From positions 1 through 51,637 of the forward strand of contig MVQI01000067.1 in NCBI GenBank assembly GCA_002067795.1: a stretch of 51,637 nt of DNA, given 5' to 3'. The DNA is from Methanosaeta sp. PtaB.Bin039 (GTDB taxonomy: Archaea; Halobacteriota; Methanosarcinia; Methanotrichales; Methanotrichaceae). The notes beneath the pieces were generated by a model. That model made no database searches. It was given only the letters and a program-made list of their open reading frames with translations, and had not been told where the DNA came from. Shown in pieces: positions 1 through 51,637 of this stretch. Every line of letters begins with the position of its first letter. Position 1 is the stretch's first letter. The translations under genes and the position numbers were made by a program.

Positions 1-110
1 TATAATCTGCCGCACACACGGTCGATGCCGCAAGCGACATGCATGACATCATCACCAATATCAAGGCTATCCGATTCATATATAACCAGTCCAATCATAT
101 CTCCTGACAT
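1..110 (-). CDS. N-terminus of an unknown protein, cut by the window edge
   Basis: An open frame runs leftward off the window from an ATG at 110-108. The visible 36 residues are acidic (MSGDMIGLVIYESDSLDIGD at the start) and free of stops, and a TGA lies in frame just upstream of the start. There is no clear Shine-Dalgarno site. I do not recognise the family, and the piece is too short to exclude chance. Confidence 0.3.
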   Translation of the reverse strand, partial: MSGDMIGLVIYESDSLDIGDDVMHVACGIDRVCGRL

Positions 111-282
111 TTTAGTATCATCTAATGCTACTATTTAACCATTTCGAGACTATGGATGGCTGCACAGATCGATATCCAAACGTTGGTTATGCGACTTATT
201 TTCCGTTAAGGATCTGCGAGGGGGGTACTGCGATCCCCAGGACAGCTTTACTCGCCAGTTTTCAGGAGAGTCGATATCTGCC

Positions 283-535
283 AGAGCCATCCAGGCAGGT
301 TACACCGTTTCAGATCCTGTCGCAGTTCCTAAACATAATCCCTCCCACGCCTGCACCAATAGTTGATTTCATCATGCCGCTTACCCATGTGGATCAGCAC
401 ACCTCGCTTAAGTTATTCACAATCCCGGACTTCGTCCTGCAATTCTGCCCGACGCATCCGTCAGAGGTGGACCTCATGGAGCGGTTCGCCAAGTTGGAAA
501 TCGCCGGGAACCAGACATTCGATGATGGTCAAACG
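283..535 (+). pseudogene. Decayed DUF1254/DUF1214-type protein fragment
   Basis: The translated piece FVLQFCPTHPSEVDLM, followed by RFAKL and GNQTF, matches the intact DUF1254 protein at 14632-16098 almost residue for residue (about residues 205-285 there). Upstream the match changes frame: the DNA around 288-310 (ccaggcaggttac) aligns with 15242-15255, but the coding frame is shifted. No start, N-terminal half or C-terminal half is present. It is a truncated, frameshifted relic of a paralogue. A strong hairpin follows directly at 541-567. Confidence 0.75.
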
Positions 536-540
536 GCGGT

Positions 541-567
541 GCACCCCGCAGCTCTGCTGCGGGGTGC
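541..567. repeat. Perfect 12-bp hairpin at the end of the pseudogene
   Basis: The arm gcaccccgcagc (541-552) is the exact reverse complement of 556-567, leaving a three-base loop. It is GC-rich and sits where the DUF1254 relic ends. It may be a terminator stem or the scar of the event that truncated the gene. No T-run follows. Confidence 0.5.
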
Positions 568-629
568 AAATCGCTGGTCGACTTGCTGAAGTTGTCAGAT
601 AAGACAGCAGAAAGATCCATGTTCTTCGA

Positions 630-1928
630 TTATCGCTCCTCCAGTGGCGGATAGACGAATACGCCCTGTTTATCCAAGTCGTAATCCAGTCCCTGGAACC
701 TGGTAAGGTATTCCTGATGAATTGCCTTCGGGTCCAGGTCCTTGAAGAGGTCGGGATGGAACCATTTCGCCATGTAAGCTACTGCTACCAGCGCCCTCGG
801 CCCGCTGACGATCTCTTGCCCCATCACAAAGACCCCTCCCTCTTTTACCGCGGTGATGTTTGCAAAACCGGGGCGTGAGATGATATTCTCCCTGAGGGTC
901 TCCATTTCAGATGAGTTGTTGGTTGTATAACCATGATCTGCGGTTTTGCGAAATGGGTATTTTACTATGATATCTGGGTCCTTGGTCATAATCCACTCGG
1001 CATCTACCGTGGGATTTTTCCCAGGAATGTCTGCGGCGATATTCAAGCCGCCTGCCATCTTACAGAGTTGATGCAATGAGCTGTTAGGATCTGTCTGATA
1101 ATCAAGCGACCATTCCAGGAATACCTTCGGCTTCTTATCCTCGGAGAGATTGCCGACGCGATCTCTGATGGTCTTCATGCATCCATCGTGAAAATCGATA
1201 ACTTCCTTTGCAGAATCTTCGGCGTCTAGCACATATCCCAATCTAGCTATTTCACTGGTATAATTATCCATCTTTAAACCGATGCGTGCTACTGCAATTC
1301 CGGTATCCTTGAGATTGTCCTCCATCTCTGGCGTCCACCCACTATACTGCAAGATGATATCGGGATCAAGTCCAATTATGGCCTCGTAATCTGGAGTCCA
1401 TCCGCTTCCCACGGTTGGCAAGTCCATCATTTCTGGATGGAAGTCCTGTTTGTCTGTTACATACGTGGAGACGCCTACAATTTTCTTATTGCAGTTCAAC
1501 GACCTTAAGACCTCTGCATGACTTGTACCGAGAACTATCAAGCGCTTAACCGGCTTTTTCACAGATACAGCCTTGTTGTCCGAATCTAAGAACGCGACCT
1601 CCATATCGTCTCCGTTCATCATCTGACGGATCTGAGTTATATCTCTCTCATCGATTTTGCCATCGCAGTTCGCGTCCGCCAGTTCGGTCTCTTCCTTTAT
1701 TCCTCCGATTATCCCTCGAACATATTCAATGTCCTGCTCATCTATCGTATCGTCCATGTTAGCGTTGCCGAAGATGCCCAGAGTATAAGATCCGGCGCTT
1801 ATCGGGGATGCCATGCACGGCAGAACCAGAAGGATGACCAGCAGAAAGTGGATCTGAATGTGCCATGCGTTCTCTGTTATATCAGCCATTTGCCATCCAT
1901 TAAGCAGATTATACTCAGAACTACTCAT
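630..1928 (-). CDS. ABC-type metal-chelate/cobalamin binding protein with N-terminal dockerin-like repeat
   Basis: This 432-aa exported protein has a hydrophobic signal segment at about residues 27-46. A duplicated EF-hand-like region follows (about 55-105, with NANMDDTIDEQDI and DANCDGKIDERDI), typical of type I dockerin calcium loops. From about 125 to the end it has the fold of FecB/BtuF-type periplasmic binding proteins: KRLIVLGTSHAEVLRSL, then GSGWTPDYEAIIGLDPDIIL, then a C-terminal lobe. These capture siderophores, haem or corrinoids outside the membrane for an ABC permease. No permease or ATPase gene is adjacent. The true start may be the ATG at 1889 (MADITENAW). It is a paralogue in function of the protein at 16577-17677. 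Confidence 0.8.
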   Translation of the reverse strand: MSSSEYNLLNGWQMADITENAWHIQIHFLLVILLVLPCMASPISAGSYTLGIFGNANMDDTIDEQDIEYVRGIIGGIKEETELADANCDGKIDERDITQIRQMMNGDDMEVAFLDSDNKAVSVKKPVKRLIVLGTSHAEVLRSLNCNKKIVGVSTYVTDKQDFHPEMMDLPTVGSGWTPDYEAIIGLDPDIILQYSGWTPEMEDNLKDTGIAVARIGLKMDNYTSEIARLGYVLDAEDSAKEVIDFHDGCMKTIRDRVGNLSEDKKPKVFLEWSLDYQTDPNSSLHQLCKMAGGLNIAADIPGKNPTVDAEWIMTKDPDIIVKYPFRKTADHGYTTNNSSEMETLRENIISRPGFANITAVKEGGVFVMGQEIVSGPRALVAVAYMAKWFHPDLFKDLDPKAIHQEYLTRFQGLDYDLDKQGVFVYPPLEER

Positions 1929-2309
1929 ACTTCATCATCATATTAATTATGAATTACCTACTATGTTATAACTCTTTTGATTGTATTATGCATTAAAAGA
2001 TCTGCAAACGTGTTTTTCCGCACATCCGCCAAGTCCAGAGTGCCGCTTTATGATTTGGCTCCCGCGCACGGATCTTAGGAGATCAGGTATCATCGAGTCT
2101 TCGTCTCATAAATCCCATTGACCTGTATGCTTGAAACCTGCCCTCGGATTTTACTGAGACGCAGTGCTTGTTCGAATCATAGTCGTATGTTCCCACCATT
2201 TCCAGTGAGATGATACCCGGCAGAGAAAATAATAAGGGCGTATCCGGCTCTGGCCGAAAACGCCCTGAACAATAAATCAATACGACGGCTTTGACCATTG
2301 AATGGTCAT

Positions 2310-2819
2310 CTATAGCGTCTGATGCGGCATCCATCCCGCAATGAGAGTTCCGGTTTCATATTCGCTTCCTGTTCCTATCCTCGTGTATTTCCCATTTAAC
2401 GGCAATTGGCTGAGGTTCAAGGAGATCACATAAATCTCCATGCCGCTTTCAGGCACCACGTCGAGCAGCAGATCCGTTTCGGATATCCTCCCGCTGGCAG
2501 TTGCCGATTGAGAACCTGCCGGCATCGTGATATTGCCCCGGCCAAAGACCGCGTTCACGGACTGGTTAAGGGCAAGATCGATGGTTATGCCATCGGTCAG
2601 CTCCAAATGCCAGCCGCCCGCAACCTCGACGAGTGCAGTTTTCGGGATCGATTCTGATTGGGCAGATCCCACGTAGGTTGGAGCGCGCGGTGCATCCAGG
2701 GATTCCTTCATCTCCTTGACTGCCGGGTCCACAGCAACGTAATGGTTGGTCTGGGCGCCGGTCTGGGCAATCAGCATGACCGTCAAGCTGATCGCAATTA
2801 CGATTCCAGTTGACCTCAT
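2310..2819 (-). CDS. Small secreted protein, function unknown
   Basis: The 169-aa product starts MRSTGIVIAISLTVMLIAQT, a clean signal peptide, followed by a 140-residue mature part rich in Ser, Thr and Gly that looks beta-structured. The start at 2819 is preferred over upstream starts because GGTGGGG lies about nine bases before it and the signal peptide begins there. I recognise no family. TTTTGGGC-type repeats lie just upstream at 2898-2930. Confidence 0.6.
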   Translation of the reverse strand: MRSTGIVIAISLTVMLIAQTGAQTNHYVAVDPAVKEMKESLDAPRAPTYVGSAQSESIPKTALVEVAGGWHLELTDGITIDLALNQSVNAVFGRGNITMPAGSQSATASGRISETDLLLDVVPESGMEIYVISLNLSQLPLNGKYTRIGTGSEYETGTLIAGWMPHQTL

Positions 2820-3250
2820 GATTAACATCCCCACCAACCTGATGTTTTGGTCATGATAGCCCATATACGTTTGGGTCATGGCACCTGCTTGATCGTATTT
2901 TTGGGCAAAGGCACTGTTTTTGGGCAAAGGAGACGATCAAAGGCTCGGATCGGAGAATTGTTGAACAACGCCCGCAGCCCTTAATCTATCTGACCCAAAA
3001 ATTGCACAGAAAAGAGGCGGGTGGCTATGACTGGAGACGTCAAAACTATCAGGTCAGCCTGGATACGGACTATCCAGCGGTAGAAGGCAATCGATTATAT
3101 CTAGTTGAGCACAGGAGTGCTCTCTTGATAATACACGGCCCGCATCTCGGACAACCTCGTGGAGTTGATATCCCCAATCCCCAGCGAGAAGTCTTTGCAA
3201 AACGCCATGAGACCGATGAAGGGCAAAGGCCAGCACACCGGTGACCAGTC
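2820..3250. other. Gene-free stretch with short direct repeats
   Basis: No convincing frame was found here. The 14-mer tttttgggcaaagg occurs twice, at 2898-2911 and 2917-2930, with related tttgggtca at about 2870 and the inverse gacccaaaa near 2993. It lies upstream of the leftward secreted-protein gene and could be its control region. Confidence 0.4.
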
Positions 3251-4036
3251 ATGACCAAAGGACGATCCTTTCATGGAGAGGAGGGGATTCATGGAGAGAG
3301 GTGGCTGGAGCTGCACGATGGATATTTCGGAGACCATGAAGTGGCATGGCCTTTCTTAAATACGATAGAAGAGATCATCGATAAGTCGCATCCGGCGGTC
3401 ATAGCAGACCTGGGCGGGGGCACGGGCTTCATACTGGGGGAACTGCTTAGGAGATCGAATACTGCTGAAATGAAGCTGATTAACGTCGATGTCTCATCGA
3501 AGCAGCTATCTCTTTGCCTCGATAAGCGGATTGTGACCATCTGTGAGTCAGCATCGCTGGTAACGCGCCGTCATCTGCAGGTCGGAGATGGAGCGCTGCT
3601 ATTGATTGCTCGATCATTGCTGCACTATTTCGGTAAATTCGGAAGCAGAAGCCTCCTGAGGAATATAAGATCATTGCTCAGGGAAGGCGAGCTCTTCATC
3701 CATCAATCTGCCTGCTTCGGTCAGGATTCCGATGCCAGATGTCTGAATTTGCTATACAGCCTGATGGGCACGGAGAAGTGGTATGGCACCGAAGGAGAGA
3801 TGACTGAGATGCTGCAACAGGCGGGATTGGAGATCTGCTCCTCAAGTCCTGCCCCCACGCTTCATCTCAGCTCACGTGACCTATCTGAGAGATACGGATT
3901 GAGCCCTGAGCGAATCTCATCGATTCGAACTGAGGTAAAGAGGCAACACGGCAACATTCCGGATGTATTTAGTCCTACCGATGATGGTTTCGATGCCTGG
4001 CTGCATTATCGCATATTCGTATGCAGGGCAATATGA
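3251..4036 (+). CDS. Class I SAM-dependent methyltransferase
   Basis: In this 261-aa protein the glycine-rich motif I IADLGGGTGFILGELL (about residues 51-66) and the following acidic INVDVSS strand are the S-adenosylmethionine pocket of Rossmann-fold methyltransferases. SLLREGELFIHQSA resembles the later strand that follows the catalytic site. The C-terminal 100 residues look like a substrate-specific cap, and the substrate cannot be told. The only Met in frame near the front is the one chosen, and the Shine-Dalgarno site is weak. It stands alone, 187 bases before a secreted-protein gene. Confidence 0.75.
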   Translation: MTKGRSFHGEEGIHGERWLELHDGYFGDHEVAWPFLNTIEEIIDKSHPAVIADLGGGTGFILGELLRRSNTAEMKLINVDVSSKQLSLCLDKRIVTICESASLVTRRHLQVGDGALLLIARSLLHYFGKFGSRSLLRNIRSLLREGELFIHQSACFGQDSDARCLNLLYSLMGTEKWYGTEGEMTEMLQQAGLEICSSSPAPTLHLSSRDLSERYGLSPERISSIRTEVKRQHGNIPDVFSPTDDGFDAWLHYRIFVCRAI

Positions 4037-4222
4037 TCCTGTTGTGGAAGTTGAAATAGTCATTTGATTCACCAATCTGGTTCGCTATGCGCTTTCTTTC
4101 AGGTAAATTCAGCCCGCGTGATTGGACCGAGGTCCCGGAATTCACGCCTCGATATCGCCCGAAAATTTATTACGTTTACAGAACTGCGGTTGTATCAGAT
4201 ATTCAGGGGCCTGGTGGAGAGC

Positions 4223-5716
4223 ATGAGCATCAATTGGAACTTTATATGTTTAATTTCCTCCATATTAATATCTGCCCTATGGCAGGGAGCTTTTGCTGAG
4301 TGCTGCAATCTGGACAGCCCGAATTGTCCCTGCTTTCAGGACACGGGCTCCTGGAGCCCTGGTGGTCTCACCATACAGGACGTGGCTTTGGATACCGTCG
4401 GAACAAATGCCTCATGCGTAGGCAACGGCGGCAAACCGTATTATCAGATGGTGAACGGAATCGAGAGCCCGAGCATCGCCCAAGCCGCAGCTTGTGCCGG
4501 CATCCTGGCATATCCTCGCGATGCATGGTGCTCTGAGACCGTATCTTACTGGCATCATAAAGCAGGAATTCCATACCCATCGGGATTAAGGAACTCAGAT
4601 TGGAGCCTGAACTGGCAGCTGCACAATACCTCCTTGCTGCGGACCTTCTATGAGACGGAGGAGGAGATACCGGGTGGAAGGGGCAGATGGATCTCCTGGC
4701 AAGACCTGAACTACGACGACATGCAGCTGGGTGTAACAGTTCCACTGCCTGGCTCGTATGTCCAGATCGCCAAATATGAGAAGGACGCAACTGGAAGGTG
4801 GATCTGGAACGGTGACTCTCATAGCATGATGATAAATGAGATGTGGATCTACCGCAGGATCTCTCCTCTGGGAGGCGGCGCACAGGTGACCGGGATCAAA
4901 GCCACACTACTGGAGGGAAACTCCGGTAACCCGGGCAGGGTAAAAGACAGTTCAACATTCGACGATCTGCTATCATTGACTCCCTGGGGAGACGATTTCA
5001 TCGGAAGCAGCAAGAAGATCAGGGGGTTTGGCGTAGACCTAAATGCCAGTGGAAGACCGATATACGACGCAGGCAGACTTCACTACGTCAACGAGAAGGT
5101 CCCCTCTGACCCAAGGCTGGAGCGGATCCTGGAGGCGGAGAGGGCCCGCAGATCTCTGGCCACCATGCCCTCCGATTTTGATCCCATATGGGAGGCATAT
5201 TACAGTCCCCTCATCCCCAAGCTCGTGGACTATGCCAAACTTGTCAGATCCAGAGGGTTGCAGATAACCTCTCCGGAGAATATACGTGCCCAGGGGATCC
5301 CAGACGGTGTGGGAATTCAGTGGAACTTCCCGTCCGGCCTTGATAAGACCAATCCCCAAGGAGTCGAAATAACGATTGATCTGCTGAGGCTTCACCCTCT
5401 GCCTATCAAGGGGCTCATCTTGAACTGGGATTCGGAGTTCGTTCCCAGAGGATATGCGGTCCAATGGGCGGGAGAGGATAAGAAGTTCAATTCCGCGAAG
5501 GCCCAAGAGAGCAGGAGCTCAGGCCAGCCAGCAGCACTGGTGCCGGTATATGTATCTATCATCGAACCGAGAGGTGGAGAGAGATATTCTCAGGGTAATG
5601 TCCGCTACATAAAGCTCATCTTTCCCAGGGGCACTTTTCCGAAGAAGGCAACCCTAAAAGAGATGCTGTTTGTCTACCAATGGCCGCCATCTGAGGACGC
5701 AAGGCAAAATCCTTGA
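4223..5716 (+). CDS. Secreted protein with possible papain-like (CHAP/NlpC-like) cysteine motif
   Basis: A 497-aa product is read from the ATG at 4223, which has GGTGGAG just upstream and opens a signal peptide (MSINWNFICLISSILISALW, cleavage near AFAEC). The mature N-terminus is Cys-rich (ECCNLDSPNCPCF). AWCSETVSYWHHKAGIPYP recalls the catalytic Cys helix of CHAP/NlpC peptidases, and NGDSHSMMINEMW, about 80 residues later, supplies a His strand. The C-terminal 200 residues look like a beta-rich binding domain. The fold call is inference from two motifs; a plain surface protein is the alternative. Confidence 0.55.
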   Translation: MSINWNFICLISSILISALWQGAFAECCNLDSPNCPCFQDTGSWSPGGLTIQDVALDTVGTNASCVGNGGKPYYQMVNGIESPSIAQAAACAGILAYPRDAWCSETVSYWHHKAGIPYPSGLRNSDWSLNWQLHNTSLLRTFYETEEEIPGGRGRWISWQDLNYDDMQLGVTVPLPGSYVQIAKYEKDATGRWIWNGDSHSMMINEMWIYRRISPLGGGAQVTGIKATLLEGNSGNPGRVKDSSTFDDLLSLTPWGDDFIGSSKKIRGFGVDLNASGRPIYDAGRLHYVNEKVPSDPRLERILEAERARRSLATMPSDFDPIWEAYYSPLIPKLVDYAKLVRSRGLQITSPENIRAQGIPDGVGIQWNFPSGLDKTNPQGVEITIDLLRLHPLPIKGLILNWDSEFVPRGYAVQWAGEDKKFNSAKAQESRSSGQPAALVPVYVSIIEPRGGERYSQGNVRYIKLIFPRGTFPKKATLKEMLFVYQWPPSEDARQNP

Positions 5717-5904
5717 TAGGGATCTTGCATGAGGTTGAGAGAGAGAGACACAACGGCAAGTCAAATCTGCTGGTGGGTGTGGGATGCCACGTCCCAGCCC
5801 GCGCAGCGATCCTGGCAGCACGGCTGCACCTGAGCATTGTGAAAATTATGACGGATGTCCCGATGTTGCAGATAATAAAAATATTAAAAATGAATTGTAT
5901 CTTG

Positions 5905-6336
5905 CTACTTCTTAAATAGCACGTGAGCTGTCTTCAAGTCCCCTCCTGCCTTAGGCCACCATTTCGCATCATTTCCTGCAGGAGTCTTGTGGTGTGTCCC
6001 TTTGGTGACGACGATGGTGGCTGCAGATGCGTCCTGGATCTTCTGGACGATCGAGTCTTTATTGGGGCATCCCTGGATGCAATTACCGATGAATATCTTC
6101 GTTGGAAGATCGTTCGCATCTGTGCCGGAAATCCATTTATTCGCCTGATTTAATCTGGCCACAATGGTTGTTGTTCCTGGGCATCCCCCACACGAGACCA
6201 GTCCGACCAACTGGGCATCCGCAGGCAGGACGGCAAACTCGCCTTCCTTGTTGTTGAGCGCCTTGATGCAAGGGTAGCACGCAGCGCAGTCATCGATCAT
6301 GCAGTTGTCGCATCCGACGATTAGGACCTTTTCCAT
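5905..6336 (-). CDS. CGGC-domain metal-binding protein
   Basis: This 143-aa protein starts at MEKVLIVGCDNC, where GGAGGTGA sits seven bases upstream. Cysteines are arranged as CDNCMIDDCAACYPC near the start, then SCGGCPG (the CGGC signature) and GNCIQGCPN. Such small proteins are common in methanogens and clostridia and are thought to bind metal or Fe-S. No enzymatic role is established. It is leftward, alone, with a TATA-like tttattaat around 6377-6385. Confidence 0.75.
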   Translation of the reverse strand: MEKVLIVGCDNCMIDDCAACYPCIKALNNKEGEFAVLPADAQLVGLVSCGGCPGTTTIVARLNQANKWISGTDANDLPTKIFIGNCIQGCPNKDSIVQKIQDASAATIVVTKGTHHKTPAGNDAKWWPKAGGDLKTAHVLFKK

Positions 6337-6613
6337 GGCCTCACCTCCAAAATTAAATACGATAATAGACATCAATCATTAATAAACATTTGGATCTCGT
6401 TGAATGATATAAGAACCGCAACGCATCAAGCCAGTCACGACTTCGTGCCTCATCGACGATGTAAGGAGGTCATGCATCCGAAAGGGTGCTTAAGAGCACG
6501 TGACTGATTCATATTCATTTCAAAAGAGCGGGGCTCAATCATATATAATCATTGACGCTTATTTATCATAATATATATATGTTAATGATACCTCTTTTCC
6601 GAGGTGGTGAACG

Positions 6614-6673
6614 ATGTTTCGAAGAAAGATCGCGATCATGAGTCGGAAAACCATCTATGGTTCCCGCCACTAG
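6614..6673 (+). CDS. Possible 19-aa basic leader peptide or micro-gene
   Basis: A full set of signals surrounds a very short frame: a TATA-like atatatatat run near 6571-6580, a near-ideal Shine-Dalgarno (gaggtggtga, 6601-6610), ATG at 6614 and TAG at 6671-6673. The peptide is MFRRKIAIMSRKTIYGSRH. It is followed by a 7-bp hairpin (6684-6703). It could be a real micro-protein or the decayed start of a gene. Confidence 0.3.
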   Translation: MFRRKIAIMSRKTIYGSRH

Positions 6674-6683
6674 CCCCGGCTCG

Positions 6684-6703
6684 ACCTCCAATTGCCTGGA
6701 GGT
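6684..6703. terminator. Hairpin, possible terminator
   Basis: Arms acctcca (6684-6690) and tggaggt (6697-6703) are exact complements around a 6-base loop. The hairpin follows the micro-ORF and precedes the DUF937 gene by 55 bases. Because the right arm contains GGAGG it could equally hide a ribosome site. Confidence 0.35.
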
Positions 6704-6758
6704 TAAAGTTAACTAGTAAAAGCTCCTGTATTTATTATAATTATGTCGGGGGTTGGAA

Positions 6759-7331
6759 ATGATGTATTCTATTGTTGAAGGTCTGATGACACAGATCATG
6801 ACAGGGGATAACCTGTCCGTCATGAGCGGAAAGGTCGGAGCAGATGATAAATCCGTCAAGTCGGCGTTGGATCTGGCCCTGCCTCTGCTGTTAGGGGCTG
6901 TCAGCAGTAAAGCGGCCAAACCGGAAGGTGCCAGCGCAATAATGAGCAGCATCTCCGGGATGGGTGCGGACAACCCTGTGGACAGCATATCAGGCTACTT
7001 GAATTCCCCGGAAAAACTCCAGGGCCCGGATTTGCTGAGCTCCATCCTGGGAAGCCAGCTGCAGCCAATACAGCAGTCGATTTCAAAGAGCACGGGATTG
7101 CCCCCTGCGATCGTTGGCCAGATACTTGGCATACTTCTTCCGCTAGTGATAGGCTCGTTGAGCAAGAGCACAACGCAGGATATGGGGGCCAGAGACCTGT
7201 CTGCATTCCTGGGTGAGCAATCCAAGATAGCCATGTCCGGTTCGCCTGAAGCTACAGCTGTTATGAACGAGCTGTTAGCTTCTCAGAAAGGAAGTGGAGG
7301 GTTGATGGGATTTATCAAGAGGTTCATGTAA
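6759..7331 (+). CDS. DUF937 family protein
   Basis: A 190-aa protein made of two similar alpha-helical halves. The first has GLMTQIMTGDNLSVMSGKVG, then LALPLLLGAVSSKA; the second has VGQILGILLPLVIGSLSKST, then LSAFLGEQ. This LP(L/I)L-GxxS pattern is the DUF937 (YidB-like) signature. Function is not established for the family. GGGGGTT lies 6-9 bases before the paired ATGs at 6759/6762. The C-terminus is Gly-rich (KGSGGLMGFIKRF). Confidence 0.75.
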   Translation: MMYSIVEGLMTQIMTGDNLSVMSGKVGADDKSVKSALDLALPLLLGAVSSKAAKPEGASAIMSSISGMGADNPVDSISGYLNSPEKLQGPDLLSSILGSQLQPIQQSISKSTGLPPAIVGQILGILLPLVIGSLSKSTTQDMGARDLSAFLGEQSKIAMSGSPEATAVMNELLASQKGSGGLMGFIKRFM

Positions 7332-7705
7332 GTCACCAAGAGACCCTTTGTTCAAATCGACGCACACGATCAGGAACCGAAAAAGCCGATCGCATGACAC
7401 GAGGGGATCGCACATTTACATGCAGCCCGCGTGGTTGTGTTTGAGAACGACCAACGACTGGCGTTCATTTGCGACTGGACAGTGCGCCGATCGGGTGCAC
7501 GAGATCAAATACTCCGCTGCAGCCTCGCCTCAGGCCATCGAAAATCACAATCGGCGTCTTGACGCCGGAATGTGAGGGTGTGAGTCATTCCCTCAGTCAT
7601 GTGTCGGGAGTCTGATAAGACAACGCAGTATTAAAATCTATTCGATATAGCATGATTATGAACATAACAACTCTTAATACCAAGTGGGTATTTAAGTAAA
7701 ATCGA
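7332..7705. other. Gene-free stretch with a GC palindrome
   Basis: No supported coding frame. A perfect palindromic stem cggcgtc-tt-gacgccg lies at 7552-7567, and TATA-like tatttaag sits at 7689-7696, directly before the ABC ATPase start. Confidence 0.35.
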
Positions 7706-8644
7706 ATGTCATCTCTGCTGGAAATAATCAATCTCAGGGCCCACTTCCCGACCAAGGACGGACTGGTCAAAGCCGTGGACAGCGTAAATCTCGGTATGAA
7801 TTCGGGCGAGCGATTGGGGCTAATAGGTGAGACGGGCTGCGGAAAGACCGTTTTGGGCATGTCTTTAATCCGTCTCCTTCTTCCGTCCACCCGGATAGAG
7901 GGCAAGATCATCTACAAGGGAAGAGATCTACTGAAGCTGGATGAGGAGGAGATGAGAAAGCTGCGCGGAAAGGAGATAGCCATGATCCTCCAAAATCCTA
8001 CAACTTCTCTTAACCCTGTCTTAAAAGTAGGGGACCAGATAGCAGAGGCTGTGCGTCTGCACCAGGGACTCAGCAAGAAAGAGGCAAAGGCCAGGGCTGT
8101 GGAGATGCTCGAAGCGGTCAAGATACCGGAGGCGGGCCGCCGGGCAAACCATTACCCCCATCAGCTATCCGGAGGCATGAAGGAACGGGTGATGATCGCA
8201 ATGGGCCTTGCCTGCGACCCCCATTTCATCATCGCCGACGAGCCCACAAAGGGCCTGGACCCGGCCACAAAATCCCAGATCGTAGCCCTTATGAAGAGCG
8301 CAACCGCCCGCAAATCCATGCTCATGATTACTCACGACCTGAGCGTGGCAGGCGAGATATGCGACAGGATAGCGGTTATGTATGCCGGAGAGCTTCTGGA
8401 GGTAGCCTCCTCCGAATCGATCTTGAAGGATCCGCTCCATCCCTACACCGTTGGCTTCATCAACTCCATGCCAAGCCGCGGGCTTCGGCCTATAAGGGGA
8501 TTTAGCCCATCGCTAATAAATCCGCCGCAGGGGTGCAGGTTTCATCCCCGATGCGATAAGGCTACGGAGGCTTGCCGCCATTCTCATCCTGAGATGATAA
8601 AGGTGAAGCCGGGACACCAGGTAAGATGTCTGCTATGGAACTAA
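7706..8644 (+). CDS. Dipeptide/oligopeptide-type ABC transporter ATP-binding protein
   Basis: This 312-aa protein has the full ATPase motif set: Walker A GETGCGKT (41-48), Q-loop Gln96 (ILQNPTTSLNP), signature LSGGM (154-158), Walker B FIIADEP (174-180) and switch His in MITHDLS. The C-terminus carries the oligopeptide-transporter tail NPPQGCRFHPRCDKATEAC, which marks the DppD/OppD (or nickel-type NikD) class. It would power import at the inner face of the membrane. No permease, binding protein or partner ATPase lies on either side, so it is an orphan here. Confidence 0.88.
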   Translation: MSSLLEIINLRAHFPTKDGLVKAVDSVNLGMNSGERLGLIGETGCGKTVLGMSLIRLLLPSTRIEGKIIYKGRDLLKLDEEEMRKLRGKEIAMILQNPTTSLNPVLKVGDQIAEAVRLHQGLSKKEAKARAVEMLEAVKIPEAGRRANHYPHQLSGGMKERVMIAMGLACDPHFIIADEPTKGLDPATKSQIVALMKSATARKSMLMITHDLSVAGEICDRIAVMYAGELLEVASSESILKDPLHPYTVGFINSMPSRGLRPIRGFSPSLINPPQGCRFHPRCDKATEACRHSHPEMIKVKPGHQVRCLLWN

Positions 8645-8921
8645 AAAATTAAGTCTGATAACTACATTGGTTTTGACGAAGGATAGGGAAGTCGTCAGAT
8701 GATATGTATGATATGACGGCACCCCCTCTAAGCTGCGTTTGATGAACCAGGCATGGAACAGAAGTTATGTCGTCGCCGCAGATCGGCCGCCAGAGGTAAT
8801 CGGAGCCTTGAGACCGGAGAACCAGCACAATCCTCTCAGGCCTCTTCAAGTCATGAACCGCCAAATCGACATTCTCGGCATGCAGCTTCTCATAGAGCCG
8901 CTTTCTCAGATAGCCCTTCTG

Positions 8922-9647
8922 TCATCTTTGCATCGCCTGCCTTCTCAGATCCTCCGGCATCTTCTCGATGGAGTATCGAAGAGCCGTCCTGGGCATCTCA
9001 GACTTGCGGCTCATCACGTAGTCGAAGACCTCCTCCTGATGTATCTTGCTCGCCTCCTTCAGCATCCAGCCGTAGCCCTTTTGCACCAGATCGTCCTCGT
9101 CCTTCAGCAGGAGATCTGAGATCTCCAAAACATCTCTGAGAAACATTCCTTTTCGGGCGGGAAGTATCAACGTAACCGCCGAAGCGCGCCTCAGCCAGCG
9201 GTTCTCCGACATTGTCCAGGCCTTCAGATCGGCTATATGCTCTGGATACATCTCGATGAACGAGCCCAGCGTGTGGTTGCAGATCGTGTCGCACTTCGCC
9301 CAGTTATCGACATACTTCTCGATCCAGCTCTTGAAGACATCGAAATCCTTTGGCACAAATCTCTTTTTGATTGAGAAAGCCCACTCGAAAGCTATGAAGG
9401 CCTCCTCGCCGTATCCTGATTTAAGTAGCTCTTCACATAGGTAGAAGATCTCTCCTTTATCCCTTCCCTTAAGATTTCTGAAGTGTCTGTTGGCGATCTT
9501 TCTGACGTCTCCGCTCCTCACCCCGTGAAACTTGACATCCTCCTTGAAGAAGCGCTGGGCCCCATCCCTAACCGTCTCATCTGCGCACCTCACCAGATCG
9601 GCTCTTACTGCCGCAATCAAACCGTCCTCCATCACTGCCTCCATCAA
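8922..9647 (-). CDS. AlkD-like DNA alkylation repair protein
   Basis: The 241-aa helical-repeat protein matches the AlkD/DNA-alkylation-repair family: VKFHGVRSGDVRKIANRHF near the front, FIAFEWAFSI, WIEKYVDNWAKCDTICNHTLG and WTMSENRWLRRASAVTLI. The trio of W, D and R residues in DNWAKCD and NRWLRRA corresponds to the cleft that binds alkylated DNA and removes 3- or 7-alkylpurines. It starts 42 bases after the end of the leftward surface-protein gene and may be read through from it, though the functions are unrelated. Confidence 0.85.
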   Translation of the reverse strand: MMEAVMEDGLIAAVRADLVRCADETVRDGAQRFFKEDVKFHGVRSGDVRKIANRHFRNLKGRDKGEIFYLCEELLKSGYGEEAFIAFEWAFSIKKRFVPKDFDVFKSWIEKYVDNWAKCDTICNHTLGSFIEMYPEHIADLKAWTMSENRWLRRASAVTLILPARKGMFLRDVLEISDLLLKDEDDLVQKGYGWMLKEASKIHQEEVFDYVMSRKSEMPRTALRYSIEKMPEDLRRQAMQR

Positions 9648-9689
9648 CCATGGGATTCCTGAAAAACCGGTTGCTTCCCGGCCAGAGCG

Positions 9690-11177
9690 TTAGCAGAACC
9701 TTCCAAACACGATATATCCCACAGATACCAGCATGAATGCATATAAGATTGATGTGAGCGGGCTTCCAACAGAGGCAGGCTCAGCCGCGGGGGCAGATTC
9801 GACCTCTGCGGCGAGACCTGCGGAATGGGAGCTGTTCGGAGCGGCGGCCTTATCAATTACTGTTGCCGATGTGCTGGGGACGTCCGTTTGGAACTCGTGG
9901 CCATAAACATCTCGAAATCTGACAGAAATCGGGGATAAGACTATCTTGCCTGGACGCGTGGACCTCAGAGAGTAATTGAATGTCTTGGTCTCTCCGGGAG
10001 CGAGCCGAAATCTCTCTTCAGCCCTCCCTGAGACCATATCCGCTCCGTCAGGCGTATCCATATGAAATGATGCCCCAGCAAAACGATTCCCAGTGTTCTT
10101 GACGCCCATAGAGACCTCCAGCAACTGGCCAGCCTCCACCGAATTCGGCCTGATCTGCCGGGTGACCTCCAGAAAAGGACCATATACGCTCACAATCGGG
10201 CTCTCCGATGATACCTGATACCGCTCACCGTTCCAGATAAAGCTCGCCTTGGCCGGCAAAATGACCTGCCCTTCCCCAGGCCGTCTTGCGCGCATTTGGT
10301 AGCTGACCGATTGCGACTCTCCGGCACGAATTTCAAGATCCTTCGGCTGAAAGGAGCCTTCAAAGCCGATTCCAGCAGAGTCCTCCAGCCTCACAAGCAA
10401 GGTCCTGTTTCCGATATTTCTGAGGACGTTCGACACGTAGTACATCTCCCCAAACCTCTGAGCCTCGTCCACCCTCTTATGGAGCAGAAGGGGTCCGTCG
10501 ATTCGAAAGGATGCGTGTGCTTGGGAGATGAACATCCTATCATCCTGGCCTCGGAAAGTGGCCGTGGCCAGGATATCCATCTCTCGGGGTTGGGGAAGGT
10601 ATGGAGCCGTAAGATCGATTTCAGGAAGGCGTTCGCCCTCTTTCCAGGTTTCTGCCGAAGACAGAATTCCCTTGTTGAGGTTCTCTCTTAAGCCCAGATC
10701 TTCGGATGTTATGCTGACGTGCAGATCCTCCGCATCCACCTGGCCAAAGTTCTCCGCCTTCAAGTACAGCCTGACCTTTTCGCCTCCACGATAGCTGTCC
10801 TTGTCCGATGTCAATATCAAGGAGAGATCTGGAAAAGCGGGAGACCGCACCCACACCTGGGCACGTGACTGGTTCTGAATCAGGTCCTCAACCTTGATAC
10901 GGCCTACTCGAACATGAAGGGAGTCATCAAGGACGAATACCTCACCCGGCCCCATAACCCTCGAAGTCAATAGATCACCATGGCAATAGACATTGAGAAG
11001 GATGTGGGAGCCTTTTCCCTCCTTTGCAAAGAAGTCAGCTGCCTCAATTGTATAATTATCCATCTCTAAAAATTCACCCCACCCGAGGTCCCCTCCGGCC
11101 TCGTCACCCCATGTAACGGCATGCACCAGCAGCGGCGCACAGAGCAACCCTACCAAGACCAATCTTGCGTCCAACAT
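9690..11177 (-). CDS. Membrane-anchored surface protein with CARDB-like beta domains
   Basis: A 495-aa product from the ATG at 11177 (MLDARLVLVGLLCAPLLVHA, signal peptide). The body is beta-sandwich-like: SYRGGEKVRLYLKAENFGQVDAEDLHVSI and LLEVSMGVKNTGNRFAGASF are typical of CARDB/NEW3 adhesion repeats. A Ser/Ala/Pro linker and a C-terminal membrane helix (LTSILYAFMLVSVGYIVFG) anchor it outside the cell. Only one base separates its start from the stop of the upstream gene, so the two form an operon. Confidence 0.7.
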   Translation of the reverse strand: MLDARLVLVGLLCAPLLVHAVTWGDEAGGDLGWGEFLEMDNYTIEAADFFAKEGKGSHILLNVYCHGDLLTSRVMGPGEVFVLDDSLHVRVGRIKVEDLIQNQSRAQVWVRSPAFPDLSLILTSDKDSYRGGEKVRLYLKAENFGQVDAEDLHVSITSEDLGLRENLNKGILSSAETWKEGERLPEIDLTAPYLPQPREMDILATATFRGQDDRMFISQAHASFRIDGPLLLHKRVDEAQRFGEMYYVSNVLRNIGNRTLLVRLEDSAGIGFEGSFQPKDLEIRAGESQSVSYQMRARRPGEGQVILPAKASFIWNGERYQVSSESPIVSVYGPFLEVTRQIRPNSVEAGQLLEVSMGVKNTGNRFAGASFHMDTPDGADMVSGRAEERFRLAPGETKTFNYSLRSTRPGKIVLSPISVRFRDVYGHEFQTDVPSTSATVIDKAAAPNSSHSAGLAAEVESAPAAEPASVGSPLTSILYAFMLVSVGYIVFGRFC

Positions 11178-11178
11178 C

Positions 11179-12219
11179 TCAATGCCTGAATAGCAGTGCG
11201 ACGGCCAGGACAACCACTACAGCATAAAGGTAACGAGTCTCCATACGAGTCCTCGCTTCAGCCTTATCCGGTGACTGCGGTGCTGACCTTTCCCTTTTGA
11301 GGGCCGCATCAGAGGAGGTCCCCCGACCTTTATCCAGTGCGGCAGCAGGAGGATTCTCTGTGCGGTTCTCCTCTGCGGTGATGTTTTTCGCTCCGACTGA
11401 AGAGGACAGGTCATCGGTGCTCACTATTGGAGCCTTTGAGGAGTCCTCATGCTCATCGCTTGTGGATATCTTTATGTCCTTGCTCTGACGTCCGTCTGAG
11501 ATTGCGGCCAAAGCCCCCAGGCTTTGAAAGGAGCACCCCTTTGGGGTGTAGAAGGCCACCGCCAAATCCCCATCCACGCTTATCTGCTTGTTCCTCTCGT
11601 ACTCCCGGCCAGTCTCTTTATCGCGCCACCTCAGGGAAAGGTCGTGCTTTCCCTCCTCAAGCTTGATGCTCCCGATATCGGTGAAAACATCCTTCTTGAC
11701 TTCCTTTGCTTTCTCAAAGTTCCCGTCCACATAGAGATTTGCTTCGAGATCGCATCCAGCTTCGTTCTTGACTTGCACGGAGACGTCGAACTTCTCCAAT
11801 GCATCGTGCCTGGTGACATAGAGAATCACGGAATCACCATCCTTGACCTCTTGCACGTTCTCCTCCTGGTAAGACTTCCTTGTGTCCTCGTCCCTCCAGG
11901 CGATGACGAAGCTGTGCTTGCCCTCTTGCAGGTCGTAGCTTCCGAACTTCTTTTCATCTTTGGATCCAACCTCCTCAGAGCCTTTCAGCTCGCCATCCAC
12001 AAAAAGAGACACTTTTAGACGGTCATCATCGTTGTTGGATACATAGACATGGACCTGAGGAAGACCTGCTATTGACGAATTGGAAGGAGAGAGACCTTTG
12101 CCGTCGGCGCCATCAAGAGCCGCTTCTGATGCCCCTACTGCACAGCATGACCAGAGCACTGGGATAAGCACGCAAGCCACAAAGCGAATTGTGGTGGGCA
12201 GAGCACATCCTTTGAGCAT
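11179..12219 (-). CDS. Membrane-anchored surface protein with two repeated beta domains
   Basis: The 346-aa protein has a signal peptide and a C-terminal anchor (YLYAVVVVLAVALLFRH). Between them lie two similar modules of about 80 residues, each with a VDG turn, an EGKH turn and a closing WRDEDT or WRDKET strand. A charged Ser-rich stalk follows. It is the first gene of the leftward operon with the CARDB-like protein. Function unknown; a cell-surface role follows from topology. Confidence 0.65.
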   Translation of the reverse strand: MLKGCALPTTIRFVACVLIPVLWSCCAVGASEAALDGADGKGLSPSNSSIAGLPQVHVYVSNNDDDRLKVSLFVDGELKGSEEVGSKDEKKFGSYDLQEGKHSFVIAWRDEDTRKSYQEENVQEVKDGDSVILYVTRHDALEKFDVSVQVKNEAGCDLEANLYVDGNFEKAKEVKKDVFTDIGSIKLEEGKHDLSLRWRDKETGREYERNKQISVDGDLAVAFYTPKGCSFQSLGALAAISDGRQSKDIKISTSDEHEDSSKAPIVSTDDLSSSVGAKNITAEENRTENPPAAALDKGRGTSSDAALKRERSAPQSPDKAEARTRMETRYLYAVVVVLAVALLFRH

Positions 12220-12374
12220 AATATAATCGTATTAGTAACGCTTGTTTAAAACTTTTTTCACAAATCAGATGATATTTAATGATATAAATGGTTATATAAG
12301 TTCGATTGCGTAGTATTACGAAAGTATTATTTAGTACTAGATCGTTTGGTTAGGTCAAGGGCGTGGGACCTTTG

Positions 12375-12737
12375 ATGGAATGGGCGGTCGTTCTGCTGGT
12401 CTTGGAGGGAATACCCTTTCTTGCCTGGATCTATTACCTGAACCACAAGAAGAGCATGTATCTCCTGGAAAGAGGCCTCGATGAGCCCAGCCAATCAAGC
12501 CTGCGTGCCGAGAGGAGACTGCTAAACGGGATCTTCCTGCTGACTGCCGGCGCAGCCATGATTCTCACCCCACTTGCCGCAAAGAGCATTGGTGTCGAAG
12601 CTCAGCTTAGTTACGAGCTCTTGCTTGCCGGCATCATAGTCATCTGCTGCGGGATCTCGCTGATCATTGGCAGCAAGATCATAAAATCCAGGGATGAAAA
12701 GGACACGTCATCTAAGAGTTTCTTCGATCTGCGCTGA
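12375..12737 (+). CDS. Small membrane protein (DUF6249-like)
   Basis: The 120-aa product has three hydrophobic segments (about 2-20, 48-70 and 80-100), with the motif SMYLLERGLDEPS between the first two. The layout of one helix, a KxxyLLERG loop and two further helices is like the DUF6249 membrane family found with sigma/anti-sigma systems in bacteria and in archaea. The start is taken as the ATG at 12375; a GTG at 12363 is in frame. A TATA box (ttatataag, 12293-12301) lies about 75 bases upstream. Confidence 0.5.
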   Translation: MEWAVVLLVLEGIPFLAWIYYLNHKKSMYLLERGLDEPSQSSLRAERRLLNGIFLLTAGAAMILTPLAAKSIGVEAQLSYELLLAGIIVICCGISLIIGSKIIKSRDEKDTSSKSFFDLR

Positions 12738-12872
12738 TGGTCCGGGCTATACAAACTGGGGGCGCCGATGCTCGATATGGAAAGGTTTAAGTGGAGACTA
12801 TGAGAAGCTAAGACGCTCTATGGCTAAATACAGGAGATTTCCTACATTTTGGGCCATCAATGAGGAATTCAT

Positions 12873-14138
12873 TTGGAATTAAGCACAACTGTACTCCTTG
12901 TTATGCTTGGTATATTGATCTGCCTATCCGCGTTTTTTTCCGCATCCGAGACTGCACTGATGTCGATCAATAAGATCCGACTTATTCATATGCTCGAAGA
13001 GGGAGTTCGCGGAGCCAGCATAATAAAACGCCTGAGGGAAGATCCCAGCAAGTTGCTCGGCACCATACTTGTCGGCAACAATCTTGTGAATATTGGTGCT
13101 TCATCCATAGGCACTCTTCTGGCAATCGAGTATTTTGGAGATGCGGGAGTGGTCATAGCTACTATAACAATGACCGTTCTATTGCTTATATTTGGTGAAG
13201 TCACTCCGAAATCCGTTGCTGCACAGAATGCAGAGAGCATCTCTCTAATAGTAGCAAGGCCAGTTTCCCTTTTAACAAGCTTACTGAGCCCAGTTGTATT
13301 CATCTTCACATATATAGCGGGTCTTTTCACGCGATTGCTCGGCGGAAAGAACGGCGCCACCATGCCCACAATCACAGAGGATGAACTCAGAACAATGGTG
13401 AACGTAAGCGAGCAGGAGGGCGTCATCGAAGACCATGAGAGGAGGATGATTTGCAACGTTTTCGACTTCGGAGACCAACTGATCAAAGACATCATGATAC
13501 CAAGGACAGATATCGTTGCAATCAATGCGAATGCGACTTATGAAGAAATCATGAAGATAATAAATGCCGAGCAATTCTCCCGATATCCTATCTATGCTAA
13601 CAGGATCGACAACATAATCGGCATACTTAACGTCAAAGAGTTGGTACTTTATCGAGATACCAAAGACATATTTGATATAAAAAATCAAATGAAAAAGCCA
13701 TATTACACGTTTGAATATCTTAAGACGTCCGAGCTTTTTAAAGAGATGAAAAAACGCAGGATGCACATGGCGATAGTCCTCGACGAATACGGAGGTACGG
13801 CTGGAATCGTTACAATTGAAGACCTCATCGAGGAAATCGTCGGAGATATCTCTGATGAGTATGATATCCAGACCAAAGATATAGAAACTATTCGAGAAGG
13901 ATTAGAATATATTGTCGAAGGAAGCATCAGGATCGAGCAACTGAATGAGCTTATTGGCACCGCTATCGAATCCGAGCACTTCGATACCATAGGCGGCTTC
14001 ATAATCGGAATTCTAGGAAGATTGCCACATCAGGGTGAAAGTGTCGAGCATGGAAATACGAAGTTCATAATCGAAAACATCGAGAAAAACCGAGTTAAAA
14101 AGGTCAGAGTGATAAAGACTGAAATTTTCATAGTCTAA
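12873..14138 (+). CDS. CNNM/CorC-type transporter-associated protein (DUF21, two CBS, CorC_HlyC)
   Basis: A 421-aa protein with a DUF21 membrane domain (about 1-190, with FFSASETALMSINKIRL and GEVTPKSVAAQNAE), then a CBS pair (about 205-325, IMIPRTDIVAINANATYEEI, then MAIVLDEYGGTAGIVTIEDL) and a C-terminal CorC_HlyC domain (about 335-418). Members move or regulate Mg2+/Co2+ or Na+ at the membrane. The start is TTG at 12873: GAGGA at 12862-12866 fits it, and a stop (12861-12863) blocks longer starts. Confidence 0.85.
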   Translation: MELSTTVLLVMLGILICLSAFFSASETALMSINKIRLIHMLEEGVRGASIIKRLREDPSKLLGTILVGNNLVNIGASSIGTLLAIEYFGDAGVVIATITMTVLLLIFGEVTPKSVAAQNAESISLIVARPVSLLTSLLSPVVFIFTYIAGLFTRLLGGKNGATMPTITEDELRTMVNVSEQEGVIEDHERRMICNVFDFGDQLIKDIMIPRTDIVAINANATYEEIMKIINAEQFSRYPIYANRIDNIIGILNVKELVLYRDTKDIFDIKNQMKKPYYTFEYLKTSELFKEMKKRRMHMAIVLDEYGGTAGIVTIEDLIEEIVGDISDEYDIQTKDIETIREGLEYIVEGSIRIEQLNELIGTAIESEHFDTIGGFIIGILGRLPHQGESVEHGNTKFIIENIEKNRVKKVRVIKTEIFIV

Positions 14139-14631
14139 CTTACACTTCAGTATGAAGGAATCTTAGTAGATTCTTCCATCAAGAGAGGTCGACAGGCCGC
14201 ATGGACTAGCCGCTGTCCTACTACGCTCGGTCCTCAGGCACAGTGGAGATCAATAGCATGTTCTGCCTGCCACCCAGGGAAACTGAAGTTCTGGTCCGGC
14301 TCCCATGTTCGGTCGAATTGCGGCGGCGCACCCCGCTGCAAGCAGCTGGGCATGTTTCGCGTCCCAGCCAGGTTATCAGAATTCGAGCAAGTGTACGGTC
14401 CCAAAAGCTGGCATTTATAAACTCTGCGACTCAGATTTTGTTTATTCGGTGTCATTAAAATATTTATCAATCCTTTTGAGAAACTGACTGAGTTTATATT
14501 CACCAGGCATTTGTGACCAGAATGCGTCCTCTGGTGTCTGTAGGTAGTGTTTTTCGTCTAGGCTCGCATGATAACTAATAGGCTTTTTCGATCCGAAAAC
14601 TGTAAATGCAACTGTTGAAGGAAGAGATATT
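14139..14631. other. Gene-free stretch
   Basis: No convincing frame or RNA was found. GGAAGAGA, just before the ATG at 14632, is the ribosome site of the next gene. Confidence 0.4.
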
Positions 14632-16098
14632 ATGAGATCTCACACTATAAAATGTGCTGGAATTTTCGCTCTGCTCTGTTTTTTTGCGAGCGGACTATGC
14701 ATCTCACAGGATGCAGCACCAGGAAATAATACTGCCGATCAACTCACACCAGACGAAGCACGTGCTATCGCCAAGGAAGCCTACATCTACGGCTACCCTC
14801 TAGTTGACAACTACCGTATCCAATATGCCTATTTCGTCAATCAGAATAGCACTGAGTACAAAGCCCCCTGGAACGTGATCAAGAATACCCCGCGGGTTTT
14901 CACACCAGAGGACAGAGTCATCCAGACGCCCAATTCAGACGCGCCTTATTCCATGCTCGGTCTAGACTTGCGGACGGAACCCTTAGTGATAACTGTGCCG
15001 AAGATTGAGAAGAACCGATGGTGGTCGTGTCAATTGATTGACGCTTATACCTTCAACTTTGACTACCTCGGCAGCCGCACAACTGGCAATGAAGGCGGCA
15101 GCTTCATGATCGCTGGACCCGGTTGGAAGGATGATACACCTCCGGGCATTGAAAAGGTCATCATATCGGAGACCCAATTTGCCTTTGCACCTTTCCGCAC
15201 GCAACTCTTCAATCCTAGCGACCTCGATAATGTCAAGGAGATCCAGGCAGGTTACCTGGTCCAGACTCTGTCGCAATTCCTAAACACAACGACTCCCAAG
15301 CCTGCACCAAGAGTTGATTTCATAGAGCCGCTCACGATCGCTGATCAACACATATCGCTCAAGTTCTTCAATATCCTGAACTTCGTCCTGCAGTTCTGTC
15401 CGACGCATCCTTCAGAAGTTGATCTCATGGCGCGGTTCGCCAAATTAGGTATTGGTGGGAACCAGACCTTCGATGCTGATAAACTATCACCTGAACTCAA
15501 GCAGGCGATCGAGGATGGGATGGCCGATGCGTGGAGCGAATATGCCGACTTCAAGAAGACAAGCGTGGATACAGACAAAGTAACCTCTGCAGACCTCTTT
15601 GGCTCACGGGAGTACCTGAAGAACAACTATCTCTACCGATGGGCTGGCGATCAGCTCGGCATCTACGGAAACTCAAAGGAAGAGGCCGTATATCCCTTGT
15701 ATACCATCGATTCGACGGGCCAGCTTCTGGATGGTTCGAAGAAAGACTATATCCTGCGATTCGATCCGGACAAGTTCCCGCCAGCCAACGCTTTCTGGTC
15801 GCTGACGATGTATGAGCTGCCTTCCAGCCTGCTCTATAGAAATCCGCTCAATCGCTACCTGATCAATTCGCCGATGTTGCCTAATCTCAATCTCGACGCC
15901 GACGGCGGTCTGACGCTGCATATCCAGCACAACTCCCCAGGCGTGGAAAAAGAATCCAATTGGCTGCCCTCGCCGAATGGTCCATTCTGGATGTCGTTGC
16001 GCATTTACTGGCCGAAGGAAGCGGCATTGAACGGCTCATGGCAGAAGCCGCCGCTTAGTGCAGTGCCTATTCAGAATACAACATCCATCATCTACTAA
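14632..16098 (+). CDS. Secreted DUF1254/DUF1214 protein
   Basis: The 488-aa exported protein (signal peptide, mature start near ISQDAAPG) has the N-terminal DUF1254 core (AKEAYIYGYPLVDNYRI, then TPNSDAPYSMLGLDLRTEP and PKIEKNRWWSCQLIDAYTFN). Its C-terminal DUF1214 core has FPPANAFWSLTMYELP, then INSPMLPNLNLDADGGLTLHIQ and PFWMSLRIYWPKE. The family is widespread in bacteria and methanogens and its biochemical role is not settled. The length is typical, so the gene looks intact. A broken paralogue lies at 283-535. Confidence 0.85.
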   Translation: MRSHTIKCAGIFALLCFFASGLCISQDAAPGNNTADQLTPDEARAIAKEAYIYGYPLVDNYRIQYAYFVNQNSTEYKAPWNVIKNTPRVFTPEDRVIQTPNSDAPYSMLGLDLRTEPLVITVPKIEKNRWWSCQLIDAYTFNFDYLGSRTTGNEGGSFMIAGPGWKDDTPPGIEKVIISETQFAFAPFRTQLFNPSDLDNVKEIQAGYLVQTLSQFLNTTTPKPAPRVDFIEPLTIADQHISLKFFNILNFVLQFCPTHPSEVDLMARFAKLGIGGNQTFDADKLSPELKQAIEDGMADAWSEYADFKKTSVDTDKVTSADLFGSREYLKNNYLYRWAGDQLGIYGNSKEEAVYPLYTIDSTGQLLDGSKKDYILRFDPDKFPPANAFWSLTMYELPSSLLYRNPLNRYLINSPMLPNLNLDADGGLTLHIQHNSPGVEKESNWLPSPNGPFWMSLRIYWPKEAALNGSWQKPPLSAVPIQNTTSIIY

Positions 16099-16576
16099 GA
16101 ACACAACAGCTGACAAATGTCACCGTCCCAAATCGAATCACGCAAAAAGTGGCGAAAATGCGAGGTGCTGCGAAGAACTACAATCCAAGTTCCTGGCACA
16201 GTCCAACCTGAAAAGTCAAGAAAGGTCTGTATCAGATTGATCAAGAGGGTGCCCGATACCCGGCCAGAGCTTAAGTCGGGTAAATGAGTTGGGATACCAA
16301 TGCCTGTCCCAACTCCCCCAATGAAATTTCCCTCCCTTGTTGTTCTGCGTTCGTGGAGCAGAGAATCTGCAAGCTGAGGGGAAAGGATATGACCGAGGCA
16401 ATGACTGGTGAAAGTGGATATATCGTTTTTTTTAAAAAAATATAATATGCCTTCCGCACGCATTATGCCATTTCCCTGATGGGAATTTGCCGGCTGCTTT
16501 AAGTGTCGATTACTTACGCCGTTTGCGCATAAGAATCCACAATCGAGCTTTTTAAGAGCCATTTGGCAATCCGTCC
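16099..16576. other. Gene-free stretch
   Basis: A leftward frame starting TTG at 16580 spans this stretch but has no family features and is not accepted. A T8A7 tract lies near 16427-16441, followed by a TATA-like tataat. Confidence 0.4.
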
Positions 16577-17677
16577 TCAACAGTAGACGAAAATCCTATC
16601 ATCGGGGTGCTCCAGACAAAGGCGATTCATATACTCCCGATAGATTATTTCCGGATCGATATCTGCCTCTGGATGCAGGATCTTGGCCAGATAGGCAAGC
16701 CCGACCACACTTTCCATCCCATATAGCATGTCGGAGTATATCACGAATATTCGGCCGCTCCGGGTCGCAGAGAGCGTCTCGGCGCCTGGCCGGCTGAGGA
16801 TCTCGTCCCGCGTTCTCTGCAGCTCCAGGGTATCTTCACTGGGACCGGCCTCCCAGCCAAGAGAACCCTGGGAAGACATGGTCCTGATTACGACATCTGG
16901 ATCCATCGACAGGACCCACTCCCATGTTACATGTGCCGATTTTTCCAGGCCAGCTGCTATATTCAGCCCTCCAGCAGACTCGGTTAGGTCGTTGAGGCCA
17001 GATCCACCCCCAAAGGTGATAAGATCGCCCAGGCCCTTCTTGGGGCTCCTCTCCAGGTACGTCCGGGTGGCTGAAAGGCCGGCAACGGAAGTCTCGATTT
17101 CCTCCCACCTCTCCTGATGCCAGTCGAGGTAGTCCGATGCCGCATCTTCCCGATCCAGGAGCGCTCCAAGGCTGGTGATCTCCCGGCTGAGGTTCTCCGG
17201 CTGATAGAAATCCAGGCCTACGTTTGATACGCCGAACTGATGTACAATCTTCTCCACCTCAGACGCACCATATCCCTTTCCCACGCCTGAAAAGCCGATG
17301 ACCAGCATGTCGGATGCACCGTGATTCCCGCCGCAGGCGATATCTCCAATCAGCTCGTAATCGATATCTCCGCCAATCTGCTTGGTTCCTACCACCTGAA
17401 TGCCCTCGATGCCGGGAAGGTGAATGCTGCGATCAAAGATCTCCTTGGTGATTCCGACAATCCTCTCTCCAGCACCAAGCATAACCACCGCTTCTGCAGC
17501 GTCGGGATTGAGGACTATGATCCTCTCTATCGGCTCGATAATGGTGACCGTCCTTCCTGCGGTATCAACGATTGTCCTGGGATAGCCCGGAACCGGGACA
17601 TCATCTGATGCCGCACCGATAATGTGGATCATGCAAAGGACTATGATCACGGCAGATGCTCTCGTTATTTTTCTCAT
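16577..17677 (-). CDS. ABC-type metal-chelate/cobalamin binding protein
   Basis: A 366-aa exported binding protein with a signal peptide (ITRASAVIIVLCMIHIIGAA). Then comes the class III binding-protein core: YPRTIVDTAGRTVTIIEPIERIIVLNP, EAVVMLGAGERIVGIT and a C-terminal lobe with LTESAGGLNIAAGLEKSAHVTWEWVLSMDPDVVI. GGAGATGAG lies nine bases before the ATG. Ligands of this class are ferric siderophores, haem, corrinoids or molybdate/tungstate. No BtuC/BtuD-type partners are present nearby. Confidence 0.85.
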   Translation of the reverse strand: MRKITRASAVIIVLCMIHIIGAASDDVPVPGYPRTIVDTAGRTVTIIEPIERIIVLNPDAAEAVVMLGAGERIVGITKEIFDRSIHLPGIEGIQVVGTKQIGGDIDYELIGDIACGGNHGASDMLVIGFSGVGKGYGASEVEKIVHQFGVSNVGLDFYQPENLSREITSLGALLDREDAASDYLDWHQERWEEIETSVAGLSATRTYLERSPKKGLGDLITFGGGSGLNDLTESAGGLNIAAGLEKSAHVTWEWVLSMDPDVVIRTMSSQGSLGWEAGPSEDTLELQRTRDEILSRPGAETLSATRSGRIFVIYSDMLYGMESVVGLAYLAKILHPEADIDPEIIYREYMNRLCLEHPDDRIFVYC

Positions 17678-17839
17678 TTTCCAGTCTCATCTCCAGCCAA
17701 TTTTAGAAACTAATATTGCTTTAAATAAAGTAAATTTTAGTTGTGAAGGGGAGAGTGGAAATAAAAACATTTCGGATAAAACCACTTGACGCGCTATTCC
17801 TAGACAGATCAGGCCAAAAAGTGCAGGTGCGAGGAGCGG

Positions 17840-19675
17840 CTACGTGGCCGGCTCCAGCTCCACCTTCCTGTAGATGCAGTATCTCAGGGGATTTGTCTCG
17901 TCAATTACGTCCTGATCGGCTGTTTTCAGGTATATATCTCCCATCAGGGCAGTGTCTCTCGATCTGGATATCGTGATCGTCTGGTCCTTGTTGTCCATCG
18001 TGATCCCATTTGGGCTCACGCTGGCAATCCTCATCTTATCAAACACAGTGCCCTGTGCCACCGACAACGGCTGGTCCGATATCTGCCAGATACCGTCGAT
18101 GGTTACTGCTGCCTGGTTCTCATCCCTGTAGGCATTCTTGAAGTGCACGGCTATAGTCACCACAGACTCGGATGGGCCCAGGTCCTTCCTGTAGATATAT
18201 GACTTGTCTGCTACGGTAGCCCCTTCTACAGATGGCATGATGATCTTGGTATCCACGCTTTGTCCATCTCTCAGGAGCTCCAGGATCACCTGGCCTTCCT
18301 GATTGACCCCCTGGACCAGCAGCTCGTACCCATCTTTGAGCTTAAGAGATTCTCCTTTCTTTATCACCTTTTGAGCATCATCGTTCAGCAGTATCTTGGT
18401 AAGCTGCTGGTCTGTGAGCAGGTTATCGTCCTCTGACTCGCTGTAGAGGTGGGGATAAGTCAAGGCCCAATCGTTCGTCTTATCGCTATAGCCTGCAAAG
18501 TAAGCGTCGCCGAGGAATCCCAGCAGCTGATAGTATCCCCACTCCTCCAGCTCGAACTGGGAAATCTGCGTATCAGTGCTGTATGTGAGGCCTGAAGGCT
18601 CCTCGAAAGCATCTTGAGATGCGCTGATCCTCAGCCTCTCGGTGCCCAAATCCTCGTCTATGTCATAATAGAACCCGGGGAAGTTGCTGGCCGAGTATTC
18701 GTATTCGGTCCATTCCGAAAGAGTGCCGACTGTGCTGCGCAGCTCATAGGTTCCTGGTCTGCTTATCTCCCTGCAGATAAAGAACCGAAGTGGTCTTTCA
18801 GCGCTGATATCGTCCTGATCGGCGGTCTTCAGGTGAATATCCCCCATCAGGGCGATATCCATCTTCTTATTGAGACTTATCGTATTGTCCTTGTTGTCCA
18901 TGGTGATTGTGTCGTTTGATACCATGGCCACCCTCATGGTGTCGTATTGCTGGTCGATCTCCAGGCTTCTCGGGGACTCTGAGATCTGGAATATGCCGTC
19001 GACTGCTGCAATGGACTTGTTGGCTCCTCGAAAGGCATTCATGATATGTACCTGGATGATGATCGGATCCTGGGGGCCTCCAGCCGCCTCCTTTCTGTAT
19101 GCGTATGTCTTATCATCCATCGTGGCCCCCACTCTTGCCGCAGGAAGGAACTGGGAATCTATGATCTTGCCGCCTCTGCTCAGCTGCAGGTGAACTGTGC
19201 CCTTGGACTCGTTGACCTCGCCAAGCTCAAGCTGGTAGCCATCGGCCAGCTTGAGCGGAGATTCCTCGCTGAAGCTCTCTTCGGAATCTTCGTCCATCAG
19301 GATTTCGTAGATCTTCAGGTCCTCCAGAAAGTTCTCGCCATCATCATATCCAGCCAAGTGGGGCCTGCCCAAAAATCCGATCACATAATAGGAGCCCCAT
19401 TCGCGGAACTTGAACTCCTTGATCCTCTTAGTGGTTGTATATACGAGCCCAGATGGCTCTTCCACCCTATTCTCGCCAGTGATGGCGAGATCAAGCCTCT
19501 CATTTCCCACATTCTGATCCATGTCGTAATAGAACCCTGGAAAGCTCTGAATATCCCAGGATGTCATGCCCTCAAAAACCGTGCGGACATCTCCTCGTAT
19601 CTCCAGCAGTCCGCTTCCTGGTGCAGATGATGCCCAGAGCAGAGCTGCTATGATGACCGTGAAAAGCAGTCTCAA
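17840..19675 (-). CDS. Tandem-domain S-layer protein of the Methanosarcinales type
   Basis: This 611-aa protein has a signal peptide (MRLLFTVIIAALLWASSAPG) and two copies of the methanogen S-layer domain (about 25-315 and 320-605). Each copy has NFPGFYYDID-type, EPSGLTYST and EEWGYYQLLGFLGDAYFAGY signatures and ends MGDIYLKTADQD. This duplicated domain is the building block of Methanosarcina/Methanothrix S-layer sheets. The usual C-terminal stalk and membrane anchor are missing: the chain stops right after the second domain. It may be a soluble or sheath-embedded variant. Confidence 0.88.
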   Translation of the reverse strand: MRLLFTVIIAALLWASSAPGSGLLEIRGDVRTVFEGMTSWDIQSFPGFYYDMDQNVGNERLDLAITGENRVEEPSGLVYTTTKRIKEFKFREWGSYYVIGFLGRPHLAGYDDGENFLEDLKIYEILMDEDSEESFSEESPLKLADGYQLELGEVNESKGTVHLQLSRGGKIIDSQFLPAARVGATMDDKTYAYRKEAAGGPQDPIIIQVHIMNAFRGANKSIAAVDGIFQISESPRSLEIDQQYDTMRVAMVSNDTITMDNKDNTISLNKKMDIALMGDIHLKTADQDDISAERPLRFFICREISRPGTYELRSTVGTLSEWTEYEYSASNFPGFYYDIDEDLGTERLRISASQDAFEEPSGLTYSTDTQISQFELEEWGYYQLLGFLGDAYFAGYSDKTNDWALTYPHLYSESEDDNLLTDQQLTKILLNDDAQKVIKKGESLKLKDGYELLVQGVNQEGQVILELLRDGQSVDTKIIMPSVEGATVADKSYIYRKDLGPSESVVTIAVHFKNAYRDENQAAVTIDGIWQISDQPLSVAQGTVFDKMRIASVSPNGITMDNKDQTITISRSRDTALMGDIYLKTADQDVIDETNPLRYCIYRKVELEPAT

Positions 19676-19785
19676 GTACGATCCCTCTTCGCCATATATT
19701 AATGAAAGACCTTGATAAGCTTTCTGTCCTGTGATAGAAGAGGTTGGACCTTAATTTTTCCGGAAAGATCGGGTCTCATCGGGAT

Positions 19786-19825
19786 CTTTTATCTATAAAT
19801 ATATAATAAATATTAGATATATTCA
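19786..19825 (-). promoter_or_regulatory. AT-rich promoter of the S-layer gene
   Basis: A 35-base run of almost pure A/T (atctataaatatataata, 19791-19808) about 115 bases before the ATG gives several TATA-box options for the leftward gene. It implies a 5' leader of roughly 90 bases. Confidence 0.5.
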
Positions 19826-20091
19826 ATTGGCTGCCTGCAAATCCAGTGACCGGAAATTGCTACATAGGTTCCGATATTTGCATCGCCAGGCCGCTCGGGA
19901 TTTGAGCCTCAATCCGCGCTCACCTGCGGTTCTGGATCGGGGTAACGGTCCATTCGACTTGGGCTGGAAACGTAGGTGCCATCCATTGCCCGCAAGACCG
20001 ATAAACGCCTGCCAAAGCATATGGATTCGGACGAGACCTAAACATTAATTCTATCCAGGGCAGAAGTACCTCACACCGGTTCTGGTTTTCA

Positions 20092-20195
20092 GAGATGGAT
20101 ACTGAGGCCAGATCTCGGAACCAGGCTGATTTTGAGGCGAAGACTCGATTAGATAACCTGACCAGATCCGCTGAGGCCTGAGATGAGAATAGCAC
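20092..20195 (+). pseudogene. Relic of a giant repeat-protein gene (C-terminal region)
   Basis: The frame EMDTEARSRNQADF, with KTRLDNLTRSAEA, ends in TGA and matches residues encoded at 27111-27200 of the intact giant gene (EMETEARFSGQADF, TMTRFKNLTWSAEV) in protein and in DNA. Nothing before or after aligns well. It is a remnant of a second copy, and it ends about 30 bases left of the leftmost att core copy. Confidence 0.7.
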
Positions 20196-20223
20196 GCTTA
20201 GACGGAGTCGCTCAGTAATTTGG

Positions 20224-20237
20224 TGCTCCGGTAGGGA
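20224..20237. repeat. Leftmost att core (tRNA-Glu 3'-end copy)
   Basis: TGCTCCGGTAGGGA equals the last 14 bases of the tRNA-Glu gene (44778-44791). It extends to a 20-bp identity with 28513-28532. TTACTAGTAA lies at 20250-20259. Confidence 0.7.
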
Positions 20238-20619
20238 ATTCCGCGCGCTTTACTAGTAATATAGAGGCAGGAACGGATTATGATGATCGCATTAACTCCG
20301 TCAATATGATGGGATTTCAAGATTGTTCGAGAGCATCTACCCCAGGGCCAGAGATCTTGCCAAGAGGTATGCAGATGATCTGATGGACGCCGATATTCGG
20401 GATCTTGCGATTCGTCTCAGGCTGAGAAGGGTCAAATATCGCTCTCAAGCATCCAAAAAAAGTCTGAAGCATCGCATGAGCTTTAGGTTGGAGCATATAG
20501 AACAGCTCGAAGATATCGTTTTCATCGAAGAAGTCGGTATTGTGTTAATTGGCCTATTGAAATTTAAATCAACTGAGATCTCACACGTCTCATAATACTT
20601 TCGGATGGCAAAGCAGTAA

Positions 20620-20790
20620 TTATTGATTGAGCTTGCTTGACAAATTCTGATCCGGCAGCACTTCATGGAAACACTCAAAATCATCCACCTGCGGTTCCTC
20701 GCTTTGTGCGAACTCAGAAACTTGCCTATCCGAAAAACGTAGGAGGATATCGTGGATTTCCGCAGGCATTGCCTTCCAGAAATCGACCAT
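20620..20790 (-). CDS. Small acidic protein of unknown function
   Basis: The 56-aa frame begins MVDFWKAMPAEIHDILLRFS and stays acidic to its end. It has the composition and amphipathic pattern of a real small protein or of the N-terminus of a larger one that has decayed. There is no Shine-Dalgarno site. A TATA-like ttatataag (reverse strand, about 20851-20860) lies 65 bases upstream beside the 20861-20877 dyad. Unrecognised. Confidence 0.35.
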   Translation of the reverse strand: MVDFWKAMPAEIHDILLRFSDRQVSEFAQSEEPQVDDFECFHEVLPDQNLSSKLNQ

Positions 20791-20860
20791 TATGGTTCAG
20801 TGCAGGCTTGAAGTCTTGAGTCCTCACTTCTCTATCCCAATTACATCCAGCCTCTTATAT

Positions 20861-20877
20861 AATTCGGCTATCGAATT
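20861..20877. promoter_or_regulatory. Dyad flanked by TATA-like sequences
   Basis: AATTCG-gctat-CGAATT is a perfect inverted repeat with ttatat on its left and attattatag on its right. It looks like an operator lying in a promoter between the small leftward frame and the giant gene. Confidence 0.4.
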
Positions 20878-21044
20878 ATTATAGCGACTTTAGGTGCAGC
20901 GCGGGAAGTCCAGGTTCACAAAGGGGGTTTGAGTGCAACGCCCATCCAACCAAAAGAAATTTATGCAACTATCCCCTTCATTTGTAATCATTTTTTATAT
21001 CAAATTTGTAGTTGGTAGATCGACAGGGCGGAGGAGGGAAGATT

Positions 21045-24000
21045 ATGGATAGGCATCTATGGGCTTATGCCAATTCTTGCACTAGGAAATCTGTGAGCAT
21101 CGATCAAGCAAAGAGAATAAAATTGGTTGATTGTAATTGCGATTTCGTTGCGAAAGCCGTTTCTTCTCTGGCTTTGAGGGCAATGGTTGCTCTCATTCTT
21201 TGTCTGACCATGACCGGTTCGACCAATGCTGCCTCAATAGGTGGCTCTGTTTGGGACGATGAGAACTGCAACGGTTCGCTGGATTCCGGCGAGCTGGCAA
21301 TGGGAAACGTCAGTGTTGCGCTATTTAGAGCGATGGGGAATGATTCAGACGTAGTATCCAATATCTCAACCGATGTCGATGGAAATTACAGATTTGCAGA
21401 TCAGATGCCGGGGTATTATTATCTGATATTTTCCAGGCCGACTGGCAGCGAATATGCATTTAGCCCGAAGGATCGCGGAAACGACGACGACAGAGACAGC
21501 GACGCAGGAGCCGATGGAAAGACCGATATCTTTTATCTATCGGAACAAAGCGATTTCACCAGGGATGCTGGCATGTGCTCCTTTGTTGCGTCCTCCCTTG
21601 GTGATCTAGTCTGGGACGACTCAGATAGAGACGGCATCCAGGACTCAGGGGAACAGGGAATTGAAGCGGTGAACATCACGCTCCTGGACGCCATCGATGT
21701 CCCTGTGGCAACAACCGTCACAGATGCCCATGGACAGTACAGTTTTTCCGGCATTGCACCAGGGGATTATAGGATCAAATGTGCTCTGCCTATAGGCTAC
21801 GAATTTAGCCCTATGGACCAGGGAACGAACGACAGCCTGGATAGTGATGCCGATCCAGCAACAGGCCTGACAGCTATGGTCCATCTCCTCCCCGGCCAGA
21901 TCAACAACACATGTGATGTGGGCATGTTCCGGCTCGGGATTAAGCCTGGCGAGATCAAAACCGGCTTCGCCGGGGATGCGGGAACATGCAGATCACCTGT
22001 ATGCATAAGCGGCACCATTGCCAATGATTGCACGGGCGAGGGCCTTTCAGGCTGGACCATCAACGTCTTCGACTCATCAGGAAACTTGAAAGGCGCCACC
22101 ACGAGCTTATCTGACGGCAGCTGGAAGGTCTGCGATCTTATTCCAGGCAGCTACCGGGTAGGTGAGGTGCTAAAGCCAGGATGGCACAACATTACGGATC
22201 TCATACAGGAAGTGACACTTGGCTGCGAGGATATGGACGGAGTCACCTTCCGCAATGTTCCACTCTTATGCATCAGCGGGCAAGAATTGAACCATTGCAC
22301 AGGTTCAGCCCTTTCAGGTTGGACCATCAAAGTCACCGATTCTTCTGGAGACTTGAAAGGCGCCACCACAACCGGGCCAGATGGTCGCTGGAAGATCTGT
22401 GGCCTCATACCAGGCAGCTACAATGTCAGCGAGGAGCTGATGCCTGGATGGCATAACATAACAGATCTCACCCAGGAGGTGCTACTGGACTGCGATAATA
22501 AGACGGGTGTAATCTTTAGCAATGTTCCTCTATTGTGCGTCAGTGGCCGAAAAATAAACGATTGCACTGGAGAAGGCCTTTCAGGATGGACCATAAGAGT
22601 CTTCGACTCTTCCGGAGAATTGGAGGGCACTACCATTACAGGACCTGATGGTCGTTGGGAGATCTGCGGCCTCTTACCAGGTAGCTACAATGTTAGGGAG
22701 GAGCTGAAGCCAGGATGGCACAATGTCACGGACATCACCAGGGTGGTGGTACTCAGTTGCCAGAATCGGACCGGGATTGATTTCCTCAATGCTCCACTAT
22801 TATGCATATTCGGCAATATTACTGACGATTGCTCAGGAGAATTGCTTCCTGGCTGGACCATCAACGTCTTCGACTCTTATGGAAACCTGAAGGGCACCAC
22901 CACTACTAGCTCAGACCTTCCCTGGGAGATCTGCGGCCTCTTGCCAGGCAGATACCAGATTAGCGAGGAGCTTATGCCAGGCTGGCACAACGTCACTAAT
23001 CTCACCAAAGATGTTGTGCTTGGTTGCCAGAATGCGACAGGTAACACCTTCTTCAATGTCCGCAATGAAGGGCTCTTGTGCATAAGCGGCTACAAGCGCG
23101 ACAACTGCGGCGGCGGTTTGCCCGGCTGGAAGATTACACTGACAAATGGGACCTACACAGTATCCACGACGACCAATGACACCGGCTATTACGAGTTCTG
23201 CGGGCTGGCCCCAGGAGTTTACGAGCTTGCTGAGACTATGAAGCCAGGCTGGATGTCGGTTTCTTCGCCATCTCCGGTAAGCTTGACCTGCCAAGACGTC
23301 ACAAACCAGAACTTCACAAACCAGAAGCTCTTGTGCATAAGCGGCTACAAGCTGGACGATAGTGCAACAGGTTTGCCCGGCTGGAAGATTACACTGACAA
23401 ATGGGACCTACACAGAATCCACGACGACCAATGACACCGGCTATTACGAGTTCTGCGGGCTGGCCCCAGGAGTTTACGAGCTGAGAGAAGCCATGAAGCC
23501 TGGCTGGAAGCCCATGATACCAACGTCAATATTTGCTGAGTTGCAATGCGACGACGTCATGTACGTCAACTTCTCGAACACGATTTCTCAGGCACCCTTT
23601 GCCGTGGATGACTCCGCAGCAACCAATGCATGCACCGCTGTAGTAATAGATGTCATGTCCAACGATCTGAATGCTGACGGAGCCACCATATGCGATATAC
23701 AATCACCGTCGGATAACGGCGGAACCGCAGTTCTAGACGATGGAAATATCATATATACGCCAGCAGAAGACTTCTGCGGTGAGGATAACTTTACCTACAA
23801 ATTGTGCAAGCCAGGCTACAGCGAGTCCGAGCCTGCGACTGTGACCCTAACAGTCAGTTGCCTGCAGGCCGTGGACGACTCGGCAACAACCATAGCGGGC
23901 TCTCCAGTGGCAATAGATGTCATGTCCAACGATCTGAACGCTGATTCAGCGACCGTATGCAATGTACAATCGCCGTCCGAAGGTGGCGGAACCGCAGTTC

Positions 24001-27000
24001 TAACCGGTGGATATATCGTATATACGCCAGCATCAGGCTTCAGCGGCAAGGATAGGTTTACCTACCAGCTGTGCAGGGATAGCTGCGGATCTGAATTGGC
24101 CAACGTGACTGTCACAGTCAATTCAATTATATGCATCGAGGGCCATAATATAGACGATTGCGCCAAAAACGGCCTTGCTGGATGGGAGATTTACCTTACT
24201 GACAGCAGCGGCAGCACGATTTCCACCACATCGACAGATGCCAACGGCTATTACAGCTTCTGCAACCTGGCTCCAGGTGAATATCAGGTATGCGAGAAGC
24301 CAAAGCCAGGCTGGAAGGCTGTAACTTCCGCTTGCATCGATGTCAGCCTGAGCTACGATAACATTTCGGATTTAAATTTCACCAACACCAAGCTGACATG
24401 CGTGAAGGGCCGAAATATAGATGACTGTAGCGGAAACGGGATTGCTGGGTGGGAGATCTACCTGAATGACAGCAGCGGCAACACCATTTACACTACATCG
24501 ACCAATGCCACCGGCTATTACGAATTCTGCAACCTGGCTCCAGGTGAATATCAGGTTTGCGAGAAGCCAAAGCCAGGCTGGATAGCATTAACCTCTGCAT
24601 GCCGCAATGTCATGATGGGCTGTGTCAACCGTACTGGAGTGGATTTCATCAACACCAAGCTGACATGCGTGAAGGGCCGAAATATAGATGACTGTAGCGG
24701 AAACGGGATTGCTGGGTGGGAGATCTACCTGAATGACAGCAGCGGCAACACCATTTACACTACGTTGACCAATGCCACCGGCTATTACGAATTCTGTAAC
24801 TTGGCTCCAGGTGAATATCAGGTTTGCGAGAAGCCAAAGCCAGGCTGGATAGCATTAACCTCTGCATGCCGCAATGTCATGATGGGCTGTGTCAACCGTA
24901 CTGGAGTGGATTTCATCAACACCAAGCTGACATGCGTGAAGGGCCGAAAGATCGATGGCTCCGGGATTGCTGGGTGGGAGATCTACCTGAATGACAGCAG
25001 CGGCAACACCATTTACACTACATCGACCAATGCCACCGGCTATTACGAATTCTGCAACCTGGCTCCCGGTTATTATCAAGTCTGCGAAAAGCTAAAGCCA
25101 GGCTGGAAGGCGGTAACCTCTGCATGCCATAATGTCGCGACTACATGTACAAACCGAACAGGCGTCGATTTCGTTAACTTGCCAACTGAGATGGGATGCA
25201 TAGCCGGATACAAGCTAGACGAGATGGCGCAGGGATTGGCAGGCTGGAAGATCTATATAGACAGCAATGACAACAGCCAGCTCGATGATGGAGAAAAGAG
25301 CACAGACACCAATTCCGATGGTTATTGGCAGATCTGTGGCTTGATCTCCGACTCCTATCTCGTCCGCGAGGTACCGAAGGCGGGATGGAGCCAAATAGAT
25401 CCTCCTGCACCATTTGCAGCATATGTTGCTACATTATCGGGATCCCAGAATATTGACGACGTAAACTTCACCAATAAGAAAGATGTCTCTGATTATGTGG
25501 AAGGCAAGAAGTGGTACGACGCCGATCATAACGGGGTGTACGATGAAGGCGAACCATTCCTTGAAGGCTGGAAGATCTATATCGATCTCAACAACAACGG
25601 CCAGTTCGACGAAGGCGAGCCTTTTGATCTGACGGGATCTGACGGGAGCTACACTCTGCCTCTTGGCCAGACACAAGAGGTTCTAACCATTAGAGAGGAA
25701 TCCCAAGAGGGCTATTCCCAAACTTGTCCGGCCAGCGGCTACTATCTGGTGAGCCTCCCCCCAGACGGTTCAGTGGACTTAGCTGCCCTTGATTTCGGCA
25801 ACTACAAACCCTCCATGGCCCTGAGGAAGACTGCATCAGTTGCATCGATTGCTCCAGGAGAGCCGATCACCTACACGATCGAGATCTGCAACGATGGCGA
25901 ATTTACACTGGAAGATGTGGTCGCAAAGGATGTCTTCGATGGAGATGTGATCATGGTTTCTGCCACCCCGCCGATTTCACCCGACGGTTTGTGGCACATC
26001 GGCGAGATAGCGCCTAAAGAGTGCGTTCACCTCTCGCTCACTGTTCTCGTACCTGAGATAGACACGAGCTTCAGCATGGAGCAGGGAGTATCGGGCACCG
26101 GATTTGTGAATGTTAACAACGACTATAGCACTAATGTTGAGCCTTACGGCCTGACCAACTGCATCCATGTAACCAGCAAGTACGGTCAGCTTGCGCTTCC
26201 GGAGAGCAGCTCCTGTGCCTCAGTTACCGTACGTCCAAACAAGGGAACGGAGCTGGAGGTACGAGAGCATGGCAGCGGCGTATACCAGTCCGAGGAGACC
26301 ACATCCCTCGAATCGAAGAACAAGTCGATTTCCAGCAGCAAGACGCTGACTGCAATATTCGCCCCGACGAGCTTTTCGCTCCCCAACGATCGGAAGATCA
26401 ATTACACAACGAGGTGGATCGAGAAATTGAGGTCAAAGAACTGGGCGACAGGAGCTTCTTCGGTCGAAGAGTACCTCTACGCAAATGAGATAGATCGCGA
26501 TAGCACCATCCGATTGGACCAGAATGGCTCGACCTCGACTGTAGACGTCAGCTTCGATGGTCTGGGCCACCTGGGCTTGCTGAAAAGGAAAGAGCCATCA
26601 ACCAGGACCGAGTTCGATTACGATCCCACATTTGAATCGAGTGAGGACTATGCCGGATCTTTCCACGTCTATGAGAGAACAGACGAGTACGGCGAGAACG
26701 TTGCCTTTGACAGATCAGTCGAAGGCCAGGGATTCGTATCATCGGACCAGCGGGTGAGGAGCAGCCAGAGGACCTATGAATCTGGAACCGGAAACTACCA
26801 GACTGACGAGATGATACGCACCCACACCAGCTATATCTCCAAAGACATCAACCTGACCCATGCTCCTGCCAGCTACAATTACTCCCCCAACATCAGAACT
26901 TATCAAGACATCAAATGGAACGAGGGGATCTGGTCGAAGAGTAGCGGAACGGCTGGCGGGATCAGCTTTGGCAGCAACGCGACAGCCATGGGTGGGGATC

Positions 27001-28097
27001 TGATATGGGCGGGCTGCCCGAACACGAGCATCGGGTATGCGAGCTACATTGGGGAGGAGTTTAGAACCCTCGACTATCTGAAGAAAGAGACCACAGCCAA
27101 AGGCCTGAACGAGATGGAGACGGAGGCCAGATTCTCAGGCCAGGCTGACTTTGAGACAATGACTCGATTCAAGAATCTGACTTGGTCTGCAGAGGTAGGA
27201 GATGAAGAAAGCTACGTCGGCGAGTACACGCTGTCGAGGAAGGTCAAGCTGACCGGCGTCTCAAAGTACGATACCCCGCACATCTCCGTCTCCAAGACTG
27301 GCGAGATATTCGAGGCCAAATACAACAAGACCTGGGCGACACTGGCAAGGTACACCATAACGGTGACAAACGACGGAAACCGCGATCTGAGTCCGATACA
27401 TCTATTGGAGATCTTCCCGGCGGGAGCGGAGTTTATCAATGCCACCGTCAGGCCGGACAGCCTTGGCAGCAAATCTGCCAACTGGACGCTAACCCACCTG
27501 GATGTGGGCGGGCAGTCTACAATAGGCCTGCTATTCAATGTGACCAAGAGCCTCGACCTCGTCGATATCGTTCAGGTTGCAGGAGCTTATGACGACAAGT
27601 GGGCCACGGCTGCGAATTACACTGTAATTGAGAGAAGCTGGCTGCAATGCTGCTCGCCTGATATCGAAGTGGCCAAGACCGCCGAGGTTATTGGAGATGC
27701 CCAAATCCTGTACACAGTGACCCTAAAGAGCAATGCAAATCACTCGATGGCGGCTACCGTGACCGACCATCTGCCGGCCTATCTGACGATGATTCGCTCA
27801 TCGATGGAACCGAAAATCTACGAATCTGGCAGGATTGTTTGGATGTTCCTGGACATCGCTCCTGGCGAGACGAAGAGCGTCCAATACCTCGCAAACGCAG
27901 CCAGAAATGGCCAATACACAAACCAGGTCCATGTCGAGGCGTCGTCGATTGACGGAACCGGTTCAGCGACGGCGGATGATAGCGTAACGGTCGCAATTGG
28001 AGGCACATTCAAGCCAGCCCGCACAACAAGATTCGGAGGGTGGCAGCCTCCTGAAAGGTTCGGGCTCAACACATCTGAAGAGGGTTTGGTGATGTGA
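21045..28097 (+). CDS. Giant secreted repeat protein (SdrD-B, Cys-rich Cna-B-like, Big/VCBS-like and DUF11 domains)
   Basis: A 2350-aa surface protein. The ATG at 21045 is chosen for GGAGGAGGGA six bases upstream. A late signal segment (MVALILCLTMTGSTNAA) ends near residue 62. Domains in order: two SdrD-B-like domains (about 63-300, IGGSVWDDENCNGSLDSGE and GDLVWDDSDRDGIQDSGE); four 89-residue Cys-paired Cna-B-like modules (about 320-675); two shorter modules; two Ig-like domains (AVDDSA, then IDVMSNDLNAD, then IIYTPA); four more modules plus two SdrD-B domains (about 1028-1585); a DUF11 domain (SMALRKTASVASIAPGEPITY); about 400 unassigned residues; and two C-terminal DUF11 domains. No membrane anchor or sorting motif is visible. 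A TATA box lies at 20991-21001. It is probably an adhesin or cell-sheath component. Confidence 0.85.
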   Translation: MDRHLWAYANSCTRKSVSIDQAKRIKLVDCNCDFVAKAVSSLALRAMVALILCLTMTGSTNAASIGGSVWDDENCNGSLDSGELAMGNVSVALFRAMGNDSDVVSNISTDVDGNYRFADQMPGYYYLIFSRPTGSEYAFSPKDRGNDDDRDSDAGADGKTDIFYLSEQSDFTRDAGMCSFVASSLGDLVWDDSDRDGIQDSGEQGIEAVNITLLDAIDVPVATTVTDAHGQYSFSGIAPGDYRIKCALPIGYEFSPMDQGTNDSLDSDADPATGLTAMVHLLPGQINNTCDVGMFRLGIKPGEIKTGFAGDAGTCRSPVCISGTIANDCTGEGLSGWTINVFDSSGNLKGATTSLSDGSWKVCDLIPGSYRVGEVLKPGWHNITDLIQEVTLGCEDMDGVTFRNVPLLCISGQELNHCTGSALSGWTIKVTDSSGDLKGATTTGPDGRWKICGLIPGSYNVSEELMPGWHNITDLTQEVLLDCDNKTGVIFSNVPLLCVSGRKINDCTGEGLSGWTIRVFDSSGELEGTTITGPDGRWEICGLLPGSYNVREELKPGWHNVTDITRVVVLSCQNRTGIDFLNAPLLCIFGNITDDCSGELLPGWTINVFDSYGNLKGTTTTSSDLPWEICGLLPGRYQISEELMPGWHNVTNLTKDVVLGCQNATGNTFFNVRNEGLLCISGYKRDNCGGGLPGWKITLTNGTYTVSTTTNDTGYYEFCGLAPGVYELAETMKPGWMSVSSPSPVSLTCQDVTNQNFTNQKLLCISGYKLDDSATGLPGWKITLTNGTYTESTTTNDTGYYEFCGLAPGVYELREAMKPGWKPMIPTSIFAELQCDDVMYVNFSNTISQAPFAVDDSAATNACTAVVIDVMSNDLNADGATICDIQSPSDNGGTAVLDDGNIIYTPAEDFCGEDNFTYKLCKPGYSESEPATVTLTVSCLQAVDDSATTIAGSPVAIDVMSNDLNADSATVCNVQSPSEGGGTAVLTGGYIVYTPASGFSGKDRFTYQLCRDSCGSELANVTVTVNSIICIEGHNIDDCAKNGLAGWEIYLTDSSGSTISTTSTDANGYYSFCNLAPGEYQVCEKPKPGWKAVTSACIDVSLSYDNISDLNFTNTKLTCVKGRNIDDCSGNGIAGWEIYLNDSSGNTIYTTSTNATGYYEFCNLAPGEYQVCEKPKPGWIALTSACRNVMMGCVNRTGVDFINTKLTCVKGRNIDDCSGNGIAGWEIYLNDSSGNTIYTTLTNATGYYEFCNLAPGEYQVCEKPKPGWIALTSACRNVMMGCVNRTGVDFINTKLTCVKGRKIDGSGIAGWEIYLNDSSGNTIYTTSTNATGYYEFCNLAPGYYQVCEKLKPGWKAVTSACHNVATTCTNRTGVDFVNLPTEMGCIAGYKLDEMAQGLAGWKIYIDSNDNSQLDDGEKSTDTNSDGYWQICGLISDSYLVREVPKAGWSQIDPPAPFAAYVATLSGSQNIDDVNFTNKKDVSDYVEGKKWYDADHNGVYDEGEPFLEGWKIYIDLNNNGQFDEGEPFDLTGSDGSYTLPLGQTQEVLTIREESQEGYSQTCPASGYYLVSLPPDGSVDLAALDFGNYKPSMALRKTASVASIAPGEPITYTIEICNDGEFTLEDVVAKDVFDGDVIMVSATPPISPDGLWHIGEIAPKECVHLSLTVLVPEIDTSFSMEQGVSGTGFVNVNNDYSTNVEPYGLTNCIHVTSKYGQLALPESSSCASVTVRPNKGTELEVREHGSGVYQSEETTSLESKNKSISSSKTLTAIFAPTSFSLPNDRKINYTTRWIEKLRSKNWATGASSVEEYLYANEIDRDSTIRLDQNGSTSTVDVSFDGLGHLGLLKRKEPSTRTEFDYDPTFESSEDYAGSFHVYERTDEYGENVAFDRSVEGQGFVSSDQRVRSSQRTYESGTGNYQTDEMIRTHTSYISKDINLTHAPASYNYSPNIRTYQDIKWNEGIWSKSSGTAGGISFGSNATAMGGDLIWAGCPNTSIGYASYIGEEFRTLDYLKKETTAKGLNEMETEARFSGQADFETMTRFKNLTWSAEVGDEESYVGEYTLSRKVKLTGVSKYDTPHISVSKTGEIFEAKYNKTWATLARYTITVTNDGNRDLSPIHLLEIFPAGAEFINATVRPDSLGSKSANWTLTHLDVGGQSTIGLLFNVTKSLDLVDIVQVAGAYDDKWATAANYTVIERSWLQCCSPDIEVAKTAEVIGDAQILYTVTLKSNANHSMAATVTDHLPAYLTMIRSSMEPKIYESGRIVWMFLDIAPGETKSVQYLANAARNGQYTNQVHVEASSIDGTGSATADDSVTVAIGGTFKPARTTRFGGWQPPERFGLNTSEEGLVM
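24384..25172 (+). repeat. 267-bp tandem repeats inside the giant gene
   Basis: Two units, 24384-24650 and 24651-24917, are identical except for a few bases (for example tacatcgacc against tacgttgacc). A third, 24918-25172, has lost 12 bases (NIDDCSGNG became KIDGSG). The same 267-bp period (89 codons) spaces the older, diverged modules at about 22001, 22268, 22535 and 22802. Confidence 0.85.
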
Positions 28098-28140
28098 TGG
28101 ATTTATAAGAGTCCGCTCTGCCAAACCATCCAAGAAAACT

Positions 28141-28168
28141 GCCGGCGCAGGAGTGTCCAGCCGCCGGC
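28141..28168 (+). terminator. Hairpin after the giant gene
   Basis: gccggcg (28141-28147) pairs with cgccggc (28162-28168). The sequence then runs aatccttttatc. It sits 44 bases after the stop codon. Confidence 0.5.
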
Positions 28169-28518
28169 AATCCTTTTATCAACAGAATACCGCCGAATTG
28201 AACATCATGCTTTCACAGAGTTCTTTTCTTATCGCCTTATCGATGCTCGGCGCCTCTGCCCAGATTCGGGCCAAAATCCGTACCTCTTCCTCTTGCCCTC
28301 TGGCTAATCGGGAGGATAGAGCCTCGGAATCTGAGTGCAGACATGCCCGCCGGGACGTATCCAAATTACTGCGATATCTCTGGTTTCGGATAATCAGGAT
28401 CGTTCCCGCGACTGGATCAGGTAGCCCGATGTTGATCGATCCTTGTCTGGATTACTGACTTGACGGAGAACACATAGATGAAAAGAGCGTACCAAGGTTT
28501 GACTTCCCTATGATTTGG

Positions 28519-28532
28519 TGCTCCGGTAGGGA
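28519..28532. repeat. attL core
   Basis: TGCTCCGGTAGGGA, identical to the tRNA-Glu 3' end. The integrase-operon promoter lies 30 bases to its right. Confidence 0.85.
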
Positions 28533-28544
28533 CGAAAGTCTCAT

Positions 28545-28568
28545 TTTACTTAGTAAAGACTTTATAGC
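28545..28568 (+). promoter_or_regulatory. Operator palindrome and TATA box of the integrase operon
   Basis: tttacttagtaaa (28545-28557) is a perfect odd palindrome. It abuts the TATA box tttatagc (28561-28568), which is centred 25 bases before the ATG at 28589. This spacing predicts a leaderless mRNA and repression by whatever binds the palindrome. Related palindromes lie near the other two att copies. Confidence 0.6.
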
Positions 28569-28588
28569 ATAACGATTAATTCAAGGGC

Positions 28589-29095
28589 ATGGCTGGAAAT
28601 ATCCCAGATAAAACCAGATATTCTTACATTTACCATCCAAGCCGCCCCCATAAGGAGAGATGGGAGAAGGCAGCTGCCAAAGCGCATTCACCGCTATCGA
28701 AATTCGTTGTAGAAATCGTGGATTCGTATCTCGATGCAGAATTTCAGCCAAGAGAGCTGGCCAGGGAAGCCGAGGCTCTGAGGAAGGAAAACCGCGCCTT
28801 GCGCGACGAACTGCGTCAGAAGAGTATCCTGGTTGAACGATACGAAGCCGATCTGAGGCGTTACCGATCAGCTCCGTGGAACCAGGACAGCTTCACAGGC
28901 TATCGGATGCTCAACGACGACTTGATCAGCCTCCTCCGGACCCGGGGGTGGGTGGACGGGCCGACCATCTTGAACGAGCTGGGGGTAACCAGAGATGAAT
29001 CCGAGCTGGCCAAAGCCGTTGAGAGGCAGCTTGAAGGTCTCCAGGACTTCGGCGTGATCAAGAGGGAAGGCGCTGGGTGGCGGTGGTCAGCATAA
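28589..29095 (+). CDS. DNA-binding regulator: RHH-like N-terminus, coiled coil, winged-helix C-terminus
   Basis: This 168-aa protein has residues 1-55 (RPHKERWEKAAAKAHSPLSKFVVEIVDSYL) in the strand-helix-helix pattern of ribbon-helix-helix proteins. Residues 58-92 form a coiled coil (AREAEALRKENRALRDELRQ). Residues 105-168 look like a winged helix (LISLLRTRGWVDGPTILNELG, then LEGLQDFGVIKREGAGWRW). It overlaps the integrase start by 19 bases, so the two are co-translated. The likely role is control of integration or excision. Predicted to be translated from a leaderless transcript. Confidence 0.65.
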   Translation: MAGNIPDKTRYSYIYHPSRPHKERWEKAAAKAHSPLSKFVVEIVDSYLDAEFQPRELAREAEALRKENRALRDELRQKSILVERYEADLRRYRSAPWNQDSFTGYRMLNDDLISLLRTRGWVDGPTILNELGVTRDESELAKAVERQLEGLQDFGVIKREGAGWRWSA

Positions 29096-30006
29096 CGCTT
29101 GTGGACGATTATCTGAGTGACTGTGAGATCCGGGGGATGGCCAAAGACTCCATCCCTCGTTATCGCTCAACCCTGGGGATATTCCAGGCGTTCATGGTCG
29201 GTCGTGGCTCTGAAATCCAAGAAGCAGACGGGCAGTCGTTACGTGACTTTATCGAATACTTGAGAAAGGAGCGTCGCACTACGCAGAAGACCATAGAGAC
29301 CTACTTTTCGGTCCTCTCCAGCTTTTATGATTTCTTGGCATTCGAAGGCGTGATAGATAAGAATCCAGTGCCTCCGATAAGAAAGCGCTACCTCAAGCGC
29401 TACAAAGACAATGGACCCAGGCACGAACGGCAACTAATCACAGTGGAGGACGCTGGCCGGCTGGTCAGGGCTGCTCTGATCGTCCGGGATAAGGCGATAA
29501 TAGCTTTGCTGTTCAAGACCGGAATCCGCCGTGGTGAGCTGGTCTCATTGGATGTTTCGGACGTGGACCTGATAGAGGGGAGACTAAAGCTCAAGCCGAC
29601 AGCGAAAAGATCAAACCGAGTTCTCTTTTTAGACGAAGAAGGCATGTTTCTATTGAAGCGCTGGCTGCGGGTCCGGGAAGGCGTGAATCGTCGAAATTCA
29701 CCAGCCCTATTCTTGAGCACCTGGGGCTATCGGATCTCCAGGACCGATGTCTATGAGCTGGTGACCCAGGCAGCAGAGCGCGCCGGTCTGCATGATCCTA
29801 CCTCACCCAGGATGGAGGACCACTTCTCCCCCCATTGCTGCCGGCATTGGTTCACAACGCACCTCCGGAGGGCTGGCATGGCCCGGGAGTTCATCCAGGA
29901 GCTGCGAGGGGATAGCCGGAGGGAGGCAATAGATATTTATGATCATATAGATGAAAAGGAGCTGAAGGATGCTTACCTGGCGGCCATACCGCGGTTGAGG
30001 ATATGA
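29077..30006 (+). CDS. int: Tyrosine recombinase (integrase)
   Basis: A 309-aa site-specific recombinase with an N-terminal SAM-like core-binding domain (1-95, SIPRYRSTLGIFQAFM and TIETYFSVLSSFYDFL). The catalytic domain has Arg152 (TGIRRGEL), Lys177, His253-x-x-Arg256 (HCCRHWFTTHL) and nucleophile Tyr288 (AIDIYDHI). The third His/Trp position seems replaced in GDSRRE. It would recombine the 14-bp core in tRNA-Glu with its copy. The gene is intact, not split by integration. The start is GTG at 29077 inside the preceding gene. Confidence 0.93.
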   Translation: MAVVSITLVDDYLSDCEIRGMAKDSIPRYRSTLGIFQAFMVGRGSEIQEADGQSLRDFIEYLRKERRTTQKTIETYFSVLSSFYDFLAFEGVIDKNPVPPIRKRYLKRYKDNGPRHERQLITVEDAGRLVRAALIVRDKAIIALLFKTGIRRGELVSLDVSDVDLIEGRLKLKPTAKRSNRVLFLDEEGMFLLKRWLRVREGVNRRNSPALFLSTWGYRISRTDVYELVTQAAERAGLHDPTSPRMEDHFSPHCCRHWFTTHLRRAGMAREFIQELRGDSRREAIDIYDHIDEKELKDAYLAAIPRLRI

Positions 30007-30174
30007 TGTTATGCGAATCTTCTGGCACTAATAAATATGCTTTTGCGATTTTGTTGCATCCTCAAGTGTTCGTTTGTGGCAGTGCATGCGTGGTGGTGGT
30101 TATGACAAAATCAGAATTAGTAGCACTTGATGTCAAACCGATTCTTCTTTAGATTGAAATGTTTTGAGAAGCCA

Positions 30175-30471
30175 TTACAACTCGTTGGCCTCGGCTAAAA
30201 ACCTTATATAAGATTCATAAGAATATGTGCATTCGATATAGCCTTTAAATTCCGATTTGTTTTTCATCCGCAATTGTTTATACATTTGGATAAGAAGATT
30301 ATCTGGTACCGTTTTGTGGTTAGATCCCGTGCTCATTTTTGTACCGATGTGAGTGATCTTGCCATTGACCACCAAACTATATCTATGATGATCCTTGTTT
30401 TTCAGTTTTCGGAATCCTTTGGATGTCAATGCGGCATCAATCTTATCTCTTTTTTCCGGCGTAATTTTCAC
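30175..30471 (-). CDS. HicA-like putative toxin
   Basis: The 98-aa protein reads KRDKIDAALTSKGFRKLKNK, then DHHRYSLVVNGKITHIGTKMS, then SNHKTVPDNLLIQMYKQLRM. The order of helix, small DHxxY strand, G(T/R)TKxSxG and a SNHK-like His matches the HicA-type double-stranded-RNA-binding-fold mRNA interferases as I recall them, with a longer C-terminal tail. It starts three bases after the stop of the upstream 358-aa gene, so both are on one AT-rich leftward transcript. No HicB gene is present. Confidence 0.55.
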   Translation of the reverse strand: MKITPEKRDKIDAALTSKGFRKLKNKDHHRYSLVVNGKITHIGTKMSTGSNHKTVPDNLLIQMYKQLRMKNKSEFKGYIECTYSYESYIRFLAEANEL

Positions 30472-30474
30472 CCG

Positions 30475-31551
30475 CTATCGGTCAAATAGATCTATTAGTT
30501 TCCTTTTCAAGGATAGTGCTTTTCCAGTTAGATCTTGGTCAGCCAGATCTTTATATGCAAGGTATTCGCTATATAAATCATCCATAAATAATTTTTTTGC
30601 CTTTTCTACAGTTAGATCAACTCCATACGCCCCTAATTCTTCATTTCCGACAATCCAATAATCCGATTCATTATCGTATCTTTCATAAGATAAATTTGCC
30701 TCTATTTTCGTTTTGATTTTTAGACCATTTATCGAATCGAATAGGATTTTGGTATTGGGTTCTATTTCATCCAAGTCTGAAATCTCTAGCGATCTTTTTT
30801 TATTTCCAACACCAGTTAACCGGATTGGGATCCTCTTTGCAAGATAATCTAATATTTCATGCCTCCTTTCTTCGGGCATTTGAATCCTTACCAATTTTCC
30901 AGACCAATCTTTAACAAAGAAACTTGGAAAGGGAACATCGTCCTTAATCCTAGAGATTACTCCAAAAACCTCCATTTCATAATTCTTCATTTCTTCTCTT
31001 AATAATTGCTCAACTCTTCTTTTCAAGAGTTCGTCATGCAGTTCTATTTTCGACGATTCGCCATTTATATTCTTGAAGCCGATCTCCGCATTTTTGCCGT
31101 CTGGGGGGATGAGTTGCTTGAGACAATTGAGAGTAGTTATCCTAGACCGTGGGTCTTTGATCTGGTTTTCGATTTCCGATTTTAATTGATCATAATCCAA
31201 GTCTTTGTGCGGAAGCAATCCTAGGAACTGAGAAGCTTTGCCAAATATGGGGGCCTGCGACATTATATCGCTAAGTGTTGGTGCAAGCAATTCCGGAGAG
31301 AATTCCATTGCTACACTCCCCTCTTTAAAATCAACTTTTAATTTATAAAGTTCTTCGATTTTCTTGGTTCGTCTGCCTGCGATCCGAGATTCTTCAGCGT
31401 TTGCAATAGAATAAACCAGACCCTGCACATTAAGCAGGATCTTTCCTAAGAGTTGGGCCGGAGCATTGCTCAATGAGATTGATCCGCCCCCCAGTTTATA
31501 CACTATCTTTGGAGGCTCTAATGTGCTTCGCTCAATGTCCTCCTGCGACAC
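30475..31551 (-). CDS. Unknown 358-aa protein paired with the HicA-like gene
   Basis: I cannot name the family. The N-terminal part has GGGSISLSNAPAQLLGKILL, then KVDFKEGSVAMEF, a pattern I associate with uncharacterised accessory-region proteins. The middle (VFGVISRIKDDVPFPSFFVK, then RIPIRLTGVG) looks like a small beta-barrel. The end (NEELGAYGVDLTVEKAKKLF, then LTGKALSLKRKLIDLF) resembles C-termini of proteins encoded just before HicA-like toxins, and could be the neutralising part. The GTG start at 31551 has a TATA box (tataatta, reverse strand, about 31573-31585) about 28 bases upstream, so it is probably leaderless. An antitoxin role is inference. Confidence 0.5.
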   Translation of the reverse strand: MSQEDIERSTLEPPKIVYKLGGGSISLSNAPAQLLGKILLNVQGLVYSIANAEESRIAGRRTKKIEELYKLKVDFKEGSVAMEFSPELLAPTLSDIMSQAPIFGKASQFLGLLPHKDLDYDQLKSEIENQIKDPRSRITTLNCLKQLIPPDGKNAEIGFKNINGESSKIELHDELLKRRVEQLLREEMKNYEMEVFGVISRIKDDVPFPSFFVKDWSGKLVRIQMPEERRHEILDYLAKRIPIRLTGVGNKKRSLEISDLDEIEPNTKILFDSINGLKIKTKIEANLSYERYDNESDYWIVGNEELGAYGVDLTVEKAKKLFMDDLYSEYLAYKDLADQDLTGKALSLKRKLIDLFDR

Positions 31552-31793
31552 CGCCCTTATGTCAACCTATCAAATAATTATATCTTTTGCTATCCAGAGT
31601 CTAATTGCTTCTTCGATCGCGATTTTGATATTCCCCTTCTTCATCCCATCTGCCTCGGAACTATCATTGAACAAGGTCAACCGTGTAGTCTAAGTCGATT
31701 TTCTTAACCGGACTGCCGATAGCGTGCCGAACCCTGGCCAGATCGGCGCGATCTCCATCCGTTTAAAAAACTATTCCTTATGAGTGATAAATG

Positions 31794-32534
31794 TCACGTC
31801 CGATTGATGGCTTCATATTTCTCTTGTTGGAGAATTTCAGAGACGGGAGGATTCTTTGCGTCGCACGGCTTCCACTTGTCTGCTATCTTGCTGGCGATAA
31901 TGAAGGATATGCCGGGCCTTCTTAAAGGATAACAATCGCCTTCAGGACATCCTTTAGCCTCGCAACACCTTTCACATCCGGATTTCAATGTACTATAGAC
32001 AAGCTTGTGCAACTCGACAAGCTGATGCCAAGGCTCGGAGTTAATCTCGTCACTCCATTCTTCCCAGAATTTGGCCTCATCAAGACGCTGGCGTTCTTCT
32101 CCAATCTTTTCTAGTGTTCGCAAATGCCTAGCCGATTCGTAATACATTCTAGAGTAGATCGTGAAATCGTCTTGTTTTATACCGCGCTTCAATTTCTTTT
32201 GCTGCCGCTGTTGGGCTCTGTATTTGTCCAGCATGGCCAAAGTGGAATGAAATACAAGCAAGCTGCGCCTATATTGATATACGTCTTTTCTAAGACGGAC
32301 GAGCTTTTTCATCTTTCTTGATCCTTCTCTCACAGGGACCTCTTCTTGTTCGACGAGGCCTTTCTCCTCCATTGGTTTTATTATCCGCTCTGACAGTATT
32401 GAAGGAATGAGTTTTTTTAGTTTCATCTTTCCACGAATGAATTTTCGATCATGCCATTCACCATCTGCGAGGCTATCCAAAAATACCAGCTGCTGCCCTG
32501 TCAACAAATCACTATCATTCAATGTTCGCAACAT
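31794..32534 (-). CDS. Winged-helix protein with a C-terminal cysteine cluster
   Basis: The 246-aa protein opens with a winged-helix-like region (about 8-80, QQLVFLDSLADGEWHDRKFI, then MEEKGLVEQEEVPV). A basic coiled-coil stretch (85-170) follows, then CERCCEAKGCPEGDC near residue 190, a probable metal site. The same CPEGxC turn occurs in the N-terminal part of the helicase at 33063-35612. It is divergent from the rightward operon with only 54 bases between start codons, as expected of a regulator of that operon. Confidence 0.5.
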   Translation of the reverse strand: MLRTLNDSDLLTGQQLVFLDSLADGEWHDRKFIRGKMKLKKLIPSILSERIIKPMEEKGLVEQEEVPVREGSRKMKKLVRLRKDVYQYRRSLLVFHSTLAMLDKYRAQQRQQKKLKRGIKQDDFTIYSRMYYESARHLRTLEKIGEERQRLDEAKFWEEWSDEINSEPWHQLVELHKLVYSTLKSGCERCCEAKGCPEGDCYPLRRPGISFIIASKIADKWKPCDAKNPPVSEILQQEKYEAINRT

Positions 32535-32557
32535 GATGAGAACATTTGTTGTACTTG

Positions 32558-32568
32558 TTTTATATCTT
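32558..32568 (+). promoter_or_regulatory. TATA box of the rightward replication/packaging operon
   Basis: ttttatatc is centred about 27 bases before the ATG at 32589, so the first gene is likely leaderless. It lies in the 54-bp gap shared with the leftward winged-helix gene. Confidence 0.55.
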
Positions 32569-32588
32569 TTGCGGTAGTCGTTGACTCT

Positions 32589-32753
32589 ATGGCGCGATCA
32601 AAACACAACGAGCGAATGTGCGACGCAATCTCCCTGCGAGTGTCGCCGGCACAGCGTGCATTTTTGGAAAAATTGGCGGAAAAGCGTAAGGTCAACTTTT
32701 GTGAAGCGGGCAGAATGGTTATCGATGCGGCAATGAATCAATCAGGCGAATGA
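32589..32753 (+). CDS. Small ribbon-helix-helix-like regulator
   Basis: A 54-aa protein in which AISLRVSPAQRAFLEKLAEKR and NFCEAGRMVIDAAM have the strand, helix and helix layout of CopG/Arc-type repressors. The start at 32589 is set by the TATA box. Its TGA overlaps the next ATG (ATGA), the first in a chain of such overlaps. Likely the autoregulator of the operon. Confidence 0.55.
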   Translation: MARSKHNERMCDAISLRVSPAQRAFLEKLAEKRKVNFCEAGRMVIDAAMNQSGE

Positions 32754-33043
32754 AAATGAAACAGCGAGACCCTGTGGTGGCCCCGCACAAAACAGATTGT
32801 CAAACATCAAGCGGGCTTTCCTTAGATATAAGCCATTCGCTAAGACCACTTCGGGTGGGTGAGGAGGGGCGAGGCCTACTGATCAACGTCCATAGCTCAG
32901 GGGGGCAATGCGTAGCGGAATTCTGCTTTGGTGCAATTGCGCTCCCACACGAGATGTTCGGCCGACTTCACCCGCTGATAGGAGAGCGGGTCGGCATCTT
33001 GAACTTGAGCGGCTACCGGGTCAGATGCCTGGAGCGGCAGTGA
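32750..33043 (+). CDS. Unknown 97-aa protein
   Basis: No recognised family. The second half (GRGLLINVHSSGGQCVAEFC, then IGERVGILNLSGYRVRCLE) looks like a small beta-barrel. It is translationally coupled to the preceding regulator by a 4-base overlap and lies 19 bases before the helicase gene. Confidence 0.5.
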   Translation: MKMKQRDPVVAPHKTDCQTSSGLSLDISHSLRPLRVGEEGRGLLINVHSSGGQCVAEFCFGAIALPHEMFGRLHPLIGERVGILNLSGYRVRCLERQ

Positions 33044-33062
33044 CTCTTGCCATCGAGACAGA

Positions 33063-35612
33063 GTGGAATACCAGATGGCCGGGAGTGATTTGAAAGTGAT
33101 CGCTGCTCACCATTTCTGCATAAAGTGGCCGGAGGGCGCCCCACTGTGTGCGGTTACAATTGACTACGGACCGGAGTCAGTATTTGAGAGCATAGACCCG
33201 GGCACTCGGTCCAAGGTCTTTGGGCAGTGCGTAAGAACGCTTGCAGGTGGCCTATTCTGGAAAGGGCTAACGGTCGATGAGGCGATGGCCTACCTCGCCA
33301 ATGAATGGTGGCCAGACGGGAACCATGTCGACTTCTTCCCTGATTGGGAGCAAGCTCACGAGGCGGTTCTCGATGTGGCCCAAAATGGGATTGTCTGCAA
33401 TCGGGGTCCTTGCCCAGAAGGTTACTGCGAGCGCGATAAATGTGACTTTCCGGCTGCGGCCCTGGAGGCAGACTGGTTCGATCCGGGAGCTCCGCTGTCA
33501 CAGTCGGCCCAAGTCCAGAGCAAAATAGGGCGCGGCGATAAAGAGACGCAGGCAACCATTTTAGTACGATTGGTAGAAGAGTCCGGTGCGGAGCTATGGC
33601 ACACGCCAGCCCGGGAGCCATATATCACAGTGGCCGTCTCGGGTCATCAGGAGAACTACCGGCTTGACTCAGAGGCGGCAAGGGACTGGATCGGTAGGCT
33701 GTTCTATCAGGAACAGAGAAAGATCACATCAAATCAGTCGTTATATGATGCCCTGGGAGTCCTGCGAGGCCGGGCACTCTTCGACGGGCCCGAATATTCG
33801 ACATACTGCAGGGTGGCTCGCTATGATGGCCTGATATATATAGACCTGGGCCGGTCGGAATGGGACGCGATAGAAGTATCGGCCGATGGATGGCAGGTGA
33901 TCCAGCAGCCGCCAGTTAGATTCATCCGGCCTTCTGAGCTGCTGCCAATGCCACTCCCGGAGAGAGGAGGAACGTGGGACGATCTCCGGGCGCTGGTGAA
34001 CGCGCAGGAGCAAGACACGTGGATCCTGATGATGGCCTGGCTGGTTCAGGCTTTCTGGCCAGGTGGGCCCTATGCTCATCTGGTCTTGGTAGGGGAGCAG
34101 GGATCAACCAAATCCACAGTAAGCCGAATACTGAAGCGGCTCGCCGATCCCAGCAAAGGGGGGCTATGGGGACGGCCAAGAGATCCTCAGAGTCTCTTGA
34201 TTCAGGCCCTCTGGGCCCGAGTGGTAGGGCTCGACAACCTTTCTGGTGTTGTAGATGGGTGGCTCTCGGACACGCTTTGCGGGCTGTCCACCGGGACGGC
34301 CACTGGGCAGCGGCGGCTCTATACAGATTTCGATCAGGCCATCTTGGAAGTTATGCGGCCGGCCCTGATAAATGGAATTGACATCATACTCCCCCGAGGA
34401 GACCTTGCGGACCGGGCCATTGTCCTGGAGCTCATGCCAGTGAAGAATCGGAGACGTGCAGATGAGATTGAAGCCGACTTTTCGCGGGTATGGCCCGAGG
34501 TTCTGGGGCTCGTCCTGGATGCGACAGCGGCAGGTCTTCGCAATGCCGAGAAGGTGGATCTATCCGATCTGCCCCGGATGGCAGATTTTGCGGCCTGGAT
34601 TATAGCATGCGAGGAAGCCCTACCCTGGGATCCAGGAGAGTTCAAGGCCGCCTATGCCAGAAATCGGCTGGGAAGGGCGCTTGAACAGGTGATGATAGAT
34701 CCCTTTGCCAGGGCCATTTATGATATGCTGCAGGAGAATCCTGACCCCATCACATCCACCCCAGCCGGCTTCCTGGCAATGCTTGAGTTACGAGCAGGCG
34801 TGGACACGGCCCGCCGGCCAAATGGGTGGCCAGCAGATCCAGCCAGGTTGGGGACAAAGCTTCGCCGGATAGCTCCAACACTCCGGTATGCCGGGATCAG
34901 CATAGAGATCTCCAAATCTGATGGCAAACGAATGATATGGGCCAGCTTGGAGAGTGACGGTAACAGGGACGGTAGGGACGGTAGAGGGTCAGTAAAAGGG
35001 ACGGTAAAAACGGTAGGCTTCGATCTCAGGGACGGTATGGACGGTAATTCTTACTTTAATTCTGTAAAGAAAAAAGGGGAAGATAAGGAGAGCAAAAGAG
35101 AACCAGATAGAAAGTGCGGGGAAAATACCGTCCGTACTGTCCATACCGACCCTGATCAGCAAGCTGCGCATGAATCAGACAGGGACGGTAACAAAGTTAA
35201 CAGGGACGGTAAGGGTCAGTACAGGGACGGTACTGAGCTTAAGATAATCCGAGTCATGATAGATCTTCCCCAGTTCGCAGGGACAAACGGTCGGATTTAC
35301 GGCCCATTCAAGCCCGGGGATGTGGCCACAATACCATCCTTGAACGCTGCCGGACTCATTAAGAAAAACGCGGCCTGTTTGGTCAATTCGAGCATAAAAG
35401 CCGCCCCTGGACAGATCTCAGCCGAGCTCCGGGATGCAGTTGAAGAGCTGGAAAAGTCGGGGCGTCCCGTCGTACCATTCACTTTGGGCCAACGACTTCG
35501 ACGGCCGATGCTGGGCTCGGTGGTCCAGGAACTCAAGTTCCTGGGCTACCGTGAAACCAAGGAAAAAGATCCAGCATCGAAAATGCCGCTCTGGCGGAGG
35601 GCGGAAGCATGA
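33063..35612 (+). CDS. Virus-type replicative helicase/ATPase with GINS-like C-terminal module
   Basis: A 849-aa protein. The N-terminal 180 residues include a cysteine cluster (CNRGPCPEGYCERDKC), possibly zinc-binding. The ATPase core has Walker A GEQGSTKST (about 347-355), VVGLDNLSGV as Walker B region and a sensor stretch LPRGDLADRAIVLEL, like phage primase-helicase ATPases. A helical lid ending RLGTKLRRIAPTLRYAGI recalls D5-type C-termini. A low-complexity Asp/Gly/Arg linker (about 635-725) is encoded by the repeats at 34955-35232. The last 120 residues hold IRVMIDLPQFAGTNGRIYGP, then FKPGDVATIP, very like the B domain of archaeal GINS51/Sld5, and a winged helix. It probably unwinds element DNA. 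The start is GTG at 33063 or ATG at 33075. Confidence 0.75.
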   Translation: MEYQMAGSDLKVIAAHHFCIKWPEGAPLCAVTIDYGPESVFESIDPGTRSKVFGQCVRTLAGGLFWKGLTVDEAMAYLANEWWPDGNHVDFFPDWEQAHEAVLDVAQNGIVCNRGPCPEGYCERDKCDFPAAALEADWFDPGAPLSQSAQVQSKIGRGDKETQATILVRLVEESGAELWHTPAREPYITVAVSGHQENYRLDSEAARDWIGRLFYQEQRKITSNQSLYDALGVLRGRALFDGPEYSTYCRVARYDGLIYIDLGRSEWDAIEVSADGWQVIQQPPVRFIRPSELLPMPLPERGGTWDDLRALVNAQEQDTWILMMAWLVQAFWPGGPYAHLVLVGEQGSTKSTVSRILKRLADPSKGGLWGRPRDPQSLLIQALWARVVGLDNLSGVVDGWLSDTLCGLSTGTATGQRRLYTDFDQAILEVMRPALINGIDIILPRGDLADRAIVLELMPVKNRRRADEIEADFSRVWPEVLGLVLDATAAGLRNAEKVDLSDLPRMADFAAWIIACEEALPWDPGEFKAAYARNRLGRALEQVMIDPFARAIYDMLQENPDPITSTPAGFLAMLELRAGVDTARRPNGWPADPARLGTKLRRIAPTLRYAGISIEISKSDGKRMIWASLESDGNRDGRDGRGSVKGTVKTVGFDLRDGMDGNSYFNSVKKKGEDKESKREPDRKCGENTVRTVHTDPDQQAAHESDRDGNKVNRDGKGQYRDGTELKIIRVMIDLPQFAGTNGRIYGPFKPGDVATIPSLNAAGLIKKNAACLVNSSIKAAPGQISAELRDAVEELEKSGRPVVPFTLGQRLRRPMLGSVVQELKFLGYRETKEKDPASKMPLWRRAEA
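34955..35232. repeat. Iteron-like AGGGACGGTA array within the helicase gene
   Basis: Seven exact copies of AGGGACGGTA start at 34965, 34974, 34997, 35028, 35181, 35202 and 35223; the last three are spaced exactly 21 bp. Near-copies lie at 34955, 35007 and 35037. Inverted partial copies (taccgtcc at 35126, taccgaccct at 35144) sit in between. agggtcagt precedes a copy at both 34985 and 35212. The encoded peptide is a low-complexity linker, so the constraint seems to act on DNA. It is a candidate replication origin. Confidence 0.6.
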
Positions 35613-35749
35613 TCCCCAAGTGCCGAAACCAACTACGGAATCACAAAACGAGAAAGAACCTGCGGCGGCGTCAAGCCCGACGAGATAAACCGGACATACT
35701 GGGCTACAACCAGAGTCACTACGACACGCCCCAGGGCGAGGAGAGCTGA
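35609..35749 (+). CDS. Small, very basic 46-aa protein
   Basis: Reads MIPKCRNQLRNHKTRKNLRR onward and ends GEES. It overlaps the helicase stop by ATGA, has GGAGGGCGG upstream, and its own TGA lies three bases before the next ATG, so it fills the operon gap exactly. No family is recognised. Its charge suggests nucleic-acid binding. Confidence 0.5.
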   Translation: MIPKCRNQLRNHKTRKNLRRRQARRDKPDILGYNQSHYDTPQGEES

Positions 35750-35752
35750 GAG

Positions 35753-36352
35753 ATGGGCCGACCGTGTGGACCATGTCACGATCCGAGACGAATTGAAATA
35801 GATCGCCGATTGCTGAATAAGGAGATTAGCGGCGAAACGTTTCGTCTCCTATCGTCGGAGTTCGGCTTTTCCGAGATAGCCCTCCGTCGTCACCTGGCCC
35901 GCCACCTGACAGTTGACCTTGCTGCTGTCCAGGCCGCAAAAGAGGACGCCCGGCAAAAGGCCCTAGCCGAGGCCCATGATCGAGAACTCGAAGCCGTGAA
36001 GGCTGACATGAGAGACAGCACGGCGGCCCGGTTGGAGAACTGTGAAAATTTCTTTGACCAACTCCGGATCATTAGAGAGGCAGCAGCGAAGCAGTTGGAT
36101 AAGGCCGAAGGAGCAGATGACCCTCGGGGGACTCTGGCAGCAATCCGGGAGCTGAGGGAGCTGGTCCGCCTGTGGGCTGAGATAGACGGAAAAATCCGTA
36201 GCCAGCAGATCAACGTTGTTGTGGATATCTACAGCAGCCCGCAATGGATCGAGGCGGGCCGAGCCCTGGCCGAGATCCTAGAGCCCGAGAGCCCTGAGCT
36301 TAGGCGGAGGGTGGCAGAGCGGCTGCACGCCCTGGCGGAGGCGTCCCGATGA
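35753..36352 (+). CDS. Terminase small subunit-like protein
   Basis: A 199-aa protein directly upstream of the terminase ATPase, overlapping it by ATGA. The N-terminus CGPCHDPRRIEIDRRLL is followed by a helix-turn-helix (SGETFRLLSSEFGFSEIALRRHLARH) that could recognise packaging-site DNA. A long coiled coil and a C-terminal helical part complete it. Gene order and HTH support a small terminase. A plain regulator is the alternative. Confidence 0.65.
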   Translation: MGRPCGPCHDPRRIEIDRRLLNKEISGETFRLLSSEFGFSEIALRRHLARHLTVDLAAVQAAKEDARQKALAEAHDRELEAVKADMRDSTAARLENCENFFDQLRIIREAAAKQLDKAEGADDPRGTLAAIRELRELVRLWAEIDGKIRSQQINVVVDIYSSPQWIEAGRALAEILEPESPELRRRVAERLHALAEASR

Positions 36353-37107
36353 AACCCATGGCCTATGCGGTCGCTCCGAGTCTGTGGGCGAGGGAAGCCC
36401 TTGGTTTCGTCCCGGATCAGAAGCAGGCTGAAATACTTGATTCCAGCAATAAGCGTATTATTATAAATTGTCATAGACAATGGGGCAAAAGCACAATTTC
36501 AGCCATCATTTGCCTTCACCGGGCCCTGTTTTGGCCTGAGAGCCTCTGCCTGATCACTGCCCCTGCCCTTCGACAATCCTCTGAGAACTTCCGGAAGATC
36601 ATTTCCTTCCTGGACGGCATGGACGAATCACCGGGGCTGGTCGAGGACACTAAGTTAACCCTTCAGTTGAACAATAAAAGCCGGATCCTATGTCTGCCAG
36701 GCGGCAGCGATGGCCGGACGATACGCGGCTTTTCGGCTCCGGATCTGATAATCGAGGACGAAAGCTCTCGATGCAGTGAAGAGCTCCATCTGGCACTGCT
36801 GCCGATGCTGGCCCGGAAGCCTCATAGCAGGTTGATTCTGGCCTCGACGCCCTGGGGTCAACGAGGTCATTTCTTCAAGACCTGGGCCGAAGGCCAGGGC
36901 TGGCAAAAGGTGGAGCTTAGGGCGTCGGAGAATCCCCGGATTAGTCCCGAGTATCTGGAAGAGATGCAGGCAACCATGAGCCCCTGGGATTTTGCCCAGG
37001 AATTTGAATGTGAATTCGTGGCCTCTGAGTCTCAACTGATTTCTGAAGAGATGATCCAAAGAGCACTGAATCCGGACATCGAACTTATTCCATTTGGAGA
37101 TGCATGA
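36349..37107 (+). CDS. Terminase large subunit, ATPase half
   Basis: The 252-aa protein holds the packaging-motor ATPase: Walker A CHRQWGKST (41-49), Walker B LIIEDE (133-138) with its catalytic Glu, and coupling motif LILASTPWG (about 158-166). The chain stops at IPFGDA, exactly where the nuclease domain should begin. That domain is encoded by the next gene in another frame through an ATGA overlap. Together the two are 491 aa, the normal size of one large terminase. Confidence 0.85.
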   Translation: MKPMAYAVAPSLWAREALGFVPDQKQAEILDSSNKRIIINCHRQWGKSTISAIICLHRALFWPESLCLITAPALRQSSENFRKIISFLDGMDESPGLVEDTKLTLQLNNKSRILCLPGGSDGRTIRGFSAPDLIIEDESSRCSEELHLALLPMLARKPHSRLILASTPWGQRGHFFKTWAEGQGWQKVELRASENPRISPEYLEEMQATMSPWDFAQEFECEFVASESQLISEEMIQRALNPDIELIPFGDA

Positions 37108-37823
37108 GAGGTTTTATTCTATCCCTGGACCCTGCACAGGTGCGGGATTGGTCAGCCCTGGCAGCGGTCAAAGCCGTCTGGAAGGCAGAGACCAAGACCT
37201 TCACCTACAGGTTGGTCAATATCGAACGCTTGCAGAAAGTCCCGTATGATGAAATCGTGGCCTGGACTATCCGGGCTTTTCGGACTCCGGCGTTTCGGCA
37301 GGATGTCAGCTTCGGTCCGATCCTGTGCTTGGATTCAACCGGGGTAGGTGTGGCAATCCGGGACATGTTCCTCAAGGCGGGCGTCCAGCCGGTTTCGATC
37401 TCCATCACGTCCGGGAACGGCCATTCCGTAGTTGGCGGAGATCGCCATGTCGGTAAAGCCAGGCTGATAGGGAAGTTCCTGGCAGCGTTTGATGCCGGTC
37501 GATTCCAGATACCGGATAAGGAGACGCCAGCCCTTGTTCAGCTTCAAAGGGAACTAAAGAGCTTCCGAGCCGAGCTGAGCACCGCCGGTAACGCCAGGTT
37601 CGAGGCGGAGCCAGGCGAGCACGACGACCTGGTCCTGGCCTGCTCGATGGCCGCCTGGTTCGGCGAGGACGTGCTTAAGGACCGGAACGTTGGGCCGCTT
37701 GTATTCTCTGGCGCTACCAAACCCCATACATTCGGCAGCGGACGAAGTGGAGGCGGCTGGTTTGCGGAAGCTGCCCGGCACCACGGCGGCGGCAGCGAGT
37801 TTCTGGGCGGTATCCATCATTAA
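37104..37823 (+). CDS. Terminase large subunit, nuclease half
   Basis: A 239-aa RNase H-fold nuclease. The acidic residues expected for two-metal catalysis are Asp9 (LSLDPAQVRDWSA), Asp77 (LCLDSTGVGVAI) and Asp174-Asp175 (GEHDDLVLACSMAAW). It cuts concatemers or the filled-head DNA in tailed viruses. TGGAGA precedes its ATG, so translation can reinitiate. The Gly/His-rich C-terminus is beyond the conserved domain. Confidence 0.8.
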   Translation: MRGFILSLDPAQVRDWSALAAVKAVWKAETKTFTYRLVNIERLQKVPYDEIVAWTIRAFRTPAFRQDVSFGPILCLDSTGVGVAIRDMFLKAGVQPVSISITSGNGHSVVGGDRHVGKARLIGKFLAAFDAGRFQIPDKETPALVQLQRELKSFRAELSTAGNARFEAEPGEHDDLVLACSMAAWFGEDVLKDRNVGPLVFSGATKPHTFGSGRSGGGWFAEAARHHGGGSEFLGGIHH

Positions 37824-37828
37824 GATGA

Positions 37829-37852
37829 GCTATATAAAATAGGAGATGAGAT
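37829..37852 (+). promoter_or_regulatory. Internal promoter and ribosome site
   Basis: ctatataaaat (37830-37840) is a good TATA box in the 34-base gap after the nuclease gene, the only real gap in the first half of the operon. aggagatgag (37841-37850) is the ribosome site for the ATG at 37858. It could start a late transcript. Confidence 0.45.
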
Positions 37853-37857
37853 AAAAT

Positions 37858-38160
37858 ATGACAGAACTAGACGAGGCATACAGAGAACTTCAACGAATTG
37901 CAAAAAGTTACATCCAAAAGAGCGCACTTGAGCCGGTTACTAAAGCAGATCTGGCAAAGGCGATAACACAAGCCACCAGCACCCCAGCAGGTGCCCGGCT
38001 GGCAAGGAGGATAATCCGGCTCGAACGTCAGCAGGCTGTCCGCAAGCAGTACGGAATGCCCGAGCCCACCGAACAGTCATCAGATGATGACTGGGTTGAT
38101 GCAGAAAACGATGGCTGGCCGTGCTACGGTTCCTGCCAAGTGCGGAGGAAGGACCTTTGA
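37858..38160 (+). CDS. Unknown 100-aa element protein
   Basis: A helical N-terminus (LDEAYRELQRIAKSYIQKSA), a basic helix (ARLARRIIRLERQQAVRKQY) and an acidic C-terminus (SSDDDWVDAENDGW). It follows its own TATA box and overlaps the next gene by TTGA. It sits where portal or scaffold genes normally lie but resembles neither. Confidence 0.5.
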   Translation: MTELDEAYRELQRIAKSYIQKSALEPVTKADLAKAITQATSTPAGARLARRIIRLERQQAVRKQYGMPEPTEQSSDDDWVDAENDGWPCYGSCQVRRKDL

Positions 38161-38636
38161 CCTCCACTGTTATGGATTATTTCAAGGCGAATCCTGACCA
38201 AACCGACGCCTTGCATAAGGAATTGGCCAAGATGTCGCCCTATCATGCCAGGCTGCAGGCTATACGGCAGGCTTCCCTCACTTGCTGTGGAGCCACCGAG
38301 GAAAACGATGGATCGGTCTCGCTGGTGGTCGTTGACCGGGCAACCTTCGACCAGCTGCAGGCCGAGCGAGTCGAGATCGAGACACGGCTGGCAATGATCG
38401 ACCGTCTCATCAAGAAACTTGATGCGATCTTCGCCGACGCTGAAAAGCTGGACACGCCCATCCACCGCAAGACGCCGGCAGGCATCCGGGCAGCAGAAGT
38501 TTCGTGGCGGGCAACTTGTAGCCATCGTCAAACGGACGACTTCGGCCGACCGTTGCCGACTCCAGGCAATCCGGAGCTGCTGGCTCTGGTGGCACGAGCT
38601 GAAGAAGCCATGAGCGAGGCGGGCCTGGCCATCTGA
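38157..38636 (+). CDS. Unknown 159-aa coiled-coil protein
   Basis: The start is TTG at 38157: GGAGGA lies eight bases before it and it overlaps the previous stop by TTGA; an upstream ATG (38121) would overlap by 40 bases. Residues about 58-92 (DRATFDQLQAERVEIETRLA, then MIDRLIKKLDAIFADAEK) form a coiled coil. The rest is unassigned. Confidence 0.5.
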   Translation: MTSTVMDYFKANPDQTDALHKELAKMSPYHARLQAIRQASLTCCGATEENDGSVSLVVVDRATFDQLQAERVEIETRLAMIDRLIKKLDAIFADAEKLDTPIHRKTPAGIRAAEVSWRATCSHRQTDDFGRPLPTPGNPELLALVARAEEAMSEAGLAI

Positions 38637-38652
38637 CATTTACCAAAATCCT

Positions 38653-38743
38653 GGGCGGCGGCCGTGTTTACTTCGTCGCACGTGCTGCCGCCCGCCGGGG
38701 AGCTGGGGGGTCCTGTGTCATCCTCCGCCCCATTCAGCTCCCC
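38653..38743. other. Two strong hairpins between element genes
   Basis: Hairpin 1: gggcggcggccgtg (38653-38666) against cacgtgctgccgccc (38679-38693), with small mismatches. Hairpin 2: ggggagctg (38697-38705) against cagctcccc (38735-38743), perfect. They fill most of the 147-base gap before 38784. They may be a terminator or attenuator controlling the tape-measure gene, or a structured RNA. Confidence 0.5.
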
Positions 38744-38783
38744 ATGCCAGATTGAAAACTGATATTCATACGAAGAGACACAA

Positions 38784-39050
38784 ATGAGATTGACCTCGTT
38801 CAAAAAAGGTTGTCCCTGCCCGGTAGCCGGCCTGGCTGGCAAGCGGAAATGCCTGGGCGCTGACTGCGGCTGGTATCTGCCAGATAGTGATCCACGCTGC
38901 TTGATCGCTCTACAGACAGTAACCTTGATGTCCATGATTGATGAACTCGAAAAACTGACTGGTGCGGTCCGCCCTATGGGAGACAATATAGGCGCAGCTC
39001 TTGGATTGCTTGATGAGTTCCGCAATGACGCCGAGGAGGCGGGCAAGTGA
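38784..39050 (+). CDS. Unknown 88-aa Cys-containing protein
   Basis: The N-terminal half has KKGCPCPVAGLAGKRKCLGADC, a likely zinc site. The C-terminal half is helical. It ends by overlapping the tape-measure start (GTGA), the usual position of a tail-assembly chaperone, although its sequence does not identify it as one. Confidence 0.5.
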   Translation: MRLTSFKKGCPCPVAGLAGKRKCLGADCGWYLPDSDPRCLIALQTVTLMSMIDELEKLTGAVRPMGDNIGAALGLLDEFRNDAEEAGK

Positions 39051-41554
39051 CCGAACGCACAGCCACCATAAAGGTCAGAATTGACGACGGAATAGGAAAC
39101 CGGCTCCTTGAGCTGAAGCAGCAGAGAGATGCTCTGCTATCCAGGTCAGCAATCAACCTCCGGATCAATGCAGACGGCCTCGACCAGGCGAGACAGGCGG
39201 CGGTCCGAGCTCGGGCCGAGTCTGCAGCAGCAATGAAAGACCTGACTGCCCTGGGTGGTGCTATCACTTCGCAAGCTGTCGCACCCATGGCCCAGTATCA
39301 GGCAGTCCTAAGTAGTGCCATCCAGGCGTCGAAGATCCTGGGGGCCGGAGGGGTGGCAGCTCTAAAAGGAGTCTCCGGCGAGTTCCAACGCCAGCGGACT
39401 CTTGCCCAGTTCTGGGGGACGTCCGGGTACATGCACCAGGGGATCCATTCGTTCAGAGGGTCGATCCAGAACTTCCTTGCAACTGGTGGGTCCAGGTTCA
39501 CCGGCTGGTTAACCAGTGTGTCTGCCCAATTGACTCAGTACCGCACAGCTTTGACAGCTTCAGCGGCCGTCATGGTAGGCTTTGCGGCAGCTGCAGGTCT
39601 GAGTTCCAAGCACGCCCAGAACTACATACAGGCGACAATGGGCTCTCGCTTGATGGCCCGGAAGCTGTCAGACCGGGCCGGTGCTGAAGCCTGGATCCAG
39701 GCGGCACAATCGACAGATTGGTCCGGAGGCAGAGAGTCCAGGATGGGCGTATTCCAGACGGTACTCTCTAAAAATCCGTATGTCGGCCAGAAGGAAGCCC
39801 AGAAGGCCACGGAGAATATCGAGAAGTTCTTCTTTGCAAATCAGGAGATGCTCCGGAAGAAGGGATACGATTCTGCAGAAGCTCTCGCATCGGCCATATC
39901 GGCGCCCCAGCTGGCGGGCGAGGATGCTACCAAGTTTGAGGACATATTCGGCTTGGGATTTGCAGCTCTGACTCCCAGGGCCAGGCTTGGCAGGCTGTCC
40001 ACCGAGGCAGCAGGCATCAACGTAGAAGAGGCCGTGGCAAAGCGGCCCGATGTGGTCCTGGCTGACCGGCTAGGAAAGGCGGCGGGGGCCATCGGCGATT
40101 CAGTTCTGCCCGTGCTTAACCAGGTCCTAGGCCTGTTCCTTGACATCTCAAACGTCATCGCAAAGATCCCGGGCCTGGGTCCGATGTTGGGCTGGGCTGC
40201 GGTGATAGGTGGAGCTGCAGCTGCAGGGCTCATATTCATCTCCATGGTCGGCTCATTGATCCCGGGCCTGATGACCGTAATAGGCGTCCTCAAGGCAGCA
40301 GCGGCAGCTCAGACCCTTCTCAACGTGGCCATGCTTGCCAATCCTATCGGGCTTGCAATCCTGGCGGTTGCCGGTCTGGCTGCAGGACTCTACGTCCTTG
40401 AGAAGAAGTTCGGCATCCTCACGAAGGCCTGGAACGCTTTCAAAGGCTCCGGGATCGGGAAAGCTATTGCCGGAGCTGACATGAAAGGGGTTCTCCGAGT
40501 AGCTGCTGACGTGCTGGGCGTAGCCAGTCCAGGACTCAAGGTCCTGCTGATGCTGTTCGATTTCATCCGGAAGATCTGGATCAATTCTGGGATTCTGAAT
40601 AAGCTCATAGCCGGAGGCGTGGCTATGTGGCAGAAGATGGTTGACTTTTTCGGGTGGCTGCTATCACTAATCAATAATATGATCCAGTGGATCAGGGAGG
40701 GGCTGGGGATAAACAAGTCTGAAGCCCGCTCCAAGATGGAGACGGCTGCCCAGAAAGCAGGGGTATATTGGGACCAGGACGGCCGATCTGGTCCTGGATG
40801 GTATAAGAACAGCATCCGGCAGGACACCGGCCCAACCGACCCGAGGTTCGCGGAACTCTACAAACTAAAGCAGGCATACGACAAGACGCCGGGCAGCTTT
40901 GCCGAAGCGATCCCGGGAATCGCCAACCTGACGAAAGCCATTGAGGCTCTGACTTACGTCCTGGAACATCCGGTTCAGGCCGGAGCCGCAGCTGCCCAGG
41001 GAGTCGGGAACGTCGTCACCGGAACGGCCGACCTGCTGACCGGCAAAACTGTGGCGAGCTCGCCGCAGCTGACCGGCAGCGATGGGAACACCTACGCCTG
41101 GGACCCGAAAAAGAAGGCCTGGAGGCTATGGACTGCAGACCCGACAGGGACCTCAATGTTAGGCGGCTGGTTCGACGACGTGGATCAGGGGGCCCTCCCG
41201 GCAGATATCGCAGCTCAAACTCCCCAGATGGCTGCAGGCGGCCAGATCCGGGCAGCTGGGTCTCTGATCGGTCACCGAGGGGAAGAGATCGCCCCTGCCT
41301 CCGTGGTGGCTGGAGGCAGGACGGTTCTTGAAGAGCTCACCGGCCTGATATCCGGAGGTCGGGGCGGAGGCCAGCCGATAGCCATATCCGCCCCGGTCAG
41401 CGTCCATGTCGAGGTCGGCCAGGTATCATCAGATCTGGATATCGAGCGCCTGGCCACCAGGATCGGACGGGAAGCTGCTGACAAGCTCATGTTCGGCCTT
41501 CGGACAGGTCTGGACAATACCAGCCTGCGAGCGATAGCTTACATGCGAGGGTGA
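39047..41554 (+). CDS. Tail tape-measure protein
   Basis: This 835-aa protein has helical, Ala/Gln-rich N- and central regions, long hydrophobic stretches (about 365-450, WAAVIGGAAAAGLIFISMVG and LANPIGLAILAVAGLAAGLY), and a C-terminus with AAGGQIRAAGSLIGHRGEEIAPA, a hallmark of tape-measure proteins. It would set tail length and enter the host membrane. The start is GTG with GAGGAGG upstream. It is the last gene of the operon; no tail fibre or baseplate genes follow. Confidence 0.8.
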   Translation: MTERTATIKVRIDDGIGNRLLELKQQRDALLSRSAINLRINADGLDQARQAAVRARAESAAAMKDLTALGGAITSQAVAPMAQYQAVLSSAIQASKILGAGGVAALKGVSGEFQRQRTLAQFWGTSGYMHQGIHSFRGSIQNFLATGGSRFTGWLTSVSAQLTQYRTALTASAAVMVGFAAAAGLSSKHAQNYIQATMGSRLMARKLSDRAGAEAWIQAAQSTDWSGGRESRMGVFQTVLSKNPYVGQKEAQKATENIEKFFFANQEMLRKKGYDSAEALASAISAPQLAGEDATKFEDIFGLGFAALTPRARLGRLSTEAAGINVEEAVAKRPDVVLADRLGKAAGAIGDSVLPVLNQVLGLFLDISNVIAKIPGLGPMLGWAAVIGGAAAAGLIFISMVGSLIPGLMTVIGVLKAAAAAQTLLNVAMLANPIGLAILAVAGLAAGLYVLEKKFGILTKAWNAFKGSGIGKAIAGADMKGVLRVAADVLGVASPGLKVLLMLFDFIRKIWINSGILNKLIAGGVAMWQKMVDFFGWLLSLINNMIQWIREGLGINKSEARSKMETAAQKAGVYWDQDGRSGPGWYKNSIRQDTGPTDPRFAELYKLKQAYDKTPGSFAEAIPGIANLTKAIEALTYVLEHPVQAGAAAAQGVGNVVTGTADLLTGKTVASSPQLTGSDGNTYAWDPKKKAWRLWTADPTGTSMLGGWFDDVDQGALPADIAAQTPQMAAGGQIRAAGSLIGHRGEEIAPASVVAGGRTVLEELTGLISGGRGGGQPIAISAPVSVHVEVGQVSSDLDIERLATRIGREAADKLMFGLRTGLDNTSLRAIAYMRG

Positions 41555-41751
41555 AGTTGCCCCCCTCGCTCTATTTCTTTTCCCAATCAATTACTTCAAG
41601 AGGACATAAGACAAATTAGTAAGAATAGAGACCAGGGCACTTTGGCCTCGGTCTCTCGCGTCACGGCCCACCGTGCAATCAGCGATTCGGCGGCTTGCCT
41701 TATATATATACGGATGTTTTACATGAATCCTGATACATGGGCTAAATCATT

Positions 41752-42516
41752 TCATGGATTTGATATTATTCGTCTGATTAACTGCTTCTTATTTTCGATC
41801 AGTTCCTTGAGGAATGCGGAATGATCTGAATGATAACTCGTCCCAAATATGCCTGTGGGAAATAAAGATGCTTTGGATGCATTATCATTCTCTTCTAATA
41901 GCATCTTCAACTCCCGCAAATGACTTGCTAAATCCATTTCCGGCTGGCTCGAATGCCCAGTACTCAACCTCATATTGATGAGTCTCTGTAATTCTTCATA
42001 GTTCACCAGTTCTGAAGATGTGCCACGTCTTACATAGATTGCATTTTCTTGAATTTGACCCGGGGATGCGCCCGTGGATATGAGCGGAAGATCATCAAGA
42101 TCAACATCGATTATAATTACCTGGAATTTCTTCCCTTTGATTTTCGGGTATTCGGTTTCTTCGAAATTAAAATCAAAAATTAAAATATTCTCCCATATCT
42201 CTCTTGGAATGAACCTTTTAATACTATCATGAATATGTAATTTATCCTTTATGCTTTCGATTCCTATTGGATCAAACGTGCCATTGTCCAGTTCCTTAAC
42301 ACCAATGACAATGCAACCAAATCTTGAATTGCCCATCGCAAGCAAGTGACGGGCCAATGTTGGAAAATCCGGCATCTTCTCCTTGAAATCGAGATGATTG
42401 TCCTCCCCAGTATTGGTTCTAAGAACTTCTCTTAGGTTCTCAGGTGTTGGATTTTCAATAAACTTCGCAAAATGTTCTTTAGGGATAGTAGGTCCAGTCA
42501 GTTCCATATTATTCAT
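41752..42516 (-). CDS. AlbA_2/Schlafen-type putative DNA- or RNA-binding protein
   Basis: A 254-aa AT-rich gene. HLDFKEKMPDFPTLARHLLA, then MGNSRFGCIVIGVKE, then a Pro-rich FIPREIWENILIFDF segment, is the AlbA_2 (Schlafen AAA_4-like) domain, which in bacteria often sits in regulators and in defence or phage genes. AIYVRRGTSSELVNYEELQRL is the conserved end of that domain. The last 70 residues are a helical extension. The start is taken at MNNMEL (42516); the frame is open to 42600. Leftward and isolated, it looks like cargo. Confidence 0.7.
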   Translation of the reverse strand: MNNMELTGPTIPKEHFAKFIENPTPENLREVLRTNTGEDNHLDFKEKMPDFPTLARHLLAMGNSRFGCIVIGVKELDNGTFDPIGIESIKDKLHIHDSIKRFIPREIWENILIFDFNFEETEYPKIKGKKFQVIIIDVDLDDLPLISTGASPGQIQENAIYVRRGTSSELVNYEELQRLINMRLSTGHSSQPEMDLASHLRELKMLLEENDNASKASLFPTGIFGTSYHSDHSAFLKELIENKKQLIRRIISNP

Positions 42517-42672
42517 GCTACTATCAGTTGATAAAAGGCTTCTGAACACATTCTTTGTTCGTTTACATCCCATGTAAAACATCAAATGTCTCTGGACCAC
42601 CAGGCCAGACCGCTATTTCTTGACCCTTTCTTGACCCATTCACCTCCATATCCTAGAGTAGATGGGTGTAAA

Positions 42673-42696
42673 ATAATGCCGAAATCGCGGCATTAT
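42673..42696 (-). terminator. Hairpin at the end of the leftward regulatory operon
   Basis: ataatgccg (42673-42681) and cggcattat (42688-42696) are perfect complements around a 6-base loop, 67 bases past the last stop of the leftward operon. Confidence 0.5.
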
Positions 42697-42762
42697 CTGG
42701 GCCTCATTTCCAAATCAGACCGTTTTCCTGCCTCGTCCTCCCAAAACCTTTTACATTTTACA

Positions 42763-43287
42763 TCAACGAATTTGGGCTTTGAGTCTGATAACCTTCTGGC
42801 GGTGGTCGCCTGGTCGGTAGAAGATCTCGATGCTTCGATGGTCGGCAACCTGCAGCAGCCTTGTCAGCTCCGAGGGAGCCAGGTCCATGGACCTCCTCAG
42901 CTCTGCGAACGTGAGAGATCCCCTTTGCCGCAGTATCTCCTTCATCTGGGTTAGCCTGGCCGCTGTCTTGCCACCTGGGACAGTCTGGGGGCGTCTCTCG
43001 ACCCTGGCCAGCCTGCAGTCAATCTCATCTATGGCTTCGAAGGCATCATCCATCCTGAGAGCTGTGGTGGCCGGGCTAGCGGACCTTATCAGATCGATCG
43101 CTTCAGAGTTTGCCTTTAATTCGCGTTTTAAGGCCACGTTCTGAGCCTGGAGGTCCTGGACATCCTGAGCGGTGGAGATCCGGCCCCGCTGGGCATCCTG
43201 CAAAGCCGCTTGCAACTCCTCGACCTGTGACTGTAGGGACTGGAGGAGATCTGCAGGGACAACTATGGTGGCTGAGTCTGCGATCAT
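42763..43287 (-). CDS. Coiled-coil/winged-helix protein
   Basis: A 174-aa protein whose residues 10-70 form a coiled coil (LLQSLQSQVEELQAALQDAQ). Residues 108-165 form a winged helix (LTQMKEILRQRGSLTFAELR, then APSELTRLLQ, then IFYRPGDHRQKVIRLK). GGTGG lies upstream. Last gene of the leftward operon. Its plan of coiled coil plus wing is like the regulator at 28589-29095. Function unknown, DNA-binding likely. Confidence 0.55.
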   Translation of the reverse strand: MIADSATIVVPADLLQSLQSQVEELQAALQDAQRGRISTAQDVQDLQAQNVALKRELKANSEAIDLIRSASPATTALRMDDAFEAIDEIDCRLARVERRPQTVPGGKTAARLTQMKEILRQRGSLTFAELRRSMDLAPSELTRLLQVADHRSIEIFYRPGDHRQKVIRLKAQIR

Positions 43288-43296
43288 CCCGCCACC

Positions 43297-43410
43297 TCAG
43301 AAAAAGGGGGAGATCGCCGAAACGATCTCAGTCTGTCTCCATCGCCTGGCTATGCTCCTGGAGGCCATGAACAGCCGCCTCTTATTCCTCCTGCCTGGGG
43401 TGGATGCCAT
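43297..43410 (-). CDS. Small basic 37-aa protein
   Basis: Reads MASTPGRRNKRRLFMASRSI and ends AISPFF. Its ATG overlaps the TAA of the preceding gene by one base (TAATG), and its stop lies nine bases before the next start, so it fits the operon precisely. Unrecognised. Confidence 0.4.
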   Translation of the reverse strand: MASTPGRRNKRRLFMASRSIARRWRQTEIVSAISPFF

Positions 43411-43721
43411 TATCTCCACCCTGCCACCTCATCCCCGAGCTCGTGCAGGTCGGCGTAGATGACTGCCGCATCAGGGCCGAAGCCACCAACAAGAGCCTTT
43501 AACCGCTTTTTGGCGAACTCCTCAGATATGCCAGCCTGGCGGGCCAAGTAGGCCAGAGCCCCATGGTTATTCAGGAGATCGACGGGCAGGACCCGAGCCG
43601 CCCCCTCGAGTTCGACTTCGAAGAGTTCGTGATAGAGCCGATCCGCGAGAGGTTCCAAAGTGGCCAGGTCCTCCACCTGGCCGATCCGGGCAATGATCTC
43701 GCCTACATGCTGGGGGATCAT
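43410..43721 (-). CDS. Unknown 103-aa protein
   Basis: Helical; reads MIPQHVGEIIARIGQVEDLA, later QAGISEEFAKKRLKALVGGF, which could be a helix-turn-helix. It overlaps the preceding gene by four bases. Confidence 0.5.
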   Translation of the reverse strand: MIPQHVGEIIARIGQVEDLATLEPLADRLYHELFEVELEGAARVLPVDLLNNHGALAYLARQAGISEEFAKKRLKALVGGFGPDAAVIYADLHELGDEVAGWR

Positions 43722-43996
43722 TCGCCACCCTCCACGAAAAGACCCTCTAGCCCACCTTGCGGCTGGCCGGTAAAGCTCCAGCCGTCATCGAGCAGGCTGA
43801 TGAGCTTATCCTGACCGACACCACGGTAAACTGCCCTAATATTGTCCGCGTCTGCTGACTGGATTATGGCCCCATCGCTGACCAGGGAGCGGATGGCCTC
43901 CACGTGTGCCTGCGGATCTTCCGTCTGCATGAACAGCTCGATGACTGCAGCTTGATCCTCTCTGTGGAAGTCCGCTATCAGCTTCAATGTGGCCAT
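43718..43996 (-). CDS. Unknown 92-aa protein
   Basis: Acidic and helical (LKLIADFHREDQAAVIELFM, then HVEAIRSLVSDGAI). It starts one base after the stop of the SWIM-domain gene and overlaps the next by ATGA, so it is co-translated. No family recognised. Confidence 0.5.
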   Translation of the reverse strand: MATLKLIADFHREDQAAVIELFMQTEDPQAHVEAIRSLVSDGAIIQSADADNIRAVYRGVGQDKLISLLDDGWSFTGQPQGGLEGLFVEGGE

Positions 43997-43997
43997 C

Positions 43998-44429
43998 TCA
44001 GACCACCGCCTCAGATGGCCTAAATACCGGCCGGAAGTCGCCTATATCATCCCCTGCCAGCTCGAGCTTCCCGGAGCCACCCTTGCCCGCCAGGGCCTGG
44101 GCCCGGAGTTCCCTTTGCTTAGCCTGGTAGGCTGCAGCCTTGCTCTGCCCCGAGGGGAAGTGCTCAGCCCTGTGCTTGCACGGTTCCCCTGGGCGGTATG
44201 TGGCCGCAGGGCAGGAGCAGGTCCCGGGCGTGGTCACATAGTAGGCATCGCCCTTCTTGCTGCGCACCAGGACCAGCCTCGCACCCAGGCGGTAGAAGGC
44301 TGGCATCTCTGCCGGAGACTGGCCACGGCTACGGCTTTTAATCAACTGCGCTACAGCTTCCGCGGTCTGAGTGACCGGGGAGGCTACTGATAGAATGGTC
44401 TTTCCGTTCACATGTCTCACCAAATTCAT
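43998..44429 (-). CDS. SWIM zinc-finger protein
   Basis: A 143-aa protein with CSCPAATYRPGEPCKH (about residues 70-85), the CxC-x10-CxH zinc motif of SWIM domains, preceded by two beta strands (ARLVLVRSKKGDAYYVTTPG). SWIM fingers bind DNA or protein in recombination and transposition proteins. First gene of a five-gene leftward operon. Its start codon lies inside the inverted repeat at 44425-44476, and a TATA box (tataaata on the reverse strand, about 44445-44452) implies a leaderless mRNA. Confidence 0.7.
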   Translation of the reverse strand: MNLVRHVNGKTILSVASPVTQTAEAVAQLIKSRSRGQSPAEMPAFYRLGARLVLVRSKKGDAYYVTTPGTCSCPAATYRPGEPCKHRAEHFPSGQSKAAAYQAKQRELRAQALAGKGGSGKLELAGDDIGDFRPVFRPSEAVV

Positions 44430-44476
44430 ACTTGGTCAGACTAGTATTTATAGGTGGTGGTTCTACCTAGTATGAA
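44425..44476. promoter_or_regulatory. Divergent operator/promoter
   Basis: ttcatacttggt (44425-44436) and acctagtatgaa (44465-44476) are inverted with 11 of 12 bases matching. A third half-site, ctagtat, lies at 44441. They overlap the SWIM-gene promoter and lie just upstream of the rightward TATA box (tatata, about 44481-44486). Confidence 0.65.
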
Positions 44477-44510
44477 AAAGTATATATGTTCTCCAGTATT
44501 ATTATTGATC

Positions 44511-44687
44511 ATGCCTGTAAAAAAAATCGGGATTAGCATAAGTCCGGAGACGTATAAGGCAGTTGAGGAAGCGGTCGCCGCTGGTGAGTTTAGAAGCGTT
44601 TCCCATCTATTCGAGGATGGGGCCAAAATGATATTGCGGAAAAGACATTCAGAGAAAAGCGGAAACCCTTGTGAGGCCTCCGCTTAA
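44511..44687 (+). CDS. Ribbon-helix-helix regulator
   Basis: The 58-aa product reads MPVKKIGISISPETYKAVEE, then FRSVSHLFEDGAKMILRK, a typical RHH repressor: a KIGISIS strand and two helices. The start at 44511 is preferred over 44454 because the TATA box near 44483 is about 26 bases upstream and the domain begins there. It faces the SWIM operon across the operator and probably represses both itself and that operon. Confidence 0.7.
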   Translation: MPVKKIGISISPETYKAVEEAVAAGEFRSVSHLFEDGAKMILRKRHSEKSGNPCEASA

Positions 44688-44777
44688 TCTCCGAGTCATC
44701 CCGGTTGGTGAGACACGTGAATGACTGTGATGTGATTTCCCACTTTAAAATGGTATTATGCTTACTTAGTATTTTCA

Positions 44778-44791
44778 TGCTCCGGTAGGGA
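44778..44791. repeat. attR core within tRNA-Glu
   Basis: TGCTCCGGTAGGGA, the 3' acceptor end of the tRNA on the complementary strand. A TACTTAGTA palindrome lies just inside the element at 44764-44772. Confidence 0.85.
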
Positions 44792-44852
44792 TTTGAACCC
44801 TAGTCGAAGGAGTGAGAGTCCTTCATGATTGGCCGAGCTACACTACCGGAGC
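44778..44852 (-). tRNA. tRNA-Glu (anticodon CTC)
   Basis: Leftward, 75 bases. Acceptor GCTCCGG pairs with CCGGAGC, and the discriminator is A. Anticodon arm AAGGA-CTCTCAC-TCCTT gives CTC. The T-arm contains GTTCAAATC. No CCA is encoded. It is the integration target of the element to its left, which preserves the tRNA sequence. Confidence 0.93.
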
Positions 44853-44879
44853 GCGGATGAGCGGTAGTCCTTCAATCAT

Positions 44880-45668
44880 TTAATCCTTTTGCCCGGAGGC
44901 CGCCATCTCAGGGTAGGGACAAAGAGCCCTTATTGGGCACTCATCGCAGTTCGGCGACCTTGCCCGGCAGAATCGACGGCCGTGACGGATCAGGTTGAGG
45001 TGCAAAGAGAGGTACTTGCCCGGCGGAGTTACGGCCTCCATGAGCTCCTGCGTCCTCTGAACAGAGGCTTTCTCAGGGACCAGGCCCAAGCGGCGGCAGA
45101 GACGATGAACATGAGTGTCAACCGGCATTGTCGGCTTGCCGAAGGCAAACAAAAGCACCACCGCCGCAGTCTTCGGCCCCACCCCCGGCAGGCCGATCAG
45201 GTACTGCCTGGCCTGAGAAAGGGGCATATCCGCCAGGCAACTCAGGTCGACCCTCCCGAAATCCTCCTCGATTCGCTCGAGTGCCGAGCGGATGCGGGCA
45301 GCCTTCATATCGCCAAGTCCACCCGGCCGGATCAGCTGGGCGATCCTCTCCAGCGGTGCCTCGAGCAGTCCCAGGTTGTCTGGAAAAGCAGAACGAAGTG
45401 CAGAGAAGGCCCGCCCGGAATTGAGATCGGAGGTGTTCTGGGATAGTATGGTCTGGACGAGCAGGTCGATCGGATCGATCCGGCCGGCCTCGGGAAGGCC
45501 GTACCAATTCTCAAGTGCCTGCACGATGGCGCTCACCCTGGAAGTCGCGGCCTTGGAAGGTTTGCGTTTTGGCCCGACCGAGGTTGCCGACCTGGAATAA
45601 TGCCGTCGGCTGGCGTCAGCCGCAGTCGCGCGGGCGGCGTCCTTCCTTTCAGTTGTCATCCATCTCAC
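44880..45668 (-). CDS. nth: Endonuclease III-type DNA glycosylase
   Basis: A 262-aa helix-hairpin-helix glycosylase: ILSQNTSD, HhH LPGVGPKTA (160-168) with catalytic Lys166, catalytic Asp184 (MPVDTHVHR) and the Fe-S loop Cys234-x6-Cys241-x2-Cys244-x5-Cys250. It removes oxidised pyrimidines or mismatched T/U from DNA. The N-terminal 45 residues are a basic extension. The start is GTG at 45668 (AGGAG upstream) or ATG at 45659. It is the first host gene to the right of the tRNA. Confidence 0.92.
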   Translation of the reverse strand: MRWMTTERKDAARATAADASRRHYSRSATSVGPKRKPSKAATSRVSAIVQALENWYGLPEAGRIDPIDLLVQTILSQNTSDLNSGRAFSALRSAFPDNLGLLEAPLERIAQLIRPGGLGDMKAARIRSALERIEEDFGRVDLSCLADMPLSQARQYLIGLPGVGPKTAAVVLLFAFGKPTMPVDTHVHRLCRRLGLVPEKASVQRTQELMEAVTPPGKYLSLHLNLIRHGRRFCRARSPNCDECPIRALCPYPEMAASGQKD

Positions 45669-45851
45669 TGGCTCCTGGCCCGGTTAAAAAGATTGGGTAA
45701 TCGTCGGATCATAGCTCATCAGCCAGCCTGCTCGCAGGAATATCTCTCCGATTTGGCGAGGGCCCGGCTGGTTTGTACAGGAGCACAGGCCTGATTGTGC
45801 AAATAACGGAGAAAAGATTATCATCATGACCTGCTCAATTGATTATGTCCC

Positions 45852-47096
45852 ATGCACTACGCAGACCTCTACCTCTTTCTGGTCTCCATGCTGATCGGCG
45901 CCCTGATCGGCACAGAACGACAGCGTCGCATTGTGGAGGACGGCCTGCGAGGCGTGGCTGGACTGCGCACCTTCATCCTGATCGCACTGCTGGGAACGCT
46001 TTGCGCCTATCTGGCAGTGGATTACGGCCAGAGCTTCATGATCGCATCCTTCGCCTCTTTCATGATTCTCGTAGGGGTGGGATACGCCACTGCGTCGCGT
46101 TTGATGGGCTGGCTGGACTTCACATCTGCTGTTGCTGCAGTGGTCACATTTGCATTGGGAGCTTTGTGCATATCCGAAGATCAGCTGCTGCTGGCAGTAG
46201 CCCTCTCGATTCTGACCACCCTTACCCTGGCCACCAGGAAGACATCCCATCGATACGTGGAATCGATAAGCGATACCGAACTGCTGGACACCCTCAAGAT
46301 GGGCATCATAGCGCTTGTCATCTATCCTCTGCTGCCGGACCAAACCCTTGATCCATTCCAGGTACTCAATCCTCGGCGCATCTGGATGATGGTGGTCTTG
46401 GTAAGCCTCATCAGCTACGTGGGCTACTTTCTGATCAAAGCCCTGGGCGAGGAGAGGGGACTCACAATTACCGGCTTTTTGGGAGGGCTTGTGTCCAGCA
46501 CCGCCGTAACAATGACCATGGCCTCGGAGGTCAGATCCAGGCCGGAAGGATTGGCCTCAGCCACATTTGCCACGACCCTGGCCAGCTGCACAATGTTTCC
46601 TCGCATACTTCTGATCATACTGGTAGCCAATTCGGCCATCTTCCCGTCCCTGCTGCTTCAGCTGGCAGCCATGGCCTTCACCGGGATCGTGCTGGCCTTC
46701 CTGCAGAGCCGCCAGGCCGCGCCCGTTGAGAGAAGGGTAGCTCATAAAGACCCGTTCCGCCTCTTTCCTGCCCTCAAGTTCGGAGTCCTGTTCGCAGGCA
46801 TATTGCTCCTGTCCAAGCTGGCCTCCACCTACTTCGGCGATGCCGGAATCTATGCTGCCAGCATAATCTCCGGCCTGGCAGACGTGGATGCCATAGCCCT
46901 GACCATGGCAACCCTGGCTGAAACCTCCATAAGCCCGCACTTGGCAGCAACCGCAATAACCATAGCCACCATGACCAACACCCTGGTCAAACTGGCCATA
47001 GCGTTCGTGATGGGCAGCCGGGAGTTCGGCCGCAGCATGGCCAGGGTCTTCTTGCCCATGATAGCAGTTGGACTCGCAACACTGGCAATACTATGA
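45852..47096 (+). CDS. MgtC/SapB and DUF4010 membrane protein
   Basis: A 414-aa integral membrane protein with about 11-12 hydrophobic segments. Residues 1-145 match MgtC/SapB (LIGALIGTERQRR, then GVAGLRTFILIALLG). The rest matches DUF4010 (ITGFLGGLVSSTAVTMTMAS, then GLADVDAIALTMATLAE). The fused form is common in bacteria and methanogens and is thought to act in ion or stress homeostasis. No linked genes. Confidence 0.85.
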   Translation: MHYADLYLFLVSMLIGALIGTERQRRIVEDGLRGVAGLRTFILIALLGTLCAYLAVDYGQSFMIASFASFMILVGVGYATASRLMGWLDFTSAVAAVVTFALGALCISEDQLLLAVALSILTTLTLATRKTSHRYVESISDTELLDTLKMGIIALVIYPLLPDQTLDPFQVLNPRRIWMMVVLVSLISYVGYFLIKALGEERGLTITGFLGGLVSSTAVTMTMASEVRSRPEGLASATFATTLASCTMFPRILLIILVANSAIFPSLLLQLAAMAFTGIVLAFLQSRQAAPVERRVAHKDPFRLFPALKFGVLFAGILLLSKLASTYFGDAGIYAASIISGLADVDAIALTMATLAETSISPHLAATAITIATMTNTLVKLAIAFVMGSREFGRSMARVFLPMIAVGLATLAIL

Positions 47097-47264
47097 TCGG
47101 ACTCAAATTCTAGACGCAAAAAGCCGACAATTTGCAGGCCTTAAGAGAACGCCTGGCCAAGAGAAATATAGTGCGCTGGGATGCGGATCATTGCCGCGCT
47201 GGTCGCGTAAAGCCTCGCATGTCGGGATCATAAAGCCTTTTGCATTCAGATAAAAGAGAGTTCA

Positions 47265-47337
47265 TGGGCCCGACGCGATTCGAACGCGTGATCCCCGCCG
47301 TGTAAGGGCGATGTCATAACCCCTAGACCACGGGCCC
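47265..47337 (-). tRNA. tRNA-Val (anticodon TAC)
   Basis: Leftward, 73 bases. Acceptor GGGCCCG pairs with CGGGCCC, discriminator A. Anticodon loop CTTACAC gives TAC. T-arm CGCGTTCGAATCGCG. No encoded CCA, no intron. Confidence 0.93.
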
Positions 47338-47463
47338 TCTGGCTCTCCATGAGTCTGGTAATATTAGACACTATCGCTTGTATTTTTCCGGCAGCTTTTA
47401 AAAAAGAAAGACCGCGAACCTGGGGCCGCGCCGGCAAAATCAGGCCGACCCCAGAATCGCATC

Positions 47464-49002
47464 TCATTTCCTCATGCCGGCTGGCGGACGGATGAACGGT
47501 CCGGTTAAAGTCTGATCCAGAATCTCCGGTGAGGGCGGCTTGGTCATAAGGCTTACCACCACCATTACCAGTATGCTCAGTACGAATCCATAGAAGCTGA
47601 AGTGCATGGGCAGAGGCTGGACGTACCAGTGGTACCAGCCAGCAGCAACGGCCGATATCAGCCCGACTACCATGGACCAGATGGCCCCTTCCCGAGTTGC
47701 CCGTCTCCAGTAAAGTCCAGCCAGAACAGGCACCACAAAGGAGGCGAGCATGATCCCTATGCCCATCCATATCAGAAAGGCCAGAAGCTCGGGTGGCTTT
47801 CTCCAGGCCAGCACCAAGGTAAACAGCGCGGAGGCGGCGATGGCTGCCCGGCTGACCAGGGTGATCGTCCTGTCGGAGGCCTTCTTGTCGAAGAAGCTCC
47901 TGTAGAGGTCCCAGCTCACATAGCTACCTATGGTCAGCATGAGACGGTCGGTGGTGGACATGACTGCTGATAGCACTATCACTGCCACCAGCGGCCCGGC
48001 CACCTGGGGAAAGACGTACATTGCGGAGACTATGAGCGAGTAGTCCGATGGATTGCTGACTCCGGTGGGAAGAGCTATCAGGCCATCCTGAACCATGGCC
48101 CGCGAGGCAAAGCCTGCGATCTTGACCAGATACATGATGATTGCGTAAAATACGAATGCCACCAGCGGCGCCCAGCGGAAGAACTTCTCCTCCTTGGCTG
48201 AGAACACATTATTGATGACATGAGGCGCACTGGCCAGGCCGAAGGATAACAGGAAGAAGAACGATACTATGTAGATAGGGGTCATGAAGGCATATTTGGC
48301 GTAAGGGGGATGCACCTGTGGATACCACAGAGAGACGTAGTTGGGATCTATCGCAGCCATAACCGCGTTGATATGGGTCAGGCCACCGGCCGCCTGTATG
48401 ATGAAAGGCGTAATGAAGGTCACGCCAACCAGAATCAGGACACCCTGAACCAGAGATATCCAGGCTATGGCGTACAGGCCGCCCATTATGGTGTAAAGCA
48501 TCACGATTATCGCTCCCACCACCAGGGCATCGGTATAGGATATCTTGAGCATCCAGGACAGAACCATGCTTATGGCAACATACTGGCCAACCAGATATAT
48601 CAGGGAGACAAGTATCCCGGCCAGCGCAGAGATGCCCCGAATCTCCTTTTGGCTGTAGAAGCGATGCGCCAAATAATCCTGGAGCGTGATATATCCCCTA
48701 TTCTTGGACACGGCGTGCAGCTTGGTTCCAAAGATCAGGATTACTATCGCCCCGCTCAGCGGCACGAATATCTGCTCCCATATGGTGGGCCAGCCTCCGA
48801 TGTAACCAAGCCCGCTGACCCCCAGTATGGTCATGCCGCTGCATATTGAGGAGACGATCATGAGTGTCAGCAGCCAAAATCCCAGGCTTCTCCCGGCAAC
48901 GATAAAGTCCTCAGATGTGCGTACCTTCCTCGATGCCCAGGCCCCTATGGCCAGCAGCGCAACCAGATAAACACCCACAGTCAATGCCATCTGAAGGTCC
49001 AT
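47464..49002 (-). CDS. Sodium:solute symporter (SSS family)
   Basis: A 512-aa membrane protein with 13 or so helices. Family marks are WLLTLMIVSSICSGMTILG, GLGYIGGWPTIWEQIFVPLS, IMGGLYAIAWISLVQGVLIL and VLSAVMSTTDRLMLTIGSYVSWDLYRSF (the SSS signature region). Na+-driven uptake of a carboxylate such as acetate, pantothenate or proline fits the family; in an acetate-using methanogen acetate is a fair guess. The start is ATG at 49002, sharing one base with the stop of a 31-codon upstream gene. Confidence 0.88.
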   Translation of the reverse strand: MDLQMALTVGVYLVALLAIGAWASRKVRTSEDFIVAGRSLGFWLLTLMIVSSICSGMTILGVSGLGYIGGWPTIWEQIFVPLSGAIVILIFGTKLHAVSKNRGYITLQDYLAHRFYSQKEIRGISALAGILVSLIYLVGQYVAISMVLSWMLKISYTDALVVGAIIVMLYTIMGGLYAIAWISLVQGVLILVGVTFITPFIIQAAGGLTHINAVMAAIDPNYVSLWYPQVHPPYAKYAFMTPIYIVSFFFLLSFGLASAPHVINNVFSAKEEKFFRWAPLVAFVFYAIIMYLVKIAGFASRAMVQDGLIALPTGVSNPSDYSLIVSAMYVFPQVAGPLVAVIVLSAVMSTTDRLMLTIGSYVSWDLYRSFFDKKASDRTITLVSRAAIAASALFTLVLAWRKPPELLAFLIWMGIGIMLASFVVPVLAGLYWRRATREGAIWSMVVGLISAVAAGWYHWYVQPLPMHFSFYGFVLSILVMVVVSLMTKPPSPEILDQTLTGPFIRPPAGMRK

Positions 49003-49097
49003 CACTTCCACCTCAGGCCCCAGAACAACAGCAGTATAGAGATCAACAAAGGTACTCCGAATGCTCCTAAGAAGGTCTCAGCAGGAAGACCGAACAA
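49002..49097 (-). CDS. Symporter small accessory protein
   Basis: A 31-aa peptide from TTG at 49097: MFGLPAETFLGAFGVPLLIS, then a Leu-rich stretch and GLRWK. GGAGGG lies six bases upstream and the TGA overlaps the symporter ATG (TGATG), so the two are coupled. It is one membrane helix with a basic C-terminal end. Such micro-proteins are known to precede archaeal SSS genes as a small accessory subunit. Confidence 0.75.
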   Translation of the reverse strand: MFGLPAETFLGAFGVPLLISILLLFWGLRWK

Positions 49098-49119
49098 GCA
49101 ATCCCTCCTTTTTCCAGGT

Positions 49120-49168
49120 CAGCGGCCGGCTATGACGATCATAGCTTCTTAGCGCAGAAGGGCCGCTG
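49120..49168 (-). ncRNA. Leader RNA folding as a three-way junction (candidate cis-regulator)
   Basis: The transcript can form P1 cagcggcc/ggccgctg (49120-49127 with 49161-49168, perfect 8 bp). P1 encloses P2 gctatga/tcatagc (49129-49135 with 49139-49145, perfect 7 bp) and P3 ttct/agaa (46-49 with 56-59 of 49100, extendable). It ends ten bases before the GGAGG of the accessory gene. The compact layout suggests a riboswitch or protein-binding leader; I match no known class. Confidence 0.5.
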
Positions 49169-49203
49169 CATAATGGTAACATGTGTCAGTCAGTATGAGT
49201 AAG

Positions 49204-49228
49204 GCTTGCCGCAAGCTATAATATAAAC
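49204..49228 (-). promoter_or_regulatory. Promoter of the symporter operon with a dyad
   Basis: tttatattat on the reverse strand (about 49219-49228) is a TATA box. GCTTGC-c-GCAAGC (49204-49216) lies just downstream of it, over the expected start-site region, as a repressor site would. This gives a leader of about 100 bases containing the three-way junction. Confidence 0.5.
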
Positions 49229-49229
49229 C

Positions 49230-49767
49230 TAACCGTCGCTGCAACTGACTTTCCTAATTTAGCATGTAGCCCGACGCCGGGATAAGTGTGACATAGAGCA
49301 CATGTTTCGGATAAGATGCACCCCCTGCCACAGAGTCAAGGCGCCAGGCCCGGCAGGCCTCAGGATATATTTTTTCGGCCAATCGTCCCATTCAATACGA
49401 GCTCGGCATTTCGGATATCCTCCACGGTATCTATGATGGCAAGGTTACCAGACAATCAGATCGAGCCTGCTTAAAAGGATAAGCCGGTGCGGTTATGCAG
49501 CACATCCCGGAGACTCAAAGGCACACCGCCCATCTGCGATTTTGCGCCGTTGGACTATTGCGATGGGCTTCTCCTGGTCGCATGATTGGCCATGGTCCAT
49601 CCGGTACTATTCGATACATGCATCTTCATCAGCAGACCACATACGGCCGGGATTATATCACGACATCACGGAAATACTTCAGATCTGCTGGGCCAATGTG
49701 AGGTGATTTATATTAGATCTCACCAAGGCACCCTGCATCAATAGATGCGGGCCTAAGATGGGATCTC
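49230..49767. other. Gene-free stretch
   Basis: Open frames here lack ribosome sites and family features. Nothing else was seen. Confidence 0.4.
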
Positions 49768-50601
49768 ATGGACTTGAGCGATGAAGGCAAGGATCTGCTG
49801 GTCCTCTGCGACCGCATGGCACAGGGGGTATCCGCAGCCATCCGCAACCTGGTAGGGCAGCCAGCGAGCGGTGACGTTCTATATATGGGGGCTGACGGAA
49901 CGCCCACAAAAGCCATCGACCGGGCGGCGGAAGATGCAGCCCTGGAGCCGCTGCGTGATTACGGCTGCGGATTTAGGGTGCTTAGCGAGGAGATGGGAGA
50001 GGCGGTGATCGGAGGCGATCCGAAGTACTACCTCCAGCTGGACCCATTGGACGGCACATTCAACGCCATCAGAGGGATCCCCTTTTACTCGCTATCCATC
50101 TTCATAGGAAGCGACCACCTCCTCTTGGCCTGTGTGTACGACCTGGCGAGAGGCGTTCGTTTCTTTGCAGAGCACGGCCATGGGGCATATCGTCAGGACG
50201 GCGGGCGGCATATCCCAATGAGGGTTTCACCCAAGAGCAACCTGCGTGACTTCAGCATATCCGCCTACATCAAGCGTCCAAATGCCAGCCGTTTGGTGGC
50301 GCTTGGCGACTGCGTCAGACGGGTCCGCACCCTGGGCTCTGCCTCATTGGAATTGTGCTATGTTGCAGACGGGCGGCTTGATGGCTTCGTCGACCTTCGA
50401 GGCAGCCTCAGGGTTGTGGATGTGGCAGCCGGGGTGCTCCTGGTGGAGGAGGCAAAGGGACGGGTCACCGATTGCCACGGTCGGCCGATTCAGCTGCGCA
50501 TGGATATGTGGCAGAGGACCGGACTTGTCGCCTCAAACAATACGAGGCATCATGAGCTGCTATCCCTTGCCGCGGCGGGATACGGGGGTGGCATCAATTA
50601 G
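49768..50601 (+). CDS. Inositol monophosphatase-family phosphatase (candidate FBPase/NADP phosphatase)
   Basis: A 277-aa protein with the metal-dependent phosphatase motifs: TKAID (47-51), the SEE pair Glu74-Glu75, DPLDGT (92-97) and VVDVAAG near residue 215. Archaeal members hydrolyse inositol phosphate, fructose 1,6-bisphosphate or NADP+. The next gene, NAD kinase, overlaps it by 14 bases. In Methanocaldococcus the same two activities are fused in one NADP phosphatase/NAD kinase, which favours a role in NAD(P) balance. Confidence 0.85.
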   Translation: MDLSDEGKDLLVLCDRMAQGVSAAIRNLVGQPASGDVLYMGADGTPTKAIDRAAEDAALEPLRDYGCGFRVLSEEMGEAVIGGDPKYYLQLDPLDGTFNAIRGIPFYSLSIFIGSDHLLLACVYDLARGVRFFAEHGHGAYRQDGGRHIPMRVSPKSNLRDFSISAYIKRPNASRLVALGDCVRRVRTLGSASLELCYVADGRLDGFVDLRGSLRVVDVAAGVLLVEEAKGRVTDCHGRPIQLRMDMWQRTGLVASNNTRHHELLSLAAAGYGGGIN

Positions 50602-51406
50602 GATAGGATTTGTCTCACGCCGGGAGCAAGAGCCTGTTCAGCTTGCCAGAAGGTTGATAGAAGGGCTGAAGGGCAAGGCAGAGGTACTGGTCGAGCCGGA
50701 GCTGGCCGCAACCCTGGAGATGAGGCCAACTGCTGTCGAGGAAATGGATGCTGACCTGATAGTGTCCATCGGCGGCGATGGGACGATACTTCGCACCATT
50801 CACAAGATGAGGGACCCGCTTCCCATCCTCGGAATAAACATGGGCACAGTGGGTTTTTTGGTGGATGTGGAGCCAGCTGATGCCCATGATGTCTTGCAGG
50901 ACCTGATAAGATCCGGATTTGAGGTGGACGAACGATCCCGCCTGGCCATCGAGGTCGATCGCCTGGATCTGCCTCCCGCCACAAATGAGGTGGCCCTCAT
51001 CACTGCCAGCCCCGCCAAGATGCTGGAGTTCGTGATCACCGTGAACGGCTCGCCCCTTGAGAGCCTTCGAGCCGACGGGATGATCTTCGCCACCTCCACC
51101 GGCTCCACCGCTTATGCGATGTCGGCAGGGGGGCCAATTGTGGACCCAGATGTAAATGCTGTGGTGCTGGTTCCTGTGGCTCCTTTCAAGCTCTCGTCCC
51201 GACCGTGGGTCATCTCGGGGGATAGCGTGATACAGGTGGAGCTCAAGAGCCAGGGAAAGGAAGCTCTGGTGGTCGTGGACGGACAGACCACAGCACATAT
51301 CGATCATAATGACGTCGTCGTCATGCGCAGGGCGGAAAAGCCGGCTCGTTTTGTAAAGGCCAGGCCAAAGGGCTTCTACGAGAAGGTGAAGTCCAAGCTG
51401 GCCTGA
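50588..51406 (+). CDS. NAD kinase
   Basis: A 272-aa ATP-dependent NAD kinase making NADP+. GGDGT (62-66) is the nucleotide-binding signature, and TSTGSTAYAMSAGGPIV the second conserved loop. It ends in the beta-rich C-terminal domain (VVVDGQTTAHI). The start is set at GTG 50588 (VASIRIGFV, where the Rossmann strand begins); longer in-frame starts run through the phosphatase gene and are rejected. Translationally coupled to the phosphatase. Confidence 0.9.
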   Translation: MASIRIGFVSRREQEPVQLARRLIEGLKGKAEVLVEPELAATLEMRPTAVEEMDADLIVSIGGDGTILRTIHKMRDPLPILGINMGTVGFLVDVEPADAHDVLQDLIRSGFEVDERSRLAIEVDRLDLPPATNEVALITASPAKMLEFVITVNGSPLESLRADGMIFATSTGSTAYAMSAGGPIVDPDVNAVVLVPVAPFKLSSRPWVISGDSVIQVELKSQGKEALVVVDGQTTAHIDHNDVVVMRRAEKPARFVKARPKGFYEKVKSKLA

Positions 51407-51460
51407 AAGGGCCAATTTGACGATATCGCAGATATAATGCAATTGCCGGTCTGGATGTGA

Positions 51461-51637
51461 CTACTCCCCCGACTGAAGTCGAGGGCATCTAGGTTGTATC
51501 CCAACCAAGGACTGTAATCCCAGTCGAAGGATGTTCTTAGCAGCGTTGAGATCTCTATCCAGAGTCAATCCGCATGTAGGGCAACGATGAAATCTCTGGG
51601 AGAGATCCTTCTTTACAATGGTTCCACAGCCAGAGCA
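51461..51637 (-). CDS. tnpB: TnpB (IS200/IS605-type RNA-guided nuclease), C-terminal end only
   Basis: The last 58 residues of a leftward gene that enters from outside the window. CSGCG, then RFHRCPTCGLTLDRDLNAAKNIL, is the zinc-ribbon and the final catalytic Asp (DRDLNAA) of TnpB/OrfB. The stop is TAG at 51461-51463. No transposase tnpA is seen in the window. Confidence 0.9.
   Translation of the reverse strand, partial: CSGCGTIVKKDLSQRFHRCPTCGLTLDRDLNAAKNILRLGLQSLVGIQPRCPRLQSGE
51466..51485 (-). other. Terminal hairpin of the TnpB gene (possible omega-RNA end)
   Basis: ccctcgact-tc-agtcggggg on the reverse strand forms a 9-bp stem (one G-U) overlapping the last tnpB codons. In TnpB systems the guide RNA covers the gene's 3' end and the element's right end, and the guide follows. 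This fits, but the full RNA cannot be delimited. Confidence 0.4.

Follow-up and report, generated by a model that had tools for sequence, protein, structure and literature searches.

The 3′ end of a tRNA-Glu(CTC) gene recurs at two distant sites on a contig of the methane-producing archaeon Methanosaeta sp. PtaB.Bin039 (Methanothrix family; contig MVQI01000067.1, GCA_002067795.1), which raises the question of how many mobile elements have entered this locus, in what order and of what kind. The window analysed here is the whole stretch of 51,637 nt, read on the forward strand (Table 1). A preliminary description proposed two integrated units in tandem, hereafter unit A (20224–28518) and unit B (28519–44778). 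We consider, at a probability of about 0.7, that the locus is a tRNA-Glu(CTC) hot spot with an accretion array, in which an old insertion decayed and B then integrated between the remnant and the tRNA, and that the family of B likely consists of satellites.

Table 1 Features of the tRNA-Glu(CTC) locus, in window coordinates.
Feature	Position	Strand	Evidence and remarks
Relic of giant-gene paralogue, outside core 3	20092..20196	+	77% to 27111-27216; alignment score 49 vs shuffle maximum 21
Degenerate arm outside core 3, tRNA sense TTACTGAGCGA, 6/8	20208..20218	.	probably the scar of an even earlier round
att core 3: orphan left end of older integration	20224..20237	+	exact repeat; arm scan
Arm palindrome of unit A, TTACTAGTAA, 2-nt spacer	20250..20259	.	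palindrome comparison
N-terminal-domain relic of tRNA-Leu-type integrase	20626..20849	-	81% to G000:C62:157-379; frame broken; relatives' full-length ORFs adjoin tRNA-Leu
2361-codon surface protein (SdrD_B, SpaA, Big_9, DUF11), intact ORF	21012..28097	+	homologues in 24/41 relatives, many copies
att core 2: end of B nearest int, chimeric junction with A	28519..28532	+	exact repeat
int-side arm palindrome of B, TTACTTAGTAA, 3-nt spacer	28546..28556	.	palindrome comparison
168-aa protein, candidate accessory factor	28589..29095	+	by reading: RHH-like N-terminus, coiled coil, winged-helix-like C-terminus; no family match; upstream of int also in L103, L138, L142, L143, L145, L146, L153, L223
Tyrosine integrase, intact R...HxxR...Y	29077..30006	+	PF00589 E 7e-28; phrog_1 E 4e-41
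358-aa AT-rich accessory protein, no family match	30475..31551	-	
849-aa replication protein, Gins51_C domain, P-loop by reading	33063..35612	+	PF22090 E 4e-11; putative replication helicase from position and Walker motif
Terminase small subunit-like protein (TerS)	35753..36352	+	putative: directly before TerL, conserved in L143, L145, L146, L223, L225, L226; no family model hit
Terminase large subunit (TerL), ATPase half, own ORF	36349..37107	+	phrog_7579 E 2e-42; Walker A/B residues invariant in 12 homologues
Terminase large subunit (TerL), nuclease half, own ORF	37104..37823	+	phrog_27743 E 9e-28; invariant D9, D15, D77, D174, D175
Tape-measure-like protein; sole tail gene found in family	39047..41554	+	phrog_1272 E 1e-7
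Schlafen AlbA_2-domain protein, accessory cargo	41752..42600	-	PF04326 E 1e-10
SWIM-like small protein, conserved at family's tRNA end	43998..44429	-	homologues in L103, L119, L223
RHH protein, conserved at family's tRNA end	44454..44687	+	PF01402 E 0.01; homologues in L103, L119, L223
tRNA-side arm palindrome of B, TTACTTAGTAT, 5 nt past core	44762..44772	.	same place in 12/32 Methanotrichaceae tRNA-Glu flanks
tRNA-Glu(CTC), target gene	44778..44852	-	ARAGORN; 3′ end 44778-44791 = att core 1 (attR of B), exact repeat

The 14-bp core TGCTCCGGTAGGGA, the last 14 bp of the tRNA gene, is present in three exact copies, as first claimed, and a search of the 2.45-Mb genome, a single assembly, found no others. 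Shuffled windows gave a mean of 0.31 matches to the core with two mismatches allowed. The two left copies, cores 3 and 2, share the previously noted 20-bp identity, ATTTGGTGCTCCGGTAGGGA (20218–20237 and 28513–28532), which takes in CCA plus AAT in the tRNA sense. A palindrome follows each of them, 26 bp from the start of core 3 and 27 bp from that of core 2, and the chance of finding one within ±1 bp of that offset is p ~8e-5. A third copy adjoins the tRNA at the other end of B. Since cores 2 and 3 each have an inward arm, more than one element end lies at one target tRNA. The shortness of the core and the single assembly could point to chance matches or assembly artefacts, an explanation that the restriction of exact matches to three places, the palindrome at the right spacing beside each left copy and, decisively, the same anatomy in independent cousins render practically negligible.

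Unit B is a complete integrative element of 16.26 kb, flanked on each side by a direct repeat of the 3′ end of its target tRNA. Its rebuilt attP junction reads GTCCCTACCGGAGCA joined to TGAAAATACT and is bracketed by a matched TTACT-N-AGTA pair, the same palindrome TACTTAGTA occurring in both arms. The junction and the 19-bp core with CCA had no match in IMG/VR. B is complete and probably still excisable, and its loss is predicted to leave the rejoined site tRNA-CCAAATCATAGG; the full rejoined site would be tRNA-CCAAATTACTGAG. An intact tyrosine recombinase gene inside B places it in class II (lambda/pNOB8-like); core 2 lies 558 bp upstream of this gene, which is not split, and B is thus not of the SSV (suicidal) type. 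Class II archaeal elements of the pNOB8/SNJ2 type likewise have an intact integrase gene and a short att at the tRNA 3′ end (14 bp, as in SNJ2), and tandem integration is known among them (PMC8371274). In contrast to these, a TTAC-N2/3-GTAA palindrome pair here brackets attP at fixed spacing, with a spacer length that tracks the clade of the integrase. Searching the same review by term for arm sites yielded none (PMC8371274).

The integrase of B is one of a Methanotrichaceae family with insertions in tRNA-Glu, -Gly, -Leu and -Met genes, and the palindrome stands ~530–640 bp upstream of 25 of 30 distinct integrases. Within this family, the integrase of B falls in a supported clade of five members, all with a 3-nt spacer and a tRNA-Glu core. 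Four further elements combine a direct repeat at a tRNA 3′ end with a palindrome at each of their ends: L103 (13.8 kb, likewise in this tRNA-Glu), L223 (14.3 kb), L148 (7.0 kb) and G010:C28 (30.6 kb). Family elements here range from 7 to 31 kb. Another species (G024) also shows a tandem, with a second core at +7.2 kb and arms on both sides, and two different elements in the MAG G035 adjoin the same 60-bp outer flank, as expected for one-site exchange. The gene for tRNA-Glu is present in 36 other Methanotrichaceae genomes, the nearest of which, with ~67% DNA identity at flanking genes, are too distant to reveal an empty site, and gene order downstream of it is not kept among them. An arm occupies the fixed position in 12 of 32 Methanotrichaceae tRNA-Glu flanks, as compared with 0.19 in shuffles (maximum 2), and the site has therefore been used repeatedly.

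These observations uphold the tandem proposal for B: a cousin has both ends in the same tRNA, the palindromes are matched and the pattern is family-wide, all of which argue for serial integration. They do not uphold it for the 8.3-kb stretch as a comparable second unit. Unit A begins with a genuine att end of the broad family of B, the only recognisable end of this kind in A, and its palindrome is that of a different subclade, with a 2-nt spacer as compared with 3 nt in B's clade (5/5). No matching palindrome was found at the tRNA side of A, where the best candidate, TCATAGGGAA, scores 5/8. As a candidate CIME, an integrase-free element retaining attL and attR, A combines a good left end with a 5/8 arm, and its extent as one former element is uncertain because the right end has no clear arm. 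The earlier statement that no integrase lies between the left copies is correct for a working gene but overlooks a decayed N-terminal fragment of an unrelated integrase, the only integrase sequence in A. An origin of this relic in the element that made core 3 was rejected, as its closest relatives lie ~93 bp downstream of tRNA-Leu and point away from it. No remnants of B's genes were detected in A.

The giant surface protein gene carried by A is an intact ORF. It belongs to a multi-copy family that is found outside elements too; as typical element cargo it is unsupported, with no integrase or tRNA near the eight homologue loci checked. The gene may be native chromosome moved in by rearrangement, a point against A as a single element.

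Of the two origins suggested earlier for this stretch, the remains of an earlier integration are the better fit. The other is non-autonomous cargo with functional att ends, moved by B's integrase in trans or as a composite with B. It would account for the left end, where palindrome and core are both perfect, for the 20 bp common to cores 2 and 3 and for the intact 2361-codon gene; in bacteria, accretion can mobilise decayed elements in which attL and attR are retained (PMC5704250). We nevertheless regard it as quite unlikely, since the spacers differ, no matching arm was found at the tRNA side, A contains an integrase relic and the giant-gene family is common elsewhere. A distinctly improbable alternative is that 20224–28518 is ordinary chromosome that was never one element, with core 3 a solitary scar and the giant gene brought in by rearrangement or local duplication. 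In its favour, the closest paralogue found is the giant-gene relic just across core 3, the GC3 of the giant gene (0.60) equals that of chromosomal genes, and the CCA retained at core 2 is as in those tRNA-Glu genes of relatives that look untouched. On the other hand, core 3 with its inward arm is the kind of end that integration at a tRNA on its right produces, and therefore at least part of the intervening DNA was once an element.

In the accretion reading, an earlier element with 2-nt-spacer arm palindromes would have integrated at the tRNA, giving core 3 and its palindrome (20224–20259), and would then have lost its tRNA-side arm and integrase. The stretch may have become a mosaic that holds the giant surface gene, still intact, and the relic of an unrelated integrase before B integrated between the remnant and the tRNA. 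Entry of B would be a tyrosine recombination of attP (palindrome, 14-bp core, palindrome) with the tRNA 3′ end, which would rebuild the tRNA and replace the encoded CCA. Against this reading, neither an empty site nor an excised circle was seen. The observed order, attL, decayed element, chimeric att, intact element and tRNA 3′ end, is the published outcome of accretion, and CIME-ICE/IME arrays of bacteria share both this order and the three-step origin (PMC5704250). Accretion of elements in tandem at tRNA genes has been described before, so the original form of the finding holds nothing new. The present array differs from the bacterial ones (PMC5704250) in its archaeal host and in the incoming B, which has terminase genes and in which no conjugation genes were found; moreover, the second end of A is not recognisable, and A is thus only a candidate movable CIME.

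The gene content of B bears on how its family spreads. Family elements encode TerS and a split TerL, whose active-site residues are invariant, together with defence cargo, in a conserved gene order, and one cousin carries a type I-B CRISPR-Cas system. No portal or capsid genes were found in seven elements examined (B and six others from several genera), by a scan that detected those genes in control proviruses. B thus lacks the portal and major capsid genes of a head-tailed provirus and has its own integrase, packaging genes and a specific att without a capsid, the combination of a PICI-like satellite. Portal-bearing proviruses occur in 3 of 41 relatives and not in this assembly. We also asked whether the TerL family is private to these elements and rejected this, since numerous bacteria and archaea have related split TerL genes, in some cases next to portal genes.

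Proviruses with portal genes and a related split TerL (L225), as well as the tape-measure-like gene, would suit B as a head-tailed provirus made defective by loss of its capsid genes rather than a member of a capsid-less family. We consider this unlikely, since the six other elements also lack portal and head genes, and invariant TerL catalytic residues are unexpected for relics. Spread of the family would most likely occur by DNA packaging into particles of head-tailed archaeal viruses. We tentatively propose, at somewhat less than even odds for the whole, that B and its cousins are satellites of such viruses: their own two-part terminase would fill helper capsids, paired palindromic arms with clade-specific spacing would serve tRNA integration, and the elements would compete for one tRNA, pile up there and carry defence cargo, including a whole type I-B CRISPR-Cas. 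PICIs and other bacterial phage satellites are similarly small and tRNA-integrated, with their own integrase and replication genes, a packaging gene, defence cargo and no capsid (PMC11389934). The family of B differs from them (PMC11389934) in being archaeal and in having a whole terminase (TerS and split TerL), and its use of a helper is putative.

NitKor-E1 of Thaumarchaeota resembles B as an integrated archaeal element that has TerS, TerL and a tyrosine integrase but otherwise lacks genes of head-tailed viruses (PMC6563490). Whereas NitKor-E1 is a single case judged a likely relic (PMC6563490), the family of B is recurrent, with a conserved order, a split TerL and invariant catalytic residues. 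The members of this archaeal family keep a DNA-packaging motor that is complete and apparently active, without a capsid, which is relevant to a puzzle posed by NitKor-E1 (PMC6563490), namely what reason an archaeal element that is not a virus would have for keeping a terminase. The paired palindromes also provide a simple signature for element ends and for scars of past integration in fragmented methanogen genomes, and their spacer length predicts, in a testable way, which integrase acts on which end.

Besides the gene itself, the 2.45-Mb genome contains just two exact copies of the 14-base 3′ end of tRNA-Glu(CTC), at 28519 and 20224, and these two left cores are identical over 20 bp. Palindromes lie 27 bp inside the core at 28519 (TTACTTAGTAA) and 26 bp inside that at 20224 (TTACTAGTAA); the preliminary description was accurate on the core positions, their shared length, and the palindrome spacing. 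A third palindrome (TTACTTAGTAT) lies 5 nt outside tRNA-Glu. Past the core, in the tRNA sense, both left copies continue with CCAAAT. Since apparently untouched tRNA-Glu genes of relatives (G009, G006, and genus g6) encode CCA, the tRNA-Glu of the window seems to have lost its CCA on the arrival of unit B, the 16.26-kb element at 28519‒44778. Among the tRNA-Glu loci of relatives (L095‒L134), CCA is encoded in some genomes and not in others, and flanks with an arm palindrome mostly lack a tRNA-encoded CCA, as if removed by integration.

The palindromes are a trait of the integrase family of unit B, which has many relatives within Methanotrichaceae. Named relatives also assign the host itself to Methanotrichaceae, the Methanothrix family. 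In 25 of 30 distinct relatives, a palindrome lies ~530‒640 bp upstream of the integrase gene, and the adjoining core, where matchable, is the 3′ end of tRNA-Glu, -Gly, -Met, or -Leu. A palindrome stands at each end of the complete elements L103 (13,788 bp, same tRNA-Glu), L223 (14,258 bp), L148 (7,005 bp), and G010:C28 (30,611 bp, in tRNA-Gly). The spacer between palindrome halves is 3 nt for seven of these integrases and 2 nt for 18; the B integrase belongs to a supported clade of five (97/99), all with a 3-nt spacer and a tRNA-Glu core. By inference, the palindromes are candidate arm-type sites at which either the integrase or the RHH-like protein, always encoded directly upstream of it, would bind.

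Features of the tRNA-Glu region (positions in the window)
Feature	Position	Strand	Remark
Relic of a close paralogue of the giant surface gene	20092‒20196		outside the core at 20224
Broken N-terminal integrase fragment	20626‒20849	minus	near unit A left end
Giant surface protein	21012‒28097		multi-copy family, 24/41 relatives
RHH-like protein	28589‒29095		
B integrase	29077‒30006		
tRNA-Glu(CTC)	44778‒44852	minus	

Two integrated units in tandem had been proposed. Unit B is complete, with an arm at each end, but unit A (20224‒28518) is incomplete: its left arm is a perfect palindrome with, unlike B, a 2-nt spacer, and the tRNA-side arm position (TCATAGGGAA) matches at only 5 of 8 bases, weak enough for chance. 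No intact integrase lies between the left cores, as described, but a broken fragment does, 81% identical to a fragment next to a tRNA-Leu gene elsewhere in the genome. Its closest relatives are integrases encoded downstream of tRNA-Leu genes, at ~93 bp, and some of them have full-length frames. Given the spacer, the weak tRNA-side arm, the broken integrase, the multi-copy giant gene, and the paralogue relic, unit A is best read as mosaic remains of an earlier insertion, one of the origins first suggested for it. Neither an integrase nor a tRNA was found near giant-surface-protein homologues at the eight loci checked. The fragment next to tRNA-Leu in this genome is a truncated integrase N-terminus (G000:C62:129‒395, L178) ~93 bp downstream of tRNA-Leu(CAG), and this tRNA-Leu integrase family recurs in several relatives with the same spacing.

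The tRNA-Glu site is an integration hot spot. An arm occurs at the fixed position in 12 of 32 Methanotrichaceae tRNA-Glu flanks (shuffles: mean 0.19, maximum 2), and most of the 12 are scar-like, since the stretch read carries no element. In G024 (L108, G024:C16), a second tRNA-Glu core 7.2 kb from the tRNA, with an arm on either side, shows a tandem of two elements at the same tRNA-Glu in another species; an integrase fragment also lies beside this tRNA-Glu. In MAG G035, two different B-type elements on contigs C20 (L103 1‒74) and C26 (L145 1‒74) border an identical 60-bp outer flank, and both contigs begin at the same base; this suggests alternative occupancy of one tRNA-Glu site by different elements in different cells. 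Archaeal tandem integration through site reuse is established (PMC6563490, PMC8371274), and the order in the window is exactly that described for accretion onto a decayed element (PMC5704250). An older element would have entered tRNA-Glu first and B afterwards; B is probably still excisable.

From the integrase end, B encodes the RHH-like accessory protein, the integrase, further accessory genes, the replication protein, TerS, and a two-ORF TerL (the replication protein and TerS being named partly by position). After TerL come small proteins, two or three in number, then a tape-measure-like protein, one with a Schlafen domain, and conserved small proteins at the tRNA end. The replication protein (33063‒35612) contains the C-terminal domain of Gins51 (PF22090), which is unusual in a mobile-element helicase. 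The ATPase and nuclease residues of TerL are invariant among aligned homologues. The thaumarchaeal NitKor-E1 combines TerS, TerL, and an integrase but lacks every other gene of head-tailed viruses, and has been interpreted as a probable relic (PMC6563490). For the B family, we argue from the genes that the terminase is probably in use, since gene order is conserved and catalytic residues are intact across several genera.

No portal or head genes were found in B or its kin L103, L143, L145, L146/L248 (G010:C28), L153, and L223, an absence that is complete for B, L103, L223, and G010:C28 only, as a contig edge precedes the second att in L143, L145, and L153. The same scan detected portal, major head protein, and head protease in control loci. 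Portal-bearing proviruses were found in G001, G010, and G013 and none in the window's assembly; these could be helpers. Between TerL and the tRNA end, the tRNA-Gly element of G010:C28 (~19.5‒50.2 kb) carries a complete type I-B CRISPR-Cas system (Cas1, 2, 3, 4, 5, 6, 7, and 8b; L248 7437‒17285) with repeat arrays extending to L146 ~2700, and a further cousin has a GmrSD-like restriction gene. In L223, a 1077-aa ORF (5554‒8787) combines a primase/helicase-like N-terminal part with a C-terminus that matches phrog_13321 and appears radical-SAM-like by its cysteine motif.
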